Part shown: positions 1-64,000 of the stretch, one piece after another
Layout of the letters: every line of letters begins with the position of its first letter
Position numbering within the stretch: the stretch's first letter is position 1
Assembly (NCBI RefSeq): GCF_019649055.1
Contig: NW_026570258.1
Span: 930,001-994,000 of the forward strand
DNA length: 64,000 nucleotides
Direction: 5' to 3'
Source: Paramacrobiotus metropolitanus
Lineage: Eukaryota > Tardigrada > Eutardigrada > Parachela > Macrobiotidae
Made by a program: the position numbers and the translations under genes
The notes under the pieces: model-generated
Databases searched by the model: none
What the model saw: the letters and a program-made list of their open reading frames with translations, nothing else
Told to the model about the DNA's origin: nothing

Positions 1-1905
1 TTGGTTTCTAACGCAACTCTCTCATCGGTCGGATTATGGAACAGTGAACTTAACGAATTTCCCAACTGGGAAACCGTTACGGTGAATCTATCGGACACCG
101 AATCGGCATTGTGGATGATCCTGGAAGTGCGAATTTTCGAAGATAACTCATTCATCGAGATGGACGATTTCCAGCTATACGACAACAACCTCGATAGTAT
201 GGCTTCGTAGTCCACAGATTAAATTCACGTAAACGTGTAAGCTTAATAAGCCTTTTTCACACAGCCCTCTTGACCGACGATAGTAATCTCGATAAATCAG
301 GTTAGTCAGTCGTGTACATTAGAAATGGGCTCTCTGTTATGTAGGTGCCTTTTTTCAGAGCATTCAGCAACTGTTTACGGGAATGTTTTGGGTGCATTCG
401 GCTTACTTTTTATATTAGCCGGGGTGGTCTGGTACAGCCGATGGCATTCAAAGGTCAGTTTATTTACGGTATGCATTGTACTTGGCATTTTATAAGCATT
501 ATTAATATTTGCTAGTTTTTAGCTGGAATATTACACGCGGATATCTTTTTGCGATGTTCCATTGTCTCTGCTTAAGGAATTCGAACTACCTGCTAACTTA
601 CTAACCTTACGTACGACTACGCACACCGCAGACGTCGCCTCAGGCTGTTTAACATAGAACTTGTTGTGTAGTAGATAAACCACTGGACGCCGTGGACAGT
701 GGTATGGATAGCCGCTTTTGTCGCGTGGGACTTGCACGCGTCACAGCAGCCTATCCGAAACGATCACTGGATGCCCACACACAGGTAGCGGTTAAATTTC
801 TGATGGACAAACATACACGAGACGACGAGCGGTGTTTCTTGGCGGAAATGGCTACCTTCATGCGGGCGGGCCGACACGACAACACTGTCAGTTTGGTTGG
901 AGTGATACTCAAAGGTTAAACTTAATCCGTCATAGTTTCTTTTGACTAGCGCTTTTGAGTCAAAACACAAGCCGTGTAAAAAATTCAGAATTCGAAAAGA
1001 GATCGTTTTCCGGTGTTGGTTACTAGTGTCATCATTTGTTAGGTCGTCCGATGATTGTAATGGAGTACTGTGCAAATGGATGCCTACTGAATTATTTACA
1101 CGACAAAATCAATTATGCGCACATCAAAGCAAACAACCCAACTGCAGACGAAGCTGAGTTCCAAAATGAGCTGAGAAGTTTATTATGGACAATATACCAA
1201 GTGGCTAAAGGGATGGAGTTCCTGTCCGGTCGTAATATCCTCCACCGTGATTTAGCCGCTCGCAATGTATTACTGGACGATAATGCCAACGCAAAAATCA
1301 GTGATTTCGGCTTAGCCAGAGCGCACAGCGAATACATTCTACAACGTTCCAACGTAAGTCCGTTGTCCAAATCTAATTGTTGTCTCTGAAATAGTTTTTC
1401 TAAAGCAGTAATACCACAGTATTAATTCCTTTGCAAGTACAGACCGTAATAAGCGATATTCAAAAGCTTTGACGACAAAACATCATGTTATCAGTCGTTT
1501 GGATTAGGTAAAGTTGCCATTGGGCTGGATGGCCCCGGAAACACTCATCTCCATGGAAGGGCGCTACACTGAAAAGAGCGATGTGTGGTCGTTTGGTGTT
1601 GTCGTCTGGGAGAGCTTTACGTTCGGCCAGCTGCCATACACGGATACGGAACACTTTCCCGATGGACTAGAGAACCAGCTAGGCGTACTGCTCCAATTCC
1701 TTCAAGATGGCAAGCGGTTGACACTGCCGACTATTTGCCCACGCTGGATGTACGTAATTATTGAGAAACCACTATGCTGTTATGCTTAAGTGATTATGTT
1801 GATAGGTCGACATTGGTGGCTGAATGCTGGAAATGGGAGTCCGTGGAGCGACCGGCTTTTAAGGACATTGTGGTGGCCATGCATGCCTGCATGGCGGAAT
1901 TATAA
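1..1905 (+). CDS. RTK gene A, MAM-type receptor tyrosine kinase (3' part; 5' end outside window)
   Basis: Exons that keep frame: 1-196, 359-453, 523-610, 672-914, 1043-1353, 1508-1749, 1806-1905. Exon 1 is the end of a MAM-like module (EMDDFQLYD, like the family's closing LDD motif). Exon 2 is a membrane span ([20 protein letters not shown]). Exon 3 is juxtamembrane. Exons 4-7 are a tyrosine kinase: Lys in VAVKFL, Glu in CFLAEMATF, catalytic [13 protein letters not shown], and WMAPE followed by [11 protein letters not shown]. The N-lobe is odd: where GxGxxGxV is expected it reads [11 protein letters not shown], lacking two glycines. The segment between hinge and HRD is long and charged, as in split kinases of the FGFR/VEGFR type. 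The tail is very short, stopping soon after the last helix. Exon sizes (95, 88, 242 nt) track gene E, its closest relative here. AATAAA lies at 2100. Confidence 0.9.
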
Positions 1906-2404
1906 TTGCTTGTGCATTTTCAACAGCATTAGAATGAGGTCAAAACAAAAATATTTACACAGGCGGTGATAATTTCAAGGAAGTGACAATGACTGTGTTT
2001 ATTGGGCTGAGTTCATTATGGCGCCGACAGCATGAGTATGGTGTCGCCACCGCTTTTACAAGTTCAACAATATGAAGAGATAAGCTGCGTTGTTAACCTA
2101 ATAAATCTTCAGTAATTCGGTGATAAAGTCATATACAGAATATAGGACAGTTGCCCCAGATTCATTATCGCCTGCCTATACATTAGCGATGCTCCAGAAA
2201 ATCCTCTAGCTTCTTTGACGGCACAATTTGCACACCGGTGCGCAGCTAATACTTCGGACTTTGGCAAGGGAAGGTTTTACCATAGAGTACCTACATACAT
2301 CCTTCTGATAAACAGCCGTTCGCTTTAAAAAAATTCTTAGAGTGGCTGAAATCGGGATAACGCTAAATTTATAATCCGTATTAATAGCATCTTGAGAAAC
2401 AAAC

Positions 2405-5400
2405 ATGTCCTCAGCGTTACGTCTCCTGTTTCTGTTACTTGGTAAGTCTACTTACAAAATAAAAAAAAGAACAATCGTTGCATTAATTCCCGGTGTCGTT
2501 GAGTCTCATACCAAAAGCAACTGTATCCGTATAACAGAACTACTCCAATTCACCAAAGCAGAGCCCCCATCTGCTGGAATCATCACCTGCAGCTTTGATA
2601 GGGATTTCTGCGGCTGGTCGGATACCGGCACATTGCGCTGGGCTCTCGTCGGTGGCACCAACATTCTCCCTCAGCACAACGGCAGTTTTGTCAGCACAAC
2701 AAACGGCGCACTCGGCCACTACACTTTGTCTTCAGCACCCATTTCCTCATTTCTTCCCCGTAATACATCATTAGCCTTCTGGTATGCGTTACGCAAAGGC
2801 TACGACTCAGTATTCCTTAATATCACCGATCCGACGGAACAGCGCAGCTCAAGAGCTATATGGGAACGCCGCCCGCCCCAGTCGGGAGTGCATGATATCA
2901 CGTGGGCGTATGTGGAAATTCCGGTTATAGTGGACTACGATTTTCGGTTGCAGTTCACGGCCAATATTAAGAAGGAAGGCGGCCTCGTGGCGCTGGATGA
3001 CTTCGTGTATTTTGGAGAACAAGATGGGGGGCCGGGAAAACCGGGCCGCCGGCATCCGGCACTTTCCTGTACGTTCGAGACCGGCTTTTGCGACTGGTCC
3101 AATCACCGGAGCGCAACGTCCCAGTAAGCATTTATCTCTTCCGAAACTAACCGATTCCCAAGCGGTCAGTGCATACGCTTTACCGATTTATCGCACTACT
3201 TTGCAGGTTTCGGTTGGTTAACGTTGATTCTGCATTAGAAGAGGTCGCTTTCAACAGTCATCGGTATTTGCTAGCCAAGAACCAATCAATTGCACATCTG
3301 ACGATGGCGTCACTGATCAGTCCTTGTATCAATGTCCGGAACAGCACGAAGATACTCATTAATTACCACGTTGCACTGTCCACGTACCAAACCGAGCTAC
3401 GCATCGTAATTAGAAAGAACACCGGCACTTCAATAAGCCCGTTTTACAACAACGCCGACAACCTGCGGGCGGCTGATAACATCCGCGTTATCCTCCAAGT
3501 GGTGCTGCGTCCCGGTACATCCGTGCGACTGAACAGCATCTACGTGGCTAACGAAGCCGAATCTATCTTTTACAGTGAGGGCTGCACGCCGCTGTCGGAC
3601 GAACCATTGCTATCCGAGTTTCCTACGTCTCCAACGGTTTCATGTAGTTTTGACCGGAATTTCTGTGGATGGCAATTATCGGAAGATGACCCAGAAGGAC
3701 AGGTGGTCATTGGCCGGCATGTTTTTGACGATGTTGACAAAAAATTTATCCCGGTTCCTGTAGCCGGTGTGGGCGCGTTGATTATTCAGGCTAAGCTGAT
3801 TGTGTTCAACGATGAGAGACCGTGGAAAGCCGGACCGTTTTTCTCACCGGAGATTGTTCAGCGAAAACCGACAGAATTCTTCTTCTATTACCGTGTCGAC
3901 CACCACGTTAATCGAGCGTGGTTACGAGCGGAGTACGCTGACGGGAGCGGTGTAATGCTGTGGAGCTTTAAAATGCGCACTCAGGAGCCAATGATTTCAC
4001 AGAACTATAAGTGGTTACCGGCCCGCATTGGACTATGCTTACCAGGTCGATTCCGGTTGGCTTTTTATGTGCAGTTCACGATGTAAGTTATCGTTGGCGC
4101 CCGAGGGAAAGTTTCCATATCTGGGATAAAACAAGGCTGTTTTTGAGAGAGATGCCGAATAGTTTCGGTGATGCCAGAATTTTCTGAGGCTGAAGTTTTT
4201 ACTCAGTGGCCGCACTGGCGGGGTTCTTGTTTCTCGTATAATACACTGCATACCTGAATCAGTCTGGACGACTACCGCGTAAATTTGCCCGTCTTAACGG
4301 CTTTCCAGTTTCGGTATCGGCAACGTTTGACGGTCGTTACCAAAACTACCGTGATTTTTGGTTTCCACACAAGAGACCGAACCTCTGGGTTTAACGGAAA
4401 ATCAATGCAGCCGAAAGTTCCGTAACTACGTTAAGTTGCATATCGTTATATTTTTATCAAAACTTTAGCTTTCACTAACGATATTATCGTTAACGAAGGG
4501 CCTTATCGGTTCAATAATTACTGCAAAACCATTATAGTATCGAAAGAAGACAAATTTTTAAATAATGGTACTTCTGAAGATGTCACCCCAATGCTAGTAC
4601 TGCACAGCAAAATTTACAAATTCGTGAAACTACTCATTCTTCTGCATCATTGACAGGAACCCCAGATTATCGTTGTGGCTCGACGAACTGGTCTTGAAAC
4701 AAGAATCTGATGCTATAACGACGCTGACCGACACCTTTGACCCTGTTGGCTGTATACCCACCGCAGTACAGCCAAGCACGGCGATCACCTGTGATTCGTA
4801 TACGGCGCAAACCGCCCGTACAAATTTTTGTGGGTGGCAGTGTCAGCCGAATCAAAAGGTTCGTTGCAGTACAGCCGAAACATCCAGTGCTGGCGACTAC
4901 CATCCGCTCCTGGCGTTAGTCATCGAAGCCAACGCGCTAGACCTGACGAACGGAACCAGTGCCACGGTAATTAGTACGCCGTTGACTGTCCGGCCAGCTT
5001 CACAGCTGCACATTTCCTACACAGTGATCGGAGCACCCATCCGGGTTACCGTCGCGATTAGCAACAGCACCGCGCAAGATTTATCAGTGGTGGTAATAAG
5101 GGTGTTCAATTTTACGAACGACATTCGAGAATGGTTTGGACTGACTGTGACCTTTCCATCGGCTTTTTATGACCGCACTGTCCAGGTGAAAAAATGTAGA
5201 AAATAGTATACCTTTTGGAAGTTTTTGAATGAATGGAATTAATTTAGGTTGTATTTTGAATTTTTTGTCGCTACTTGGTTAGGCGCATTTGCTTGTGGAA
5301 TTTCTGCCGAGAAAAACGCCTGCTCCATATCTCACTGCAGCCTTTGCCATAAACAGCATCTGGTACACTGCAGAAGAAGGTGAGCAAAAATACGGAGAGT

Positions 5401-8400
5401 CTGTCAAGATGAAACCGTTACTGTTACAGGACACACTATGCCAGTGCAAACGGACACGATTCCTGTACCAGGTACCAAATGTTCGTTGTGAAGTAATACT
5501 TAGATTTTATTTCTGTCGTTTTCTTCGATAATTTTAACCCAACTGAAACATATATTACTGCAGAATCGTGCAACAGTTCCAATTACAAAAATATTTCATG
5601 CGATTTCCAAAACACCGCGTGCGCCTGGAGCGTAAACAGCAGTCCGCATCGCACCGAGCGCGGGAAGAGATCATGGGTAATCGGCCCGGAATATGCAGTG
5701 CTCAGCGCATCGTCGGCCGCTGCAGATAAAAGCACAAGCGAAATGCATACCAGTTATCACGGCCCAATCGCGGAGATTATGCGCTTTTCGTACCGCACCC
5801 AGGGAACTGGGCGGGTATTTTTGGAACTGTTGGCGCAAATACAGAATGACGTTTTCCGCTTATGGACGTATTCATCTATGGACAGACAGACTCCCGCTTC
5901 CTCATTCCCATTGCCGACTCATGCCGAAAAACAGGAAGTTAGCGCATGGAAGACTGTCGAAATTCCCTTGTGTATGAAATTTCCATTTAGAGTAAGATGG
6001 TTTCTTCGATTGCTTGGGCTACGAAGTATTATACTATGGTTTAAGCAGCACCACCTCCTTTGTGTTACCGATTATTATATGGGTAAAAAAATAATAGTAT
6101 TTAATTTCTTAATCTTATTGCATCGTTTGTTACCCTGTTACGACAGTAATGACAAACTATCTGTAGTAGTGAATCAGTGTCAAGCACTGCGATGATAACA
6201 CATTTCGTTAGTGATACTTTCATCCTAGTTGGTATTTCGAGCGTCAGCCGTCACCAAGAACATCTCCATTTTGCTGGATGATGTGACCATGGACAACGAG
6301 TGTGACTTTTTAACTTACAATATCGACTGTCCGGCCATGAAGCTAATAGGGCCTCCGACGAGCAAAATACCACAGGAGACTGAACTCAGTAAATTCACCT
6401 AGATTCCCAGGATTTTTTTTAGCCAGTACATTGTGCAGCTGTACTGTTTGTGCTTAAAAAGGGTCATCCTGGAGCGGTGAGCACAGCTGTGCATTTGAGA
6501 ACGGCGACCTGTGTGGATGGCGCAACAACGATAATAATCAAGTACAGTGGAGCGCTGTCGCATTCGGCACCGCGGAGACAGGCCGCAACGTAGCGGAACT
6601 GGCATGGAATGATCCGCAGATGAGGCTGCCGGCGTTTTCGTATTTGATCAGCCCGAAACTCATCGCCACAGTCGACATGCTAAGTGATACTACTCCACGC
6701 AAATTGTTGCTACAAGTAAATAGTGCCATTCCATTGCTTATTGCCTGGCATACGCTGATAAAGGTAGTTTTTGTAATACTGTAGATACTTATTGTACTTC
6801 GGTCCTTTACAGTTTAGCATTAGAATCGTCAACACGGAGACAGCATATGTCGAGCTGTACTTTGCCAGAACGGGAACTCTGCACCCGAATAGTATTCTCT
6901 GGAATTCCGATAATCTGCCGCGGACAGACGATTCGCAGTGGATATCTGTTGGCGTTGAACTACCGCCGCTTGACGCTGCCAATATCAACCAACTGGTTTT
7001 TGCTGTAGCCATGCTGCATGATCGGGGCACTGTGTTTCTGGATGATATCCTCTTGCGTGTTGCACAAGGTACCATATGAAGCAGGTTATCTGGAATCTGG
7101 ATATTCTGCAACATTTGTCGCATATGTAACATTCACTGATGGTTCTGCCTGCAGAGCGCTAACTTCATTTTAATCACAGATTCCACGGATCCGCTACTGT
7201 GGTACCAAGGTAAACCAATGCCTGTGTTGAGAACTAGTCGATGTGATGATGCCAGTTGCAGGTCACTGGTAAGGTCCTTGATTGTGAAATGTGGAAAGAT
7301 TTGTTGCAGTGGCGTTGGTTTTGTTGGGCGTGTTCGTCGCCAGCATAGTCGCGGGAGCCCTATCCATCTTTGTACGACGTCATATGAAGGTAAAAAATAT
7401 CCAACATAACAGCTTATTTGTAAGTTTATCATCCAGATTTTGCAAGTGCCTTGCAGATTCCGGACGTTAACCGACAATTGTTAGCGGGATTTGTTCCATG
7501 GGAAATTATTCAACGGTTTGAGCAGCCGCATTGGTCGGTCCAGTTAGGTAAGCAAGAGGACTGCATCGTAAAAATTAATTCCGTATTAATCGTGCTTCTC
7601 AATGCAAATGCAGAGCTAAGACACGTTGGCGAAGGGCGCTTCGGCTACGTGCAACTTGGTTGGATACCCACTGCATACCACCCTAGTAATCAGCCGGTGG
7701 CCATTAAGCGCTTGAACCGTCAGCACTCAACGGTGGGCCGTGACCGGTTCCTGGTGGAAATGGCCGTGTTCATGAAAGTCGGGAAACACCGCAATGTTGT
7801 CGAATTACTGGCCATCACAACACAAAGTTAGTCGAACAATTGGTCGAAAAATAATTTGAGCGTTTAAAAACTTTACCCTGTTTAGAAGAGCTGATGATTG
7901 TCATGGAATACTGTGAGGGTGGTTCGCTGTTGGGCCATCTCCATGATCCTTCAAATTTTCCGGCGTGCAATGCACATATGAAGAACAATCCGTATGATGG
8001 TTCGGCGGTACAGAAAGAAATTGTGCGATTAGTCCTTTTTTCTTACGATGTCGCGCGTGGAATGGAGTTCTTGTCGAATGGCCACATTGTGCATGGTGAT
8101 CTTGCCGCGCGCAACATCCTGCTGGATAGTCTTAAGCGGGCGAAAATTGCAGATTTCGGGATGGCAAAGTTTGAAGGAGATTTCGACACGAAAGCTTTGT
8201 TAGAAAACGTAAGCGTACAAGACTCTGTTCAGACTGCACTCATGCGGTTACTCGATTTAACGTTGGATTACCAACAAAGTTTTTCAGTCGAATTCGCCTG
8301 GGACGGTATAAAGACAGATATGAACTCAAGTGTTGCAACAAAAAATTAAATTAACCAGCATGCTTGTAGCAGCGCAGTTTCATGCAGTTTTTAATTAAAC

Positions 8401-8890
8401 TGGGTTTTGTAGAGCTTGCTTCCAGCAGGCTGGGTCGCTCCTGAAGTTCTGGCACCCACCGTAAATCCGTGCCAATCCCAGAGCGATGTATGGTCGTTCG
8501 GCGTTCTGGTCTGGGAGATCTTCTCCTTAGGTGCAAAACCGTATGAAGCGATGTTCGCGGCGATGGATTTTACGTGCGCGGCGTTGTGGGGATACCTTAA
8601 CGCCGGATGCCGGTTACCGGTACCCACACTGTTGCCGGAAAAACTGTAGGTTTTCATGGTCACTTTCATTTTTTTCCAATAGAATTATAATTTTGGAGCG
8701 GTTTATTATTGAATGTAGGCAAGAGATGGTGAAGATGTGTTGGGAGTTCAAACCTGAACAGCGGCCATCTTTTCGGGAACTCTTGAGAATCACCGGAGGA
8801 CTACTACCGTCACAAGCCAAAGAAGTCTACATCTCGTGTGAAAAAGATGAGCGAAATAATGACGCTGTTAGTGATCAGAGTGCGGGTTAA
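2405..8890 (+). CDS. RTK gene B, six-MAM receptor tyrosine kinase with HGD catalytic loop
   Basis: Sixteen exons: 2405-2441, 2538-3123, 3207-4082, 4657-5185, 5283-5379, 5564-5991, 6229-6388, 6462-6715, 6813-7068, 7180-7209, 7310-7389, 7457-7547, 7614-7826, 7886-8208, 8413-8645, 8719-8890. They sum to 4365 nt (1454 aa) with all phases agreeing; the exon 2 start could be 2559. Exon 1 is a signal peptide ([13 protein letters not shown]). Six MAM-like modules follow, each opening with a C-x-F-(x)n-C-x-W motif (for example [33 protein letters not shown]) and closing near a DD. Exon 11 spans the membrane ([20 protein letters not shown]). The kinase has a good glycine loop (GEGRFGYV), VAIK, DFGMA and WVAPE, but reads HGDLAARN where HRD is normal. 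Starts 500 bp after gene A ends. Likely a surface receptor; its ligand is unknown. Confidence 0.92.
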
Positions 8891-10252
8891 TCCCTGTTTG
8901 GAATCATGATTTCGCTATATAGTCCATACTAAAATTCACCGTGTCCGTACTAGATTTTTGAAATCACTAGAACCAGTTAAGACCTTCAATAAGTGTCGAG
9001 TTAAATTTTTGGTCCCGAAGGCCTAATGAACCTTTAGCATCCATAAACATGATGATTTAATAACATGTGTTATGGAGTTAAATTTTAAACAAACCATCAT
9101 TATGGAGCATGTTAGCAAACGTGTGAAGTGCTTATATTAAACGCCACGGTTCAGCATGGTTACTGCTCGTAATACTCGTAAAAATATCCGGCACTGGCAG
9201 CAGTTTCCGGTTTGTTGTTAGCGGTTTATTTGCTTACGTCTTGCGTAACGCGGGGTTGAGTAAAGCGTTATCTCTGGCTTGCCGGCCATGGCGGCTGCAA
9301 CGCGAAATGTTTACATTTAAGCTAAGTAGATCGCACGAGGTGCATAAATACTGTGTACGGTTGGCACCAAACCTTCGAAATTTCACATTGCTTCCGATCA
9401 CATCATTTCAAAATCGAACAGGGCGTTTGTGCGTTTAAAACCCTTTGAAAAAACGCCATTTAAAATTATTTCATCTTCGCCCCAAAGTCTTTAAATTTCA
9501 ACCCTATCTATAAGCAAACACTTTCGGTAAAGCAGCACTCATGCTAATTTTTTAAATATTTTTAAAACTGATATGGACTGAATTTAGTTCTCTAAAAATT
9601 TGTTACATACACACATGCAAAAATCATGTTAGTATTAAATTAAATTTAACCAGGACGGTGCTCGAAAATGTTTTTGAACTGTTTCTGACATGCAACAGTG
9701 CGAATTTAAACTGCATTTTACCACATTTTTAAAAAAAATGATGTTGCGCTGTCAACGATTTACTGTACAATCAGTACAAAGCTTACGATTACTCAAGTAC
9801 CGAATCCGTGTACAATTACATATGTATGTAGTTTTACACGGATTCGGTATCCTCTAATCTCTATCATTAAACTGTAGCGCGTATCATCTTGATTCTTAAC
9901 ATCATACCGTACTCTAATGTGGAAAATTTTCAAAACAGAAGCAATTTCCAACTGGCATGCCGCCGATACGATCTGGTGGCTTATGAAACAACAGATTATA
10001 TCTGCCATTAACGTCTGCTGCAAAGTGTATCGCTTCATGCTACAGTCTTTGCCGCATCATGGAAAATTTGTGGGAAACAAGAATAACTCCAATAAGCACC
10101 GGGGAATTTGCCGTTCTGCCAAGATTCTTGTGTTTGCTTGCACATAACATTTAGTTGATAATTTATTTTTGACCGGTAATAAAATTTCATAATCCACAGT
10201 GCGAATATCACAGGATATACCTGATTCCCTGAACATATTTACATGGTCAGAA
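8891..10252. other. Intergenic, between RTK B and gene C
   Basis: AT-rich spacer with no supported coding region. The only structure seen is a short perfect hairpin at 9798-9849. The promoter of gene C should lie at the right end. Confidence 0.6.
9798..9849. repeat. Perfect 15-bp inverted repeat (hairpin)
   Basis: TACCGAATCCGTGTA at 9798-9812 is exactly reverse-complemented at 9835-9849 around a 22-nt AT-rich loop. It lies in intergenic DNA about 400 bp upstream of gene C. Could be a small mobile-element remnant or a transcribed hairpin. Confidence 0.8.
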
Positions 10253-11776
10253 ATGGATATTAGGTTGTATATGCTATTGACCGCGGGAATTCTCTTAATG
10301 CTACTACAGGATTCGGCATCAGGATTCGCTTTAGGTGCGTGTAACTCTACAGGGACACACTAGAACGCTTGTGTAAAACGACACAGACACACTAACATGG
10401 TAAAAGAATATTTTCATTTTGTGGCCTAGAGAGTACGACGTTTCTGGAAGACAAGTGTGGGCAAACCCTGGAGATTCCCTGCCCTAATGCCGCATCAAAA
10501 TTCAAAGACGGCTATGGCGGGCAGCTACGGTTCTGGCGAATTCCCCGGGATCACTGCAAAGTAACGATCACCTGGATGAAATGCTTCCCCAATTCGAATA
10601 CGAAACTCGCTATATACATAAATATTCGGTAAGTGCACGAGTGCTTCGATAAAATACTTCATATTCATTGTAAATATCTGATTTTGGTTTCCGTCCTGAT
10701 ATCGGTTTTAGCCCGGATATCGTTCTTCTTCAGCTGTAAAAATTCTAATTTAAGCAAAAGAATTTAAGTGAATAGTGAGGAATATTAATTAGGGAGTCTT
10801 TTATCCGTGAGAACGACACCATTAGAATTTCCGAGGGTGGAAGTCTTCGTAAAGTTATTCCAGGCGGACGACTAAGCAACGCCTCATCATCGGCTGGACA
10901 GCTGCGATCGACTTACTCCAGCAAACCCACGCTGATCTTCTCGTATAAACCGGCGCCGAACGCTGCTCAGGCACGAACGAATCGGGATCACCAGGTGGTA
11001 CTGGACTACACCATTGTGAAAGGTACAAATCAAAGTGTACTAGACGTTCGCTTTATTCGGTACAATGCATGGACGAAATGGAATTAATGTCATAGCTAAT
11101 TGTAACGAATACCTGTCTAGATAGTCATACCGGTGAACATTTCGGCGACTTCTACTACTGTGGTTCTCTGGAGGGTTACGTGCACCGGGATCTGTTCTGC
11201 CAGGGCAATCGAATAACATGTCCGGAACATTTCGCAGCCATACCTGAAGCAACCGATATTGCCACGCAGCAGAAAGACCAGGATTTCTGTACCGGTATAA
11301 ACTAACACCTTTCACACGTTTTTTTTCTGTTTCCGTAGCGTACGAAGAGTTTTTCTCTAGGACCGCCAGGAAGCCGCACCAAACCCCCTCCCGAACCGCC
11401 GGCCACGACGACCAGCACTCAACCATTCCACACCCAAGCCACGCCCAACCTAACAGCAACGGCACGTGTATTATCCGAACCGACATCTTTCCACATTGAA
11501 GATCACAGTTCGACCTTCAGTTTAACAAATGAGACGGACATGGCGACAATGAAGACTAAGAGCGGGCAACCAACTTCCAAAGATTCCTGTTTGGATGCCG
11601 ATTCGTTGCCGCTGTATGTGGATTGTCGGGGCAATACCCTGACTTTAAATCGCAATGTGACGGCTGGAGAGGATCCCTCGTCTGTCGTGTTCACCCGTGA
11701 TTCGAGCCGGTTGTGCCGGCAGTTATTAGCCGATTTCGCCGAGCTCATTGCGCTGCGAGCACGAAGCAAGAATTAG
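10253..11776 (+). CDS. Secreted CUB / LDLa-like protein (gene C)
   Basis: Five exons: 10253-10334, 10430-10628, 10793-11022, 11121-11294, 11361-11776. The total is 1101 nt, 366 aa, with all phases fitting. Residues 1-26 are a signal peptide (MDIRLYMLLTAGILLMLL). Exons 2-3 form a CUB-like domain: cysteine pairs around CGQTLEIPCP and CKVTITWMKC, then alternating hydrophobic strands. Exon 4 is a compact Cys-rich stretch resembling an LDL-receptor class A repeat (YYCGSLEG ... LFCQGNRITC). Exon 5 starts with a Pro/Thr/Ser-rich, probably O-glycosylated linker (PPPEPPATTTST), then a tail with three cysteines. No membrane segment is seen, so it is probably secreted. It sits at the axis of the inverted RTK duplication and converges on gene D, stops 247 bp apart. 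CUB is the firmest call; LDLa is likely. Confidence 0.8.
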
Positions 11777-11928
11777 TGCTACTCTTAAACCATGAAAATG
11801 ATTTTGTAGGGACGTTGGGTTATTTCGTCTCATGGTTCTACGATTTTGAAAAGGTGAAAACATTTATAATTTTCAGTATCTGTATAATAATACGTTTTTT
11901 GCTAATTCCTATGTTTGTCGGACTGTGA

Positions 11929-11934
11929 AATAAA
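11929..11934 (+). terminator. Polyadenylation signal of gene C
   Basis: AATAAA lies 153 bp after the stop of gene C and 90 bp short of the stop codon of convergent gene D, so the two 3' UTRs may overlap. Confidence 0.5.
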
Positions 11935-12023
11935 GCGTAAAAACTAAAGCATTAGTCAAGCTTATTCGCAGTGATACTCGGCAGAAGCACAAAAAGAAAA
12001 CTACATCTAACGAGATGTTAAAA

Positions 12024-15000
12024 CTACAGCTTTGTGCTGCACTCCTCGCCGCACGAGATGTAGATTTCCATAAATTCCGGTGGCAGTAACGCCGCCAGGG
12101 AAGCAATTATTTCTTGGCAAGAGGGCCGATTTTCCGGCTGAAATTCCCAGCAGCTGTTGATTATGGGTTTTCTAATATACAAACATCAAGTCAATCTTCT
12201 TTATCGCATGAGTACTAATACAGCATTCCTTATTTAATAAGTACATACTTATTAGTTTAATTAACTGCCAAAGTAAACTGCTATGAGAGACTACATGTAT
12301 TTGGCTACCGAGACATACAATTGCTCCGGAAGCAGAATAGGTGGCCGCAGTCGGTAGCCGGCTTGCAGGTATTCAGCTAATGCACCTGTCGAAATACCGT
12401 CCACGTCGATACCAAAATGTTCATGCGGATCGGCGCCTAACGTGAAAATCTCCCACAGCAGAACAGCGAAGGACCAAATGTCGCTTCTGCAGGTGCTCAC
12501 TGTCCATGTCCCAATCAGCACTTCGGGCGCCATCCAACACGCGGGAACGATGGTCTACAAAGGAATTACTTACCAGCGAAACTTTTGCTATGTTCGATAA
12601 AAAATTTAATACCGTATCAAGGGCGACCTTTTGATATTATATTATTGTTTTTTGTCTAATTCAAATTTTTCTGCACTGACGTGATTCTCTAGCATCAACG
12701 AATCAGCATCGGTTTCAAATCGGGCATGCCCAAAGTCGGCAATCTTCGCTTGTTTATTTTTATCCAGTAGTATGTTGCGAGCGGCAAGGTCACCGTGCAC
12801 AACATGCCCGTTGAAGAGAAATTCCAGGCCGCGTGCCACATGGTACGCGAAACCAGTCATTTCGTTGATTTCCCCTTGTGATGACGGTGAATCATCGTTC
12901 TTGCACAGCTTGGCCGAACACACAGGGAACATAGTTTCTTTGCGAAGATGGGTGAGCAAACATCCATATTCACAGTATTCCATTACAATAGATAAACCTT
13001 AATTTATTAAAGGTCATCATTCTTATTTCATATTCCGAGGCACGCAGAGTTGCTAACCTCGTGTTATGATCCCGATGAGCTGGACCACGTTACGATGCTT
13101 GCCGATTTTCATCATCATCGTCATTTCGTTGATAAAACTGCCCTGATGTGTTTCGCTATGTTGTCGCTGCAGCGTTTTTACAGCGACTGGCTGATTTCCG
13201 AATTGCGAGGTCAACCACAATAGCCGCACTTCGCCGAAGCGTCCTGCTCCGAGACGCTGGTTATCTGTAAAGTTCTGACTGTAACTCTGTAACTGTTGTT
13301 CCATTGTAAAAGCTTTGTGCATAATTCTGACCTTGCTGCAAACACCAGCTGGGCAGCTCAAACACGGGAAGCAGTTCTAAGAAAGTTGCCGGAAGTTGTT
13401 CGAGGTTCGCATCAGGCCTCTGCTTGAGAGAGAGATACCAAGCGTTCACATAATTATATGATACTGGTCTTCTTTATTCTAACCTCAGTTCGCTTTTTTA
13501 ATAAAGTATGGTAAACTCCAAGTAAGATCCCGATGGTTAAAACTGCTGAAACCCCGGCAAAGCCTAACGAGAACATTAATTAACATTAACACAGATAACA
13601 TTAATTAAGAACAGGATTAAAAAGTCAACTGGCTGAAGCAGGTTCAGGCAACATGATATATGTACGTACTTGCATGCCACGCTGTGGACCAATCCATCAA
13701 TGAGACAGCTACTAAGAAAAAATAATCACGACATGTTTTGTTTTGGATATAGCAAATACTTTTGCGCTTTCCTTAGTCACATGCTCAAAGCATGTATAGA
13801 TTAGAATGGAATAAGTTCAATAAAACGTAAAGCAGCATGTACTGCACCTGGTGCCGATCCTATCGTAATGTCATTCAGAAAGATATATCCCTGGACATCC
13901 AGGATGACAGCGACAAATACGAGGCGGGGTTGTTGCACACCGTCGTTCGCTGGCAATGCAACCGTCACCCTTCTCCTAGCCGGCTGAGTCGCCGAGAGTG
14001 CATTGGAATTCCAGAGTGTGTGTCTTGTCTCCAGTACATCCGACGTGGTACAATAAAGTTCCATGAAAACTTTACTGCGTCCGGCAATCTGAATGTCGAA
14101 CTATGCACACAGTCGCTACTGAGCCACATAATTCCGATTCTTTCACTGAATCACAAATACTTATGGTCTTACTTCCAAGCGCAAGTTCTGCTCAGGAGAG
14201 CTAAGCAGAGGGCTGATGAGATAGCTGAATGATGGCAGACTGATGGACCAGCTGTCCCATACTAACGTGACAGCGTGAGGATTTTCATCCGGTCGCCGCT
14301 TTTGACCCATCGTCCACTGTATTTGTGTGTCATCGTTGTTTTGCCAAGCGCACAAAACAGCGTCTCTCGATGTGCAATTGAGATTTCCGTACCACCCCAT
14401 TCCTTTTTTAAGCAGCAGTGTTGTTTATAAAGGCATTATGTACTGATAAATGATTTATGTTTTACTTAGTTTTGTTTGGGACGATTGTGTGCTGATTGGT
14501 GGTTCAACCAGACGTAAAACTGGACAGTGAATGTTGCGCTGCTGCACGTGGCATTCGTCATCTACGGCGATATCATCCAACGTAACCGATGCACCGGGCT
14601 CCATTGACGCAGCGTGCAAAATCAGCTGCAATTTTAACATTTTTGCCAAAACTGAGCGCATCGGTATTCTGAGAAGATTCACCTGATATGGAAATTTGAT
14701 ACATAGATCCAGTTGCGCCTTTTTCCAGTCTTCCCTTCTTTCAGAAGTCAAATCGTCAGAGGCTGTCCACAGTCGAAAAGCATAACCGTTCGTGCGGACC
14801 AGTACGCTAAGAAAGGCGGAACCAGTGATTCTGTACGAGAAGCTTAAACGGCTTTCGATTGGACTGTGGTAACTCGTGTGCAGTTCGGCTACGCTTCTGT
14901 CGAGTTCTGGATCAGAATGCGTCAGAACAAGATATTCAGAGATAAGTTGCCATTCCGGTAATCTTTTTGCAACGATAGTGTCACTCGTTGGATACCCAGT

Positions 15001-18000
15001 ATTCCAATCGCATTTTCCGTTCGAAAAATCGCAGCTGATGTTCTTGTACAGGGAACTTTCACACTGCTCTACAAGTGATAAGTTAGTGAAGGCGGGGACA
15101 TTATTTCTACAAGTCACTCCAATTCCGGAGCGGGTGGAAAGCAGCTAGAGCAAAACCTACCAGCCAAGGGAGGAGCGTCAGTTTGTTTCGGTATACGATA
15201 TCCTATAAAAATACAATCAACACTGCTTCCGCTAAATCAAAGACGACAGCAGAAACGACTGACCCGTTTCGGCAGTGTACCAGATGCTGTTAATGGCGAA
15301 GTAGGCTGGACGGGATGTGGACCGGAATTCCACAAGCAGCCGCATCTATGTAATAAACGAAGATACATTTGGCTTGGGCTAAGTTCATTATAGGACATTG
15401 GTCCCTTATTGGCCGGAAACTTCAAAGTCCTTCGCTCGGCTTGGTCGTATCCTGTGCCAATGACAAACTCAGAACGACTGTTAACTGTACAATGTGTACC
15501 TTTACGGTTCGGCCAATAAAATGTGAGGGTAATGGAATATCCAAACCAGACCATTCGATCACGTCTTGACCGTTAAATGTTAAGGCTTTTATATGAACCC
15601 ATTCTTCGGTCGTCTGTGTGCCACTCTCGACATCACTAACAACAGCGCTAAAATTAAGCGGATTGCCCACAACAATGAAGGAAATGTGGACCTCCGACCC
15701 GTTGACCACCGTAAAAGACGGGCTTTCCAGCGCTCCTTCCTGGTTCGTTTCGAAACTGTTTTCAAGAACATGAATTTTCAGTGCTGTAAGCGGTGCATAG
15801 CCACCTTCACTCTGGACTTCGGCTGTGCCGCAGCGGACATCTGCAGTGGATTCTGGAGCGGATAGGCACTGCCATCCACAGAAGTTACCCGTTCCGCTTT
15901 GTGCCAATCTTGAGTCGCACGTAACCGTCAAGCTCGGAAATTCATGACCTGTTTGACAGTCCAAAATAGGAACGTTCTCATTGCTGGTAGTCATACTTTC
16001 CGCCTCATTTTCAACAATGAATTCGTCGATCCATAAAGCCATTCTAGGATACCTGCGCAACTTGATACAAGTTAACCATATTCACACGTTTAAGGTACGC
16101 ATAGAAGTTAATTATTGCTTTCTCTATCAGTAAAGTTCACTTCTGTTTTTTCATGCCCCTCCTTAAATCTTAGGCTCGAGCTGATTGACTAATCCTTTTG
16201 AGCTATGTTAAAATTTTGGCTGTTCATAAATCTTAGGAAAAAATTAAGCAGTCTAATATTGGTAGGACGCTTACGATAGAAATTGTGCGTAAAACGCTAG
16301 CCGAAATCGACCTGGCAGGCACAAGGCAATACGCGCAGGGAACCACCGGCTTCGCTGTTGCGCCAAGGGCATCTGCGGTCGCATCTTAAAACTCCATAAA
16401 ATGACGCTGTCACCCTCCGCATACTCAGCGTGCATGGCAGCCCGATCAACATGCACATTACCCCGGTAATAAAAGAACAGCTGCGTGGGTCGCCGCTGTG
16501 TGATCACCGATGTAAAGAATGGTCCAGCGTGCCACCGAAACGTACTATCATCGTCCACCGGAAGTGTTTGTATGACTAGTGCGCCCTCTCCAATGAGCGG
16601 CACCCGCGCGTTTTCGTCGCGGTAATTAACCGTCACCTCCCGGGCAATGGCTGCATGCCCCAGGGTGTCGTTGGGCGAGAGCTGCCAGGCACAGAAATTC
16701 CGGTCAAAGCTGCAGGTGATTGTCTTACTTAACGGGTACTCCGCTGTCATCGGTTCATCAGGAATAGCGACGCAGTCGGTACCGGCGTACATCACTTCGG
16801 CTTCGTTTGCCACGTAGACCTCCCGCAACTCTATGAACTGGCTGCTCTGTAAGATGACTTGAACAACGATACGGCCGTTGATCGTAGCGGGAAGATTGTC
16901 TTCTTTGGTATTCGGCCGAACAACTAATTGCCGGTCTTGGGTTATGAGTAGAACTTTAAGCTCACTGAGTTCCGGTTTAGTGGGACGATTTTGAAGAAAA
17001 TCTATTGAAAATTTTGTGGGATGTAGAATAGTCACACAGGGACTAAGCAGGCGCGCTGCGATGAGGTGCATATCCATAGGATTCTCTGCCACCGGAAATG
17101 GATTATCACCGGAATTTCGACGCACGAATCTGTAGAAAAATAAATTTTAAAAATTTTTGAAGTTAGAATAATGAGAAGCAAAGATCGCTATAAAATTTGC
17201 AGGAACGATGCATCGAACGGAACTTCCGTATCTGCTTGTCATTCAGTTGCCTTAATTACTTACAACTTACAAGCAATCAGGCTCTTCGATAACAGCACGT
17301 TGAAAAAAATCTACAGAAACTTTTGCCATGCCAAAGTCTCTAAAAACCAGTGTAGTGTAGTGGCTACGCGCCATATTAGCACGTAGCAACCCGCATGGCT
17401 GTGTTGACCTGTAGCGGACGCATTTTATGTGGTACTACGAGTATTTCCTTATTCAGTATCTATCCGGCCAGAGTGGCACAATAAACATCTGTGCCAAGAC
17501 GTGACAATTGGCGTGAAGTGTAGTATTCTCTGAACTCTTAAGCGGGAAAGGAGAAGAGGAAAGCGAGCGCTATATAATAAGAGATCGAAAATGACGACCA
17601 CAACCGATCAATTGACCAAGTTCAATCCGGAAACCATGGACTGGAAGGCGTGGAAGTTTTTGTATGATAATTATACTGTGCTGACCGACCTTCATACGGA
17701 CAAGCACCGTGCCTTGCTAATAAACAGTCTGGACACGAAGGCCCTGCAGCTTTTAGTTTCGATGTGCAAACCCAAGATGCCGTCCGACTTCACACTGGGT
17801 GAACTGGTCACGAAGCTGGAAACGGCCTACGCCCCGTACACAAACCAAATAACCGAGTGGGCGCTGTTCTTCAGTCTTCGGCAGGACGAAAAAGAAAGCC
17901 TGGTGGACTTCGCGACACGTTTACGTGACAAAACGATCCTATGCGACTTCCCGGCAACAGTGCTGGAGAAGAATTTAAGTGCTGTGCTCGTGGCAGGCGT

Positions 18001-19417
18001 CAAAAGCGACGCAACGAGACGCTACCTAATGCTGCAAGAGCTGAAGACGTTCGACGCCGCCCTCCAAATTGCTATCAAATATGAAACAAGCGTGAAAGAG
18101 GCGAGAAAAACTAACGTGGAAGAGAATGTGGTGAACCGTATTAAGAAGCGAGAAACAACAGTGAAGAAAGAGGATAAGAGCAGGAGAGAGAAGAGACAAG
18201 AAGAGAATGAAGAAGAAAGTGGAAGTGACGAAGAGATGCCGTCCCGGCGGAAGTGTAAAAGATGTGGATCCTGGCGGCATACGCCCGAAGAATGCTGGTA
18301 TAAAAACACCAGGTGCAATGCTTGCGGCATGAAAGGCCACATAGAGAGGGCATGCCAGCAGAAGGACAAGAAGAAGAAGGAAAAGGTCGATACCGTCTAC
18401 AATGTCGAAGAAGACTATTTCGACATTTTGCCATAATGTTCTGCTTTTTCACTTCATTTTAAGGGTGAAGGTGTAGTGTAGTGGCTACGCGCCATATTAG
18501 CACGTAGCAACCCGCATGGCTGTGTTGACCTGTAGCGGACGCATTTTATGTGGTACTACGAGTATTTCCTTATTCAGTATCTATCCGGCCAGAGTGGCAC
18601 AATAAACATCTGTGCCAAGACGTGACAACCAGACAGACGGCTTTTGCACCTACTAAATTATGTAAGTTGACATAATAAAATGAATAAAATAATTATTATT
18701 ACTGGGAAAAAGCTGATTTCTGATTGGACCACTCGCATAAGCCATTCTGAAAGCGACAGGAGAGGCGTGGCCGTTGTGCCACCGGTCTAGCTTCAACATC
18801 ACGATCTTCGCCGAAGTACACGATATCGTCCAGTGCTACCAAACCACCTCGCTGGTTGATCTTGGTGACAAAGCGGAAATACCAACCATACTCCACAAAA
18901 ACTGGAATCTCCACGTACGCCCACGTAACGTCATGCGTTCCCAACGGACGCAGCCGTTCCCATACGATCACTGGGGACTCCGTCCCACTTGGATCGATTA
19001 AGTGAAGAAAGACCGAATCATAACCGGTCCGCAGGGAATACCAGAAAGCCAGCGATGTATTCTGCGGCATCGGTATTTGTACAGGGACACTGGACAGAAC
19101 GTGTTCTTCCTGGATTTGGGATGTACTGACAAAGGTTTGGTTGTGCACAGCGAGCGCCTCACTGGGACTGGTTAGAATCCAAGGAGCGGGACCGGTGTTT
19201 GTCCATCCACATAAATCAGTATCGAAATCGCAAGAGATTTGGCTGACCATTCCGAGGATGTTGAGATGATCCACGGCTGCAACAGATTTTTGTTTACTCA
19301 CATTGAAAAAATTTTTATCGACGTTGTTGGCATAATCCTGTAGAAAAATTTTCACATTTTCTCTCCCTTACCAAAAAGAAAGCAGATTAGTTTCACTAAA
19401 TCTAGGGAGTGCAGCAT
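12024..19417 (-). CDS. RTK gene D, six-MAM receptor tyrosine kinase with HGD catalytic loop
   Basis: Sixteen exons, high to low: 19372-19417, 18703-19276, 16275-17129, 15500-16052, 15264-15345, 14683-15068, 14466-14625, 14173-14402, 13848-14100, 13670-13711, 13484-13563, 13332-13422, 13058-13264, 12681-12997, 12319-12554, 12024-12171. They sum to 4260 nt (1419 aa) and every phase matches. Exon 1 (MLHSLDLVKLICFLFG) is a signal peptide. Six MAM-like modules follow ([34 protein letters not shown] and others), then a membrane span (FAGVSAVLTIGILLGVYH) and a kinase with [27 protein letters not shown] and WMAPE. Exons 7, 11 and 12 are the same length as in gene B (160, 80, 91 nt), so B and D are sister copies. 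An LTR element sits in intron 2. The stop lies close to gene C, which converges on it. Confidence 0.92.
17351..17506 (+). repeat. Left LTR, 156 bp
   Basis: Starts TGTAGTGTAGTGG and ends GTGACA. Matches 18472-18627 base for base as far as I compared, and carries AATAAA near its 3' end. Confidence 0.93.
17591..18436 (+). CDS. Retrotransposon Gag with two CCHC zinc knuckles
   Basis: Single 281-aa ORF between the LTRs. The N-terminal half has the retrotransposon Gag pattern: FNPETMDWKAWKF near the start, then a helical capsid-like stretch with ESLVDFATRLRDK. A Lys/Glu-rich linker follows (about residues 175-215), then two C-x2-C-x4-H-x4-C zinc knuckles (CKRCGSWRHTPEEC and CNACGMKGHIERAC). It stops soon after the second knuckle, where an autonomous Ty3/Gypsy-type element would go on into protease and polymerase. 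Gag binds element RNA and assembles particles. No stop or frameshift is visible. I place it nearest the Ty3/Gypsy group by pattern only. Confidence 0.9.
   Translation: MTTTTDQLTKFNPETMDWKAWKFLYDNYTVLTDLHTDKHRALLINSLDTKALQLLVSMCKPKMPSDFTLGELVTKLETAYAPYTNQITEWALFFSLRQDEKESLVDFATRLRDKTILCDFPATVLEKNLSAVLVAGVKSDATRRYLMLQELKTFDAALQIAIKYETSVKEARKTNVEENVVNRIKKRETTVKKEDKSRREKRQEENEEESGSDEEMPSRRKCKRCGSWRHTPEECWYKNTRCNACGMKGHIERACQQKDKKKKEKVDTVYNVEEDYFDILP
18472..18627 (+). repeat. Right LTR, 156 bp
   Basis: Same length and sequence as the left LTR; followed directly by the ACCAG target duplication. Confidence 0.93.
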
Positions 19418-20416
19418 TTCAGTTGGTTTTCCATGCAAAAGTGTGATAACTACGGCGGTTACTACGCATTTACAAATTAATAACTTTCTTGTATCGTATG
19501 TGAACATAGTATTTGTAAGGTAAAGCGTAGCGCGGCAGGAAAGACACTGCTCCTTTAATCTATTCGGGTCACTTCTATATCTACATCAGAGAGCCGCGTG
19601 GAACGTTTTCGTTGCAACACAAACCGGTGAGTCGGTGACTGATAGTCAACACTAATATTATGACAGCGTTCGAGAATACATCACTATTACCGGCTTTTCT
19701 GCTTGGTAAACTGTGCGTCAGGATAACTGTCATAACTAAATATATTTCCGCGTGGCGTCGCTGTACTAACCCTTTCTCGCACGCTGTTCCTGAAGGAAAA
19801 CTTGCATTTCTACTGTATTTTCCCTGCTTTTGGAAATTCTGTAGTACTTTTTGGTGATTTTGTAGTAAAGCTACTGCATGAAAAACATGCTACCGTCGCG
19901 TTTTTACTAATGGTAAGATATCACCTTTTGTTGAATGGTTTGGCATCTACTCTAGACGTCTAATATGATTGTTAGGCAGTGTAGTGTTACTGCCCCTACA
20001 TTACGTTTTTCTGATGGCTTTTATAGTTTTATTTCACACCTTAATTCTGCTATACGATTACCAACCAAGTTTAATTTCGTGCACTGCATCTTGCAAAGAA
20101 ACCCGTACAAATCAGAAATCACCAATTCTAAAAAACCCGCCATGTCTCGCAGTAAGGTTTTAAGGCGGTAGTTCCAATGTCACACATCACAAGAAGCACA
20201 ACATCTTTTTGCGATCTATTGTTATTCAAGCCCTTATTCCAGTCAATCACAAAGCAAAGCAACTAAAATAATAAGTACACGCCCACGGATAGTCCAAGAA
20301 GAGAGAAAATTTCAAGTTCTCGCTTGAATAGGAGTTTAAATTCTTTTTGGTACGGTGCCAGTACGGCAGCGCCCGTAACACCATGCCGATAGCTGACACA
20401 TCTGACAAATAACGGT

Positions 20417-23400
20417 CTACAAGGTTTCGATTTCCTCCTCGGGATTGGCAACTTTGGAATATTTACCCATCAAGCTCACAATTTCTTTAAACGACAACCG
20501 ACCACTGACCTCCCAGCTCCAACAATCAGCGACCAATGCTCGCCTGCAAAAATTGTCACCATGATAAAATTAATATGGCAAGGCAACCGACTTTTTCTCA
20601 GTATTACATCCAGTCCGGGCATGTTTCCGGGAGAATCAATCGTTGTCCACTCAAGAGAAACTGCGAAAGGCCATCAACATCCAGGCCTAGCGGAAACGAC
20701 TGCGAATACGGCGTTTGACCATAGGTGAAGCATTCCCATGTTATCACTCCGAAGGACCACACATCGCTCTTTTCGCTGTAGCGCCCATCTCCGGGAATCA
20801 GCGTCTCCGGTGCCATCCATCCCAAGGGTAGTTTGATCTGCACCAGAAAAAGTACCGTCAGGTTTAGCCGAGTTAATACCAGAAAACTAGAATAGCTTGA
20901 AGTAGCTTCCAACTATCTTTAGTAAAACTACACTAAATAAACGCAGTTTCATACGTGTAAAAGTGTCTGCATAAGAGTTAAAAAGGGTTAATAATGCCTA
21001 AACAGCTGCGTCAAATCATTATAGAATAAGTAACATAAAACCTAATAAACGTCTAAAATTCTAATTTCTTTTACATTAGGACGTTGCAGAATGTACTCGC
21101 TGCGAGCTCTTGCTAAGCCAAAATCACTGATTTTCGCGGTTAGGTTGTCGTCCAGCAGGACATTACGAGCGGCTAGGTCACGGTGCAGAATCCCCCGGGT
21201 GGTTAAGAAGGCCATGCCTATCGCGATCTGCTGGAGTTTCGACAGCAGGAAATCGACATCCGCTGTGATTTCGGTCTCTGCGTTATCGGCCTTTAAATTT
21301 TGTAAATACTGGTACAGCGATCCATGAGGACAGTATTCCATAACAATCATGGGACGACCTGTGACACAATTGGATAGTAATTGCGCCCTTAGATGGATTA
21401 ACGCGATCACGGTGCTAAGCTGTTAATAACACATACCCTTCAAGACAACCGCAATGAGATTGACAATATTTGGATGTCGGCCCACTCGCATAAATGTGGC
21501 CATTTCGGCTATGAAACACCGTTCCTCTTCCGGCGTATGTTTATCATCAAGAAACTTGACCGCAACAGTTGCTGCGCTTTCAGACAGGCTTTGGTCTCGA
21601 GCAGCACTAATACGCGCCACTCCGATACGACAGAAATGGCTCGTCCGAAGATCCTGACTTACTAAGACCAGACAGTGTTTTAGTTTCTTATTACATGATT
21701 TTGTTTAAGAGTCCGGACAATGGATGAAAATGTTTTAATGCGCCCTTGAAGTCTTGAGCCCTTCGCTATTATGTTTGCCGATCTTACTTAAAGTCACTGC
21801 ATTGCTGGGCAATTCGAATTCTCGCAACAATGAATCAGGTACATCGCAGAAAGCCAGCCGACTGTAATACGTAATCTGCAATGAAACAGCTGTGTGGTAG
21901 AAGGCCTTTTTAAATCTACGAAATTGATTTTAAGGGATTACCTTTGAATACCAGCGGCGGTAGAATATTATCCCGATAATAACAACAGCCAAACTGATTA
22001 TGCCGATGAGGTTACCATATAAAGGTAGCCAGGATCCTGAAGTTATTTGTTGTATTACAAACTTATCTTGTCCACAGCTTCTTAAGTACACCTCCTTGAT
22101 AGTTGTTGCATACTGTTATTGACGCACCTGTTGCAGCGGTTGGCGGAAGTGTCGGTGCTGCAAAGCAGAGGTCAACCGTCAACCGTCAATTAATGTGAAT
22201 TTTAATCACTAACACTTTTATTACGCAACAATTATGCAGCTCACCGTCGTCACGAGCAAACTGAAAATCGTCCAGTTCGGTAGATGAATTATCCTCGTAA
22301 AACGTAACCGCAAAGGTTAACCAAAACGGAACATTGGTTGTGGTGAGATTGACCTTTGCGGAGAGCCACTCTGGAATTTCTCCGGCTTGGCTATCCCAAA
22401 TTTTGAAGGGTAGCGTATCGGTGAGAGTGACAATATAAAGCTGCAGTTGCACCACTTTTCCTTCAGAGCCTCTGTATCGAAACTAAAGGGATGAAAACAT
22501 GCATTTATGTAAGCACTCTTCGTGAGGTGAACTAAAAAGAAATAATACGATGTCGTAAAATATTTCCCACAATGCTGTAGGGAGACCGTTTTCTTGTACC
22601 TTAAAGAAACATGCATTCGATTCGGCACAGGATGTATTTGGACTCAGCAAATAAGCTGTCACGGTTCTTTTTGGTATTTCGGTGCAGTTAACGACAGCAA
22701 CAAACTCATCCGACACTGACAGGATAGCCCATGCTGTCTGGTCGTTCGCCGACGTGGTCCAGTTGCAGAAGTTCTGCTGACTAAAGCTGCAGTTTAAGTC
22801 ACCAGACTCAGGTGGGGCTAAAAGCAAAGATGGTTTTTATTACAGATTCTACCGTTTTCTGGCACACCGTGCTATGGACGGTGCAAAGGTCATACAGAGA
22901 GCCATGCTCGGAATCGGTGTAGTTGTTGCGTGGTTGTCTTGATCCATTGATGTATAAAGCAGAAGGTCCGGACAAGCGACATTATTCTGCAGCACTGAAC
23001 ACTCATCAACCAGGACAATGTCGTCTATGGCACAGACGTAAGGCTCATCGCCAGTCGAAGCTTCGAAAACCAACTGAAAAGAATATATTTGTATCGTTAC
23101 ATCTGCTAACGTATGTGGCACGCGCATACCTTAAAAGGAAATTTCAGGCAAATATCCACTGAAACATTTTGCCACCGCCTTAACGAATGATGAGTGTTGT
23201 TGCTACTCATTGAATCCCACAGTAAAAAGTGGTTTTCTCGGGTTTGTGCCCACAGTCGCAAAGACTCTATACCGCGACCGAAGATGTAGAGGGAAAATTG
23301 CAGAACGGTCCGTAGCGGTCCGATGTAGTCAGTCTCCAGAATATTCCTGGATTGTGGAGTTCCCTTAAGGATCATCATGTGGTCGTGTCCGTACAGGTCA

Positions 23401-26400
23401 CCGCTGGAAATGGCAAAGGGCATAGATGAAGATGATTGGTTCGCCGTTACCCAATTGCCAGGTGAACCGGGTAACCAACTGCAGTTGTCAGAAGATTCAA
23501 ACGCGCATGAGACTTTCCGATAGCTTGCGTGATCGCATCCAGCTGTATCAGAACCGACTATGTTTTGATCAAATGTATAAGTATTTTGTCGTACGTATAC
23601 TTGTATATCATTTTTTTAGTAGGACTTTTATTGAGCAAATAATTTTTCCTGTTCCACAGTGCATTAATAACAGATGCAAACGGGTATGTCATTGTTCTAC
23701 ATGGTTACTCAAGACTACAAATGTGTCTATAGTAAACAACAACGGTTTTGATTACCGATGGCATGACTACGCAATGGTACTGAATAAGTAACCTGCGTAC
23801 CGTATTCCGGAAGGTTATCGGACTGAGATCCCATTTCGAAACCTACAATATGCGGCGTTAACACAGGGCTCACAAGACTAATTGTACAGAGAACGACCCA
23901 TAATCACTCATTTTCAAAAGCTTGGCCAACCTATATTCTTAGATCTGGCCCTTCTGGGTTATTTCTAGCCCAGATGATTAGCTGACACACACCCTTCGCG
24001 AAGTTATGAAGACGTGTCTAGAATCAATGAAACGAGCGATTGTAGATTCCAGATCTACCGGCACCGCTCCGCTTGAAACCGACTGTGTTTTGTGCGCCGA
24101 TTACTTTTGCACGCGTCTTTTTGCCTACCCCTGATCTTGATTTGTTGTATTAAAATGAGACAACAATTACAAGCTGCGTCCTGTATGGTTAAACAATCTC
24201 AACCGTAACTCATTAAAATAGTTTATCCAAGCAAGAACACTTCGCGCTGTTTCCCAATTGGGTCGGTTTCTCCTGAACTATGCTGCATGTCGTGTGCATG
24301 TTACGGCGCTACTAACCTTTTTCATCAGTGAACCAGATGCGATGCATGGCAAACGTGGCCCCTGGATCAGTCTGGTTAGGGTCCTGGCTTAACGCGAGAA
24401 AAGTAACGGTAACGGTGATCTAAAAGAAAAAAGTACTTTATTTTACCAAATGCTGACTGAGCTGATCACGATATACCCGCTATTTGTCTGGTAACAATTC
24501 TAGTGCTCTCAGTAGCCATTCTTAACTAACGTTACTACGTACTTGCGCGTAGCCGGTGATACGCAAAGGAAACACTGCGCGGCACCACTCCCTCCTTTTT
24601 AGATCTCGATGTTGGCGGGAGAACAGTTGAACAGGAGCAGTGCTTGCGTCAGTGTCTTGTGCCGTCACGCGGATCAGGATGGGTCGCCGGCGATAATACC
24701 AGAGATGCAAGTGACCACCACTACGTGTCTCCACCACCGGACTTTTTAGCTGGAGTGTTATGTTGGTGTTGTGAGAATGGGCATAATATGACAGCGCCCT
24801 CGTATTGTAGGCATACTGGACGTTGCCGAAATTGCGAGTGAGTAGCTCGTTCTTCAGGGTCACGTCAGGATGGCTGCTAATCTGTCAGCTGCAGAACGTG
24901 AGAGTCGCAGTGCTGGTAAACATGTAGGTTCCGTCGCAGGTAAGCGACGGCGTCATAGGTGCATGCGGAGCAGCGTCACTGTTGCAACTTTCAGACGACA
25001 CACCGGAGTGCGTTGTTTCAGCTTCCAGGACCAGATCGTCAATCCAAAATCCGGTGGTGTCAGGTACGTGCATGCTGGCAAAAAAAGATCAGTCACTTAA
25101 GTTTGTTATAAATATGTACCAGCACGCGGATAAGATAACTGCAAATTACGGCAATAGTCATTTTCCGCAATTTACCGCACTGACCGCTTTGCAAAAATAC
25201 AAAACACGAGACGGTACTTTCTAGAATACGGTTGTGTTCTTTTTTAACGAACCAAAACCAAGCTCATATAAAAATCGTACGCATGTTCTTGGCTCAGTAA
25301 CCTATATTTTCACATCTCCCGTGGAAAAACCGATTTCATGTTTGGCTATATGTACTGCTGTTATTCCCGTTAAATTGTGGATCAGTTGGTCAGTTGTATG
25401 ACGGCCCAGCGGCAGTTGGTTATTATCCTTAGTTCTGTTTACTCTGTTTTTTGTCTCACCCGTATTATTTACGGAATTTTATTCGCAAAGCTTGTAGTTT
25501 GTTGAAGACTTACTTGAAATTAGCGGTGAATTCTAACGTATAGTTCCCATCCACGCAATAGCTGAGCCGATGGGCATGCCACGTATTTTTAGCATACAAG
25601 TCTTCGTCGGAAACAAAATAATACCATAACAGCGATGATCGGTTCCCGGTTTTTAACTCCAGAACGCTCCAGTGAACGATTTTATCAAAAAAATAGTAGA
25701 AGGTCAAATATGTCCGGGCTTTGCCATGGACCACAACCGATCGCAACGGTCCAAATGTCCGGACAGGCTCGTCTTTCAACAGAAGAGCCATGGCGGCGCC
25801 CAGCCCCACACGCGGTTTGTATGTCCCATAACCCGGAAATACGAGAAACTCCTTTGGCCCTGCGTTGGTCCAACCACATAAATTACGGTCAAAACTGCAG
25901 GTCACCGTCATCTGCTGTGGATACCGGGGGCGTAGGGGTTCCATAGGGTATTCTTGGCAGGCATTGGATGGCTGAATATTCCCGGTTTCATTGTGTATCG
26001 TTAGTACCGGGATTCGCGCCGGATTGACAGATCGCCTGGGAAAACTATGCTCGACAACTATGCGCACGGCTTCGCGGCGACCCAGCCTTAATCTCGTGTT
26101 ATTCCGTAGCATTCCGATGTAGTTCTCGGAAGAATTATGGAATAACTTGACGACCAGCAAGTTACCGTAAAAGATCGGGTCGTAACGAAAAAAATCAGTA
26201 GGTGCTACGATGTCGATGCACGAACTGACGAGGCGGGCGACGGATACATCAGTTGTCGTTCCGCCCGTGGCTTCCAGGGCAAACAGACTTTCCGGCTCGG
26301 AAATACCGTTGTTGTCAAAGAATTTCCTTTCCCATATAAAGCGCAAAAAAGAATAATAACGGTTCAGTAAATGAAGTCCCTGCAGTCAGGTTCTATGTAT

Positions 26401-28324
26401 TCGATAAACTTTTGAGACTTCGGATTCGTAACTAGCAGATAACCTTTTCAGCAGGTAGCAACTACTTGGTACTCTCTCTTCGCACTGGTTTCGCAAAAAA
26501 GCTCAATACCGTTGCTACTACCATAGGTTCCCAACCACTACCAGAACCACTTCCTATAACTAACGCCACATCACGCTATCGAGGCTGCGAGCAGCAGACT
26601 AGAAGTACTTCTGGAAGCGCTCACATAACCCACCAAAGCGGGGACGTTAATTACAAGAGTAATCGGCGATTAATCATGTTATGCGCGCCCTATATTGTAT
26701 CTGTAGGCTGCACCACTGCTGCTGCAATTAAAGTGGGTCATTAGTGTTTAAATTATACTGAAAACGCGCTGTTTTTGCGAAAAACCGAAGTACGCAATAC
26801 ATTTTCTACCAACCTGGACGACACACTGTACTGGTTACTCCAACCACACATAGACTGGTCAAATGTACACCCGATCCCGGTACAGGCATGCGCGCGAGCG
26901 GCACTCCCGCTGAGTTCTCCGTGGTACACAATATCAGCCAATCGGATCTCTGAGCCCTGCTTATCGATGGCTCCCAGGAAATGTACGGAAACATCGTCGT
27001 GTAGACATAATGGCAGATCGACCGCTAGCCAACGTCCCACATTATGTGATTCTGCAGCCATTTCCCATACAATGACCGCTGTGTATCGTTCCGCTACCAA
27101 AACCCGAAGAAACTCTATCCCGGTATTGCTGAACCAGTACCGAAAACTCAGGGTCGTGTTTAGCGGCAGCGGTGAGCGGATCGGTATACTGCCGAGCTTG
27201 ACACTGCGGTTCTTGTAGCCAGGATGAAGAAGAGTGCCACGATGCCGCAGTGCGGCGTAGGATATGTTATCGGTTGTGACAACGCTGAAATCTCCGTCAA
27301 GATAATTCGTCCAGCCGCAGAGATCAACGCGGAAATCGCAGGTGATCGATTTCGTTGCCCAGGGCAAATGGCTTGGAAAGATGTTGTCTGCAAACAAAAA
27401 TCAGACGTTCGCTTAGGATTAGCGTGAAAAGCTATAAATAATTTTCTGAAGCAATGACTGACCGCTTTTTGTGGTGACTACAGCGTCTAGGGCGAACACC
27501 GTAACTGATCGGCCGAAGATGACGCGAAACACTAGAGATCCACTATTATCGGTGCTAACAGGAACTACCGCTTGAAACCACTGACTATTGGGATATTCCT
27601 TATGCAGCGTATCCCGTAGCATCCAGAACACAGTGTCACTGCTGTTATTTTGTGGTGAAGGTAGCCTGAACGACAGGGCTATAGTGCCGTATGATTTCGG
27701 CACCGAATACCAGAAGCGGACCAGAAACCGGAGTGGCATATCATTCGGTGCAACCATTAAACTAGAGCTGATAAGGTCAGTCCAGATTTCGTCGCCGTCT
27801 CGTCGGGTTCCATTTGGCGTATGCACGTAATTCCCTTGTACTACAATCAGCAAACGGTTTCAAATGAAGCTCTTCTTACATAAGTATCGTATGTCAAATG
27901 TGGAAATGCGAGTACTTTTAGTACAGGTGCGGAAAAACGTTAGACACTTGAACGCTAATGAGTAATGTAAATTACTGAAACTACTTTTACAGATCGGAGA
28001 AGTTTAAGTCACACACGTTTGACTGAAAGACTGTATAAGGTTTATACTTAAGTGTTAACCTCTCCTTTTATTATGTGCGTATGGCGCTCTAATTTTACTG
28101 ATCGCTGACTTACCAACATCGTTACAAAATGATGCATTAGAGGCGTCATTTTCATTTTGACTAAGAATCCATGATATGTTGGAATGGCTGCTGGCCGTTG
28201 TCCATCCTGGACACAGTCCCGTATCAAAACTGCAAGTGAATTCCGGTACGAACACGGTCTCTTCTCCATTTATTAGAGAGTATACGGGTACATTTACGAC
28301 TAATACAGCTATCAGCAACAACAT
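20417..28324 (-). CDS. RTK gene E, seven-MAM receptor tyrosine kinase with one in-frame stop
   Basis: Sixteen exons, high to low: 28114-28324, 27463-27840, 26814-27387, 25514-26326, 24543-25074, 24317-24419, 23130-23557, 22896-23073, 22600-22817, 22245-22482, 21942-22036, 21788-21875, 21437-21661, 21075-21358, 20608-20837, 20417-20543. They sum to 1574 codons with all phases consistent. The signal peptide ([16 protein letters not shown]) and first MAM module share exon 1, unlike B and D, giving seven MAM-like modules. The membrane span is [14 protein letters not shown]. The kinase has [19 protein letters not shown] and WMAPE, but the glycine loop is degenerate ([11 protein letters not shown]). 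At codon 722 (24885-24887) a TGA replaces the Trp of the family motif FCGWQ, and coding continues in the same frame. Either a young pseudogene, a truncated secreted receptor, or a sequence error. Confidence 0.88.
24885..24887 (-). other. In-frame TGA in RTK gene E (conserved Trp position)
   Basis: The frame reads TTC TGC AGC TGA CAG, where B and D encode FCGWQ. Upstream and downstream codons are in the same frame and homologous to the family, so this is a single substitution, probably TGG to TGA. Confidence 0.85.
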
Positions 28325-30402
28325 TGTTTCAAAAAAAATTTACAACTTTTTAGCATAACATGTTAGGAAATTGTTATTGAATTATGGAATATCAATAATA
28401 ATTTCCTAACCTGGCTATTTATATTTATCCTAGCTAACTGACACCAGGAATTATCGGCATAGCGGCGCCGCGATGCTATTTACACACCCTAATTAGTATT
28501 GCTGACCGGAAACAGGCTACTTTCTCTCTCAGGTACTTCTACTGATAACATTTCCATGCCGGTTTGGCATTGGTTTAACGGTCTATTATTGCCTAATTCT
28601 TATCATTAGAATGGTCTATTTAGGCTACTGTCACAGCTTCTTTGGAGGGTAATCCAGGTTTATTGACCGGTTTGAAATGTTTATTTGCACACGTCGATTG
28701 GACAAGTTTTCATGCCAGCCGCAAATATTGCAACGTGGTAACGCTGCAGTGAATTTCAGAGCAGCTTGTACTGCAGCATCCAGTAATGCACATTTCTACC
28801 GGAAATGGTTGAACACTAACGGGTACTGCCGTGGGAAAGGGCAGCCTCGTGGCATATTCATAAATCGGGCTGACCAAAGATACAAAATGTGTCTGTGCTG
28901 AACTTTAAATTTTAGTACATACACATTTCACAAATTAATTATGGTTAGTTCTGTGTCTGTACTCGTATAATTGTCAATTTTAGTATTGCGCGGAGTATAC
29001 AGTCTGTTATGTATTTCAAACCAAATAATTATATAAGCGGTACATAGCACGTATTGGTAAATAAGCGGATGATTCTAAACTGAAATTCAGTTATTTAAAA
29101 TAATTTAAGTTTAAACATTATTTAAAAATAGTTTACAATAAAATTCAAAATTTTAAAAGAAGGCTTAATCGCTTTCAAAATTATTACACACTTGGGCTAC
29201 GAAGCTTGCATAACTACTCTGGACTAATTAATTTATTATGCTAGTGAATATTCGCGGTACTATATTATATTAGTGTAATTAGAACGCTCTGAAGAGACGA
29301 TAAAAAAAGTTCAGTTCCCAGGTTTACCTTTTGATCAGTTATTATACTGCACATATGCACGCTATACGCAGTTAGTGGTATAGTACAGACCTGTGCACGC
29401 AACAAAGTACTGTAAATTAGCAGATTTCTGCAATTTTCTTGTCAGCTCATCATCGGCTTAACGATGCTGCAAAACAATCCTCCTGCTGAGAAAATTGCTC
29501 ACTTGCCGATTTGAAATAATCTACTGGAGAAGCAACTATAAGGCCTTGTCCCGAATTCAAAACGAATCTCGCTGTGGTGCGGTTGCTCAACCGCACGAGG
29601 TGGCTGTATGCAGTGGCCACGCCTACAGATACGGTATGCGAAGCCACCTCGCGAGGTGGAGTTGCTGTATCGCAACGAGATTCGCTTTGAATTCGGGACG
29701 AGGCCTAAACTTATCAACAATAACAGTGCCAACCACTACTTTTCAGTATCACAAAGCGTAATTTGATATCATAAGAATAAAACTGGTTTTTGGTTTTAAT
29801 AATTTATCGCTTCTTCGCTGATTAATACACTGACCAGTGAGATGCAAAAAGGATATACAAGTACGCGTATGTCACATGTAGCTATATGGGGCGATTGCGT
29901 GTTAAAAATAAAACCGTCCAAGCTTATTGTTTTATTATACATACGAGTATGTATATACAGTACTACACATATTTTTGGTTTTGGGTTTTATTTTTGGTTA
30001 GTATACATTTTCTATGCATACGATGGATTGAACAGTAAATGTAAATGGGCACTGCCGATGGCTTTTCTGTTAATAATTAGGCATTGGGGTGTGATGTCAT
30101 ACCGTTATCGAATGTTCAAGAATATTAAGTAGGTTGCGTTTTGCACGGCCATACGATTAATGGCAAAATTAACGACGGTTTTAGCGTTGTTAATTTAATG
30201 TTCCGTTGATTCGAAATTATTAAACAATTTACGGTTTATTTCGGACAGCAAAATTGTACCAACGAGCAGAGTATGAATTTGCACAGAAATGTATTATTAT
30301 TAGAGTAGACTACTCTGTGCCCACGACAGCCGCCCATACCGCCGCCTACCTGATTGACTCAAGCTCAAGCACAAAATTAATATCTTGATCTTCGCCAACA
30401 GC
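28325..30402. other. Intergenic, gene-poor
   Basis: AT-rich DNA upstream of RTK E. It should hold the E promoter and contains the foldback hairpin at 29541-29706. No credible coding exon was seen. Confidence 0.5.
29541..29706. repeat. Foldback hairpin, about 65-bp arms
   Basis: The outer ~33 bp of each arm (beginning AGGCCT and ending AGGCCT) pair with about three mismatches, and the inner ~10 bp (ACGAGGTGGCT against AGCCACCTCG) pair again. The middle is diverged, and each arm carries its own small palindrome. The loop is about 35 nt. Could be a MITE-like foldback element. Confidence 0.7.
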
Positions 30403-30478
30403 GGCGATGGCACAGTGGCTGTACTACGTGGATCTCACTCGGTAGCCAGCGGTTCGATTCCGCTCCATCGCCATTTTT
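30403..30478 (+). ncRNA. Pol III tRNA-like unit (tRNA pseudogene or SINE head)
   Basis: Has an A box (TGGCACAGTGG, 30408-30418), an exact B box (GGTTCGATTCC, 30451-30461) and a TTTTT terminator (30474-30478). An 8-bp terminal stem (GGCGATGG with CCATCGCC) and a perfect 5-bp T stem (AGCGG/CCGCT) form. The middle does not make a standard D arm or anticodon arm, and the A box is displaced relative to the acceptor stem. So it is not a normal tRNA, and I assign no anticodon. Confidence 0.6.
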
Positions 30479-32285
30479 GCGAATGCCTCACGGAACCGCC
30501 CTCTTCGCTGAGATCCCCACGGACAGCCGACTGAGGGCTGACTCTGTAACATTATGGAAATTTGTGGTGTATAGAGGACCGTTTAACAGAGCGCAGAACT
30601 GCGCGTTTATGTTCAGACGACTGCGTCATACAACCATCATCACGTGATAACCGGTATTTTTAAATGTAACTTCATTGGAACTTGCAATTGTGAGACATAA
30701 TAATTATAATGTGCGGAATAGACTGCGCAATACAATGAAAATCAATTTTCTCCAAACAAGAGTCTCGTTTTTCCTGACAAAATGTCAGCATGCATGTGCC
30801 AGTCATACTCGGTCAATTAACGACGCGGAAGTAGATAATTACAGAGCTGCATTTATTTTCCCGCTGACATACGCACACATGAACAATTAGCATAAACACT
30901 TCTTTGCACTTATACTGGCATGCTCCACTGGAGCCGAGCAATTTACTGCCGAAAAAGGTCATCTGGTGGAACGCATCCCAAACGAAATGCGTAATAATCA
31001 AACATCAGTCAACGTTAGAATAATATTAACTACCTACTGTGACCGCAAACTGCCTAATACTGTATAATCAGAAGTCATCTACATACCTGATTCAAAATTT
31101 TAAACAAGAATATTGTTGATAATTCAACATGCACATACAGCATACAACTATACAACATACGACAACATACACACAACTTTTTTTATTCTTGGAATAGGCA
31201 GTTCCTGTTTTGATTTAAGTAATAGTGCTGTTAATCGGCAACTTGCTATTCGTCCTGTATGAAAGATTTCTGATAGTCTGCTTCGTTGCTTGTGAATTTA
31301 CATAAATTTGCACAAAATTTTCCTTGATCGTTTAATCTTAAAATCCCGCATGTATATCACTATTTGCTGTAGTTTTATTTTTCAACATTATTAAGTGCTG
31401 CACGAAGTTATTTGCCTTGTTTAGAGATTTGGAGATACTTGCCTTTTTCTGTTACCATTAAGCTACAGAGTACTGTACGAGTACATTTAATGTTTTGGTC
31501 GGTGCCGCTCTGACTGGGTTTATTACATTACGGCTCACAAAAGTCACTGCATTAATTCAGTTATTCACAAACGGACATTGCGCATTTACATGTAAGCACA
31601 ACATGATATTTTCATGTGCAATGCGCATTTATGTAGTAGCCAATGTAATGAGCGACTCGCATGAGCGGCGCTGAAAGTCAGCAAAGGGGAGCATTACCAT
31701 CTATTATCCAGCAGTTGTCTACTCTGATTTGCTCTAATAACATCTCAATGCTCCTTTAATTCACTCGCCCAGCTGTACATTCCGCTTCTATCAAAAATTT
31801 TGCAAAATGAATTACGAGCAGCTGACGAGGGGTGTTCGTGTGGCGGGCGGCTGTCTGCGTGTGTGCCAGTGCACTGACGCGGCATTCGACACAATTGTGC
31901 CGGGTCGATAATGCAACTTCCTCTTTGCAATAATATATGTATTTGTAATACCGTGGAAAATGAAATCAGGTTTCTGCTTTGGAAGTTAATCCAGGCTTAG
32001 AAAAACTGTTACGTCTCGATACAGAATACGATGCGGTTAATTTAAAAATCAATAATAATTTAAAAATAATTAAAAATCATTTGTGAGTAGAGTAGTATGA
32101 TAAGTATTATTCATTAACGTTTTTTATATGCGCTTGCTTAGATAATTTTAATTATTTATGTGGAATAATTTTGACCTGGTTAGATAACGCCTGTTTTAAG
32201 ACGACGTTAATCTTAACACAATAAAACTGCAGAAAATTTAAGAAAAGTGGTAAGAGACGGCTCAGAAATTCATTCCCGGTGAGAG
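30479..32285. other. Intergenic, nothing recognised
   Basis: AT-rich; open frames are short and lack coding character. Confidence 0.4.
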
Positions 32286-32741
32286 TTAAATAAATTGGCT
32301 AAATTGGTTAATCGGTCTGGCGCAGCCACAAATGCCACAATCTCCGTCGTTAATTCTACCGTATAAAGCTTCACATCTTTCCTTGATGTACCGGCGAGAA
32401 GCAGACATAACGCAGACCGCCTCGATGACAAGCAGCCACGTCGCACACACACAGCCTGTGGCTACGTACGGACGATGATGATGCAGAGTTGTCGAGTAAT
32501 CACGACTGGAAAAAGATTTATCAACTAATATACGCGACGATCCGGCCGTAAGTGGCCCGGTATAATAAGACCCCCAACTCGAGGCATTTCTCACAGAGCA
32601 ACTGTCATAATTCTTTGTCTTATATGTACGTCCGGTTACAGGGAAAGTTACCCAGCCGTACACGTACAACGGATCAGGTTGCGTTATTACAGTGAAGCCT
32701 CGCAGGCTGACCATGATCATGATGATGCTAATCGCCATCAT
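32286..32741 (-). CDS. Candidate secreted Cys-rich protein, unknown family
   Basis: Single open frame of 151 aa. The start MMAISIIMIMVSLRG is hydrophobic and could be a signal peptide. The body has about nine cysteines, with clusters GCVCATW near residue 95 and GDCGICGC near residue 134, plus aromatic/Ser-rich segments (SSWGSYYTGPLTAG) typical of an extracellular beta domain. A second hydrophobic stretch near residue 100 could be a membrane span. No relatives in the window and no family recognised. It may be one exon of a longer gene. A ~40-bp repeat sits just upstream of the ATG. Confidence 0.4.
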   Translation of the reverse strand: MMAISIIMIMVSLRGFTVITQPDPLYVYGWVTFPVTGRTYKTKNYDSCSVRNASSWGSYYTGPLTAGSSRILVDKSFSSRDYSTTLHHHRPYVATGCVCATWLLVIEAVCVMSASRRYIKERCEALYGRINDGDCGICGCARPINQFSQFI

Positions 32742-32743
32742 TC

Positions 32744-32876
32744 CCGATAAATCATCATTACCTTAACCGGAGATAATGGCAATTAATTATGATTTGGGTA
32801 ACTCATTTTTCTTGCAAGCAACTTTAAAAGATTTTCAATAAATCATCATTACTTTAACCGGAGCTTAAGGCAACTA
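32744..32876. repeat. Short direct repeat, two ~40-bp copies
   Basis: AATCATCATTACCTTAACCG at about 32750 recurs with small changes about 90 bp on (AATCATCATTACTTTAACCG). It lies immediately upstream of the ATG of the minus-strand ORF at 32286-32741. Confidence 0.7.
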
Positions 32877-33762
32877 AATAAAAACTGGTTTCTCCAGAGC
32901 TAAAAAACACGGTGACTAAAAAAACTGATCACCGAGTTCTATAAAAAAATAACGACGCATTAATTTTCCAGTGAAATATGATAAAAAAAGATTTATCAAA
33001 AAGCTGGTTACTTAATTGCAAGTTGCAGATATGATAAGTTTAGTAAATATTTTCTGTAATTTATCATTCGAAATTAAATAAGTAAACGGACAGTCAAAGT
33101 AACGCTTAGTGTTAGTTTTCGTATAAAAATTATGATTATTATATAAAATATTATGGTGATTTCGGAAACGTAGTAACGCAAAGACTGATTGCACCAGTCA
33201 AATGCAAGATTCTGTGCTACGTAAGCCTACGTTGTACATTTGCACGCAACCACACAAACTTGTATCGTATCGATCGTTTAGACAGTTGACTGGCATCGAG
33301 CTGCGTACAGTACAAACCTACATGCACGTTGACCAACCAGCGAAAGCAGCCGGCCATGATTGGCGTGGGCATCAAGACAGCGGCCACACCCGAAATCGGC
33401 TTGCGTCGACTGTCTTGCGCTGCCTTACCAGTCGTCCATCTTCCGCTAATGGCTACGCAACTGTTTCTTTTGCGCTGGCTTTGCATCATAGATTTTTCAC
33501 CACTGCACAGAATTCTGGTTACAACCGAAAACGTTGCTCCCGTTCGATCCTTGTAGATCTTTTACCCACGTTTTTTTTCTCTTCCTAACCATATTATAAT
33601 ATTTTGTTGAATAATTTTAACGTCAAAATGGCGTTTAATATTGCCGTATTTTATTTTTGTCCATGGTGTTGGTAATCTTTGGAAAAATTCTGGATTACAT
33701 TAACGGATTTACATTTACCGTTTTTATATGGGAATAAAATTGTGCGTTGTTTGAGGATTACG

Positions 33763-36645
33763 ATGCTGGCTCAGCAGACAAAATGTCTGCATCAGCTGAA
33801 CAAATTTTATGCGGATCGCGTACAGGCCCGCAAACTCACCATCAGCCGCTCCATCATGGAGATTGTGCAGATCGTCCAAGACATTCTTAAAGAAGTTGAG
33901 GTCAGTCGAATTTAATTTAGGAAATTAACGCTTTCTTCACTATTCCTCTTTCTCATTAGAAATTCGAATAATTTATCGAATAATCATATTGAATCATGAT
34001 TTTTAAGCAGCGAATTTTGCTGCTGGTAATGTTTGAACGTTTTCTTCGAATTTCTTGTCGTACCTTTCATTAATCGTTCCCCGCAGTCGATAGTCGTAGT
34101 GTAGTGACTAAGAGCTCACTCCGTCTGCATCAGTGACGCTTTCGCATTACGTCCACACTTTCATTGATTCAACGGTTTACAAAATTAATTGTTAATGTTT
34201 TTAATCTTAATTTTGTGGAATAAGAACATGTTTATTTTCGGGATGAATTTAGTCATCTGAGTTGCCTATATGCCCAACATTTTCCTTTGGAAGCTAAGGA
34301 CGAGTGTAACCATATTACCAAAAATTAAAAAAAAACGGTTTCATAATGAATGGTTGTTTCCGCGACTGCGAATAATTTTTTTAATACGGATTTGTGTGTT
34401 AAAATTTTTAGACAAAAAATGGGCAAATACAGTTCGTGGGACAGTCGGTATTGGATCGGTATTTTGCGATGCAGACCTTGAAAACTATTTGTAAAATAAT
34501 TAGTATCAAAATAAATATTTATTGGTGTACTTCTACCGGACAAGGGAGAATGTAGAAAGAAAACTGTAAAACATGGTCCACAATTAGCGCTTTAATATTT
34601 TTATTGAACTTGCCATTTTCCATCAAACCAGCTGTTATTTTTATTGTGACTTATCGCTAAATGTTTATACAGATTAATACCACATTCATACACTCTTAAA
34701 GGCTTAATTAGTTACTGCATCTGCATTTTCCCGATGGAAACTTTTCCCTGCTGTAGCAGTTACAGTAAACAAAGTACAAATTTTAATCAGAAGCGGCGTT
34801 CGTGAGGTAAACACTAAATTTCAAATGAAACATTTTACTATAGAAGTAGTGTGTTTTCGTTATACGTTTTCGTTATACGTTTTCGTACGTAGTACTGTAA
34901 TCGCACAATTGCAGGATTTCTAATTTAATTTGTCAGTTTTACTGTATTTACTGTATGTGTTGACAGGTGCAAGAACCGCGCTTCATCTCCACCCTGACGG
35001 AAGTCAACGGCCGCTACGAAGGCCTGGAGGTCATCTCGGCCACCGAGTTCGAAGTGGTGCTGTTCCTCAACCAGATGGGCGTGTTCAACTTCGTCGACGA
35101 CGGCAGTATCCCGGGCTGTGCCGTGCTGAAATTAAGCGACGGCCGGAAACGCTCCATGTCCCTGTGGGTGGAATTCATCACCGCCAGCGGCTACCTCTCC
35201 GCCCGGAAAATCCGCTCGCGTTTCCAGGGGCTGGTGGGACAGGCGGCCGAGAAGAGCCGCTACCGGGAGCAGGTTAAACTGGTGACGGACAGCAACGAGG
35301 TCAAGCTGAAGATCCGTGAACGCTACACCGTGCAGATTACCCCGGCGTTCAAGTGTATCGGGATATGGCCGCGGAGTGCCGCCCACTGGCCCATCCCCCA
35401 TATTCCCTGGCCGCATCCCGGTGAGTGTTTATACAAAGAGGAAATTTTACATACTTTCGTTTTATTATCAGTTCGTTGATTATTACGTTGATTACGTTGA
35501 TTATTACGTTTTATTGTCAGTTCTTGGTCGTGAGCAAGTTAGCGTGTTATGACTAAAATTTCGAAGTGGCCGTACTTTGTAAAATCAGCCGGACAGTGTA
35601 TTAAGTGGAACACTGATTACGTAGTGCAATGGCTTGTGAAGTGCAGTCGGCTTGGTCCTGCCGTCTTCATGAAAATGTTTCCACTGTAATAAGTACACCA
35701 TCGATATTCGATAAGAAAAAATGTATGACTACAATATTTTTTGTATGACTACAATACTACTACCATCGATATTCGATAAGAAAAAATGTATGACTAATGT
35801 ATTTCATGTAAAGATGCATGTTTTTTCGCGATTTTCTTAAAACAAGTGATCATCTACAAAACCTTTCGGGTTCGTATAATATTTTAAAAATTCCATCAAA
35901 TAGAGACAAATGAAATTCAGCTACTTCACAAAACTAACGTTTTAACTGGTCCAAGTCAGATAATGCAGCAACTTTGAGGTACAGATACACAGATATTTAC
36001 TTACTTTACTTAGCTTCATAGTAAGTATGTAAATGCTAACGAGATACGGTAATTACTAATATTTTTGCTGATAATTGATTCAACGATTCGCATAAAGCAA
36101 TAAACAAGGCCGAACTATAGCTTCAGCTATATTTAACTGTGCCCGCCGTGTTTATAGGTATTGTAGCGGAAGTGAAGACTGAAGGCTTCAATTTATACTC
36201 TCGTGAATGCTCCGGTTTAATCACCAAGCAGACCGCCATGGAGGGCGATGCCTTCGTCATGAACTTCACCGACGCTGAGGAGCGCCTGCTCCAGAACGGC
36301 TGCCGGAAGAAATGCCTGAGTATCCTCAAAACCCTGCGTGACCGGCATCTGGAACTGCCCGGCAACCCGGTGTCCAACTACCATATGAAAACGCTGCTCC
36401 TGTATGAATGCGAAAAACACCCACGAGAAATCGAATGGGTGGACATCTGCCTGTTCGACCGGATCAACGGGATTCTCCTGCAGTTAATCTCGTGTCTACA
36501 GTGCCGGAAATGTCCGCATTATTTTCTCCCCAATTTGGATCTGTTCCGCGGGAAGCCGGTGGCGTCGCTGGAGCAAGCGGCGAAGCAAACGTGGCGGTTG
36601 ACGCGCGAGCTCATTACCAATGCACAGTTTATAAATATGGGATGA
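33763..36645 (+). CDS. mab-21: Mab-21 family protein (MAB21L1/2 orthologue)
   Basis: Three exons: 33763-33900, 34967-35420, 36158-36645, giving 359 aa, the same length as vertebrate MAB21L1/L2. Exon 1 holds the N-terminal helix (LNKFYADRVQARK). Exon 2 holds the most conserved part (QMGVFNFVDDG, AVLKLSDGRKRSMSLWVEFI, PRSAAHWPIPHIPWPHPG). Exon 3 has AEVKTEGF, RKKCLSILKTLRDRHLELPG and SCLQCRKCPHYFLPN. The start ATG aligns with the family start, MLAQQTK. Family members have a nucleotidyltransferase fold related to cGAS and act in development (sensory organ and body patterning). I see no lesion. Intron 1 (about 1.1 kb) and intron 2 (0.7 kb) are large for this window. AATAAA lies 45 bp after the stop. 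Confidence 0.96.
35690..35798. repeat. Tandem duplication inside mab-21 intron 2
   Basis: A ~36-bp unit containing ACCATCGATATTCGATAAGA occurs twice, about 64 bp apart, with a shorter TGTATGACTACAATA duplication between. Probably replication slippage. Confidence 0.75.
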
Positions 36646-36689
36646 CCTTTCATAATTTTTAAGAAGAAAAATGAAAATCAACATAACAA

Positions 36690-36695
36690 AATAAA
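36690..36695 (+). terminator. Polyadenylation signal of mab-21
   Basis: AATAAA 45 bp after the mab-21 stop codon. Confidence 0.6.
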
Positions 36696-39600
36696 ATGAA
36701 TTTTTTAAAAAACTTATTTGGATTTAATTATTTTTGCTACACCTGGTAAAATTAGTTGACCTTTCGTTTAAGTTTTGTTGTTGATTCATTGTAAGTAATG
36801 TTGTATTTTTTTCGTCTGCTTTCTGTTGATGCCCCGTGTGCAGTATATTGTGATGTGTGATTTAATTGGTGTTTTCAATTCTGTATCGGTTTAAACTGAC
36901 GGTTTAGACAGAAAAATGGCGATGGATGTGTGTGCGCCGTCGTACAGACATATCTGCAAAGCCCGGAAGGAAGAGAATAATTAAATGCGCGCATACGCGC
37001 CGTAAAATTGTCACGATTGCCTAGCTGATGCTTATCGACGGGAAATCATTTACCGGTTTGACCAGATCTTTAAAAAACGGCTTCGAATTGTTTACAATAT
37101 TGACAAAACAACGATAATAATAAAGGTTAAACTTAAACCTAAGACCCGGAATTTTGGCCAGCGAAAGTGATTTTTGCCGGTAAAAACTGCGGTGTTATTA
37201 TTATATTCAGAAAAAAATATTCAATAAATTTCAAAAAATATTCAGTTACTAATAGTACGGTAACGCTGTTGAAAAGTTTTGAAAATAACTATAATTTTTC
37301 ATTTTACAGAAAGCATTAACGACCACCGGGAACACGTTAATTGTAATAAATGTGACGTTCCACAAGTTTATGCTGCTTCCGGAATGCTGAAGCTATTTAT
37401 ATGAAACAGTGCGGCTCAAAATGCATTAATACTTGACGTTATGCATACAGACGCAATAATGTACAATTCCCAGTCTATCAATCTGTCATGTTATTGCGGA
37501 TTTGCCAGACCGAGCGCTGCAACTTCCGCGCATTGGGCTAATCGGAAAATAGCGTGCTACCAACCATCAACACGGCTTAGTGCCGGCTCCGAGTCTCCGA
37601 CATTCCATGTCGCCTGCATAATGTATACACACGACTACTTACCATTTAACGGCGTAATACAAGACGCGAAAATGGGTCAAGCAATTTTCGCTAAATGACC
37701 ACCGAAATCGCTTCCAAGCCGCTTGGATATATGCTGTTCATACATATACCGTGTTTATTATTTGAAGTTAAATTTTTGATTTATTGGTTATTTAATGTTT
37801 ATTTAGTTTTAATTTATTAGTGCATCGATCTAATGTTAAAATTTGTACACAAATTTTACAAGAATTTCACCTGATAGCTATTTAAAGCGTTCATGAAAAT
37901 TTTTTACTAACCTTGTTTTTACTAAGAAGCATTTATTACTTTTTTGCAGAATAAACGTTACGTATATAATATTACTTTCTCTTTTTCGGAATTTAAAATT
38001 TGGAAGCAGTATATATAGCACAAAAATTTTTTCCGGGCTGTTCTAATGCGAGTTATCGCTCTGAAATGTAATATGCAAGAAAGCGTAACCGAAGTGTCAG
38101 AAATGCGGTACAGCATATAACCCGATTAAGCATCGCAGCAAAATGGTCCATTTTGGTGTTCAGGGGATTTCAATGGAGCGCTCTAATTGACTTACATGTC
38201 CATTATTTCTAATTGTCATTCAGTGTCAAACATCGCCGTATCCAGACAAGATGCGGCCATCGATCATTCGAAAGCTGTAAATTAAAGTCTGACGCGTAAA
38301 TCGTAATCAAGTTACGTACACATACACAGCCAGAAATCGGTCGTCACACGTTTCGTACAATTACATTTCCTATTTTCCTGTGTTCAATATTTATGAAATT
38401 TGCAACTATATAAAGCACTAAATTTATAAAATTTATATGTAAGATATTAAAACTGACAGACTATATATAATCCAGCTTAAAAATATGATAGCAAACGCAA
38501 AATTAAATTTTAAAATATTTATATAATTTCGTCGATTAAGAGCGAATTTACAAACGCGTGTTGCCGTAAAGTTTCAGGAAATATAATAATTCAGAAATAC
38601 AAATAAAAAATTTTTATACGAAAATTCCGTACAGTTAGATTAAACATAATTTTACAGATAAAAATATGAAAACATTTTATTAATAAAAAGTGACTAAAAA
38701 GTCACTCAGGTAAGACAAGCTGAACCTTAAGCCCATAATGAGTTTCAATGACCTTTCTCACGTGGTTTGCAATAAACAGGTTGCCGGCTGCGTTCTTCGC
38801 ACAAATCCTGCAAACTGCATAACGATAATCGGGCACAGTCCAGCCCTGCGCATTACCGGCATAATTCGTCAAGTGGTCAGATAATAAACAGGTCCAGCGA
38901 AAAGCCGGGCCAATTAAAACCTGATAATCTCCTATAGAAGAATTAACCTTTCAAAAGAGATCATATTGCACTGCCGGTTTATACGCGACGGGAGGCAGCA
39001 GCCGGCATACTGCGACATAATCCCAAAATTGCACCCATTATCCTAATTGCCCATTATGCTGGCGTACGCGTATACATCAGGGAAACCGTGTACAGCAAGT
39101 TGCCAGTATAAACATCGATTATTCGGGAAATTTGGTTACTATTACCAGCAGAATCTTTGATATAATCCTTACTGTTGACAGAAGGAATACTTATTCACCA
39201 TTGGTTATCTGAATTTTTGAAAACCCATATGCATCGCTATAACCAACGAGTACATAAAAGTATCATACTGAACACTATAAAATGGTTTTATGAACCGAAG
39301 AATTTAGTTAATTGCTTTAAGAATTCGTGCCGTGACGTAGAGCGGCGGTGCAGATTCTGAAAACTTAGGATATTTATATGTTACTTATATTTTGTTGCAA
39401 AGTTCACTTTTTTATTATGACAAAGCGCGGGCAAAATAGTTAGCTAATCCTAAATTGAAAAATATGCAATACAGTAAAAAGCACGGAATACATATATTTT
39501 ATACTCAAATCGCTTTATTTTACTTGGCACTACGAAATACAGATACCGCTAGTAAGCACTTGGATTGTTATGTACTTAAGCACGTTGCCCATATGCTACG

Positions 39601-42300
39601 CTTTTACTCGAACTGCATGTATATTCTTTTTCAACATCTTTTCTGGTTCTTTGGCCTTTAACTGAACCGATGAAGAATAGTACAGAAAAACAGGTTAAAA
39701 ATTTATATTGATCCACAGCTCCTTATGCTTTATCGCAGCTTTTACTTTCGATGCTGGATCGCTGGTGAACACAGATTTATATTTGTACGAGTATACACGT
39801 TTATAATTAAATTAATAATATCGATTAATTTATTTATTTAATTTTTTGTCGTACTATCGCAGAAATGATCCAAACTGTACTACATTCGTATCATATTCGA
39901 AGCAAATGCTGGTTTTGCTGGTGTTCGCCGCTAATTCCGGCACAAGCCGTTGCGAAGAGAATTAGTTGGTTATTAATATGGAAATTCCTTTTCTTAATCT
40001 CGATAGCAGTTTATTCAAGCACACCGGATCGTTCATTCTCATTCCGACACGCGAGAGAACACCGTTTGACATGCAGCGACGGGAACGCAAATGGACGGGT
40101 TATTCCGCAACCGGCATCATCTTAAAGCGGCGCGCGAGACTGGGTCAGTCGTGGCAAGATCGCAGATTCTGCACTCATCAGCCGTGGTCTGCCATAAGAT
40201 TGATCTTACACAGACGGCCAAGTGTCATCGCTGTCTTCGATCAGTGTCGGCGCACTGACCAGTGGATCGGACGAGACGGATACAGCATCACTGTGGCCGT
40301 TGCGCTCAACTGGGACCCCACTTAATGGCGCAAACGGAAACACCGATGTAACATTCCATTCCATCATAAGACTGCCATAAACTCTTTGTGCAGAATGGCT
40401 CAATTTCTGCAAAGTTTTGTAATATTAATGACCTGTGCGTTTTTCTCAGGTTTTCCGTTTAATAATTTGCTGTTGTAATATGTTAAATAATTTCAAAATT
40501 AATCAAAGCTAACGCTCATTTACATGCCGCTCACATTATTCCGTAATTTACTTACAAAATGAAAGATTTACATTTTTCAACTCGTGGTTTTTGCGCTTCG
40601 CTGTGCTTAGATCGCTCTTGAACGTACTGATTCTTTGTATGCAACTAATGCAAGGAAGAGATTGCAAAATTTTGTTATCGGTGGGCTTCCGCACAACATC
40701 CATTTCGCAGACCAACCGCATGCAGAAAGTTACTTTTGGATAGGTAAATGACTGGGCGCTTGACATTCCTGAGGCACTGAAAGCTTCCTACTTCTTTGTA
40801 CCTATGCCTGTGAACCAGAATTTGCAATTTCTGACCACAATAAAATTTGTTTGTCACCAAATTTAGATACACAGATAAAACTATGTAAGGACGTGACTTA
40901 ATCTTAGATGCAGTAATAATTTCCTGTACGTCAAAGCGCTGATTAACGACTGTTGCATCTGATAGGGTATAATCAGATGCGCTTCAAGTTCTTCAACCTT
41001 GAACGAAACGTAGCACCAGTGGCCGGCTACAGAGTATATAACTGCCTGGTGATAGCAAATGCAAACGTAGTGCAAGGACTAAAACGCAATTGCAATAGTG
41101 ATCTGACACAGCGAAGTGACGCAATTTGCAAAACTGTCCGCGGCTTCGTCCTTCCTCTCCATAGTCGGCTCTGTAATTTTTCGCTCCTCTGTTCACTGGG
41201 GAGTAATGATAGGAATAAGTTTTTCAGAGCACGAAACTCTGATTGGTTTATGACCAAATTTATGAAACCTTATTTTATTGTATGGCCAATTTTCTATGTT
41301 GGGCTTGTTTTGCAAAGGTTATTTTAATTTCAGACTCAGTATTTTTGATGTAGCACAAGTCGCAGTACCGCAGTACTAATTTTTATACTTAAGTCCATAT
41401 TAGTTTGGAGTAAGGACAAACTTTGGATTTATAATATGGCAGACCCAATTTAGCGAACAGATTGATTCGTTCGATCGCGCTAATATATTTTTAAGAAACT
41501 GACACTGTTTGGCCGGGTCTTGGCGCAGGAACTTTCCGATTATAGCATAGGTTATTGTTCGTTCTTTCTGGGTACTTGCATTAGTGTATCCACTTGCTTT
41601 TGTTCGTGGTAATATACTGTAGATCTAAAATCGGGATATCCAAACATTATTACGTCGCTGATGCATTACGTATGACAAATGGCTCATTTAATTTGAACCA
41701 TGCAATCGCTCTGTGACAAATACCGTTAAATAAGCACTTTGGATGACAACATCACTAACGTAGTGTACGGGCTAAAACCATCGCTAAGATCCAGAGTAAT
41801 AAAACTTAATTACACAATATCTGCTGTAATTAATTGTGACACCTTCCATTTTTGGTCGTTCAACAGTTAATTCCGCTCCGCATTTTTTTTGTGTAGAACA
41901 CAAGTGGTTGGCAGCTCCTGTTTTTAAATTACATGAAAGAAAGCAATAATTAGAAAAACAAGTGCAATAAAGGAATTAAAATGAAAACTGAATACTCGCG
42001 GCATAAACTGATTTCATGTAATGCCTAAAGTCGCGGCAACGTTACAGACTTTTCAAGTTTACACTTGGATGCGTATTTTGGCGCAATGTCTCCGATGCAA
42101 TACTTGCATCGGGTATTCTTTCGCTACTTTTGAAGTATTCGAAATGTTTTTGCAGCCAACAGGGCATGTTTCCGTAAAGATACGAATGCGTGGCACTCCT
42201 TCCGGTCGATATATGGTCACGGTTCTCGGCTGCGGTGATTCACTTGTCATTTCTGCTCGTTCTTTCTGCGGCGAAATGTCCTTCGACTAGTTGTCCTCGA
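36696..42300. other. Gene-poor interval of about 5.6 kb
   Basis: AT-rich DNA with no exon I can defend. One short minus-strand frame near 40206-40412 (Ser/Pro/Asp-rich, ending close to a possible donor) is the best coding candidate, and it is weak. The interval may hold regulatory DNA of the mab-21 gene. Confidence 0.4.
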
Positions 42301-42309
42301 CAGAACGGA

Positions 42310-42650
42310 CGACAGTGTCCTTCCCTAATGATTTAAGCGAAGTGTCCCAGTACATGGTTCGAAATTCCGGTACATGCCGAAAGCTTTCACTTTCCCACAT
42401 TCCCAGATTAATGAGAAAATGACGTTATTTCACGAAGTGATTTGTGCAGCAACCTTATATTTTTGCCCGTGCAAACGGTTTTCATGTACCAACGTATGCC
42501 AATAATCGCTCCGCTATAGGGGCAATACAATGTCATAGACACTGTAAAAAAACTATTTGGGAGTGCAAAGTGAAGTTTTCGTACATGTACCCGAATTTAT
42601 TACCATGTATCGGGTCATTTCCCGTAAGTGATTCCTTGGATACTGCGTCT
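42310..42650. repeat. Foldback element FB1
   Basis: The left arm near 42330-42410 (TACATGGTTCGAAATTCC, CTTTCACTTTCCCACATTCC) reappears in reverse complement at about 42550-42640 (GGGAGTGCAAAGTGAAG, GTACCCGAATTTATTACCATG). The arms are diverged, roughly 70-80% alike by eye. It shares arm sequence with the larger element at 53846-54592. Confidence 0.65.
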
Positions 42651-43153
42651 CCGATGACAGTCAACCAAAATCAAAAGCGAACTGGCCAACGTGGTTTGCC
42701 TTGGAATCGACTACATAGGTGCATACAGAGAAAGTCTGAAGAATGTTTCGAAGTTTGCGGAAGAATAGCAAAGCGTAATGGTTTCAGTTTGTGGCAGTGC
42801 GTTGATACGTGGTCGATGTTCCCGTTGAAAACTGATACGAGTACATTAAAAACCCTAGTGTCATGATACTGTTATACCATATATATACTGTGCTTCAGTT
42901 CCACATTTCTGAAAATGTTGAAATACTGTGGACATGTAGAATTGTAATATGGTCTTACAACTTGTGACACAAGTGTCAATAAACAAAACAAGCGGGCCAG
43001 GTACAGATCCAGCGGTTGGTTAGCGTTGATAATGCGGTTTAAGTCATGCACACAAGTTGTGACGCCAATGCTAATGATGGCCATGATAATTGTCCGGATT
43101 AAGCGCCATGACACGCAGCAAGGATAAGCGTTCCATGCCAAGTCTCCGGTGTA

Positions 43154-43345
43154 TCAGTGGTCAGATGGTTGAACAAAACAAAATTCCTTCGGACTTTGCA
43201 GTGCAACGAGAAAACAAATGGAAATGCGCGACAGTTTCTCCAGCTGCAAATCCTGAAGACCGTCCATGCACCACTCCTTCCCGCGATAATGCGCCGACGG
43301 ACGCGGATCAATCGACTGCGTCGCATTCAGTATCTGCAATATCAA
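43154..43345 (-). pseudogene. Fragment of the F-box-family locus, C-terminal side
   Basis: Short minus-strand frame containing DPRPSAHYRGKEW and LEKLSRI. I associate this motif with the region downstream of the F-box in a tardigrade-expanded F-box family, from memory only. It faces away from the F-box ORF at 43422, so the locus is not collinear. Confidence 0.3.
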
Positions 43346-43421
43346 TCCACGATCAGTGTTGTTTTTGTAGTAAAAAAGACCAAGGTCAGTTCTTATTTCT
43401 TAACCTTACATCGGTGAAGAG

Positions 43422-43946
43422 ATGGCACTGCCGGTGGAATTGTGGCTAGAAGTGTTCGTGCACTTGGACACGGTGACGCAGACGAAACTGCTCGCGGTAT
43501 GCGCAGTGTGGAACGCGATGATGGATACACCGGCTCTGCGTGGCTGTATCCTCGTCGGAGACGCGTTGTGGGACGACATAAAGCATGGATACCGGGCATT
43601 CTTATGCTGGGCGGCGGTGTACAAATTGCTTGCGCCCTGGCACACAACACACTGTGATGGACGTGGGAAACGGGTGGATGGAGGGGCACGACATAATGGC
43701 AGTGTGCGACATGGTCCGCTTCGTGGCGGACCAGCAAACGGGATTCGACTAAAGAGTCTGCTCTTCCGGCAGTGGAAAATTTGCCTAGAGTTTGATAACC
43801 GCGTTAATGATGCTGTCGTTACTGAGCTTACCCGACCGCAGATGAAATTGTCGAAGGCCCTCCGAAGAACAGTCCTATACGCTACCGTTGCAGAATTTTA
43901 TAATTATGGCAGTGTGGCGGTCTTCCGTGTGATACCATCGTCATGA
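43422..43946 (+). pseudogene. F-box protein, probably decayed
   Basis: The ORF opens with a recognisable F-box (MALPVELWLEVFVHLDTV then LLAVCAVWNAMMDT), the ~45-residue module that ties substrate receptors to Skp1 in SCF ubiquitin ligases. After about residue 65 the reading changes character to Arg/Gly-rich. The neighbouring frame over about 43660-43740 looks more protein-like (MDVGNGWMEGHDIMAVCDM), then frame 1 recovers (RQWKICLEFDNRVNDAVV). This suggests two compensating frameshifts. Total length 174 aa, short for an F-box protein. Flanking pieces that seem to belong to the same family lie on the opposite strand. Could alternatively be a real short gene. Confidence 0.45.
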
Positions 43947-44300
43947 GCAACTGCCGTTTTCCTTTGAACCACGCTTACGTCTGTGTCGAAGTCCGTTAAA
44001 CGCGGATGCCAAAGTGTTAATTTTCCTGTGCATTTTGGGACGCAATGGAAGCAGCGCTGCCGGTACCGAATGGCGAGCAGATTCAGAAACTGAACGACGA
44101 GAAGCTGCAACAATTACTACACTGTCAGCAAAAGGTGACGTTCGGGGACTATATGTGCGAGCATGATAATGCGTTGCAACTGCTTGTCCGTCTGAAAACC
44201 GTACGACAACCGTTACCAGATTCATTCTGACAAAAAAGTTATCCGATAACCCTTACTAAACTACTTTCGTGATTACCCTCGTAAGTATTAAATAACTTTC

Positions 44301-44920
44301 TTACATTCTTACTCGATAACTCTCTGCCGCTCCCACTTGAGACATGTACCCCAACTGCCCATCTACGAGGTTCACTACGTCAACATGATAGAATGGGTTG
44401 TCGCTGTTGCCAGAACACAAGAAAGAGAGTATCCGGCGATTTATTCTCTTTATGAGCGCCTCGGCTTCTTTTGCGGACATCGAGCTAAATTTATCGTCCA
44501 GCTGTTCAGTTCGCTTTACGAAGGTTCCTGGACGAACTGGCCAGCGGATGCGTTCGATGGGAAGGAACTCTGTGCACGGCTCTCCGTTGTCCTTTCGTCG
44601 CCAGTGCGCTACCGCCCCAATGTGCTGGTGGGGCGAATTTTCACATAAGAAACTGTCTGATTCACCCGGCAACCAAATCCACGACCCAACGGCGTCTCAG
44701 GTGGCAGGACTTCCACGGAAAGAACCGAACGGGAACTGTTGCGATCTCGAGGCAGGTCGCACTTGCTGATCTTATTCAGCCGGAAGACACTGTGGTACGG
44801 AACGTATTCACGTCGCCGGTTGGGACAGAGCAGATCGATGAAGAGACCGTCGCCGGACACGTCCACTACCCGCCCGTACCGCATCATCCCGTCGTCGCCC
44901 AGAACGTCCAGCTATTGTTA
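44301..44920 (-). pseudogene. N-terminal part of the F-box-family locus, frameshifted
   Basis: Minus-strand frame with YGRVVDVSGDGLFIDLLCP and RREYVPYHSVF (44780-44890). A different frame then continues (GSWIWLPGESDSF, then CTEFLPIERIRWPVRPGTF) at 44380-44690. The two halves read as one small beta-domain repeat pair broken by a frameshift near 44700. I recall a similar N-terminal region in tardigrade F-box proteins; this is inference. Orientation is opposite to the F-box ORF at 43422. Confidence 0.35.
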
Positions 44921-44999
44921 CGGCCCATTCCGCTTGGCAGGGCTGAAATTTTGAAGATGTATGGCGACCAAAGGAAAAGAAAAGTCCAACCACAGTGTG

Positions 45000-47900
45000 C
45001 ACCATAGAGTTCCGTCAACTAAAAGTATGTATAAAAGATAAAACTTATTTTTGATTAGTTGAAGAAGAGCAGTGAAAAACCAGCGGTTGCGACGTGATAG
45101 CGATAGCAGTGCTGATGGAAGCAACGATGCACACCGACATCGCATGCTGTACTTACGGTGTTCACCACAATAGCAAGCACTGCATGGACCCGAGTACGCG
45201 CTTTGGATTTCCAAGAAATGATGATTAGTACTAACATTACATCTCTGGCGGCACTGGAAAGTCGAAGCGGCTGCTACTAACGGTTGACTGAGCGATTTAA
45301 TGTTAGCCGAGTACTTACATAAAATTGGCGTTAGCCGTGTATTGTACATAAAATAGCATAGAATACTAACACAAGTACTGGGCGCTGGCGGGAAGTTCGA
45401 ATGCAGACGATTAGAAGATAATAATGCGTGGTACCCAATCAGCGCGCGATGTGGTAGTTGTATGTACAATACTGTACATACGTACGTATGGTCCTAGCGC
45501 CTCGCAGCCGCACGTCGGTAGAAGTGTGAATGACAACATGAAGTCATGAACATTACACATTAATTTTTACACACCGTAGCAGGAGAGCTGTTTAAAAGGT
45601 ATGGGCTGCATATGGCAGCGGAAATCTACCCCAGTAAAAAGGGAAAAAAGAAAGGGAATTAAATGCGGTTTACTGGTTCACAACAAAAAAGCTTCGTTCA
45701 CTACAGAAAGTTTTCGCTCCGCGTTTCTTGTCGTCCGTGACTAGCTTAGGCGACTAATTTCGATTGACTCATTGTGCCACTACCAGGTCTGGAAGAAATC
45801 CAGATCACACTGGACAATGGTGGTTGGAGCACTCCACTTCTGACTTTGCATTGAACACTCAGCTTTGCCAAATAAACTACCATGGTCTGTGGTGTATTAG
45901 ATCAGTGCGTCTGCAAAAACATCCAATTGCAATTTGATCACATTTGAAACTGATTTACAAAGCAGTTAGAGTGCTAGAGAGACAATTTTAAACCGTGTTA
46001 TTAACATTAACTCCTAAATAATAGTGACACCAAGCAAAATGAGAAGCTTCTGTTGGAAAATCAGCGGTTATTTCAGTGTAAGTTGTCATCCTGGATCTGC
46101 CTACATAGTTTTCAAAGTGTGACCTTTTCAGATGATAATGTTGTCGTGCATACGTAATCCCGTGGAACAAACGCAGCACGCGTATCGTCTCAAGAGTGGA
46201 TGTATTGTGTGAGGCCAGCTGGATACGTAACTGCGGATATCCACCGCGAGCGGATCAGTGCGCGAGGAACCGACGCGAATTTTGGACAAGCGACAGAGCG
46301 GACAGGTAGGTGGTGGAGCGCTGTTGAAGCATGTGACCGCAAAGGAGGCCATCTTCTAATACAGCCGACTGTCTTGCTGTTCCCGTCGGTTGGGAGATAA
46401 ACATCGGCACTACACCGAATAGGGGAGGAGACAAAATGATGGCGATTGACTGTATTACCGGCAGCCAGCGTGAATGCAGTCGCTGCAGCATCACCTTCCG
46501 GTGGCGTGAGTGGTTGTTTTTGTGAAATGGACGGGGATTTATGAAATGATCCACGTGATGGTGATTCTGGAACCGATAGGAATTGCCTGGGAACCGACGA
46601 AGGTGGCTCTGGAAGCGATGAGTCAGAAACGGAACATGCGGATAAAGCAGTCGTAAAAGCGAATGGCCATTCGGTTCGACGACTAATGCCTGTGAACGCA
46701 TAATTTTTTCGTAGTTTTCTTTGGTCATCAATCTCAGTGATGAATATACGAAACTTTTAACAGGCAGTAGCCATCAAAATACAATAAGGGGCAAACTCGG
46801 GCTCACATGCCATATACGCACCATATATATGCCGTATATACGAGGTATATACAGTATGTTATTATTTATTTATTATGGCATATATATGCCAACCGGGCAA
46901 CGCCGCTTCCGTATTCGGAACCATGGAAGGAGCGGCAGCGTTAAATGAACTTTTTTTTTGAGTGACAAGAACTGTTTTCGATTTTTAATTGTATTCGTGT
47001 TCTGTGAAATAAAAATCGCATCATTCATATCTGTTATACATGTATATTTCCCACTTTAAGTTCTGACACCATAACGGTTGAAATTGTGAAATTCGAATTA
47101 TCAGAAAATGTGCAATGCCGATATACCATCAGATTTCCTTTACTAAAAGGTGACTTTCTCGTAATTAAGAGTTGCCGTGAAGTGATAAATACACTGATTG
47201 AAACTTTTTGTTCGTAGTTTAGTTGAGGCGGGGAAAACTCTCGCGCGCAGTCATTTCGTATAATAATAATAGCTGCCAAAGTTTGTACGTATTAGCCAAA
47301 CGTGACGAGATTTACGACGGCCGAGTGGTTCGAGTAGAAGTATCGTAGTGCAATGGTTTCAGCTGCTGCAAAGTATTGAACAGTGAACAATTACGCCTGA
47401 TTGTGAAAAGCATATAGTCAATACTTACGTGTGTACTGTTATTTAATAATAATTCTAACATAAAACCCAACCACTTTTTTTGTCCCAGACGTCTTGGTTT
47501 TTACAGCTGTCGTGCATAATGACGAAAACCTTTAATGACTGCAAACATAAATATTTTGGGAAAAATCGCTAGCTCACCGCAGGAAAGAAGCAGCAGCAGC
47601 TAAGCAGAAAAACTACTATAGCAAAAAAAAACTGGAAATCTGAAAAGACTGGAGAGATAAAAATTTTGGGAAAAACCTGTACCTCACTATATTAGCTATA
47701 CCTTTTATATACGGCATTTATCGGTACGAAGCTCCTGTGATTCTATCTGCAGTTACGAATTAGGCAATCACATCACCTGTAATAAAGGGCCATTTCAGAT
47801 GAGAACTTTACGTGCTTTACGCACTAAATGCATCGTGCAAAGTTTTTCTTGCGCGTTGGATCACAGGCTAATAAAATAGCCACGATGGTTCGCACAAGAA

Positions 47901-48847
47901 GAGCTACAGAAGAGAAAAACCTTATTATACATTAACACAGTATTGCAGGCGTGGTTGTTTTGCATTTTTATTAAATTTAGGCTTTTGAGCGATTTATCTG
48001 CATCGACATGGCGCAATAGGGGGCTATCTTATCGGAAACCCGGCGGCAGCCTTTTCGGCACCATATGTAACTGGTCACTGCAAATATACTAAAGGAGCAA
48101 TTTTATCGTTTCCGTATACCATGTATGTGTCATTGTGTAAGAATGCATTGTGGCCAGTGTTTTATTACCTGATAAATTCCCCGGGTTATCGCATTTCAAA
48201 CAACTGCTTGTTCAACACATTCCATTGTTGCAGTATTTCGAGGCAAATACACTTTAATACAGTAGATCCCAAGAACTGACAATCAAAGTGGATTATACGT
48301 GATTAAACGCGTTTGAACAGGAACAGTGTAATTCCCTTCGTGGCCGACAAACTCCGCCCTGCGGCGCGCCGATTTGCCGGCTGTCAATCCGGCCGTTTAT
48401 GATTAAAACAGATGCGGCTTGGGCGTCTGTTGTTGCATTTCGATATTTCTTCGTGCCGTTTTTCTGTTCCGGTCTTTTCTCTCTCTCCACTCAATTTATA
48501 TGATATTTTAACTCACTAATATCATCGACATAATTTTATTTTTAAAATTATTTCCGATTTGTTCTGAGTTTATTCACGCCGGATTTTTTTTATGTACTTA
48601 TGCAGCGCGCTCTCACTGCGACAATTTTTAATTACAGTCGCGAATTTTTAACGTTTCTTTTTATTCTTAATCACGATTAAACTATCGCTACATCCGCGGA
48701 TTAAAAATAAATCGCAATATGGTATAGTGGAGTTTTTCCTCGTCGATTATTTTTTTCGCACGTCCGCTCGATTGGAAACCGGAAGTGGTCCGCAGAGGAA
48801 ATATTGTTCCATTGGAGCGTGCATAATTCTAATCCCTGGGAAGAATA
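45000..48847. other. Intergenic / 5' region of the growth-factor gene
   Basis: No gene assigned. One minus-strand frame at about 46202-46710 stays open for roughly 170 codons without an ATG and is Pro/Ser-rich (see findings). AT-rich TATA tracts lie at 46800-46890. The promoter and 5' UTR of the PDGF/VEGF-like gene should be in the last kilobase. Confidence 0.4.
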
Positions 48848-51800
48848 ATGATAGCCAATAAAATGTTCCTGCCGCTGGTCATACTGTCCTATTTATGTGT
48901 GCTATCGAACGGTAGCGCGGGTATCCGCGCCATCAACGCCGATATTATCTTGCGGGATATGCCCATGCAGGATGAATCAGCGGCCACCGGTAGTGCGTGC
49001 TGTGCAGCGCCTGTCTCTGACTCACCCAAGGTAAACACGGGTTTTTATTACGCCGGCGCGGGTGCTACATTTAAAAATTGATATTCTGCGGTAAACTTCA
49101 AGTGATGCGGGTTGAGCGCACTTCAGCGCAAAGGAGTGGCATACATAAAATTCGGTAACGATTTATGATGTAATAACTATCTGATGCCGGGTTTTCGTCG
49201 AACAAAATTAAAAATCGATTTACCTTTTTTGTTAATACAGCCAGTTTTTTAGTGATATTTAATTTGCAATTTATTAACCAATGATAATTGTTAGTTAATA
49301 AATGACCGATATACTATTTCGTTTGTTTATTCTTTATTTATTTTATTCCGTTGTATTGCTCGAATAATTTGGTAAGTTTCCAAAGTTGGTGTTTCTGTCA
49401 GTTAACTCAGTCTCCCAATAAAACTAAACTTTTTTCTGTATTTTGTCTATCGGCGAAAGCCGGTCTTAAGCGTGATTTTTTCCTAATCTGTATCGGTCAT
49501 TCACTCTAGTGTTTTGGTACAAAGACGTTTCTTTGAACTTAATTTTCAAAAACAGCTGTAAACGTGACAATCCCTTATCAGCTGTGGCCGAAGAAAAACC
49601 AGTTTTTTATATGTACCGATAATTATCATGACGTTAAACGTCGTCAAACGTGACAAAGTGGTCATTCTGTTTGACCATGTCTGTAATACAAACTTCCGGC
49701 AATAACCATGTTATTTTGTTTACTCTTCTTCGATTTCTGCGCTAGTTGCAGCCTGTTGAAAAATACTTGTAATTAAATTATTATCAATATTTTTGAATAA
49801 AGTAAATTAAAATTTAACGAAAAATGTATAAAAAATAAAAAAATAGTAAATTAAAGTTTAACTGCAGTGATATATGTATATCACTGCAGTTAAATTCATT
49901 AACTTTAACATGTAACCACGGAAAAATAAATCTCAAATAATTTGCGCCGTATATGCAAACTATTACGTGATTATATTTTCGAATTTTTATTATGTATTTC
50001 TCTGATTTTTAACAGATCCCCAGCAGCGCATTATGGGAGCTGTCACAAATGACCAACGAGGATTTTGTGAAGAAATACAGTCCCGATGAAGAGACCATGC
50101 CGCCGCCTCCGGGCAACGGCCTGGTGGTAATCCAGGCGGCAGAACGGATGGGGGTACCAGCAGCCCTTCCGCCGGCCACCCGGATGCGGGAGTCGTTTAC
50201 GGCTGAACTGATTCCTGATGAGAAATTCGTTAATCTCGATAATCATTCACCGCATTATCTCATGGCGGCCAGCGGCGACCAGGAGCCACCAGCAACCAAC
50301 TTCCGGTTCAGTCGTATTTTGACGGTCAACGCACGTACGTGATTAATGGATATCAATATACCCATATTTAAGAACTGGTGAAATGGACTAGATATTTTTA
50401 ATTATGGCCAAGGTTTGCGTTGCTATAAACTGAAGTTTAAAAATTTAATTGCTGAAGTTTTTTAATTGTTGAAATTTCTTATTCGTTAAAACTATTATTT
50501 ACTGCAAAAATTTTAAATTAAAAATTTAATTTCTAAATTGGTAAATGACAACGAAAAATTATTCGTGACCAAGCAAAACTGGAATCTAAATGTTTAAAAT
50601 AACAAAAAAAATAAACAAGTATAAATAAAATAGTAAAACAATTCCGTTATCGGTGGGTGTACATGCTTTATTGCGTTTGTTTACAGCGGCAGTGGAAATC
50701 GTTCAAATGGCGGATAATGCGCGTTGTGTTCCTAACGATGGTAAGCGAAGATGAACTTTTGATATTAGCTCAATACAGAATAAGTTTTTTTTCGAAAATT
50801 TTTTAATTAAAAATAAAATTTTTTAACTAAAACTAAAATATGAAAACGAGGTAAGATTTTTTTAAGTGCATAAAAATTAAAATTAGATTTGAAGATTCCT
50901 GCTGATGGTTTTTGATGCGCACTTTGTCCTGTGATATCAGAACAGAATTCATTTTTGTTACCGGTCATGTGTTGTGTGATGCGCACATCGGACTGCCTTG
51001 AGTGCGGATATAAACGCTGTAATATCGATCAGACTGATTAATGCGCCGTAGATTCGCCGGTGTCATCATCGGCTAAAGGTCAACTTCATCAACCACATAT
51101 ATATGCAGTGCTATATACATACGTACTGGATACACATATATAGCGGCTGTGTCTAATTTATTATATTTGTTGACGTGTTGACAGCGGTGGTGCCATTGCC
51201 GAAACCAAACAACCATTCCCTGGTGATTTATCCACAGTGTACCACGGTTAAACAATGCGGCGGATGTTGCGGTGACTCAGGACTGGTGTGTAAACCAACG
51301 GCCCGGCAAAACATTAAACGGAAGGTTGGTGCCGCAAATATCAGAAGGTTTAATTTTGTCGTCATCAATGTACATGTTTGTTTATTTCCTGGCTTTGGAT
51401 CATAACAGATATTTACTCTTGATCTCATGTTTTCAATTCAGAAAACCGTGGTTTATTAAGTTACATATTTACGTAATATTATTTGCTGAAAGAAACTTAC
51501 AATAAAAAGCAGCCTTGCTTCCTATCCGCATCAAAAATTTTTATGTTTGAGTTGTGGGAATGGGAAAAATATTCAGAAACAAATATGTTATTCAGGAACA
51601 TCATTATATTATTTAAAACAGATTGTTATTATCAGAAATTTATACGTTAGTTTGAGAAATAGGAAAAATATTCTGAGATGATTAAAGTATTCAGAAACAT
51701 TATCGCAATATTTAGAAAAATAGCAATAGTGCCAGAAATTTAGGCGTTAAAGTTGAGAAAATCGGAAGGTACGTTTCCAGAAATAAAATGTTTCCTGTGG

Positions 51801-53326
51801 CCCAGAATTAGGAATAAACGAAAAAGGAATTTTCGAAAAACATTATCTTGAATCATTATGTAATTTTAAAAAAATTATATTTATCAGAAACTTAAACGTT
51901 AGAATTTGTGTGAATCGGAAAAAGGTTCCGAAAAAATTTAATCGATATACTAAAAATAAATAATTATAGTAATTCCAAATTTGATCTATTAATTCAGCTG
52001 ACTAGATAATTTTGTGGAAATGACTGTAATTTGCAATAATAATACAGGCTTCGCATTTGGCCTACATAAACGGACGTTTGCGCGTGGTGGACAGCAACGT
52101 GGTAGTGTCGCTGGAGGAGCACACGGAGTGCGCGTGCGTATGCCGGCAGAACGCCAGCGACTGTCATGTCAATCAGGTGTACGAGGCCGCCAGCTGTCGT
52201 TGTACCTGTCGCAATCCGGAAAAGGCCGCTAACTGCGGTCCCAACCGCATCTGGGACGCGGAGCGCTGCGAATGCAAATGTCCCAACTCTAGCGGTACCT
52301 GTCCCGTCGGTTTCTTCTTTGAATCCGGTTTCTTCTGCTCGTAAGTCTGATATTTCCGTTTTGGTACTGAAAGGGACAGATTGTTGTTCTGACGTTTAGA
52401 AATACTGGAACAGCCATACCGCAGAGTTGTAGCTTTATTTCAAAATCCCTTATTATCGTTTTCATTTTTAAAAGGCTTTTTATATGCTTTTAATATTTAT
52501 AGATATGTACTTCCACGTTAAATTTGTAAATTTGTTTCAAAATAAATAATAACTTGAAAAAAACTTACTAACCACGTTTATACATATTTGTACGAAAGTT
52601 ACAAGCAGTTGTGCTGCGCGATTCATTAATCGGGGATTCTCAGTATATCTGTGCACAATTCTTACTCGTACATGTGAATATTTTTAGCACAAATAATCTG
52701 GCTGAATCAGTTTTGTGAATCTTCAAGAAATGCTCGTACCGTTCGCTACATTTTTGTTAAATCTTCGCTTCTTTGAATAAAAATGAAAATAATTTTTCTT
52801 AATAACTTAAGAATTTTTATTGTTTTATCAGTTTTCTGGGTGGATCTGACGTTTAACTTTAGCAAATGGCCTTAATTGTACTAGATAATGTATATCCAGG
52901 CACATAATTTATATTAAAAATTAATTGGTCCAATTATTAATGTTTTCCGTAAAGTATACACAAAAAACATTATAATAATTTATCTTTCCATTACTGCTTT
53001 TGTATACCGGTACCGACATCATAAGCAAAAAAAGTTGATACAACAATATTTTTAAAAAAATTTCTTATGTGTTTGCTTTACATATCCATATATGCAGCAA
53101 AGAATCCAGAAACATATCCGTAGTTTCCAGTTTCTGCAGACCATGTCTTTTTCTCTTTGCCAGATGTTTACCGAACAGTGGCTACCGGCAGAGCAAATCC
53201 GCGGCCGCCGTCAGCCATGCGCTAAGCCCAGCATGGACGAACCCGTCAGTCATGTCGTCAACGCCAGCTGACGGTGTCCGTCAGGATGCCGGCTTTATAC
53301 CGCGCCGTAAACTGCGCAACGGCTAA
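48848..53326 (+). CDS. PDGF/VEGF-family growth factor (PVF-like)
   Basis: Six exons: 48848-49030, 50016-50334, 50687-50740, 51185-51324, 52048-52340, 53164-53326. They give 1152 nt, 383 aa, with all phases fitting. Exon 1 has a signal peptide (MFLPLVILSYLCVLSNGSAG). Exon 2 is a Pro-rich propeptide-like region. Exons 3-5 carry the cystine-knot domain: ARCVPN, then PQCTTVKQCGGCCGDSGLVC, the PDGF/VEGF signature with its paired cysteines. Exon 5 continues into CXCXC repeats (ECACVC, CRCTC, CECKC), as in VEGF-C/D and insect PVFs. Exon 6 is a basic Ser/Arg-rich tail (PRRKLRNG). Members are secreted dimers that activate receptor tyrosine kinases. Introns 1, 4 and 5 are long. Orthology within the family is not settled here. 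Confidence 0.93.
49857..49894. repeat. Perfect 38-bp palindrome in intron 1 of the growth-factor gene
   Basis: Arms TTTAACTGCAGTGATATA and its exact reverse complement meet at a 2-nt centre (TG). Could extrude a cruciform or be a dimeric protein site; function unknown. Confidence 0.85.
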
Positions 53327-53606
53327 ACACCCGGCTGCATACGTGGGGTGATTCCATTTCCAAATGTCGGATCCAGGGAATTATGTTGATCCGTTAAATA
53401 CCCTGTCAAACGTTTGTGCGACCGCGCTTGCACGCACCGCTTGCACCCTGTGCCGTACAAGGGTGTTCCTTTCATTCACGCTGACCTCATTGGGTTCGTA
53501 ATCTGGACATTACGGCTCAGTATTTTTTGTTACTTTCGCGGGTTCTTGCTGGCTAAGAATCACATATGGGCAGCTGCTTTTTTTGGCTTTCTTGAAGGGC
53601 GCGAAA

Positions 53607-53771
53607 ATGTTATTAATTTTGGGGGCTTTTTTATTTGCGGCTTATGCTGGCCGGTGTTTTTTTATTGGCATGCTTTTGACTATTCAGATCATTGGAAACG
53701 ATTTGTGTCGCGGAATTTTATGTTACGATTATGAAAAATACTATCCGAAAGAATGCAAAACCGTACAGTAA
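53607..53771 (+). CDS. Possible small secreted Cys peptide
   Basis: A 54-aa frame beginning with a convincing signal peptide (MLLILGAFLFAAYAG), followed by a short tail with four cysteines (RCFF, DLCRGILC, KECKTVQ). Alternatively a 37-nt intron (donor near 53654, acceptor TTTTGACTATTCAG) would join the signal peptide to a longer Thr/Lys-rich frame ending near 53877. No relatives seen, and single-exon ORFs this short occur by chance. Confidence 0.3.
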   Translation: MLLILGAFLFAAYAGRCFFIGMLLTIQIIGNDLCRGILCYDYEKYYPKECKTVQ

Positions 53772-53845
53772 AACTAGTACATGTTTTGGTACAAAGTGCA
53801 CTTCTAATACCGCACGGTTTGTCACCGAAAAACCAACCCAGATAT

Positions 53846-54592
53846 CAAGGGAAGCGACCCGGTATTGTACATGGTAGTAGATTGTACGTACCTAACTCGT
53901 TTAAATGCAGAAAAACCTTCACTTTCGTGCACTCCGATACACGTTTTTGCTTTGTTTTATGACATTTTGTAGCCAGATGATGGGTATACGTAGGCGTGAA
54001 ATCATTTGTTCGCGCAACATCCGGTTCGGAAGTTTTGGCTACACGAAAATTCGATAAAGTTTAAATGTATTGAGGTGCAATAAAAGTCTCAATATTTGCA
54101 GATCTGCTTTAAGTTTCGCGTATAAGCGCACGTGAACATGAAGATCGTTTTTGCACCGAACGACTACATATTACAGTATTTTTCAAATTTTAAAAAGAAT
54201 TTTAACATTTTAAAAAATGATGCAGCTCTAGCTTGGTCTACTAAAAACGATCTTCATTCATACGAGTACCGCATACGTGCATTTATGTACAGACTACAAA
54301 GTTTACAGAAAAGCGGTTCATAATAAGACTTTTAGTACACCTGAATGCATTTAAAAATTTTGGAGTGTTCTAACAGAAACAGCCATAACTTCCGAACCGG
54401 ATGTTGCGCGCACAAATAGTTTTCACGCCTCTGTATTCGCTTAAGCTTCCGTGATTTTTTTGCTGTTGTACACAAATCATCTGGCTACAGAATGTCATAA
54501 AACAAAGCAAAAAAGTGTTTGGGAGTGCGAAAAAGTGAAAGTTTCCTTGCAAGTACACGAATCTGGTACCATCTACCGGGCGCTTCCCTTAA
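53846..54592. repeat. Foldback element FB2, about 750 bp
   Basis: Imperfect inverted repeat. Left-arm sequences such as TTTTGCTTTGTTTTATGACA, GCAACATCCGGTTCGGAAGT and ATGAAGATCGTTTTT return in reverse complement in the right arm. Arms are about 310-350 bp around a centre near 54200, about 70-80% alike by eye. No coding capacity was seen. It shares arm sequence with FB1 at 42.3 kb, so it is a repeat family. Confidence 0.8.
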
Positions 54593-54919
54593 ATGAATTT
54601 TATGAATGCAGTCTGTGTTAATACGCGGTTTGGGCCCGTGTAGTAAGCTAAATTCGGAGCGTGAATGTAAGAATCCGGTGAGGTACAGCACGGACCGAGT
54701 CACGCCTAGTAGAATAATGCAATATCACCGTTTTGATCTGACCGTAAATAATCTACGTAAAGTTTACGGAAGCCTAATGCACGAATAAAGAACTTGGGCA
54801 AATGTTCAAAACTGCAGACCGTGTACGTAATACGCAGACGTCATATGTAACGTTTATAGCGCTACAAATCGTAAGCCAGATATATTACATATCGGTTCGT
54901 TAATAGAGAACTCAGTTTG

Positions 54920-55530
54920 GTTAACATTCATGTCCTCTACTCCCAATGGAATCGGCTGTGCACAATCGATGGGGACTTGGTCACTCAGGTAATAAGTTGT
55001 ATCCAAAGCTAGGGGCAACCATGACATACGCTCCGCTGTTCGTTATTGCTGGCGAAAATTTAGCGATATTATTGTGGTTATCCCACCATCGTCGAAAACA
55101 GAGCCAATTCGCAACTGCAGTGCAGGTGAAACAGATAATTGCGCATCCGCTGCGTGAACCCAAGCGACCGCAGCCACCAGTCACCGCCAGCCTGCTGTTC
55201 CGCGAGTATGCAACGTTTTCACAGAAAATTGCAATGAGACAAAAATTAGCGACGGCAGATCGTTAAAGGTGCCGTCCTCCCGTGTCTAAATCGTCGTATT
55301 CCAGAACACAATCTGCCTCAGCTTCTGCGACCTTTCAAAATCCGTTTTCCGGATTTCGAGAGCGGAGTATCCCGAAACCATAACCTCAATAAAGTTCGCC
55401 AAATATACAGTAGGTCACGCAGCTTTGCAGTGGCTCGTTTCGAATCTTCGTACAAGTTTACATTAACGATGCGCTTGCGGTGCGCAATGTGACGCTCTGC
55501 CATTTTTTTATTAGCAGGTAGCAAGCATGT
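54920..55530 (-). pseudogene. Broken copy of the secreted LRR-protein family
   Basis: Reverse-strand similarity to the LRR gene at 59619-60532 runs along the whole piece. Matching stretches include EDSKRATAKLRDL against EDAERGTAKLRDL, FRRWWDNHNNIAKFSPA against FRRWWNSNNTVRFSPA, and VPIDCAQPIP and NVNQTEFS near the end. They fall in three different frames. A TAG interrupts the segment equivalent to TIQTLEEGSF, and a TGA the one equivalent to GDWWLRP. No start or signal exon was found. It is separated from its intact relatives by the palindrome. Confidence 0.8.
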
Positions 55531-55957
55531 AAACCCTACGTTCAGATTTAGTTGTAAGCGGCTGCATGCGACTTACGCAGATCCGACTTAGTTTAAGCGT
55601 CGAATATTTCAGCCTAATGAAAAATATGGGAAAGTAAGTTTCTTTACAGTGTAACGCTTTTCGGCGGCTTTTGGAACGCTCGCTGCCCACACGACTCTGT
55701 AAGAGCAGTGTAACAAGTTTCACAAATCGTGGTTACTGCAGCTTTTTGAACATTTGCCATTTAGAGTGCAACAGCTAATTTATAGTTCAGTCCAAGACCG
55801 TAATCATAAAAAGCGAGTAGGTTCTGAAAATTTCTACAGTTGAAAATCAACTATTACGGAGCGTGATCATATTCAAAAAAATCCAGATATCGAAACTGCA
55901 TAGTTAAAATGCATAAGGTGTGGATTATAACAAATTATGTAGAAGACCGTTAAATCA

Positions 55958-57484
55958 AATTGTTCGATATCGATTCGCTGACGAGCCAACTAAGTTTTAC
56001 AGAACTTGTTTTTGTTGGGATTTTCCGGACGCGGCTTGTACGCGTAGCCCCAACCGGTCCAGAAGCATTCGGATCCTTCCCATGCCCAGTTGCAACATTT
56101 GGGGGGTGCCGGTTTTGGTTTCGGGGGCCAAGCATCAGCTGCACCAGTCATCGCTTGCACAAGCAACTGTAATACGCGAATCGTAAAACGGTTTTAACAA
56201 TTATATTTATTTGCTTGTTCATTACATACCAAACCCAGCAAAATTCCAGCCATGGAGACCTTTCCCATCGGTGAATGCATATTCGCAGTACGGAAATCTG
56301 CGTCGGAACACTTACTCTAGCGTAGAAAATATCAAGTTTGTGTAAAAGAAAGATCTTAAAAAGGTTTTGTCTTCGTCATAAAGAACAAATTACTTAAAAT
56401 TCAAAATAAATGTTGTATTACTAAAACATTTAGTACATTTAACTGCTTCACAAGGTATATTATAAGTTATTCTGGCCTTTAGCAGTACTCGTACAGAACG
56501 ACAACAATATCGCCTCTTACTTACCCGAACAATACAGGCAGAAACAGCACAACGGTAACCAACAGTGCGTATTTGGAAGACGCAGTTAAAACGATGGATA
56601 ACTTCTGTTTACAGTATTTTAATCGAGTTAAACACTGCGAAGGTACAGAAAGCATGTAATGGACAGACAAAGCCAGCCCGATTTCTTTTATACAGATTTC
56701 GGCAGCTGTTTCTGTGCGCTTTGAGCTCGCACATTCAAGGAGGTGGCCTTGATTTCCAGTAGTCGGATCCCTCGATCACCTGGAAATTTATTCGTCAAGT
56801 GGCAGAGGTTCCGACATGAGCTGCTTGATGCTGTTTTTGCACTTGAACAAAGCAAAGATATTCTGACTTGTTGCTGACTGCCGCAGAATCGCTGATGCTA
56901 AAATCGCCATTACGTAGAACCATTCTTTGCAAACACTTGAAAAGTATAAGCAACTGCAGATCGTAGAATATTGCAGGCGAATGCAGCTTTTCCCTTAAAC
57001 TAGTTGTGCATGAGCGCAAATTTTGCAGAACCGGAAGCCTAGCTGCCACGAAAAAGTTTTTCCAGGTAAACAGTAAACAGGCTTATGCAGGATTAACCAT
57101 CTTAATATACTGCAATAAAACTAAAGGGAAAAGTTGGATGCGTTTTTAGGCACCCCGTTCCCACCAGCATATATTATGGGCATTATAGACACACCTTTTC
57201 GCACCCTGTTCAATGTGTTCATAGGCACCTTTTTTAATTTAAGTCAGCAAGTATCAGCAAAAACAATAAATTGCTGCGGCTTCGCCTCCGCTAATTCATA
57301 TGGTCCACTACCGGTTTAAAAGATAAATTTCTTTTAACTCAGTACTCTAGTTACTGTATTAACTGCAATAGCAGTTATTGTAAAATTTATTAAAGTAGGA
57401 CTTGAAATCGGGCTGTTGATGTCTCCATACCAACTAGTAGCTGGCAACTACCACCATTGTCCAGTGCGCGAAATCGCTAAGTGA
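55958..57484. repeat. Palindrome, left arm (1527 bp)
   Basis: Position x pairs with 115031-x in the right arm. The stretches I compared are identical except two C/T differences close to the centre (about 57430 and 57441). The arm ends abruptly at AATTGTTCGATATCG on the outside. Confidence 0.95.
55990..56268 (-). CDS. Small secreted Trp/Cys-rich peptide, left palindrome copy
   Basis: Mirror image of the gene at 58763-59041 with identical sequence. Exons (minus) are 56230-56268 and 55990-56166, giving 71 aa. Signal peptide, Pro/Lys linker and four-cysteine, Trp-rich core are as described for the right copy. Transcribed away from the palindrome centre, so the two copies are divergent with about 2.5 kb between their starts. 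Confidence 0.6.
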
Positions 57485-57546
57485 CTCTCCTACTTAAAAA
57501 TTATCAACTGATACAACACATGCAGTGGGAAACGGTAGCACCTCGG
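57485..57546. other. Palindrome spacer, 62 bp
   Basis: Non-symmetric centre between the two arms. The preceding arm end reads GCGCGAAATCGCTAAGTGA, which is mirrored at 57547. No feature recognised in the spacer. Confidence 0.9.
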
Positions 57547-59073
57547 TCACTTAGCGATTTCGCGCACTGGACAATGGTGGTAGTTGCCAACTACTAGTTA
57601 GTATGGAGACATCAACAGCCCGATTTCAAGTCCTACTTTAATAAATTTTACAATAACTGCTATTGCAGTTAATACAGTAACTAGAGTACTGAGTTAAAAG
57701 AAATTTATCTTTTAAACCGGTAGTGGACCATATGAATTAGCGGAGGCGAAGCCGCAGCAATTTATTGTTTTTGCTGATACTTGCTGACTTAAATTAAAAA
57801 AGGTGCCTATGAACACATTGAACAGGGTGCGAAAAGGTGTGTCTATAATGCCCATAATATATGCTGGTGGGAACGGGGTGCCTAAAAACGCATCCAACTT
57901 TTCCCTTTAGTTTTATTGCAGTATATTAAGATGGTTAATCCTGCATAAGCCTGTTTACTGTTTACCTGGAAAAACTTTTTCGTGGCAGCTAGGCTTCCGG
58001 TTCTGCAAAATTTGCGCTCATGCACAACTAGTTTAAGGGAAAAGCTGCATTCGCCTGCAATATTCTACGATCTGCAGTTGCTTATACTTTTCAAGTGTTT
58101 GCAAAGAATGGTTCTACGTAATGGCGATTTTAGCATCAGCGATTCTGCGGCAGTCAGCAACAAGTCAGAATATCTTTGCTTTGTTCAAGTGCAAAAACAG
58201 CATCAAGCAGCTCATGTCGGAACCTCTGCCACTTGACGAATAAATTTCCAGGTGATCGAGGGATCCGACTACTGGAAATCAAGGCCACCTCCTTGAATGT
58301 GCGAGCTCAAAGCGCACAGAAACAGCTGCCGAAATCTGTATAAAAGAAATCGGGCTGGCTTTGTCTGTCCATTACATGCTTTCTGTACCTTCGCAGTGTT
58401 TAACTCGATTAAAATACTGTAAACAGAAGTTATCCATCGTTTTAACTGCGTCTTCCAAATACGCACTGTTGGTTACCGTTGTGCTGTTTCTGCCTGTATT
58501 GTTCGGGTAAGTAAGAGGCGATATTGTTGTCGTTCTGTACGAGTACTGCTAAAGGCCAGAATAACTTATAATATACCTTGTGAAGCAGTTAAATGTACTA
58601 AATGTTTTAGTAATACAACATTTATTTTGAATTTTAAGTAATTTGTTCTTTATGACGAAGACAAAACCTTTTTAAGATCTTTCTTTTACACAAACTTGAT
58701 ATTTTCTACGCTAGAGTAAGTGTTCCGACGCAGATTTCCGTACTGCGAATATGCATTCACCGATGGGAAAGGTCTCCATGGCTGGAATTTTGCTGGGTTT
58801 GGTATGTAATGAACAAGCAAATAAATATAATTGTTAAAACCGTTTTACGATTCGCGTATTACAGTTGCTTGTGCAAGCGATGACTGGTGCAGCTGATGCT
58901 TGGCCCCCGAAACCAAAACCGGCACCCCCCAAATGTTGCAACTGGGCATGGGAAGGATCCGAATGCTTCTGGACCGGTTGGGGCTACGCGTACAAGCCGC
59001 GTCCGGAAAATCCCAACAAAAACAAGTTCTGTAAAACTTAGTTGGCTCGTCAGCGAATCGATATCGAACAATT
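57547..59073. repeat. Palindrome, right arm (1527 bp)
   Basis: Reverse complement of 55958-57484; see the left arm. Beyond 59073 the flank differs from the left flank, so the duplication boundary is sharp. Confidence 0.95.
58763..59041 (+). CDS. Small secreted Trp/Cys-rich peptide, right palindrome copy
   Basis: Two exons, 58763-58801 and 58865-59041, with a 63-nt GTATGT...TTACAG intron, phase 0; 71 aa. Residues 1-25 form a signal peptide (MGKVSMAGILLGLLLVQAMTG), with cleavage likely near AADA/W. The mature part has a Pro/Lys linker (WPPKPKPAPPK), then a compact core with a CC pair and two further cysteines, five tryptophans and two tyrosines (CCNWAWEGSECFWTGWGYAY), ending in Asn/Lys-rich KNKFCKT. 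An upstream in-frame ATG at 58751 would add four residues. The fold could hold two disulfides. I recognise no family. It may be a cuticular, antimicrobial or signalling peptide; function is not assignable. The second, identical copy is in the left arm. Confidence 0.62.
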
Positions 59074-59618
59074 CTATGGTCTTCAATTTTACTCGTACTC
59101 TGGTTCATAGCTTCCATACAAGATTGTATTCATCAAATTACGTGTGCGATACACCTAACGCAAAAACAACGAAACTAACTGTATCCGTAACTCATAGCTC
59201 TCATTACAGGTCTATAATTTTTTGTCTTTATGCTGAACCTTAGTTTACGTTCTTAATCGCAAGTGTTTAAATACGTGACCTCATGCGGAAACCGAAATTT
59301 TTGCATAAACCGTCGTTGATAATTATTGTGTTATGAGATTCCGTAAAAACCAAATGTGAGGTCGATTGCACGAAATACAGATTCTGTCCACACAACAAAT
59401 TACATTTGCCAGCACTGTAAGCTGTTTTGTAGAATTTGATAACTTTGAAGCGTTAACAGATACATGCGGAATTAATAAGACTGCCGTACTCACCGCCATT
59501 AAACAGTAATATTTATTCAAAGCTCACAATTAATGCAAGCTAAACATTATTTGCTGTAGTTATTAATTTTCACAGAGTAAACACCACACAAACAGTATGC
59601 AGGTATTTAAACAGAGCT

Positions 59619-60532
59619 TCAGCATACTGGCTCATGAGCAGAAAATTCGGTTTGGTTGACATTCACGTATTCTGATCCCAAGGGAATCGGTTGTGCACAG
59701 TCTATGGGGATCTGGTCAGCCGGATAAAAGGTATACTGGGAGTGAGGAACAGCCGTCAAAATCGCCGTTTTTCCGTGTCCCACGGCTGGCGAAAATCTCA
59801 CGGTATTGTTGCTATTCCACCATCTTCGAAACCAGGCAAACTCGCAGCTGCAGTGCAGGTGAAAAAGAAAATCACGCATTCGCTGCGCGAATGCCACCGG
59901 CCGCAGCCACCAGTCACCTTCAGCCAAATGCTCCTCAAAAGTTCGGAGAGTTTTCAGAGCGAATTCCAATGAAAGGAAAGTAAGTGACGGCAGGTCGGTA
60001 AAGGAGCCTTCCTCCAATGTCTGGATCGTTGTATTATGGAACATGATCTGCCTCAGCTTCTTCGACCTTTCAAAATCAATTTTCCGGATATCAAGATCGG
60101 AACAGTTGGTGGCCATAAACTCGATGAGGTTGGTTAAATATAAATCGCGCAACTTCGCGGTGCCTCGTTCTGCATCCTCGAGTAAATGGTACTGAATAAT
60201 GCGCTTGCGTAATGGAGCCATCTCTGCGAAAAGCACCGGAACACGGCCATCTACCTCGAGCGTGACCGGACGAATTGGTAATCGAATAAGGGCATTCACT
60301 ACGCGCTGGATGCGATCTGAACGTGAGAGGTTTGTTCGGCAATCGGTGTCGGTTTTGAAGGAAATTTGATAAGTTATGTAATTTTTTCTATATTGTTCGT
60401 CTTCACACGTGGATGGATAGCACTGGCTAAGTTTCTGTATGACACACTCTTCCGCGGAAAGTGGTTTGATGGAAAATTCCGGATACCGGTCGTCCGCATC
60501 TGCAGTGTCACCGGGCCGCCATTTTTCATGGT
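59619..60532 (-). CDS. Leucine-rich-repeat protein, second copy (F2)
   Basis: One long exon (minus) entered through an acceptor at 60533 (TTTAACTTTCAG), frame starting DHEKWRPGD. The N-terminal part has six cysteines (ECVIQKLSQC, STCEDE, TDC). LRR-like strands follow (LRDLYLTNLIEF, IRKIDFERSKKLRQIMFHN, FTDLPSLTFLSLEFALKTL), then an LRR C-cap (HLHCSCEFAWFRRWW) and a tail ending EPVC. It lacks its own signal-peptide exon: only 57 bp separate it from the stop of gene F1. It may be a distal exon of F1 using a GTAAGC donor at the F1 C-terminus, or a copy that lost exon 1. Likely secreted or cell-surface if joined to a signal. Confidence 0.65.
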
Positions 60533-60589
60533 CTGAAAGTTAAAGCACCTTCTTATTAGCATCTAAGACCGCTTTATGCGCCGCAGCTA

Positions 60590-61615
60590 TTAAGAAGCAT
60601 CTCGGTATGGCTTACAAAGGTCATCGTTAACTGAGAAACGCTCCTGGCTGAAATCGATGGAGGATGTACCAGTAGGAAAGGGTTTAGCTGCGCAGTCAAT
60701 AGGCAGATACATTTCGCTTTTATTAAGAGCATGGTTTCCCCAAGCTGACGGGTACATTTGGTACACTTCACTGTAGTTGGCACTTTTCAATAGGTGTTTG
60801 TTGTCCCACCAACGGCGAAACCATTCAAACGCCGTGCTACAATGTAGTTCCTTCAAATATGTTCGAATTTCGGCACTAAATGTGGATATCGAAGCCAGTC
60901 CCGCTTCCAGTGACAGAACTCGAAGGGCGGGAAGATCAGCGAAGGTATCTTTCTCCAATGACTGAATTGTTCCGTTAAAAAATTCTATGAAACGTAATTT
61001 CATCGACTGCCAAAAATCTGATCGCCGAATTTTTAAATTATAACAGCTACCTAGAGAAAATTCTAACAGGTTAGGGAAACGCAGTGAGGACAGTTTGCCG
61101 GTAGTGCGAGCGGATACGCAGTTAGACAAGCTTAAGAGAACGACTTGGTCTCGAACGGCAGCCATGTTCTCACTAGTAACTTGCTCGCCATCATCTAGAT
61201 CGACCAATACCGGTCGCAAGGGGGGCTGTGCAAAGTTCTCAGCCATTTGCTGAATCTCATGTGAGGTGGCGCTGCTGTTGCAGTTGATGTTAAGTACGGG
61301 GCTGCTGATGCACCAGCTGAGCGTATTCTCACGCGACCAGCAGTTGTCCGTGTATTGTAGACGGCACTGATCGTGTGCCATTGGCTCAGCAGAGAATATC
61401 GGAAAAGGTACCGGTGGAAGAACCGCACTCCAGTTGAAATCATCTGTGTGCAGTGTGCAGTAAATTAACATAAACCAGAAACTAAAAAAGAGAAATAGCG
61501 CGTATCGAGAGTCGAGAGTGACATCGACATAGCCCTTATTTGCTGTTTGCCTGAACTTACCTGCTAAAACACTGACGGAAAGCAGAGCAGCAAACATTAA
61601 ACACGGAATATCCAT
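60590..61615 (-). CDS. Secreted leucine-rich-repeat protein (F1)
   Basis: Two exons (minus): 61561-61615 (MDIPCLMFAALLSVSVLA, a signal peptide) and 60590-61443, phase 1, 302 aa. After the signal a Cys-containing N-cap region (HDQCRLQYTDNCW, LSWCISSP) precedes LRR-like repeats: LLSLSNC, RFPNLLEFSLGSCYNL, LRFIEFFNGTIQSLEKDTF, LPALRVLSLEAGLASI. A C-cap-like motif follows (LKELHCSTAFEWFRRWWDN). No membrane span is seen. Homologous along its length to F2 and to the pseudogene at 54.9-55.5 kb. Probably extracellular binding; partner unknown. Confidence 0.82.
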   Translation of the reverse strand: MDIPCLMFAALLSVSVLAGKFRQTANKGYVDVTLDSRYALFLFFSFWFMLIYCTLHTDDFNWSAVLPPVPFPIFSAEPMAHDQCRLQYTDNCWSRENTLSWCISSPVLNINCNSSATSHEIQQMAENFAQPPLRPVLVDLDDGEQVTSENMAAVRDQVVLLSLSNCVSARTTGKLSSLRFPNLLEFSLGSCYNLKIRRSDFWQSMKLRFIEFFNGTIQSLEKDTFADLPALRVLSLEAGLASISTFSAEIRTYLKELHCSTAFEWFRRWWDNKHLLKSANYSEVYQMYPSAWGNHALNKSEMYLPIDCAAKPFPTGTSSIDFSQERFSVNDDLCKPYRDAS

Positions 61616-63299
61616 GATTAATAATAATATGCAGTATCAGTTATGTTATTCATTTATGGTAAAAATTGTAACATTAAATATGCAGCGAATGCCAATCATT
61701 TAGTGTGTAGTGGCATATAGCACAGAGCATAGAAAAAGCGTTGAGTAGTCCAATTTGATGACGGCTCTTACTGTAACCAAGAATGTTTATATCATGCTAC
61801 AAGTACAGTCTGTACAGACACAGTGATAAAGCAGTATTTTAGTATATAATTTTAATGGTTCGTAAATCATATTCGCAGTAAAATGGTAATGTTATTGCTA
61901 CCTGGATTGAGAAAAACCATTTCACATCCATTATTACCCGCCCCGGCAGCATTGTGGCGGTTGCTTTTCCGGAAATGTTAATTGTAGACTTGATATGACA
62001 AGCTGATATTTCGGCGAAGCAAAATCTTCTTTACCTGACATCCTTTTCTAAACCGGCTTTAATTTTATGATTGAAAACGTTGTGCCGCGTCTTGCTGTCG
62101 TAAAGAGAATTTTACAGTTTGTCTGCTACCACGAATTCCCGCGCATAAAGTGCAGAGTGGGGAACTGTGCGTCGATAACCGGCTGATTTATTACCCATAA
62201 TCAACATACTGCAAGAACATTACCGAACCAGCCACTGTGCCGACACAATAATTCTGTACGTAAAGATTTCGAGGAATTTTAAAATGCGATAGTCACCCTA
62301 CCTAATAATAGCTAACAACCTACTAGATTCCCGCAGTGCGAAAAATGTGCTGTATCCAGATGCGTAATTCAATGTACGAGTATTTACATCCTTTATCGGC
62401 AGGGATACAAGTGATAATGAGGGTTTTATATAATTTTCAAACACTCAGACAATGCAGCAGAACTATACAACACGACATCCACGATAAAACACTTCCGGCA
62501 ACAGCAAAACCTGTACAGAATCTTGAACAAAAATGATATTGCACTCAAACTGAGCTTGCGGCAACACTCGGTTGTTCACTGATCAAATAGGCTCAGTTAG
62601 GCCGAGAATACCGTGTCTCGGGTGTCAGGTACGCGAATCCATATTGTGAAAATATCCGCAATGTGAAAAACGCCGAAGTCCATAGTTTTCCTTATTTCAA
62701 TGTAGGAAACATTAAAATGTTTGAATTTAAACCACCGCATCGTGGAAACATCAGATTCTGAGATTTTTGGCCAGGTCAATGAGAAAATGCTGTGCAAGAT
62801 GGGACAGTTTTGCCACCTCCAGATCTCCAAGCCATCGACACACCACTTTTTCCCGTGTGTCGTGTTATGTGGTCGTTAATGGAACTAAGAAGTACGCGAT
62901 TAACTAACGACTCTCCGAACGGGATCGTCGTGGCCACTATCCCTGCCTTGCTCAGTGGGTATCGCAACTCTTGTCTCAACTGTTACAGCGGATCGCAGGA
63001 AATACACGGAATCTGGTAGGTTCAGGAACATGAAGATCAGGAGTCCCTAAGCGATTGTGCTGAGATGATACTTCTAACTTCCGGTCGTTACATATGCGGG
63101 TCGGACGAAGCACGAGCATACCGTGTTTACCACGCTATAATCCGATATAAATTACGAACGTCGATAATCACAGAAGATGCTTTACTTCGCTAACACACAA
63201 TCATATGTACAACACAAGGAAAGTTAAAAGCAAGTAGTCGTCAGATCAGAAATCCAAGACTGAAATCCAATCTCTATCGATATTAGTGAAATCTCAGAC
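61616..63299. other. Intergenic, nothing recognised
   Basis: Upstream of F1; should hold its promoter. No exon with coding character was found. Confidence 0.4.
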
Positions 63300-63710
63300 T
63301 TAAATAGACTTCAGAAGTAAAACATCAGATACACCGCTAAGCCATAGATATAACGAATCACAGAACTGATCAATGCTGATATCCAGTGTTTGTACTTGCA
63401 GGTGAAGGCGGACAGTCAGTGGATGTACGGTGGAATCCCTCGTACGTACTCCTCCTCCACACGTCACCCCCACAAACGTTTCTTGGCTCCTGCCAATAAA
63501 AACAAGTCCATCCGCAACATCCCGTGCGATTGTGAGCGCTCCATCCCTGATCCATCTCCCATCCTTCGCCACAATCCACGCATGTCCATCCGATGCCCAG
63601 TGACTGTACGCCTGATCCGTATGAGTTGTTAGTATGTGGATCCTAGCGTCGTTGGCATCCGGAAGTCCATGGGATTGGCGAGGAGGAGATCCAGGATCCA
63701 AGGAGCTAAA
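63300..63710 (-). CDS. Candidate exon, unknown protein
   Basis: Minus-strand frame open for about 137 codons to the TAG-free acceptor GATTTTAG at about 63711, encoding segments like SHWASDGHAWIVAKDGRW and LVFIGRSQETFVGVTCGGG, ending LLLKSI. The character (Trp/Gly/Val-rich, alternating hydrophobic) suggests a beta-rich domain, but I recognise no family. No convincing ATG start or signal peptide; it may be the last exon of a gene whose 5' exons lie beyond the window. Low confidence. Confidence 0.3.
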   Translation of the reverse strand, partial: FSSLDPGSPPRQSHGLPDANDARIHILTTHTDQAYSHWASDGHAWIVAKDGRWIRDGALTIARDVADGLVFIGRSQETFVGVTCGGGVRTRDSTVHPLTVRLHLQVQTLDISIDQFCDSLYLWLSGVSDVLLLKSI

Positions 63711-64000
63711 ATCGACTGCGTACTATTGTGCCGTTCACGTGATGGATTTTCACGGCCTTAATAAAGTTTTTAAACTGCACGAATAATATTGCCTCGAGTA
63801 TATGTAGAATGTACCAAACTGCCACTCCGATGGTGTGTGAACCGGAAATTCAACACCGTTTATTTTAATTCTGAATTTCAACTCGAATTAATAATTTCCG
63901 CTTATTAATTGCATCATTCCCCATTAAAACACTAATCGTCCATGTAGGGCAAAAATAGCATAAAATAATAGAAGTGTTAGCTGCTAAACTAAAAATAAAA

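Follow-up and report, generated by a model that had tools for sequence, protein, structure and literature searches.

A probable class of receptor tyrosine kinases with MAM-only ectodomains in the tardigrade Paramacrobiotus metropolitanus

Four genes for predicted single-pass receptor tyrosine kinases (RTKs) were found in a 64,000-nucleotide stretch of the Paramacrobiotus metropolitanus genome (contig NW_026570258.1, positions 930,001 to 994,000), hereafter called the window. Genes A, B, D and E are real genes, lying in the order and orientation A> B> <D <E. Very probably, they belong to a class of cell-surface RTKs that combines an ectodomain of six to seven MAM modules and nothing else with a single predicted span of the membrane and a kinase of the FGFR/VEGFR/PDGFR-like kind, this class being one branch of an RTK expansion with changing ectodomains. 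A MAM-only RTK class was not found in the open-access PMC literature searched.

The window holds the 3' part of gene A (1-1905, forward strand), comprising the end of the last MAM module, a transmembrane (TM) exon at 359-453, a juxtamembrane exon at 523-610 and the kinase exons, namely the Gly-loop exon (from 672 or 675 to 914), the catalytic exon (1043-1353), the C-lobe exon (1508-1749) and the last exon (about 1806-1905). The ectodomain lies upstream of the window, the gene extending from about 924.6 kb with its first module at C38:924624-925412 on the same contig. Gene B (2405-8890, forward strand) is intact, and its 16 exons encode 1454 amino acids. The N-terminus is hydrophobic, and six MAM modules can be counted by motif, followed by a TM segment and a tyrosine kinase with a GEGRFG loop and HGD. 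Gene D (12024-19417, reverse strand) is likewise intact, with 16 exons, six MAM modules by motif, a TM segment and a tyrosine kinase with a GAGRFG loop and HGD; its 15 intron phases are identical to those of gene B. The in-frame models of B and D both show a hydrophobic start and a TM exon, as judged by eye. Gene E (20417-28324, reverse strand) encodes seven MAM modules by motif, a TM segment (exon 21942-22036), a juxtamembrane region (exon 21788-21875) and a kinase whose Gly loop is degenerate (TSHFCRI), with HRD and DFG intact. Models of A, E and the related genes on contigs C85 and C8 were made with a home-made aligner and are approximate, that of C8b being without its N-terminal half. All four window models agree with the number and mirror order of genes given in the initial annotation. 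The exon lengths that it listed as common to A and E were recovered (TM 95/95, juxtamembrane 88/88, C-lobe 242/230 nt), as were the FCR-G loop common to A and E and the HGD common to B and D. For B and D, two of the three listed lengths hold (160/160 and 80/80 nt), but the third is 91/88 and not 91/91 nt.

The claim that the visible ectodomain consists of MAM modules and nothing else agrees with the Pfam results. By motif count, B and D carry six tandem MAM modules and A and E seven. MAM (PF00629) was matched above cut-off in all four proteins (E 1e-19 to 7.8e-35), A and E being run without module M0, and in the spliced proteins of five other class members (E 2.6e-13 to 2.4e-20). No other ectodomain family passed the Pfam cut-off in the four window proteins, and neither LDLa nor an Ig family was matched up to E 1. 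The initial annotation had proposed searching each module separately; when this was carried out on B and E, the cut-off was passed by four of the six B modules (M1, M2, M5 and M6) and by two of the four tested in E (M0 and M6), but B M3 gave a weak match (0.0079), E M1 remained below cut-off (2.8e-4) and B M4 and E M4 gave no MAM match. Module M1 of gene B (2588-3001, forward strand), inside exon 2538-3123, is a clear MAM domain (Pfam residues 30-167, 3e-10 alone). The exon-4 part of B M4 (4775-5185, forward strand) is invisible to Pfam; its predicted fold comes closest, though narrowly so, to the MAM folds of meprins, LAST-MAM and neuropilin-1, and Foldseek with this model returned nothing at E <= 0.001. 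When the genome was searched with the MAM family, nothing was obtained on C85 and one below-cut-off match on C8, while the spliced proteins do match. The first module of C8a was absent from the stretch searched and may lie beyond it. MAM arrays at C4 and C75 were considered as more receptor kinases and provisionally set aside, no match lying inside them among the kinase matches listed.

The tyrosine kinase domain (PF07714) was matched in A, B, D and E at E 9.5e-65 to 6.6e-68. With the kinase segments of A and B as queries, the closest PDB sequences were KIT, FLT3, FGFR1, CSF1R, VEGFR2 and PDGFRA; a two-copy EGFR construct was the top match, ahead of the KIT/FLT3/FGFR1 group. Judged by sequence, the window kinases are FGFR/VEGFR/PDGFR-like and not ALK-like.

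Kinase trees were built from 43 loci chosen from the best matches, a subset of the kinases of the genome; C2_2888k (93 columns) was left out of the first tree and restored in the tree with human RTKs. The class as found comprises nine genes, four at the window locus and five more at C85 and C8, and these form one clade (94.4/98 in the tree without C2_2888k, 86.8/90 in the tree with human RTKs). Within this clade there are two subclades, A-type (five genes) and B-type (four genes), which are old subtypes. In all five A-type genes the Gly loop GxGxFG is changed to xxSxFC, and the beta-3 Lys (VAVK, VVVK or AIVK), HRD and DFG are kept. The B-type genes keep the Gly loop, and three of the four have HGD in place of HRD. 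C8b, a B-type gene, retains HRD; hence HGD is not universal among B-types, and complementary kinase changes in A- and B-types were ruled out as a rule. Both types are present at each of the three loci found. Since 60 in 126 arrangements would place both at all three loci by chance, this co-occurrence is no evidence for A-B pairing, and a statistically meaningful pairing was rejected.

The mirror order had initially been read as an inverted duplication of [A-B]. The pairing of A with E and of B with D stands, with sequence, exon structure and kinase motifs in agreement, but a local inverted duplication was not borne out. The opposite grouping, A with B and D with E, named at the outset as contrary to the proposal, did not occur, since A and E share one subclade and B and D the other. 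The duplication itself is not demonstrated, given the five further members at two other loci and trees that do not unite A with E. We regard it as rather unlikely that an inverted copy of [A-B] gave rise to [E-D] at this locus once the lines leading to the C85 and C8 copies had split away. It would account for the mirror order and for the shared exon lengths and phases, and by raw identity E is nearest to A (39% ectodomain and 61% kinase, versus 34-36% and 56-57% to other A-types) and D to B (42% and 54%, versus 29-37% and 49-50%). However, the A-E kinase identity of 61% is hardly above that of A with other A-types (58-60%), the 39% of the ectodomain compares with 37-40%, and ectodomain identities of 39-42% point to nothing recent. 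Members on C85 split A and E in all trees, and B and D in the kinase trees. In the full-length tree E joins the A-types of C85 (90.2/90), a grouping that is less sure in kinase trees (0/53; 53.9/98). Kinase trees also place B with the B-type gene of C85 (86.9/98; 68.7/71; 87.7/98). Constrained trees survive the AU test (both constraints: p 0.07 for full length, 0.14 for ectodomain, 0.11 for kinase), but bp-RELL and c-ELW exclude the two constraints together on full length. No long DNA repeat joins the two halves: among the inverted matches of at least 60 nt listed, there are only those of 154 and 133 nt (75 and 71%), in kinase exons.

It is still less probable that some members are decaying copies, that is, pseudogenes or pseudokinases without signalling function. 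E and C85b contain one in-frame TGA each, that of gene E (24885-24887, reverse strand) occupying the conserved Trp position of the CGW motif in module M4; it may be an allele, decay or an assembly error. The Gly-loop glycines are lost in the A-type, and C85b has NFG where DFG is expected. HGD was also considered as a kinase defect and dropped, HGDLA being described as conserved in decapod PVRs (PMC11024359). Against decay, B and D are open throughout, over about 1,400 codons, and the beta-3 Lys, HRD and DFG are retained by all five A-types. The loop change is identical in the same five genes, which suggests maintenance.

ALK and LTK are the known RTKs with MAM modules, but ALK/LTK-like receptors with multiplied MAM modules are a most improbable reading of the window genes and were rejected: in the kinase tree with human RTKs, human ALK pairs with human INSR (91.8/99) on another branch, ALK is absent among the best 60 PDB matches listed for A and for B, and the window proteins have six to seven MAM modules and nothing else, with no LDLa match up to E 1. 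RPTP mu/kappa, meprins and neuropilin-1 each combine a single MAM with other domains and are not known to carry a tyrosine kinase; MAM is what they have in common with the class, and the B M4 model seems to resemble the MAM of meprin, NRP1 and PTPRK. PDGFR/VEGFR-related receptors (PVR) and FGFR give the best PDB kinase matches of A and B apart from the EGFR construct, and three B-types have HGDLA as do decapod PVRs (PMC11024359). In contrast to PVR and FGFR, no Ig domain was found in the window proteins, and the human FGFR/VEGFR/PDGFR/RET clade falls outside their kinases in a tree with weak deep nodes.

The sister group of the MAM class in the sampled kinase tree includes 13 genes with a peptidoglycan recognition protein (PGRP) domain before the kinase, and PGRP-ectodomain kinases lie outside the window, at C63, C6, C89 and C118 of the same genome. 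Support for the two groups as sisters is moderate (89.5/86 in the tree without C2_2888k, 90.6/78 in the tree with human RTKs). PGRP/Amidase_2 was matched in the sister group by Pfam at 1.3e-7 and 1.1e-5, above cut-off, and at 1.7e-5, just below it, and in the PDB at 8e-23. One gene was modelled in frame as PGRP-linker-TM-JM-Gly-loop. Its PGRP domain matched 26 PDB sequences, of which 25 bear the name PGRP; the remaining one is CG14704, which we take to be PGRP-LB. Although its ectodomain is PGRP and not MAM, the intron phases after its linker, TM, JM and Gly-loop exons (1, 0, 1, 1) equal those of gene B exons 10-13. A protein search found no PGRP match in C37 and C50, which lie in the PGRP-named clade. 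The PF01510 family search of the genome gave one match and the protein search more, probably because introns split the domain. PGRP-kinases were not found in the open-access PMC literature searched. We read the MAM- and PGRP-kinases as one superfamily of receptors among which ectodomains have been swapped.

The MAM class very probably belongs to a larger RTK expansion of this genome, in which a TM-juxtamembrane-kinase cassette is retained and the ectodomain varies, with MAM in one branch, PGRP in its sister and Cys-rich repeats in a third (no Pfam family was named for those at C10); a phase-1 intron lies at the junction. MAM domains elsewhere act in homophilic contact and oligomerisation. A partner bound by the MAM rod could bring the kinases together, and B-type kinases, which have a canonical Gly loop and a PVR-like HGD, and A-type kinases, in which the loop is altered and HRD/DFG are kept, might phosphorylate each other or a common substrate; ligand binding, membrane topology, oligomerisation, signalling and the A-B partnership are here what we infer, as is any immune role. 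MAM-kinases with PGRP-kinase sisters hint at an unusual innate-sensing receptor system. A bolder proposal, which we put forward only tentatively and consider doubtful, is that innate sensing in this lineage was built from RTKs, a duplicated kinase cassette being exon-shuffled to PGRP for peptidoglycan sensing and to MAM rods for contact sensing or as co-receptors, replacing Toll/Imd signalling parts that tardigrades lack, with A- and B-type MAM receptors being obligate partners whose kinase changes complement each other. In a 2020 survey of eight tardigrades, Toll-like receptors were found, intracellular Toll-pathway homologs and Relish were absent, PGRP homologs occurred in eutardigrades only, and possible novel immune mechanisms were raised as an open question (PMC7056985). 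In PGRP-kinases, a sensor of bacterial cell walls would be linked to a kinase within one protein, which would offer a direct, testable route toward such mechanisms. Ectodomain exchange on RTKs is known in general (PMC8662651), and the MAM/PGRP swap, if true, would be a clear recent-lineage case. In both PGRP-kinases read (C63 795k and C89 309k), the Gly loop is canonical.

The window carries four receptor tyrosine kinase genes in the order A> B> <D <E, A and E being of one subtype (A-type) and B and D of another (B-type). The window corresponds to C38:930001-994000; the assembly comprises 533 contigs (169.8 Mb), and all gene readings were made by sequence in this one genome. Gene B (2405-8890, plus strand) was spliced by hand with GT-AG introns into 16 exons with a single open frame of 1454 aa, and gene D (12024-19417, minus strand) likewise into 16 exons with an intact frame of 1414 aa; their 15 intron phases are identical. 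Hand-splicing was used because a home-made protein-to-genome aligner recovered only 5 of the 16 exons of B exactly. A and E were modeled with this aligner and iterated profiles, their exon edges being approximate, and the first module of A lies upstream of the window (C38:924624-925412). The exon lengths that the initial annotation described for A and E were found again (membrane segment (TM) 95/95, juxtamembrane 88/88, C-lobe 242/230 nt). Between B and D lies a multi-exon gene (10432-11770, plus strand) whose hand-joined start has no Pfam match. An intron of D harbors an element (17350-18628) with 158-nt identical direct repeats and a 300-aa ORF (17534-18436) with CCHC-like motifs recognized by eye; these features suggest a recent LTR-type insertion with gag only, and nothing in it passes the Pfam cut-off.

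Genome searches with the A and B kinase segments revealed further A-types at C85:413k (-), C85:435k (+) and C8:913k (-) and B-types at C85:427k (+) and C8:950k (+), giving at least nine MAM receptor kinases among the matches listed. In the window proteins, Pfam identified MAM (B 7.8e-35, D 1e-19, A 4.3e-32, E 4.1e-31; A and E minus the first module) and, at 9.5e-65 or better, tyrosine kinase; it named no further ectodomain family over the cut-off, in agreement with the proposed MAM-only ectodomain. The five remaining members also exceeded the MAM cut-off. Counts of six and seven modules refer to C-x-F...C-x-W motifs judged by eye; Pfam marks three or four stretches per window protein. Examined module by module, as had been proposed, the assignment held for 6 of the 10 B and E modules tested over the cut-off, but E M1 and B M3 matched MAM weakly and M4 of B and of E gave no MAM match in Pfam. 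The exon-4-encoded part of B M4 was folded together with six relatives (mean pLDDT 75). Foldseek returned no match for this model at E <= 0.001, and the top seven VIA-align rows comprised two of meprin beta, three of meprin alpha and one each of LAST-MAM and neuropilin-1 (Z 8.9 to 7.8), over ranges which we take to be the MAM domains of those proteins. Because rows from Z 7.7 down bring in Eph receptors and carbohydrate-binding modules, the match supports, rather than proves, a MAM fold for the predicted structure. E (24885-24887, minus strand) and the C85 B-type each have one in-frame TGA, precisely at the conserved Trp of a MAM CGW motif; since a Canu/nanopore assembly is described for the presumed species (PMC11191345), errors, alleles and decay are all possible causes. 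MAM-coding exons form large arrays at C4:628-650 kb and C75:395-494 kb, where none of the listed kinase matches falls.

PDB matches of the A and B kinases include KIT, FLT3, FGFR1, CSF1R, VEGFR2 and PDGFRA; a two-copy EGFR construct heads the ranking through two summed stretches. In the A-type Gly loop, S-x-F-C replaces the expected G-x-F-G (A DSRFCRV, E TSHFCRI, C85a1 PSHFCHV, C85a2 RSHFCQV, C8a ESRFCRV), bearing out the FCR loop ascribed to A and E, while the beta-3 Lys, HRD and DFG are retained. B-types keep GxGRFG. The HGD noted for B and D is present in both and in the C85 B-type, which also has NFG; the C8 B-type retains HRD. HGD by itself was rejected as the mark of a dead kinase, since HGDLA, a motif of the three HGD B-types, is reported as conserved in decapod PVRs (PMC11024359).

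Kinase trees were built from the best matches of the A and B searches rather than from all kinases. With 42 sequences of this genome (43 aligned, one omitted for length), the MAM receptors (SH-aLRT/UFBoot 94.4/98), A-types (99/100) and B-types (99.8/100) each formed a clade; the opposing arrangement, A with B and D with E, was not obtained. When ten human references were included (53 sequences), the MAM receptors kept their own clade (86.8/90), whereas human ALK joined human INSR (91.8/99). The mirror gene order had been read as an inverted duplication of [A-B]. By raw identity the nearest relative of E is indeed A, and that of D is B, but the full-length tree of the nine joins E with the C85 A-types (90.2/90), leaving B, D and the C85 B-type unresolved. 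Forcing A+E and B+D cost 7.1 log units at full length (AU p 0.07; ectodomain 0.14, kinase 0.11), and was excluded there by bp-RELL and c-ELW, though not by KH and SH. As trees and raw identity point in opposite directions, the gene order is compatible with a local inverted duplication without demonstrating it, and we consider such an event rather doubtful.

Possibly a larger finding than the MAM receptors are places where a peptidoglycan recognition protein (PGRP) domain precedes a tyrosine kinase. Four stretches 5' of kinase exons (C63, C89, C118, C10) were translated. In those of C63, C89 and C118 the kinase is preceded by a PGRP domain together with a hydrophobic segment (Amidase_2 1.3e-7 and 1.1e-5 over the cut-off, 1.7e-5 slightly below). 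C10:1535-1541 kb contains receptor kinases with tandem Cys-rich repeats that have no Pfam name. In one gene modeled at C63:792089-793613, the exons for PGRP, linker, TM, juxtamembrane and Gly loop join in a single frame, and the intron phases after the last four (1, 0, 1, 1) equal those after B exons 10-13; this model ends at the Gly-loop exon, the catalytic exon lying beyond the next intron (~1.7 kb). Its PGRP domain has 26 PDB matches (best 8e-23), 25 named PGRP and one CG14704, presumably PGRP-LB. A PGRP genome search (51 matches) placed a same-strand PGRP 1.0-5.5 kb 5' of a listed kinase at least 13 times, namely four times on C63, once on C6, five times on C89 and three times on C118; on C63 another PGRP stands divergently before each of the four. 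PGRPs with no listed kinase alongside are the antisense ones of C63 and those of the C6 plus strand, C51, C388, C58 and C25. In the one of these that was translated, C51:751-755 kb (+), PGRP (Amidase_2 4.9e-7), a hydrophobic segment and a Ser/Thr-type kinase (Pkinase 8.3e-26, HGDLKPGN) follow in order along the DNA (bases 1-3284 of C51:751401-756000), raising the question whether PGRP receptors may also carry another kinase class. The PGRP-named clade (94.3/92 with 42 sequences, 92.5/92 with 53) includes C37 and C50, which had no PGRP match in the 51-match search, and joins the MAM group with 89.5/86 and 90.6/78, respectively.

This architecture can be understood as a TM-kinase cassette that is conserved while the ectodomain joined to it is exchanged. 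Both kinds have a phase-1 intron 5' of the linker exon, and B and D have another at the start of the MAM ectodomain. From the known role of its domain, the PGRP branch would sense bacteria; we infer that the MAM branch may do so too, and that A may pair with B. A-type and B-type genes occur together at three loci, which is not significant (60/126 by chance). A survey of eight tardigrades reports Toll-like receptors, did not find intracellular Toll components or Relish, and confines PGRP homologs to eutardigrades (PMC7056985); a figure legend there mentions extracellular and transmembrane PGRPs, and the term "kinase domain" is absent from its main text.

Elsewhere in the window, an inverted repeat (55958-59073; 1528-nt arms, 100% complementary, 60-nt spacer) is either a recent palindrome or a long-read fold-back artefact. 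Diverged direct repeats (80 and 78%) connect 55.1-55.4 kb to 59.8-60.1 kb, and two neighboring, apparently related ORFs (59619-61636, minus strand) show weak leucine-rich repeats under the cut-off. A Mab-21 family nucleotidyltransferase is encoded at 34964-36645 (plus strand; N part 4.5e-30, C part 5.9e-29).
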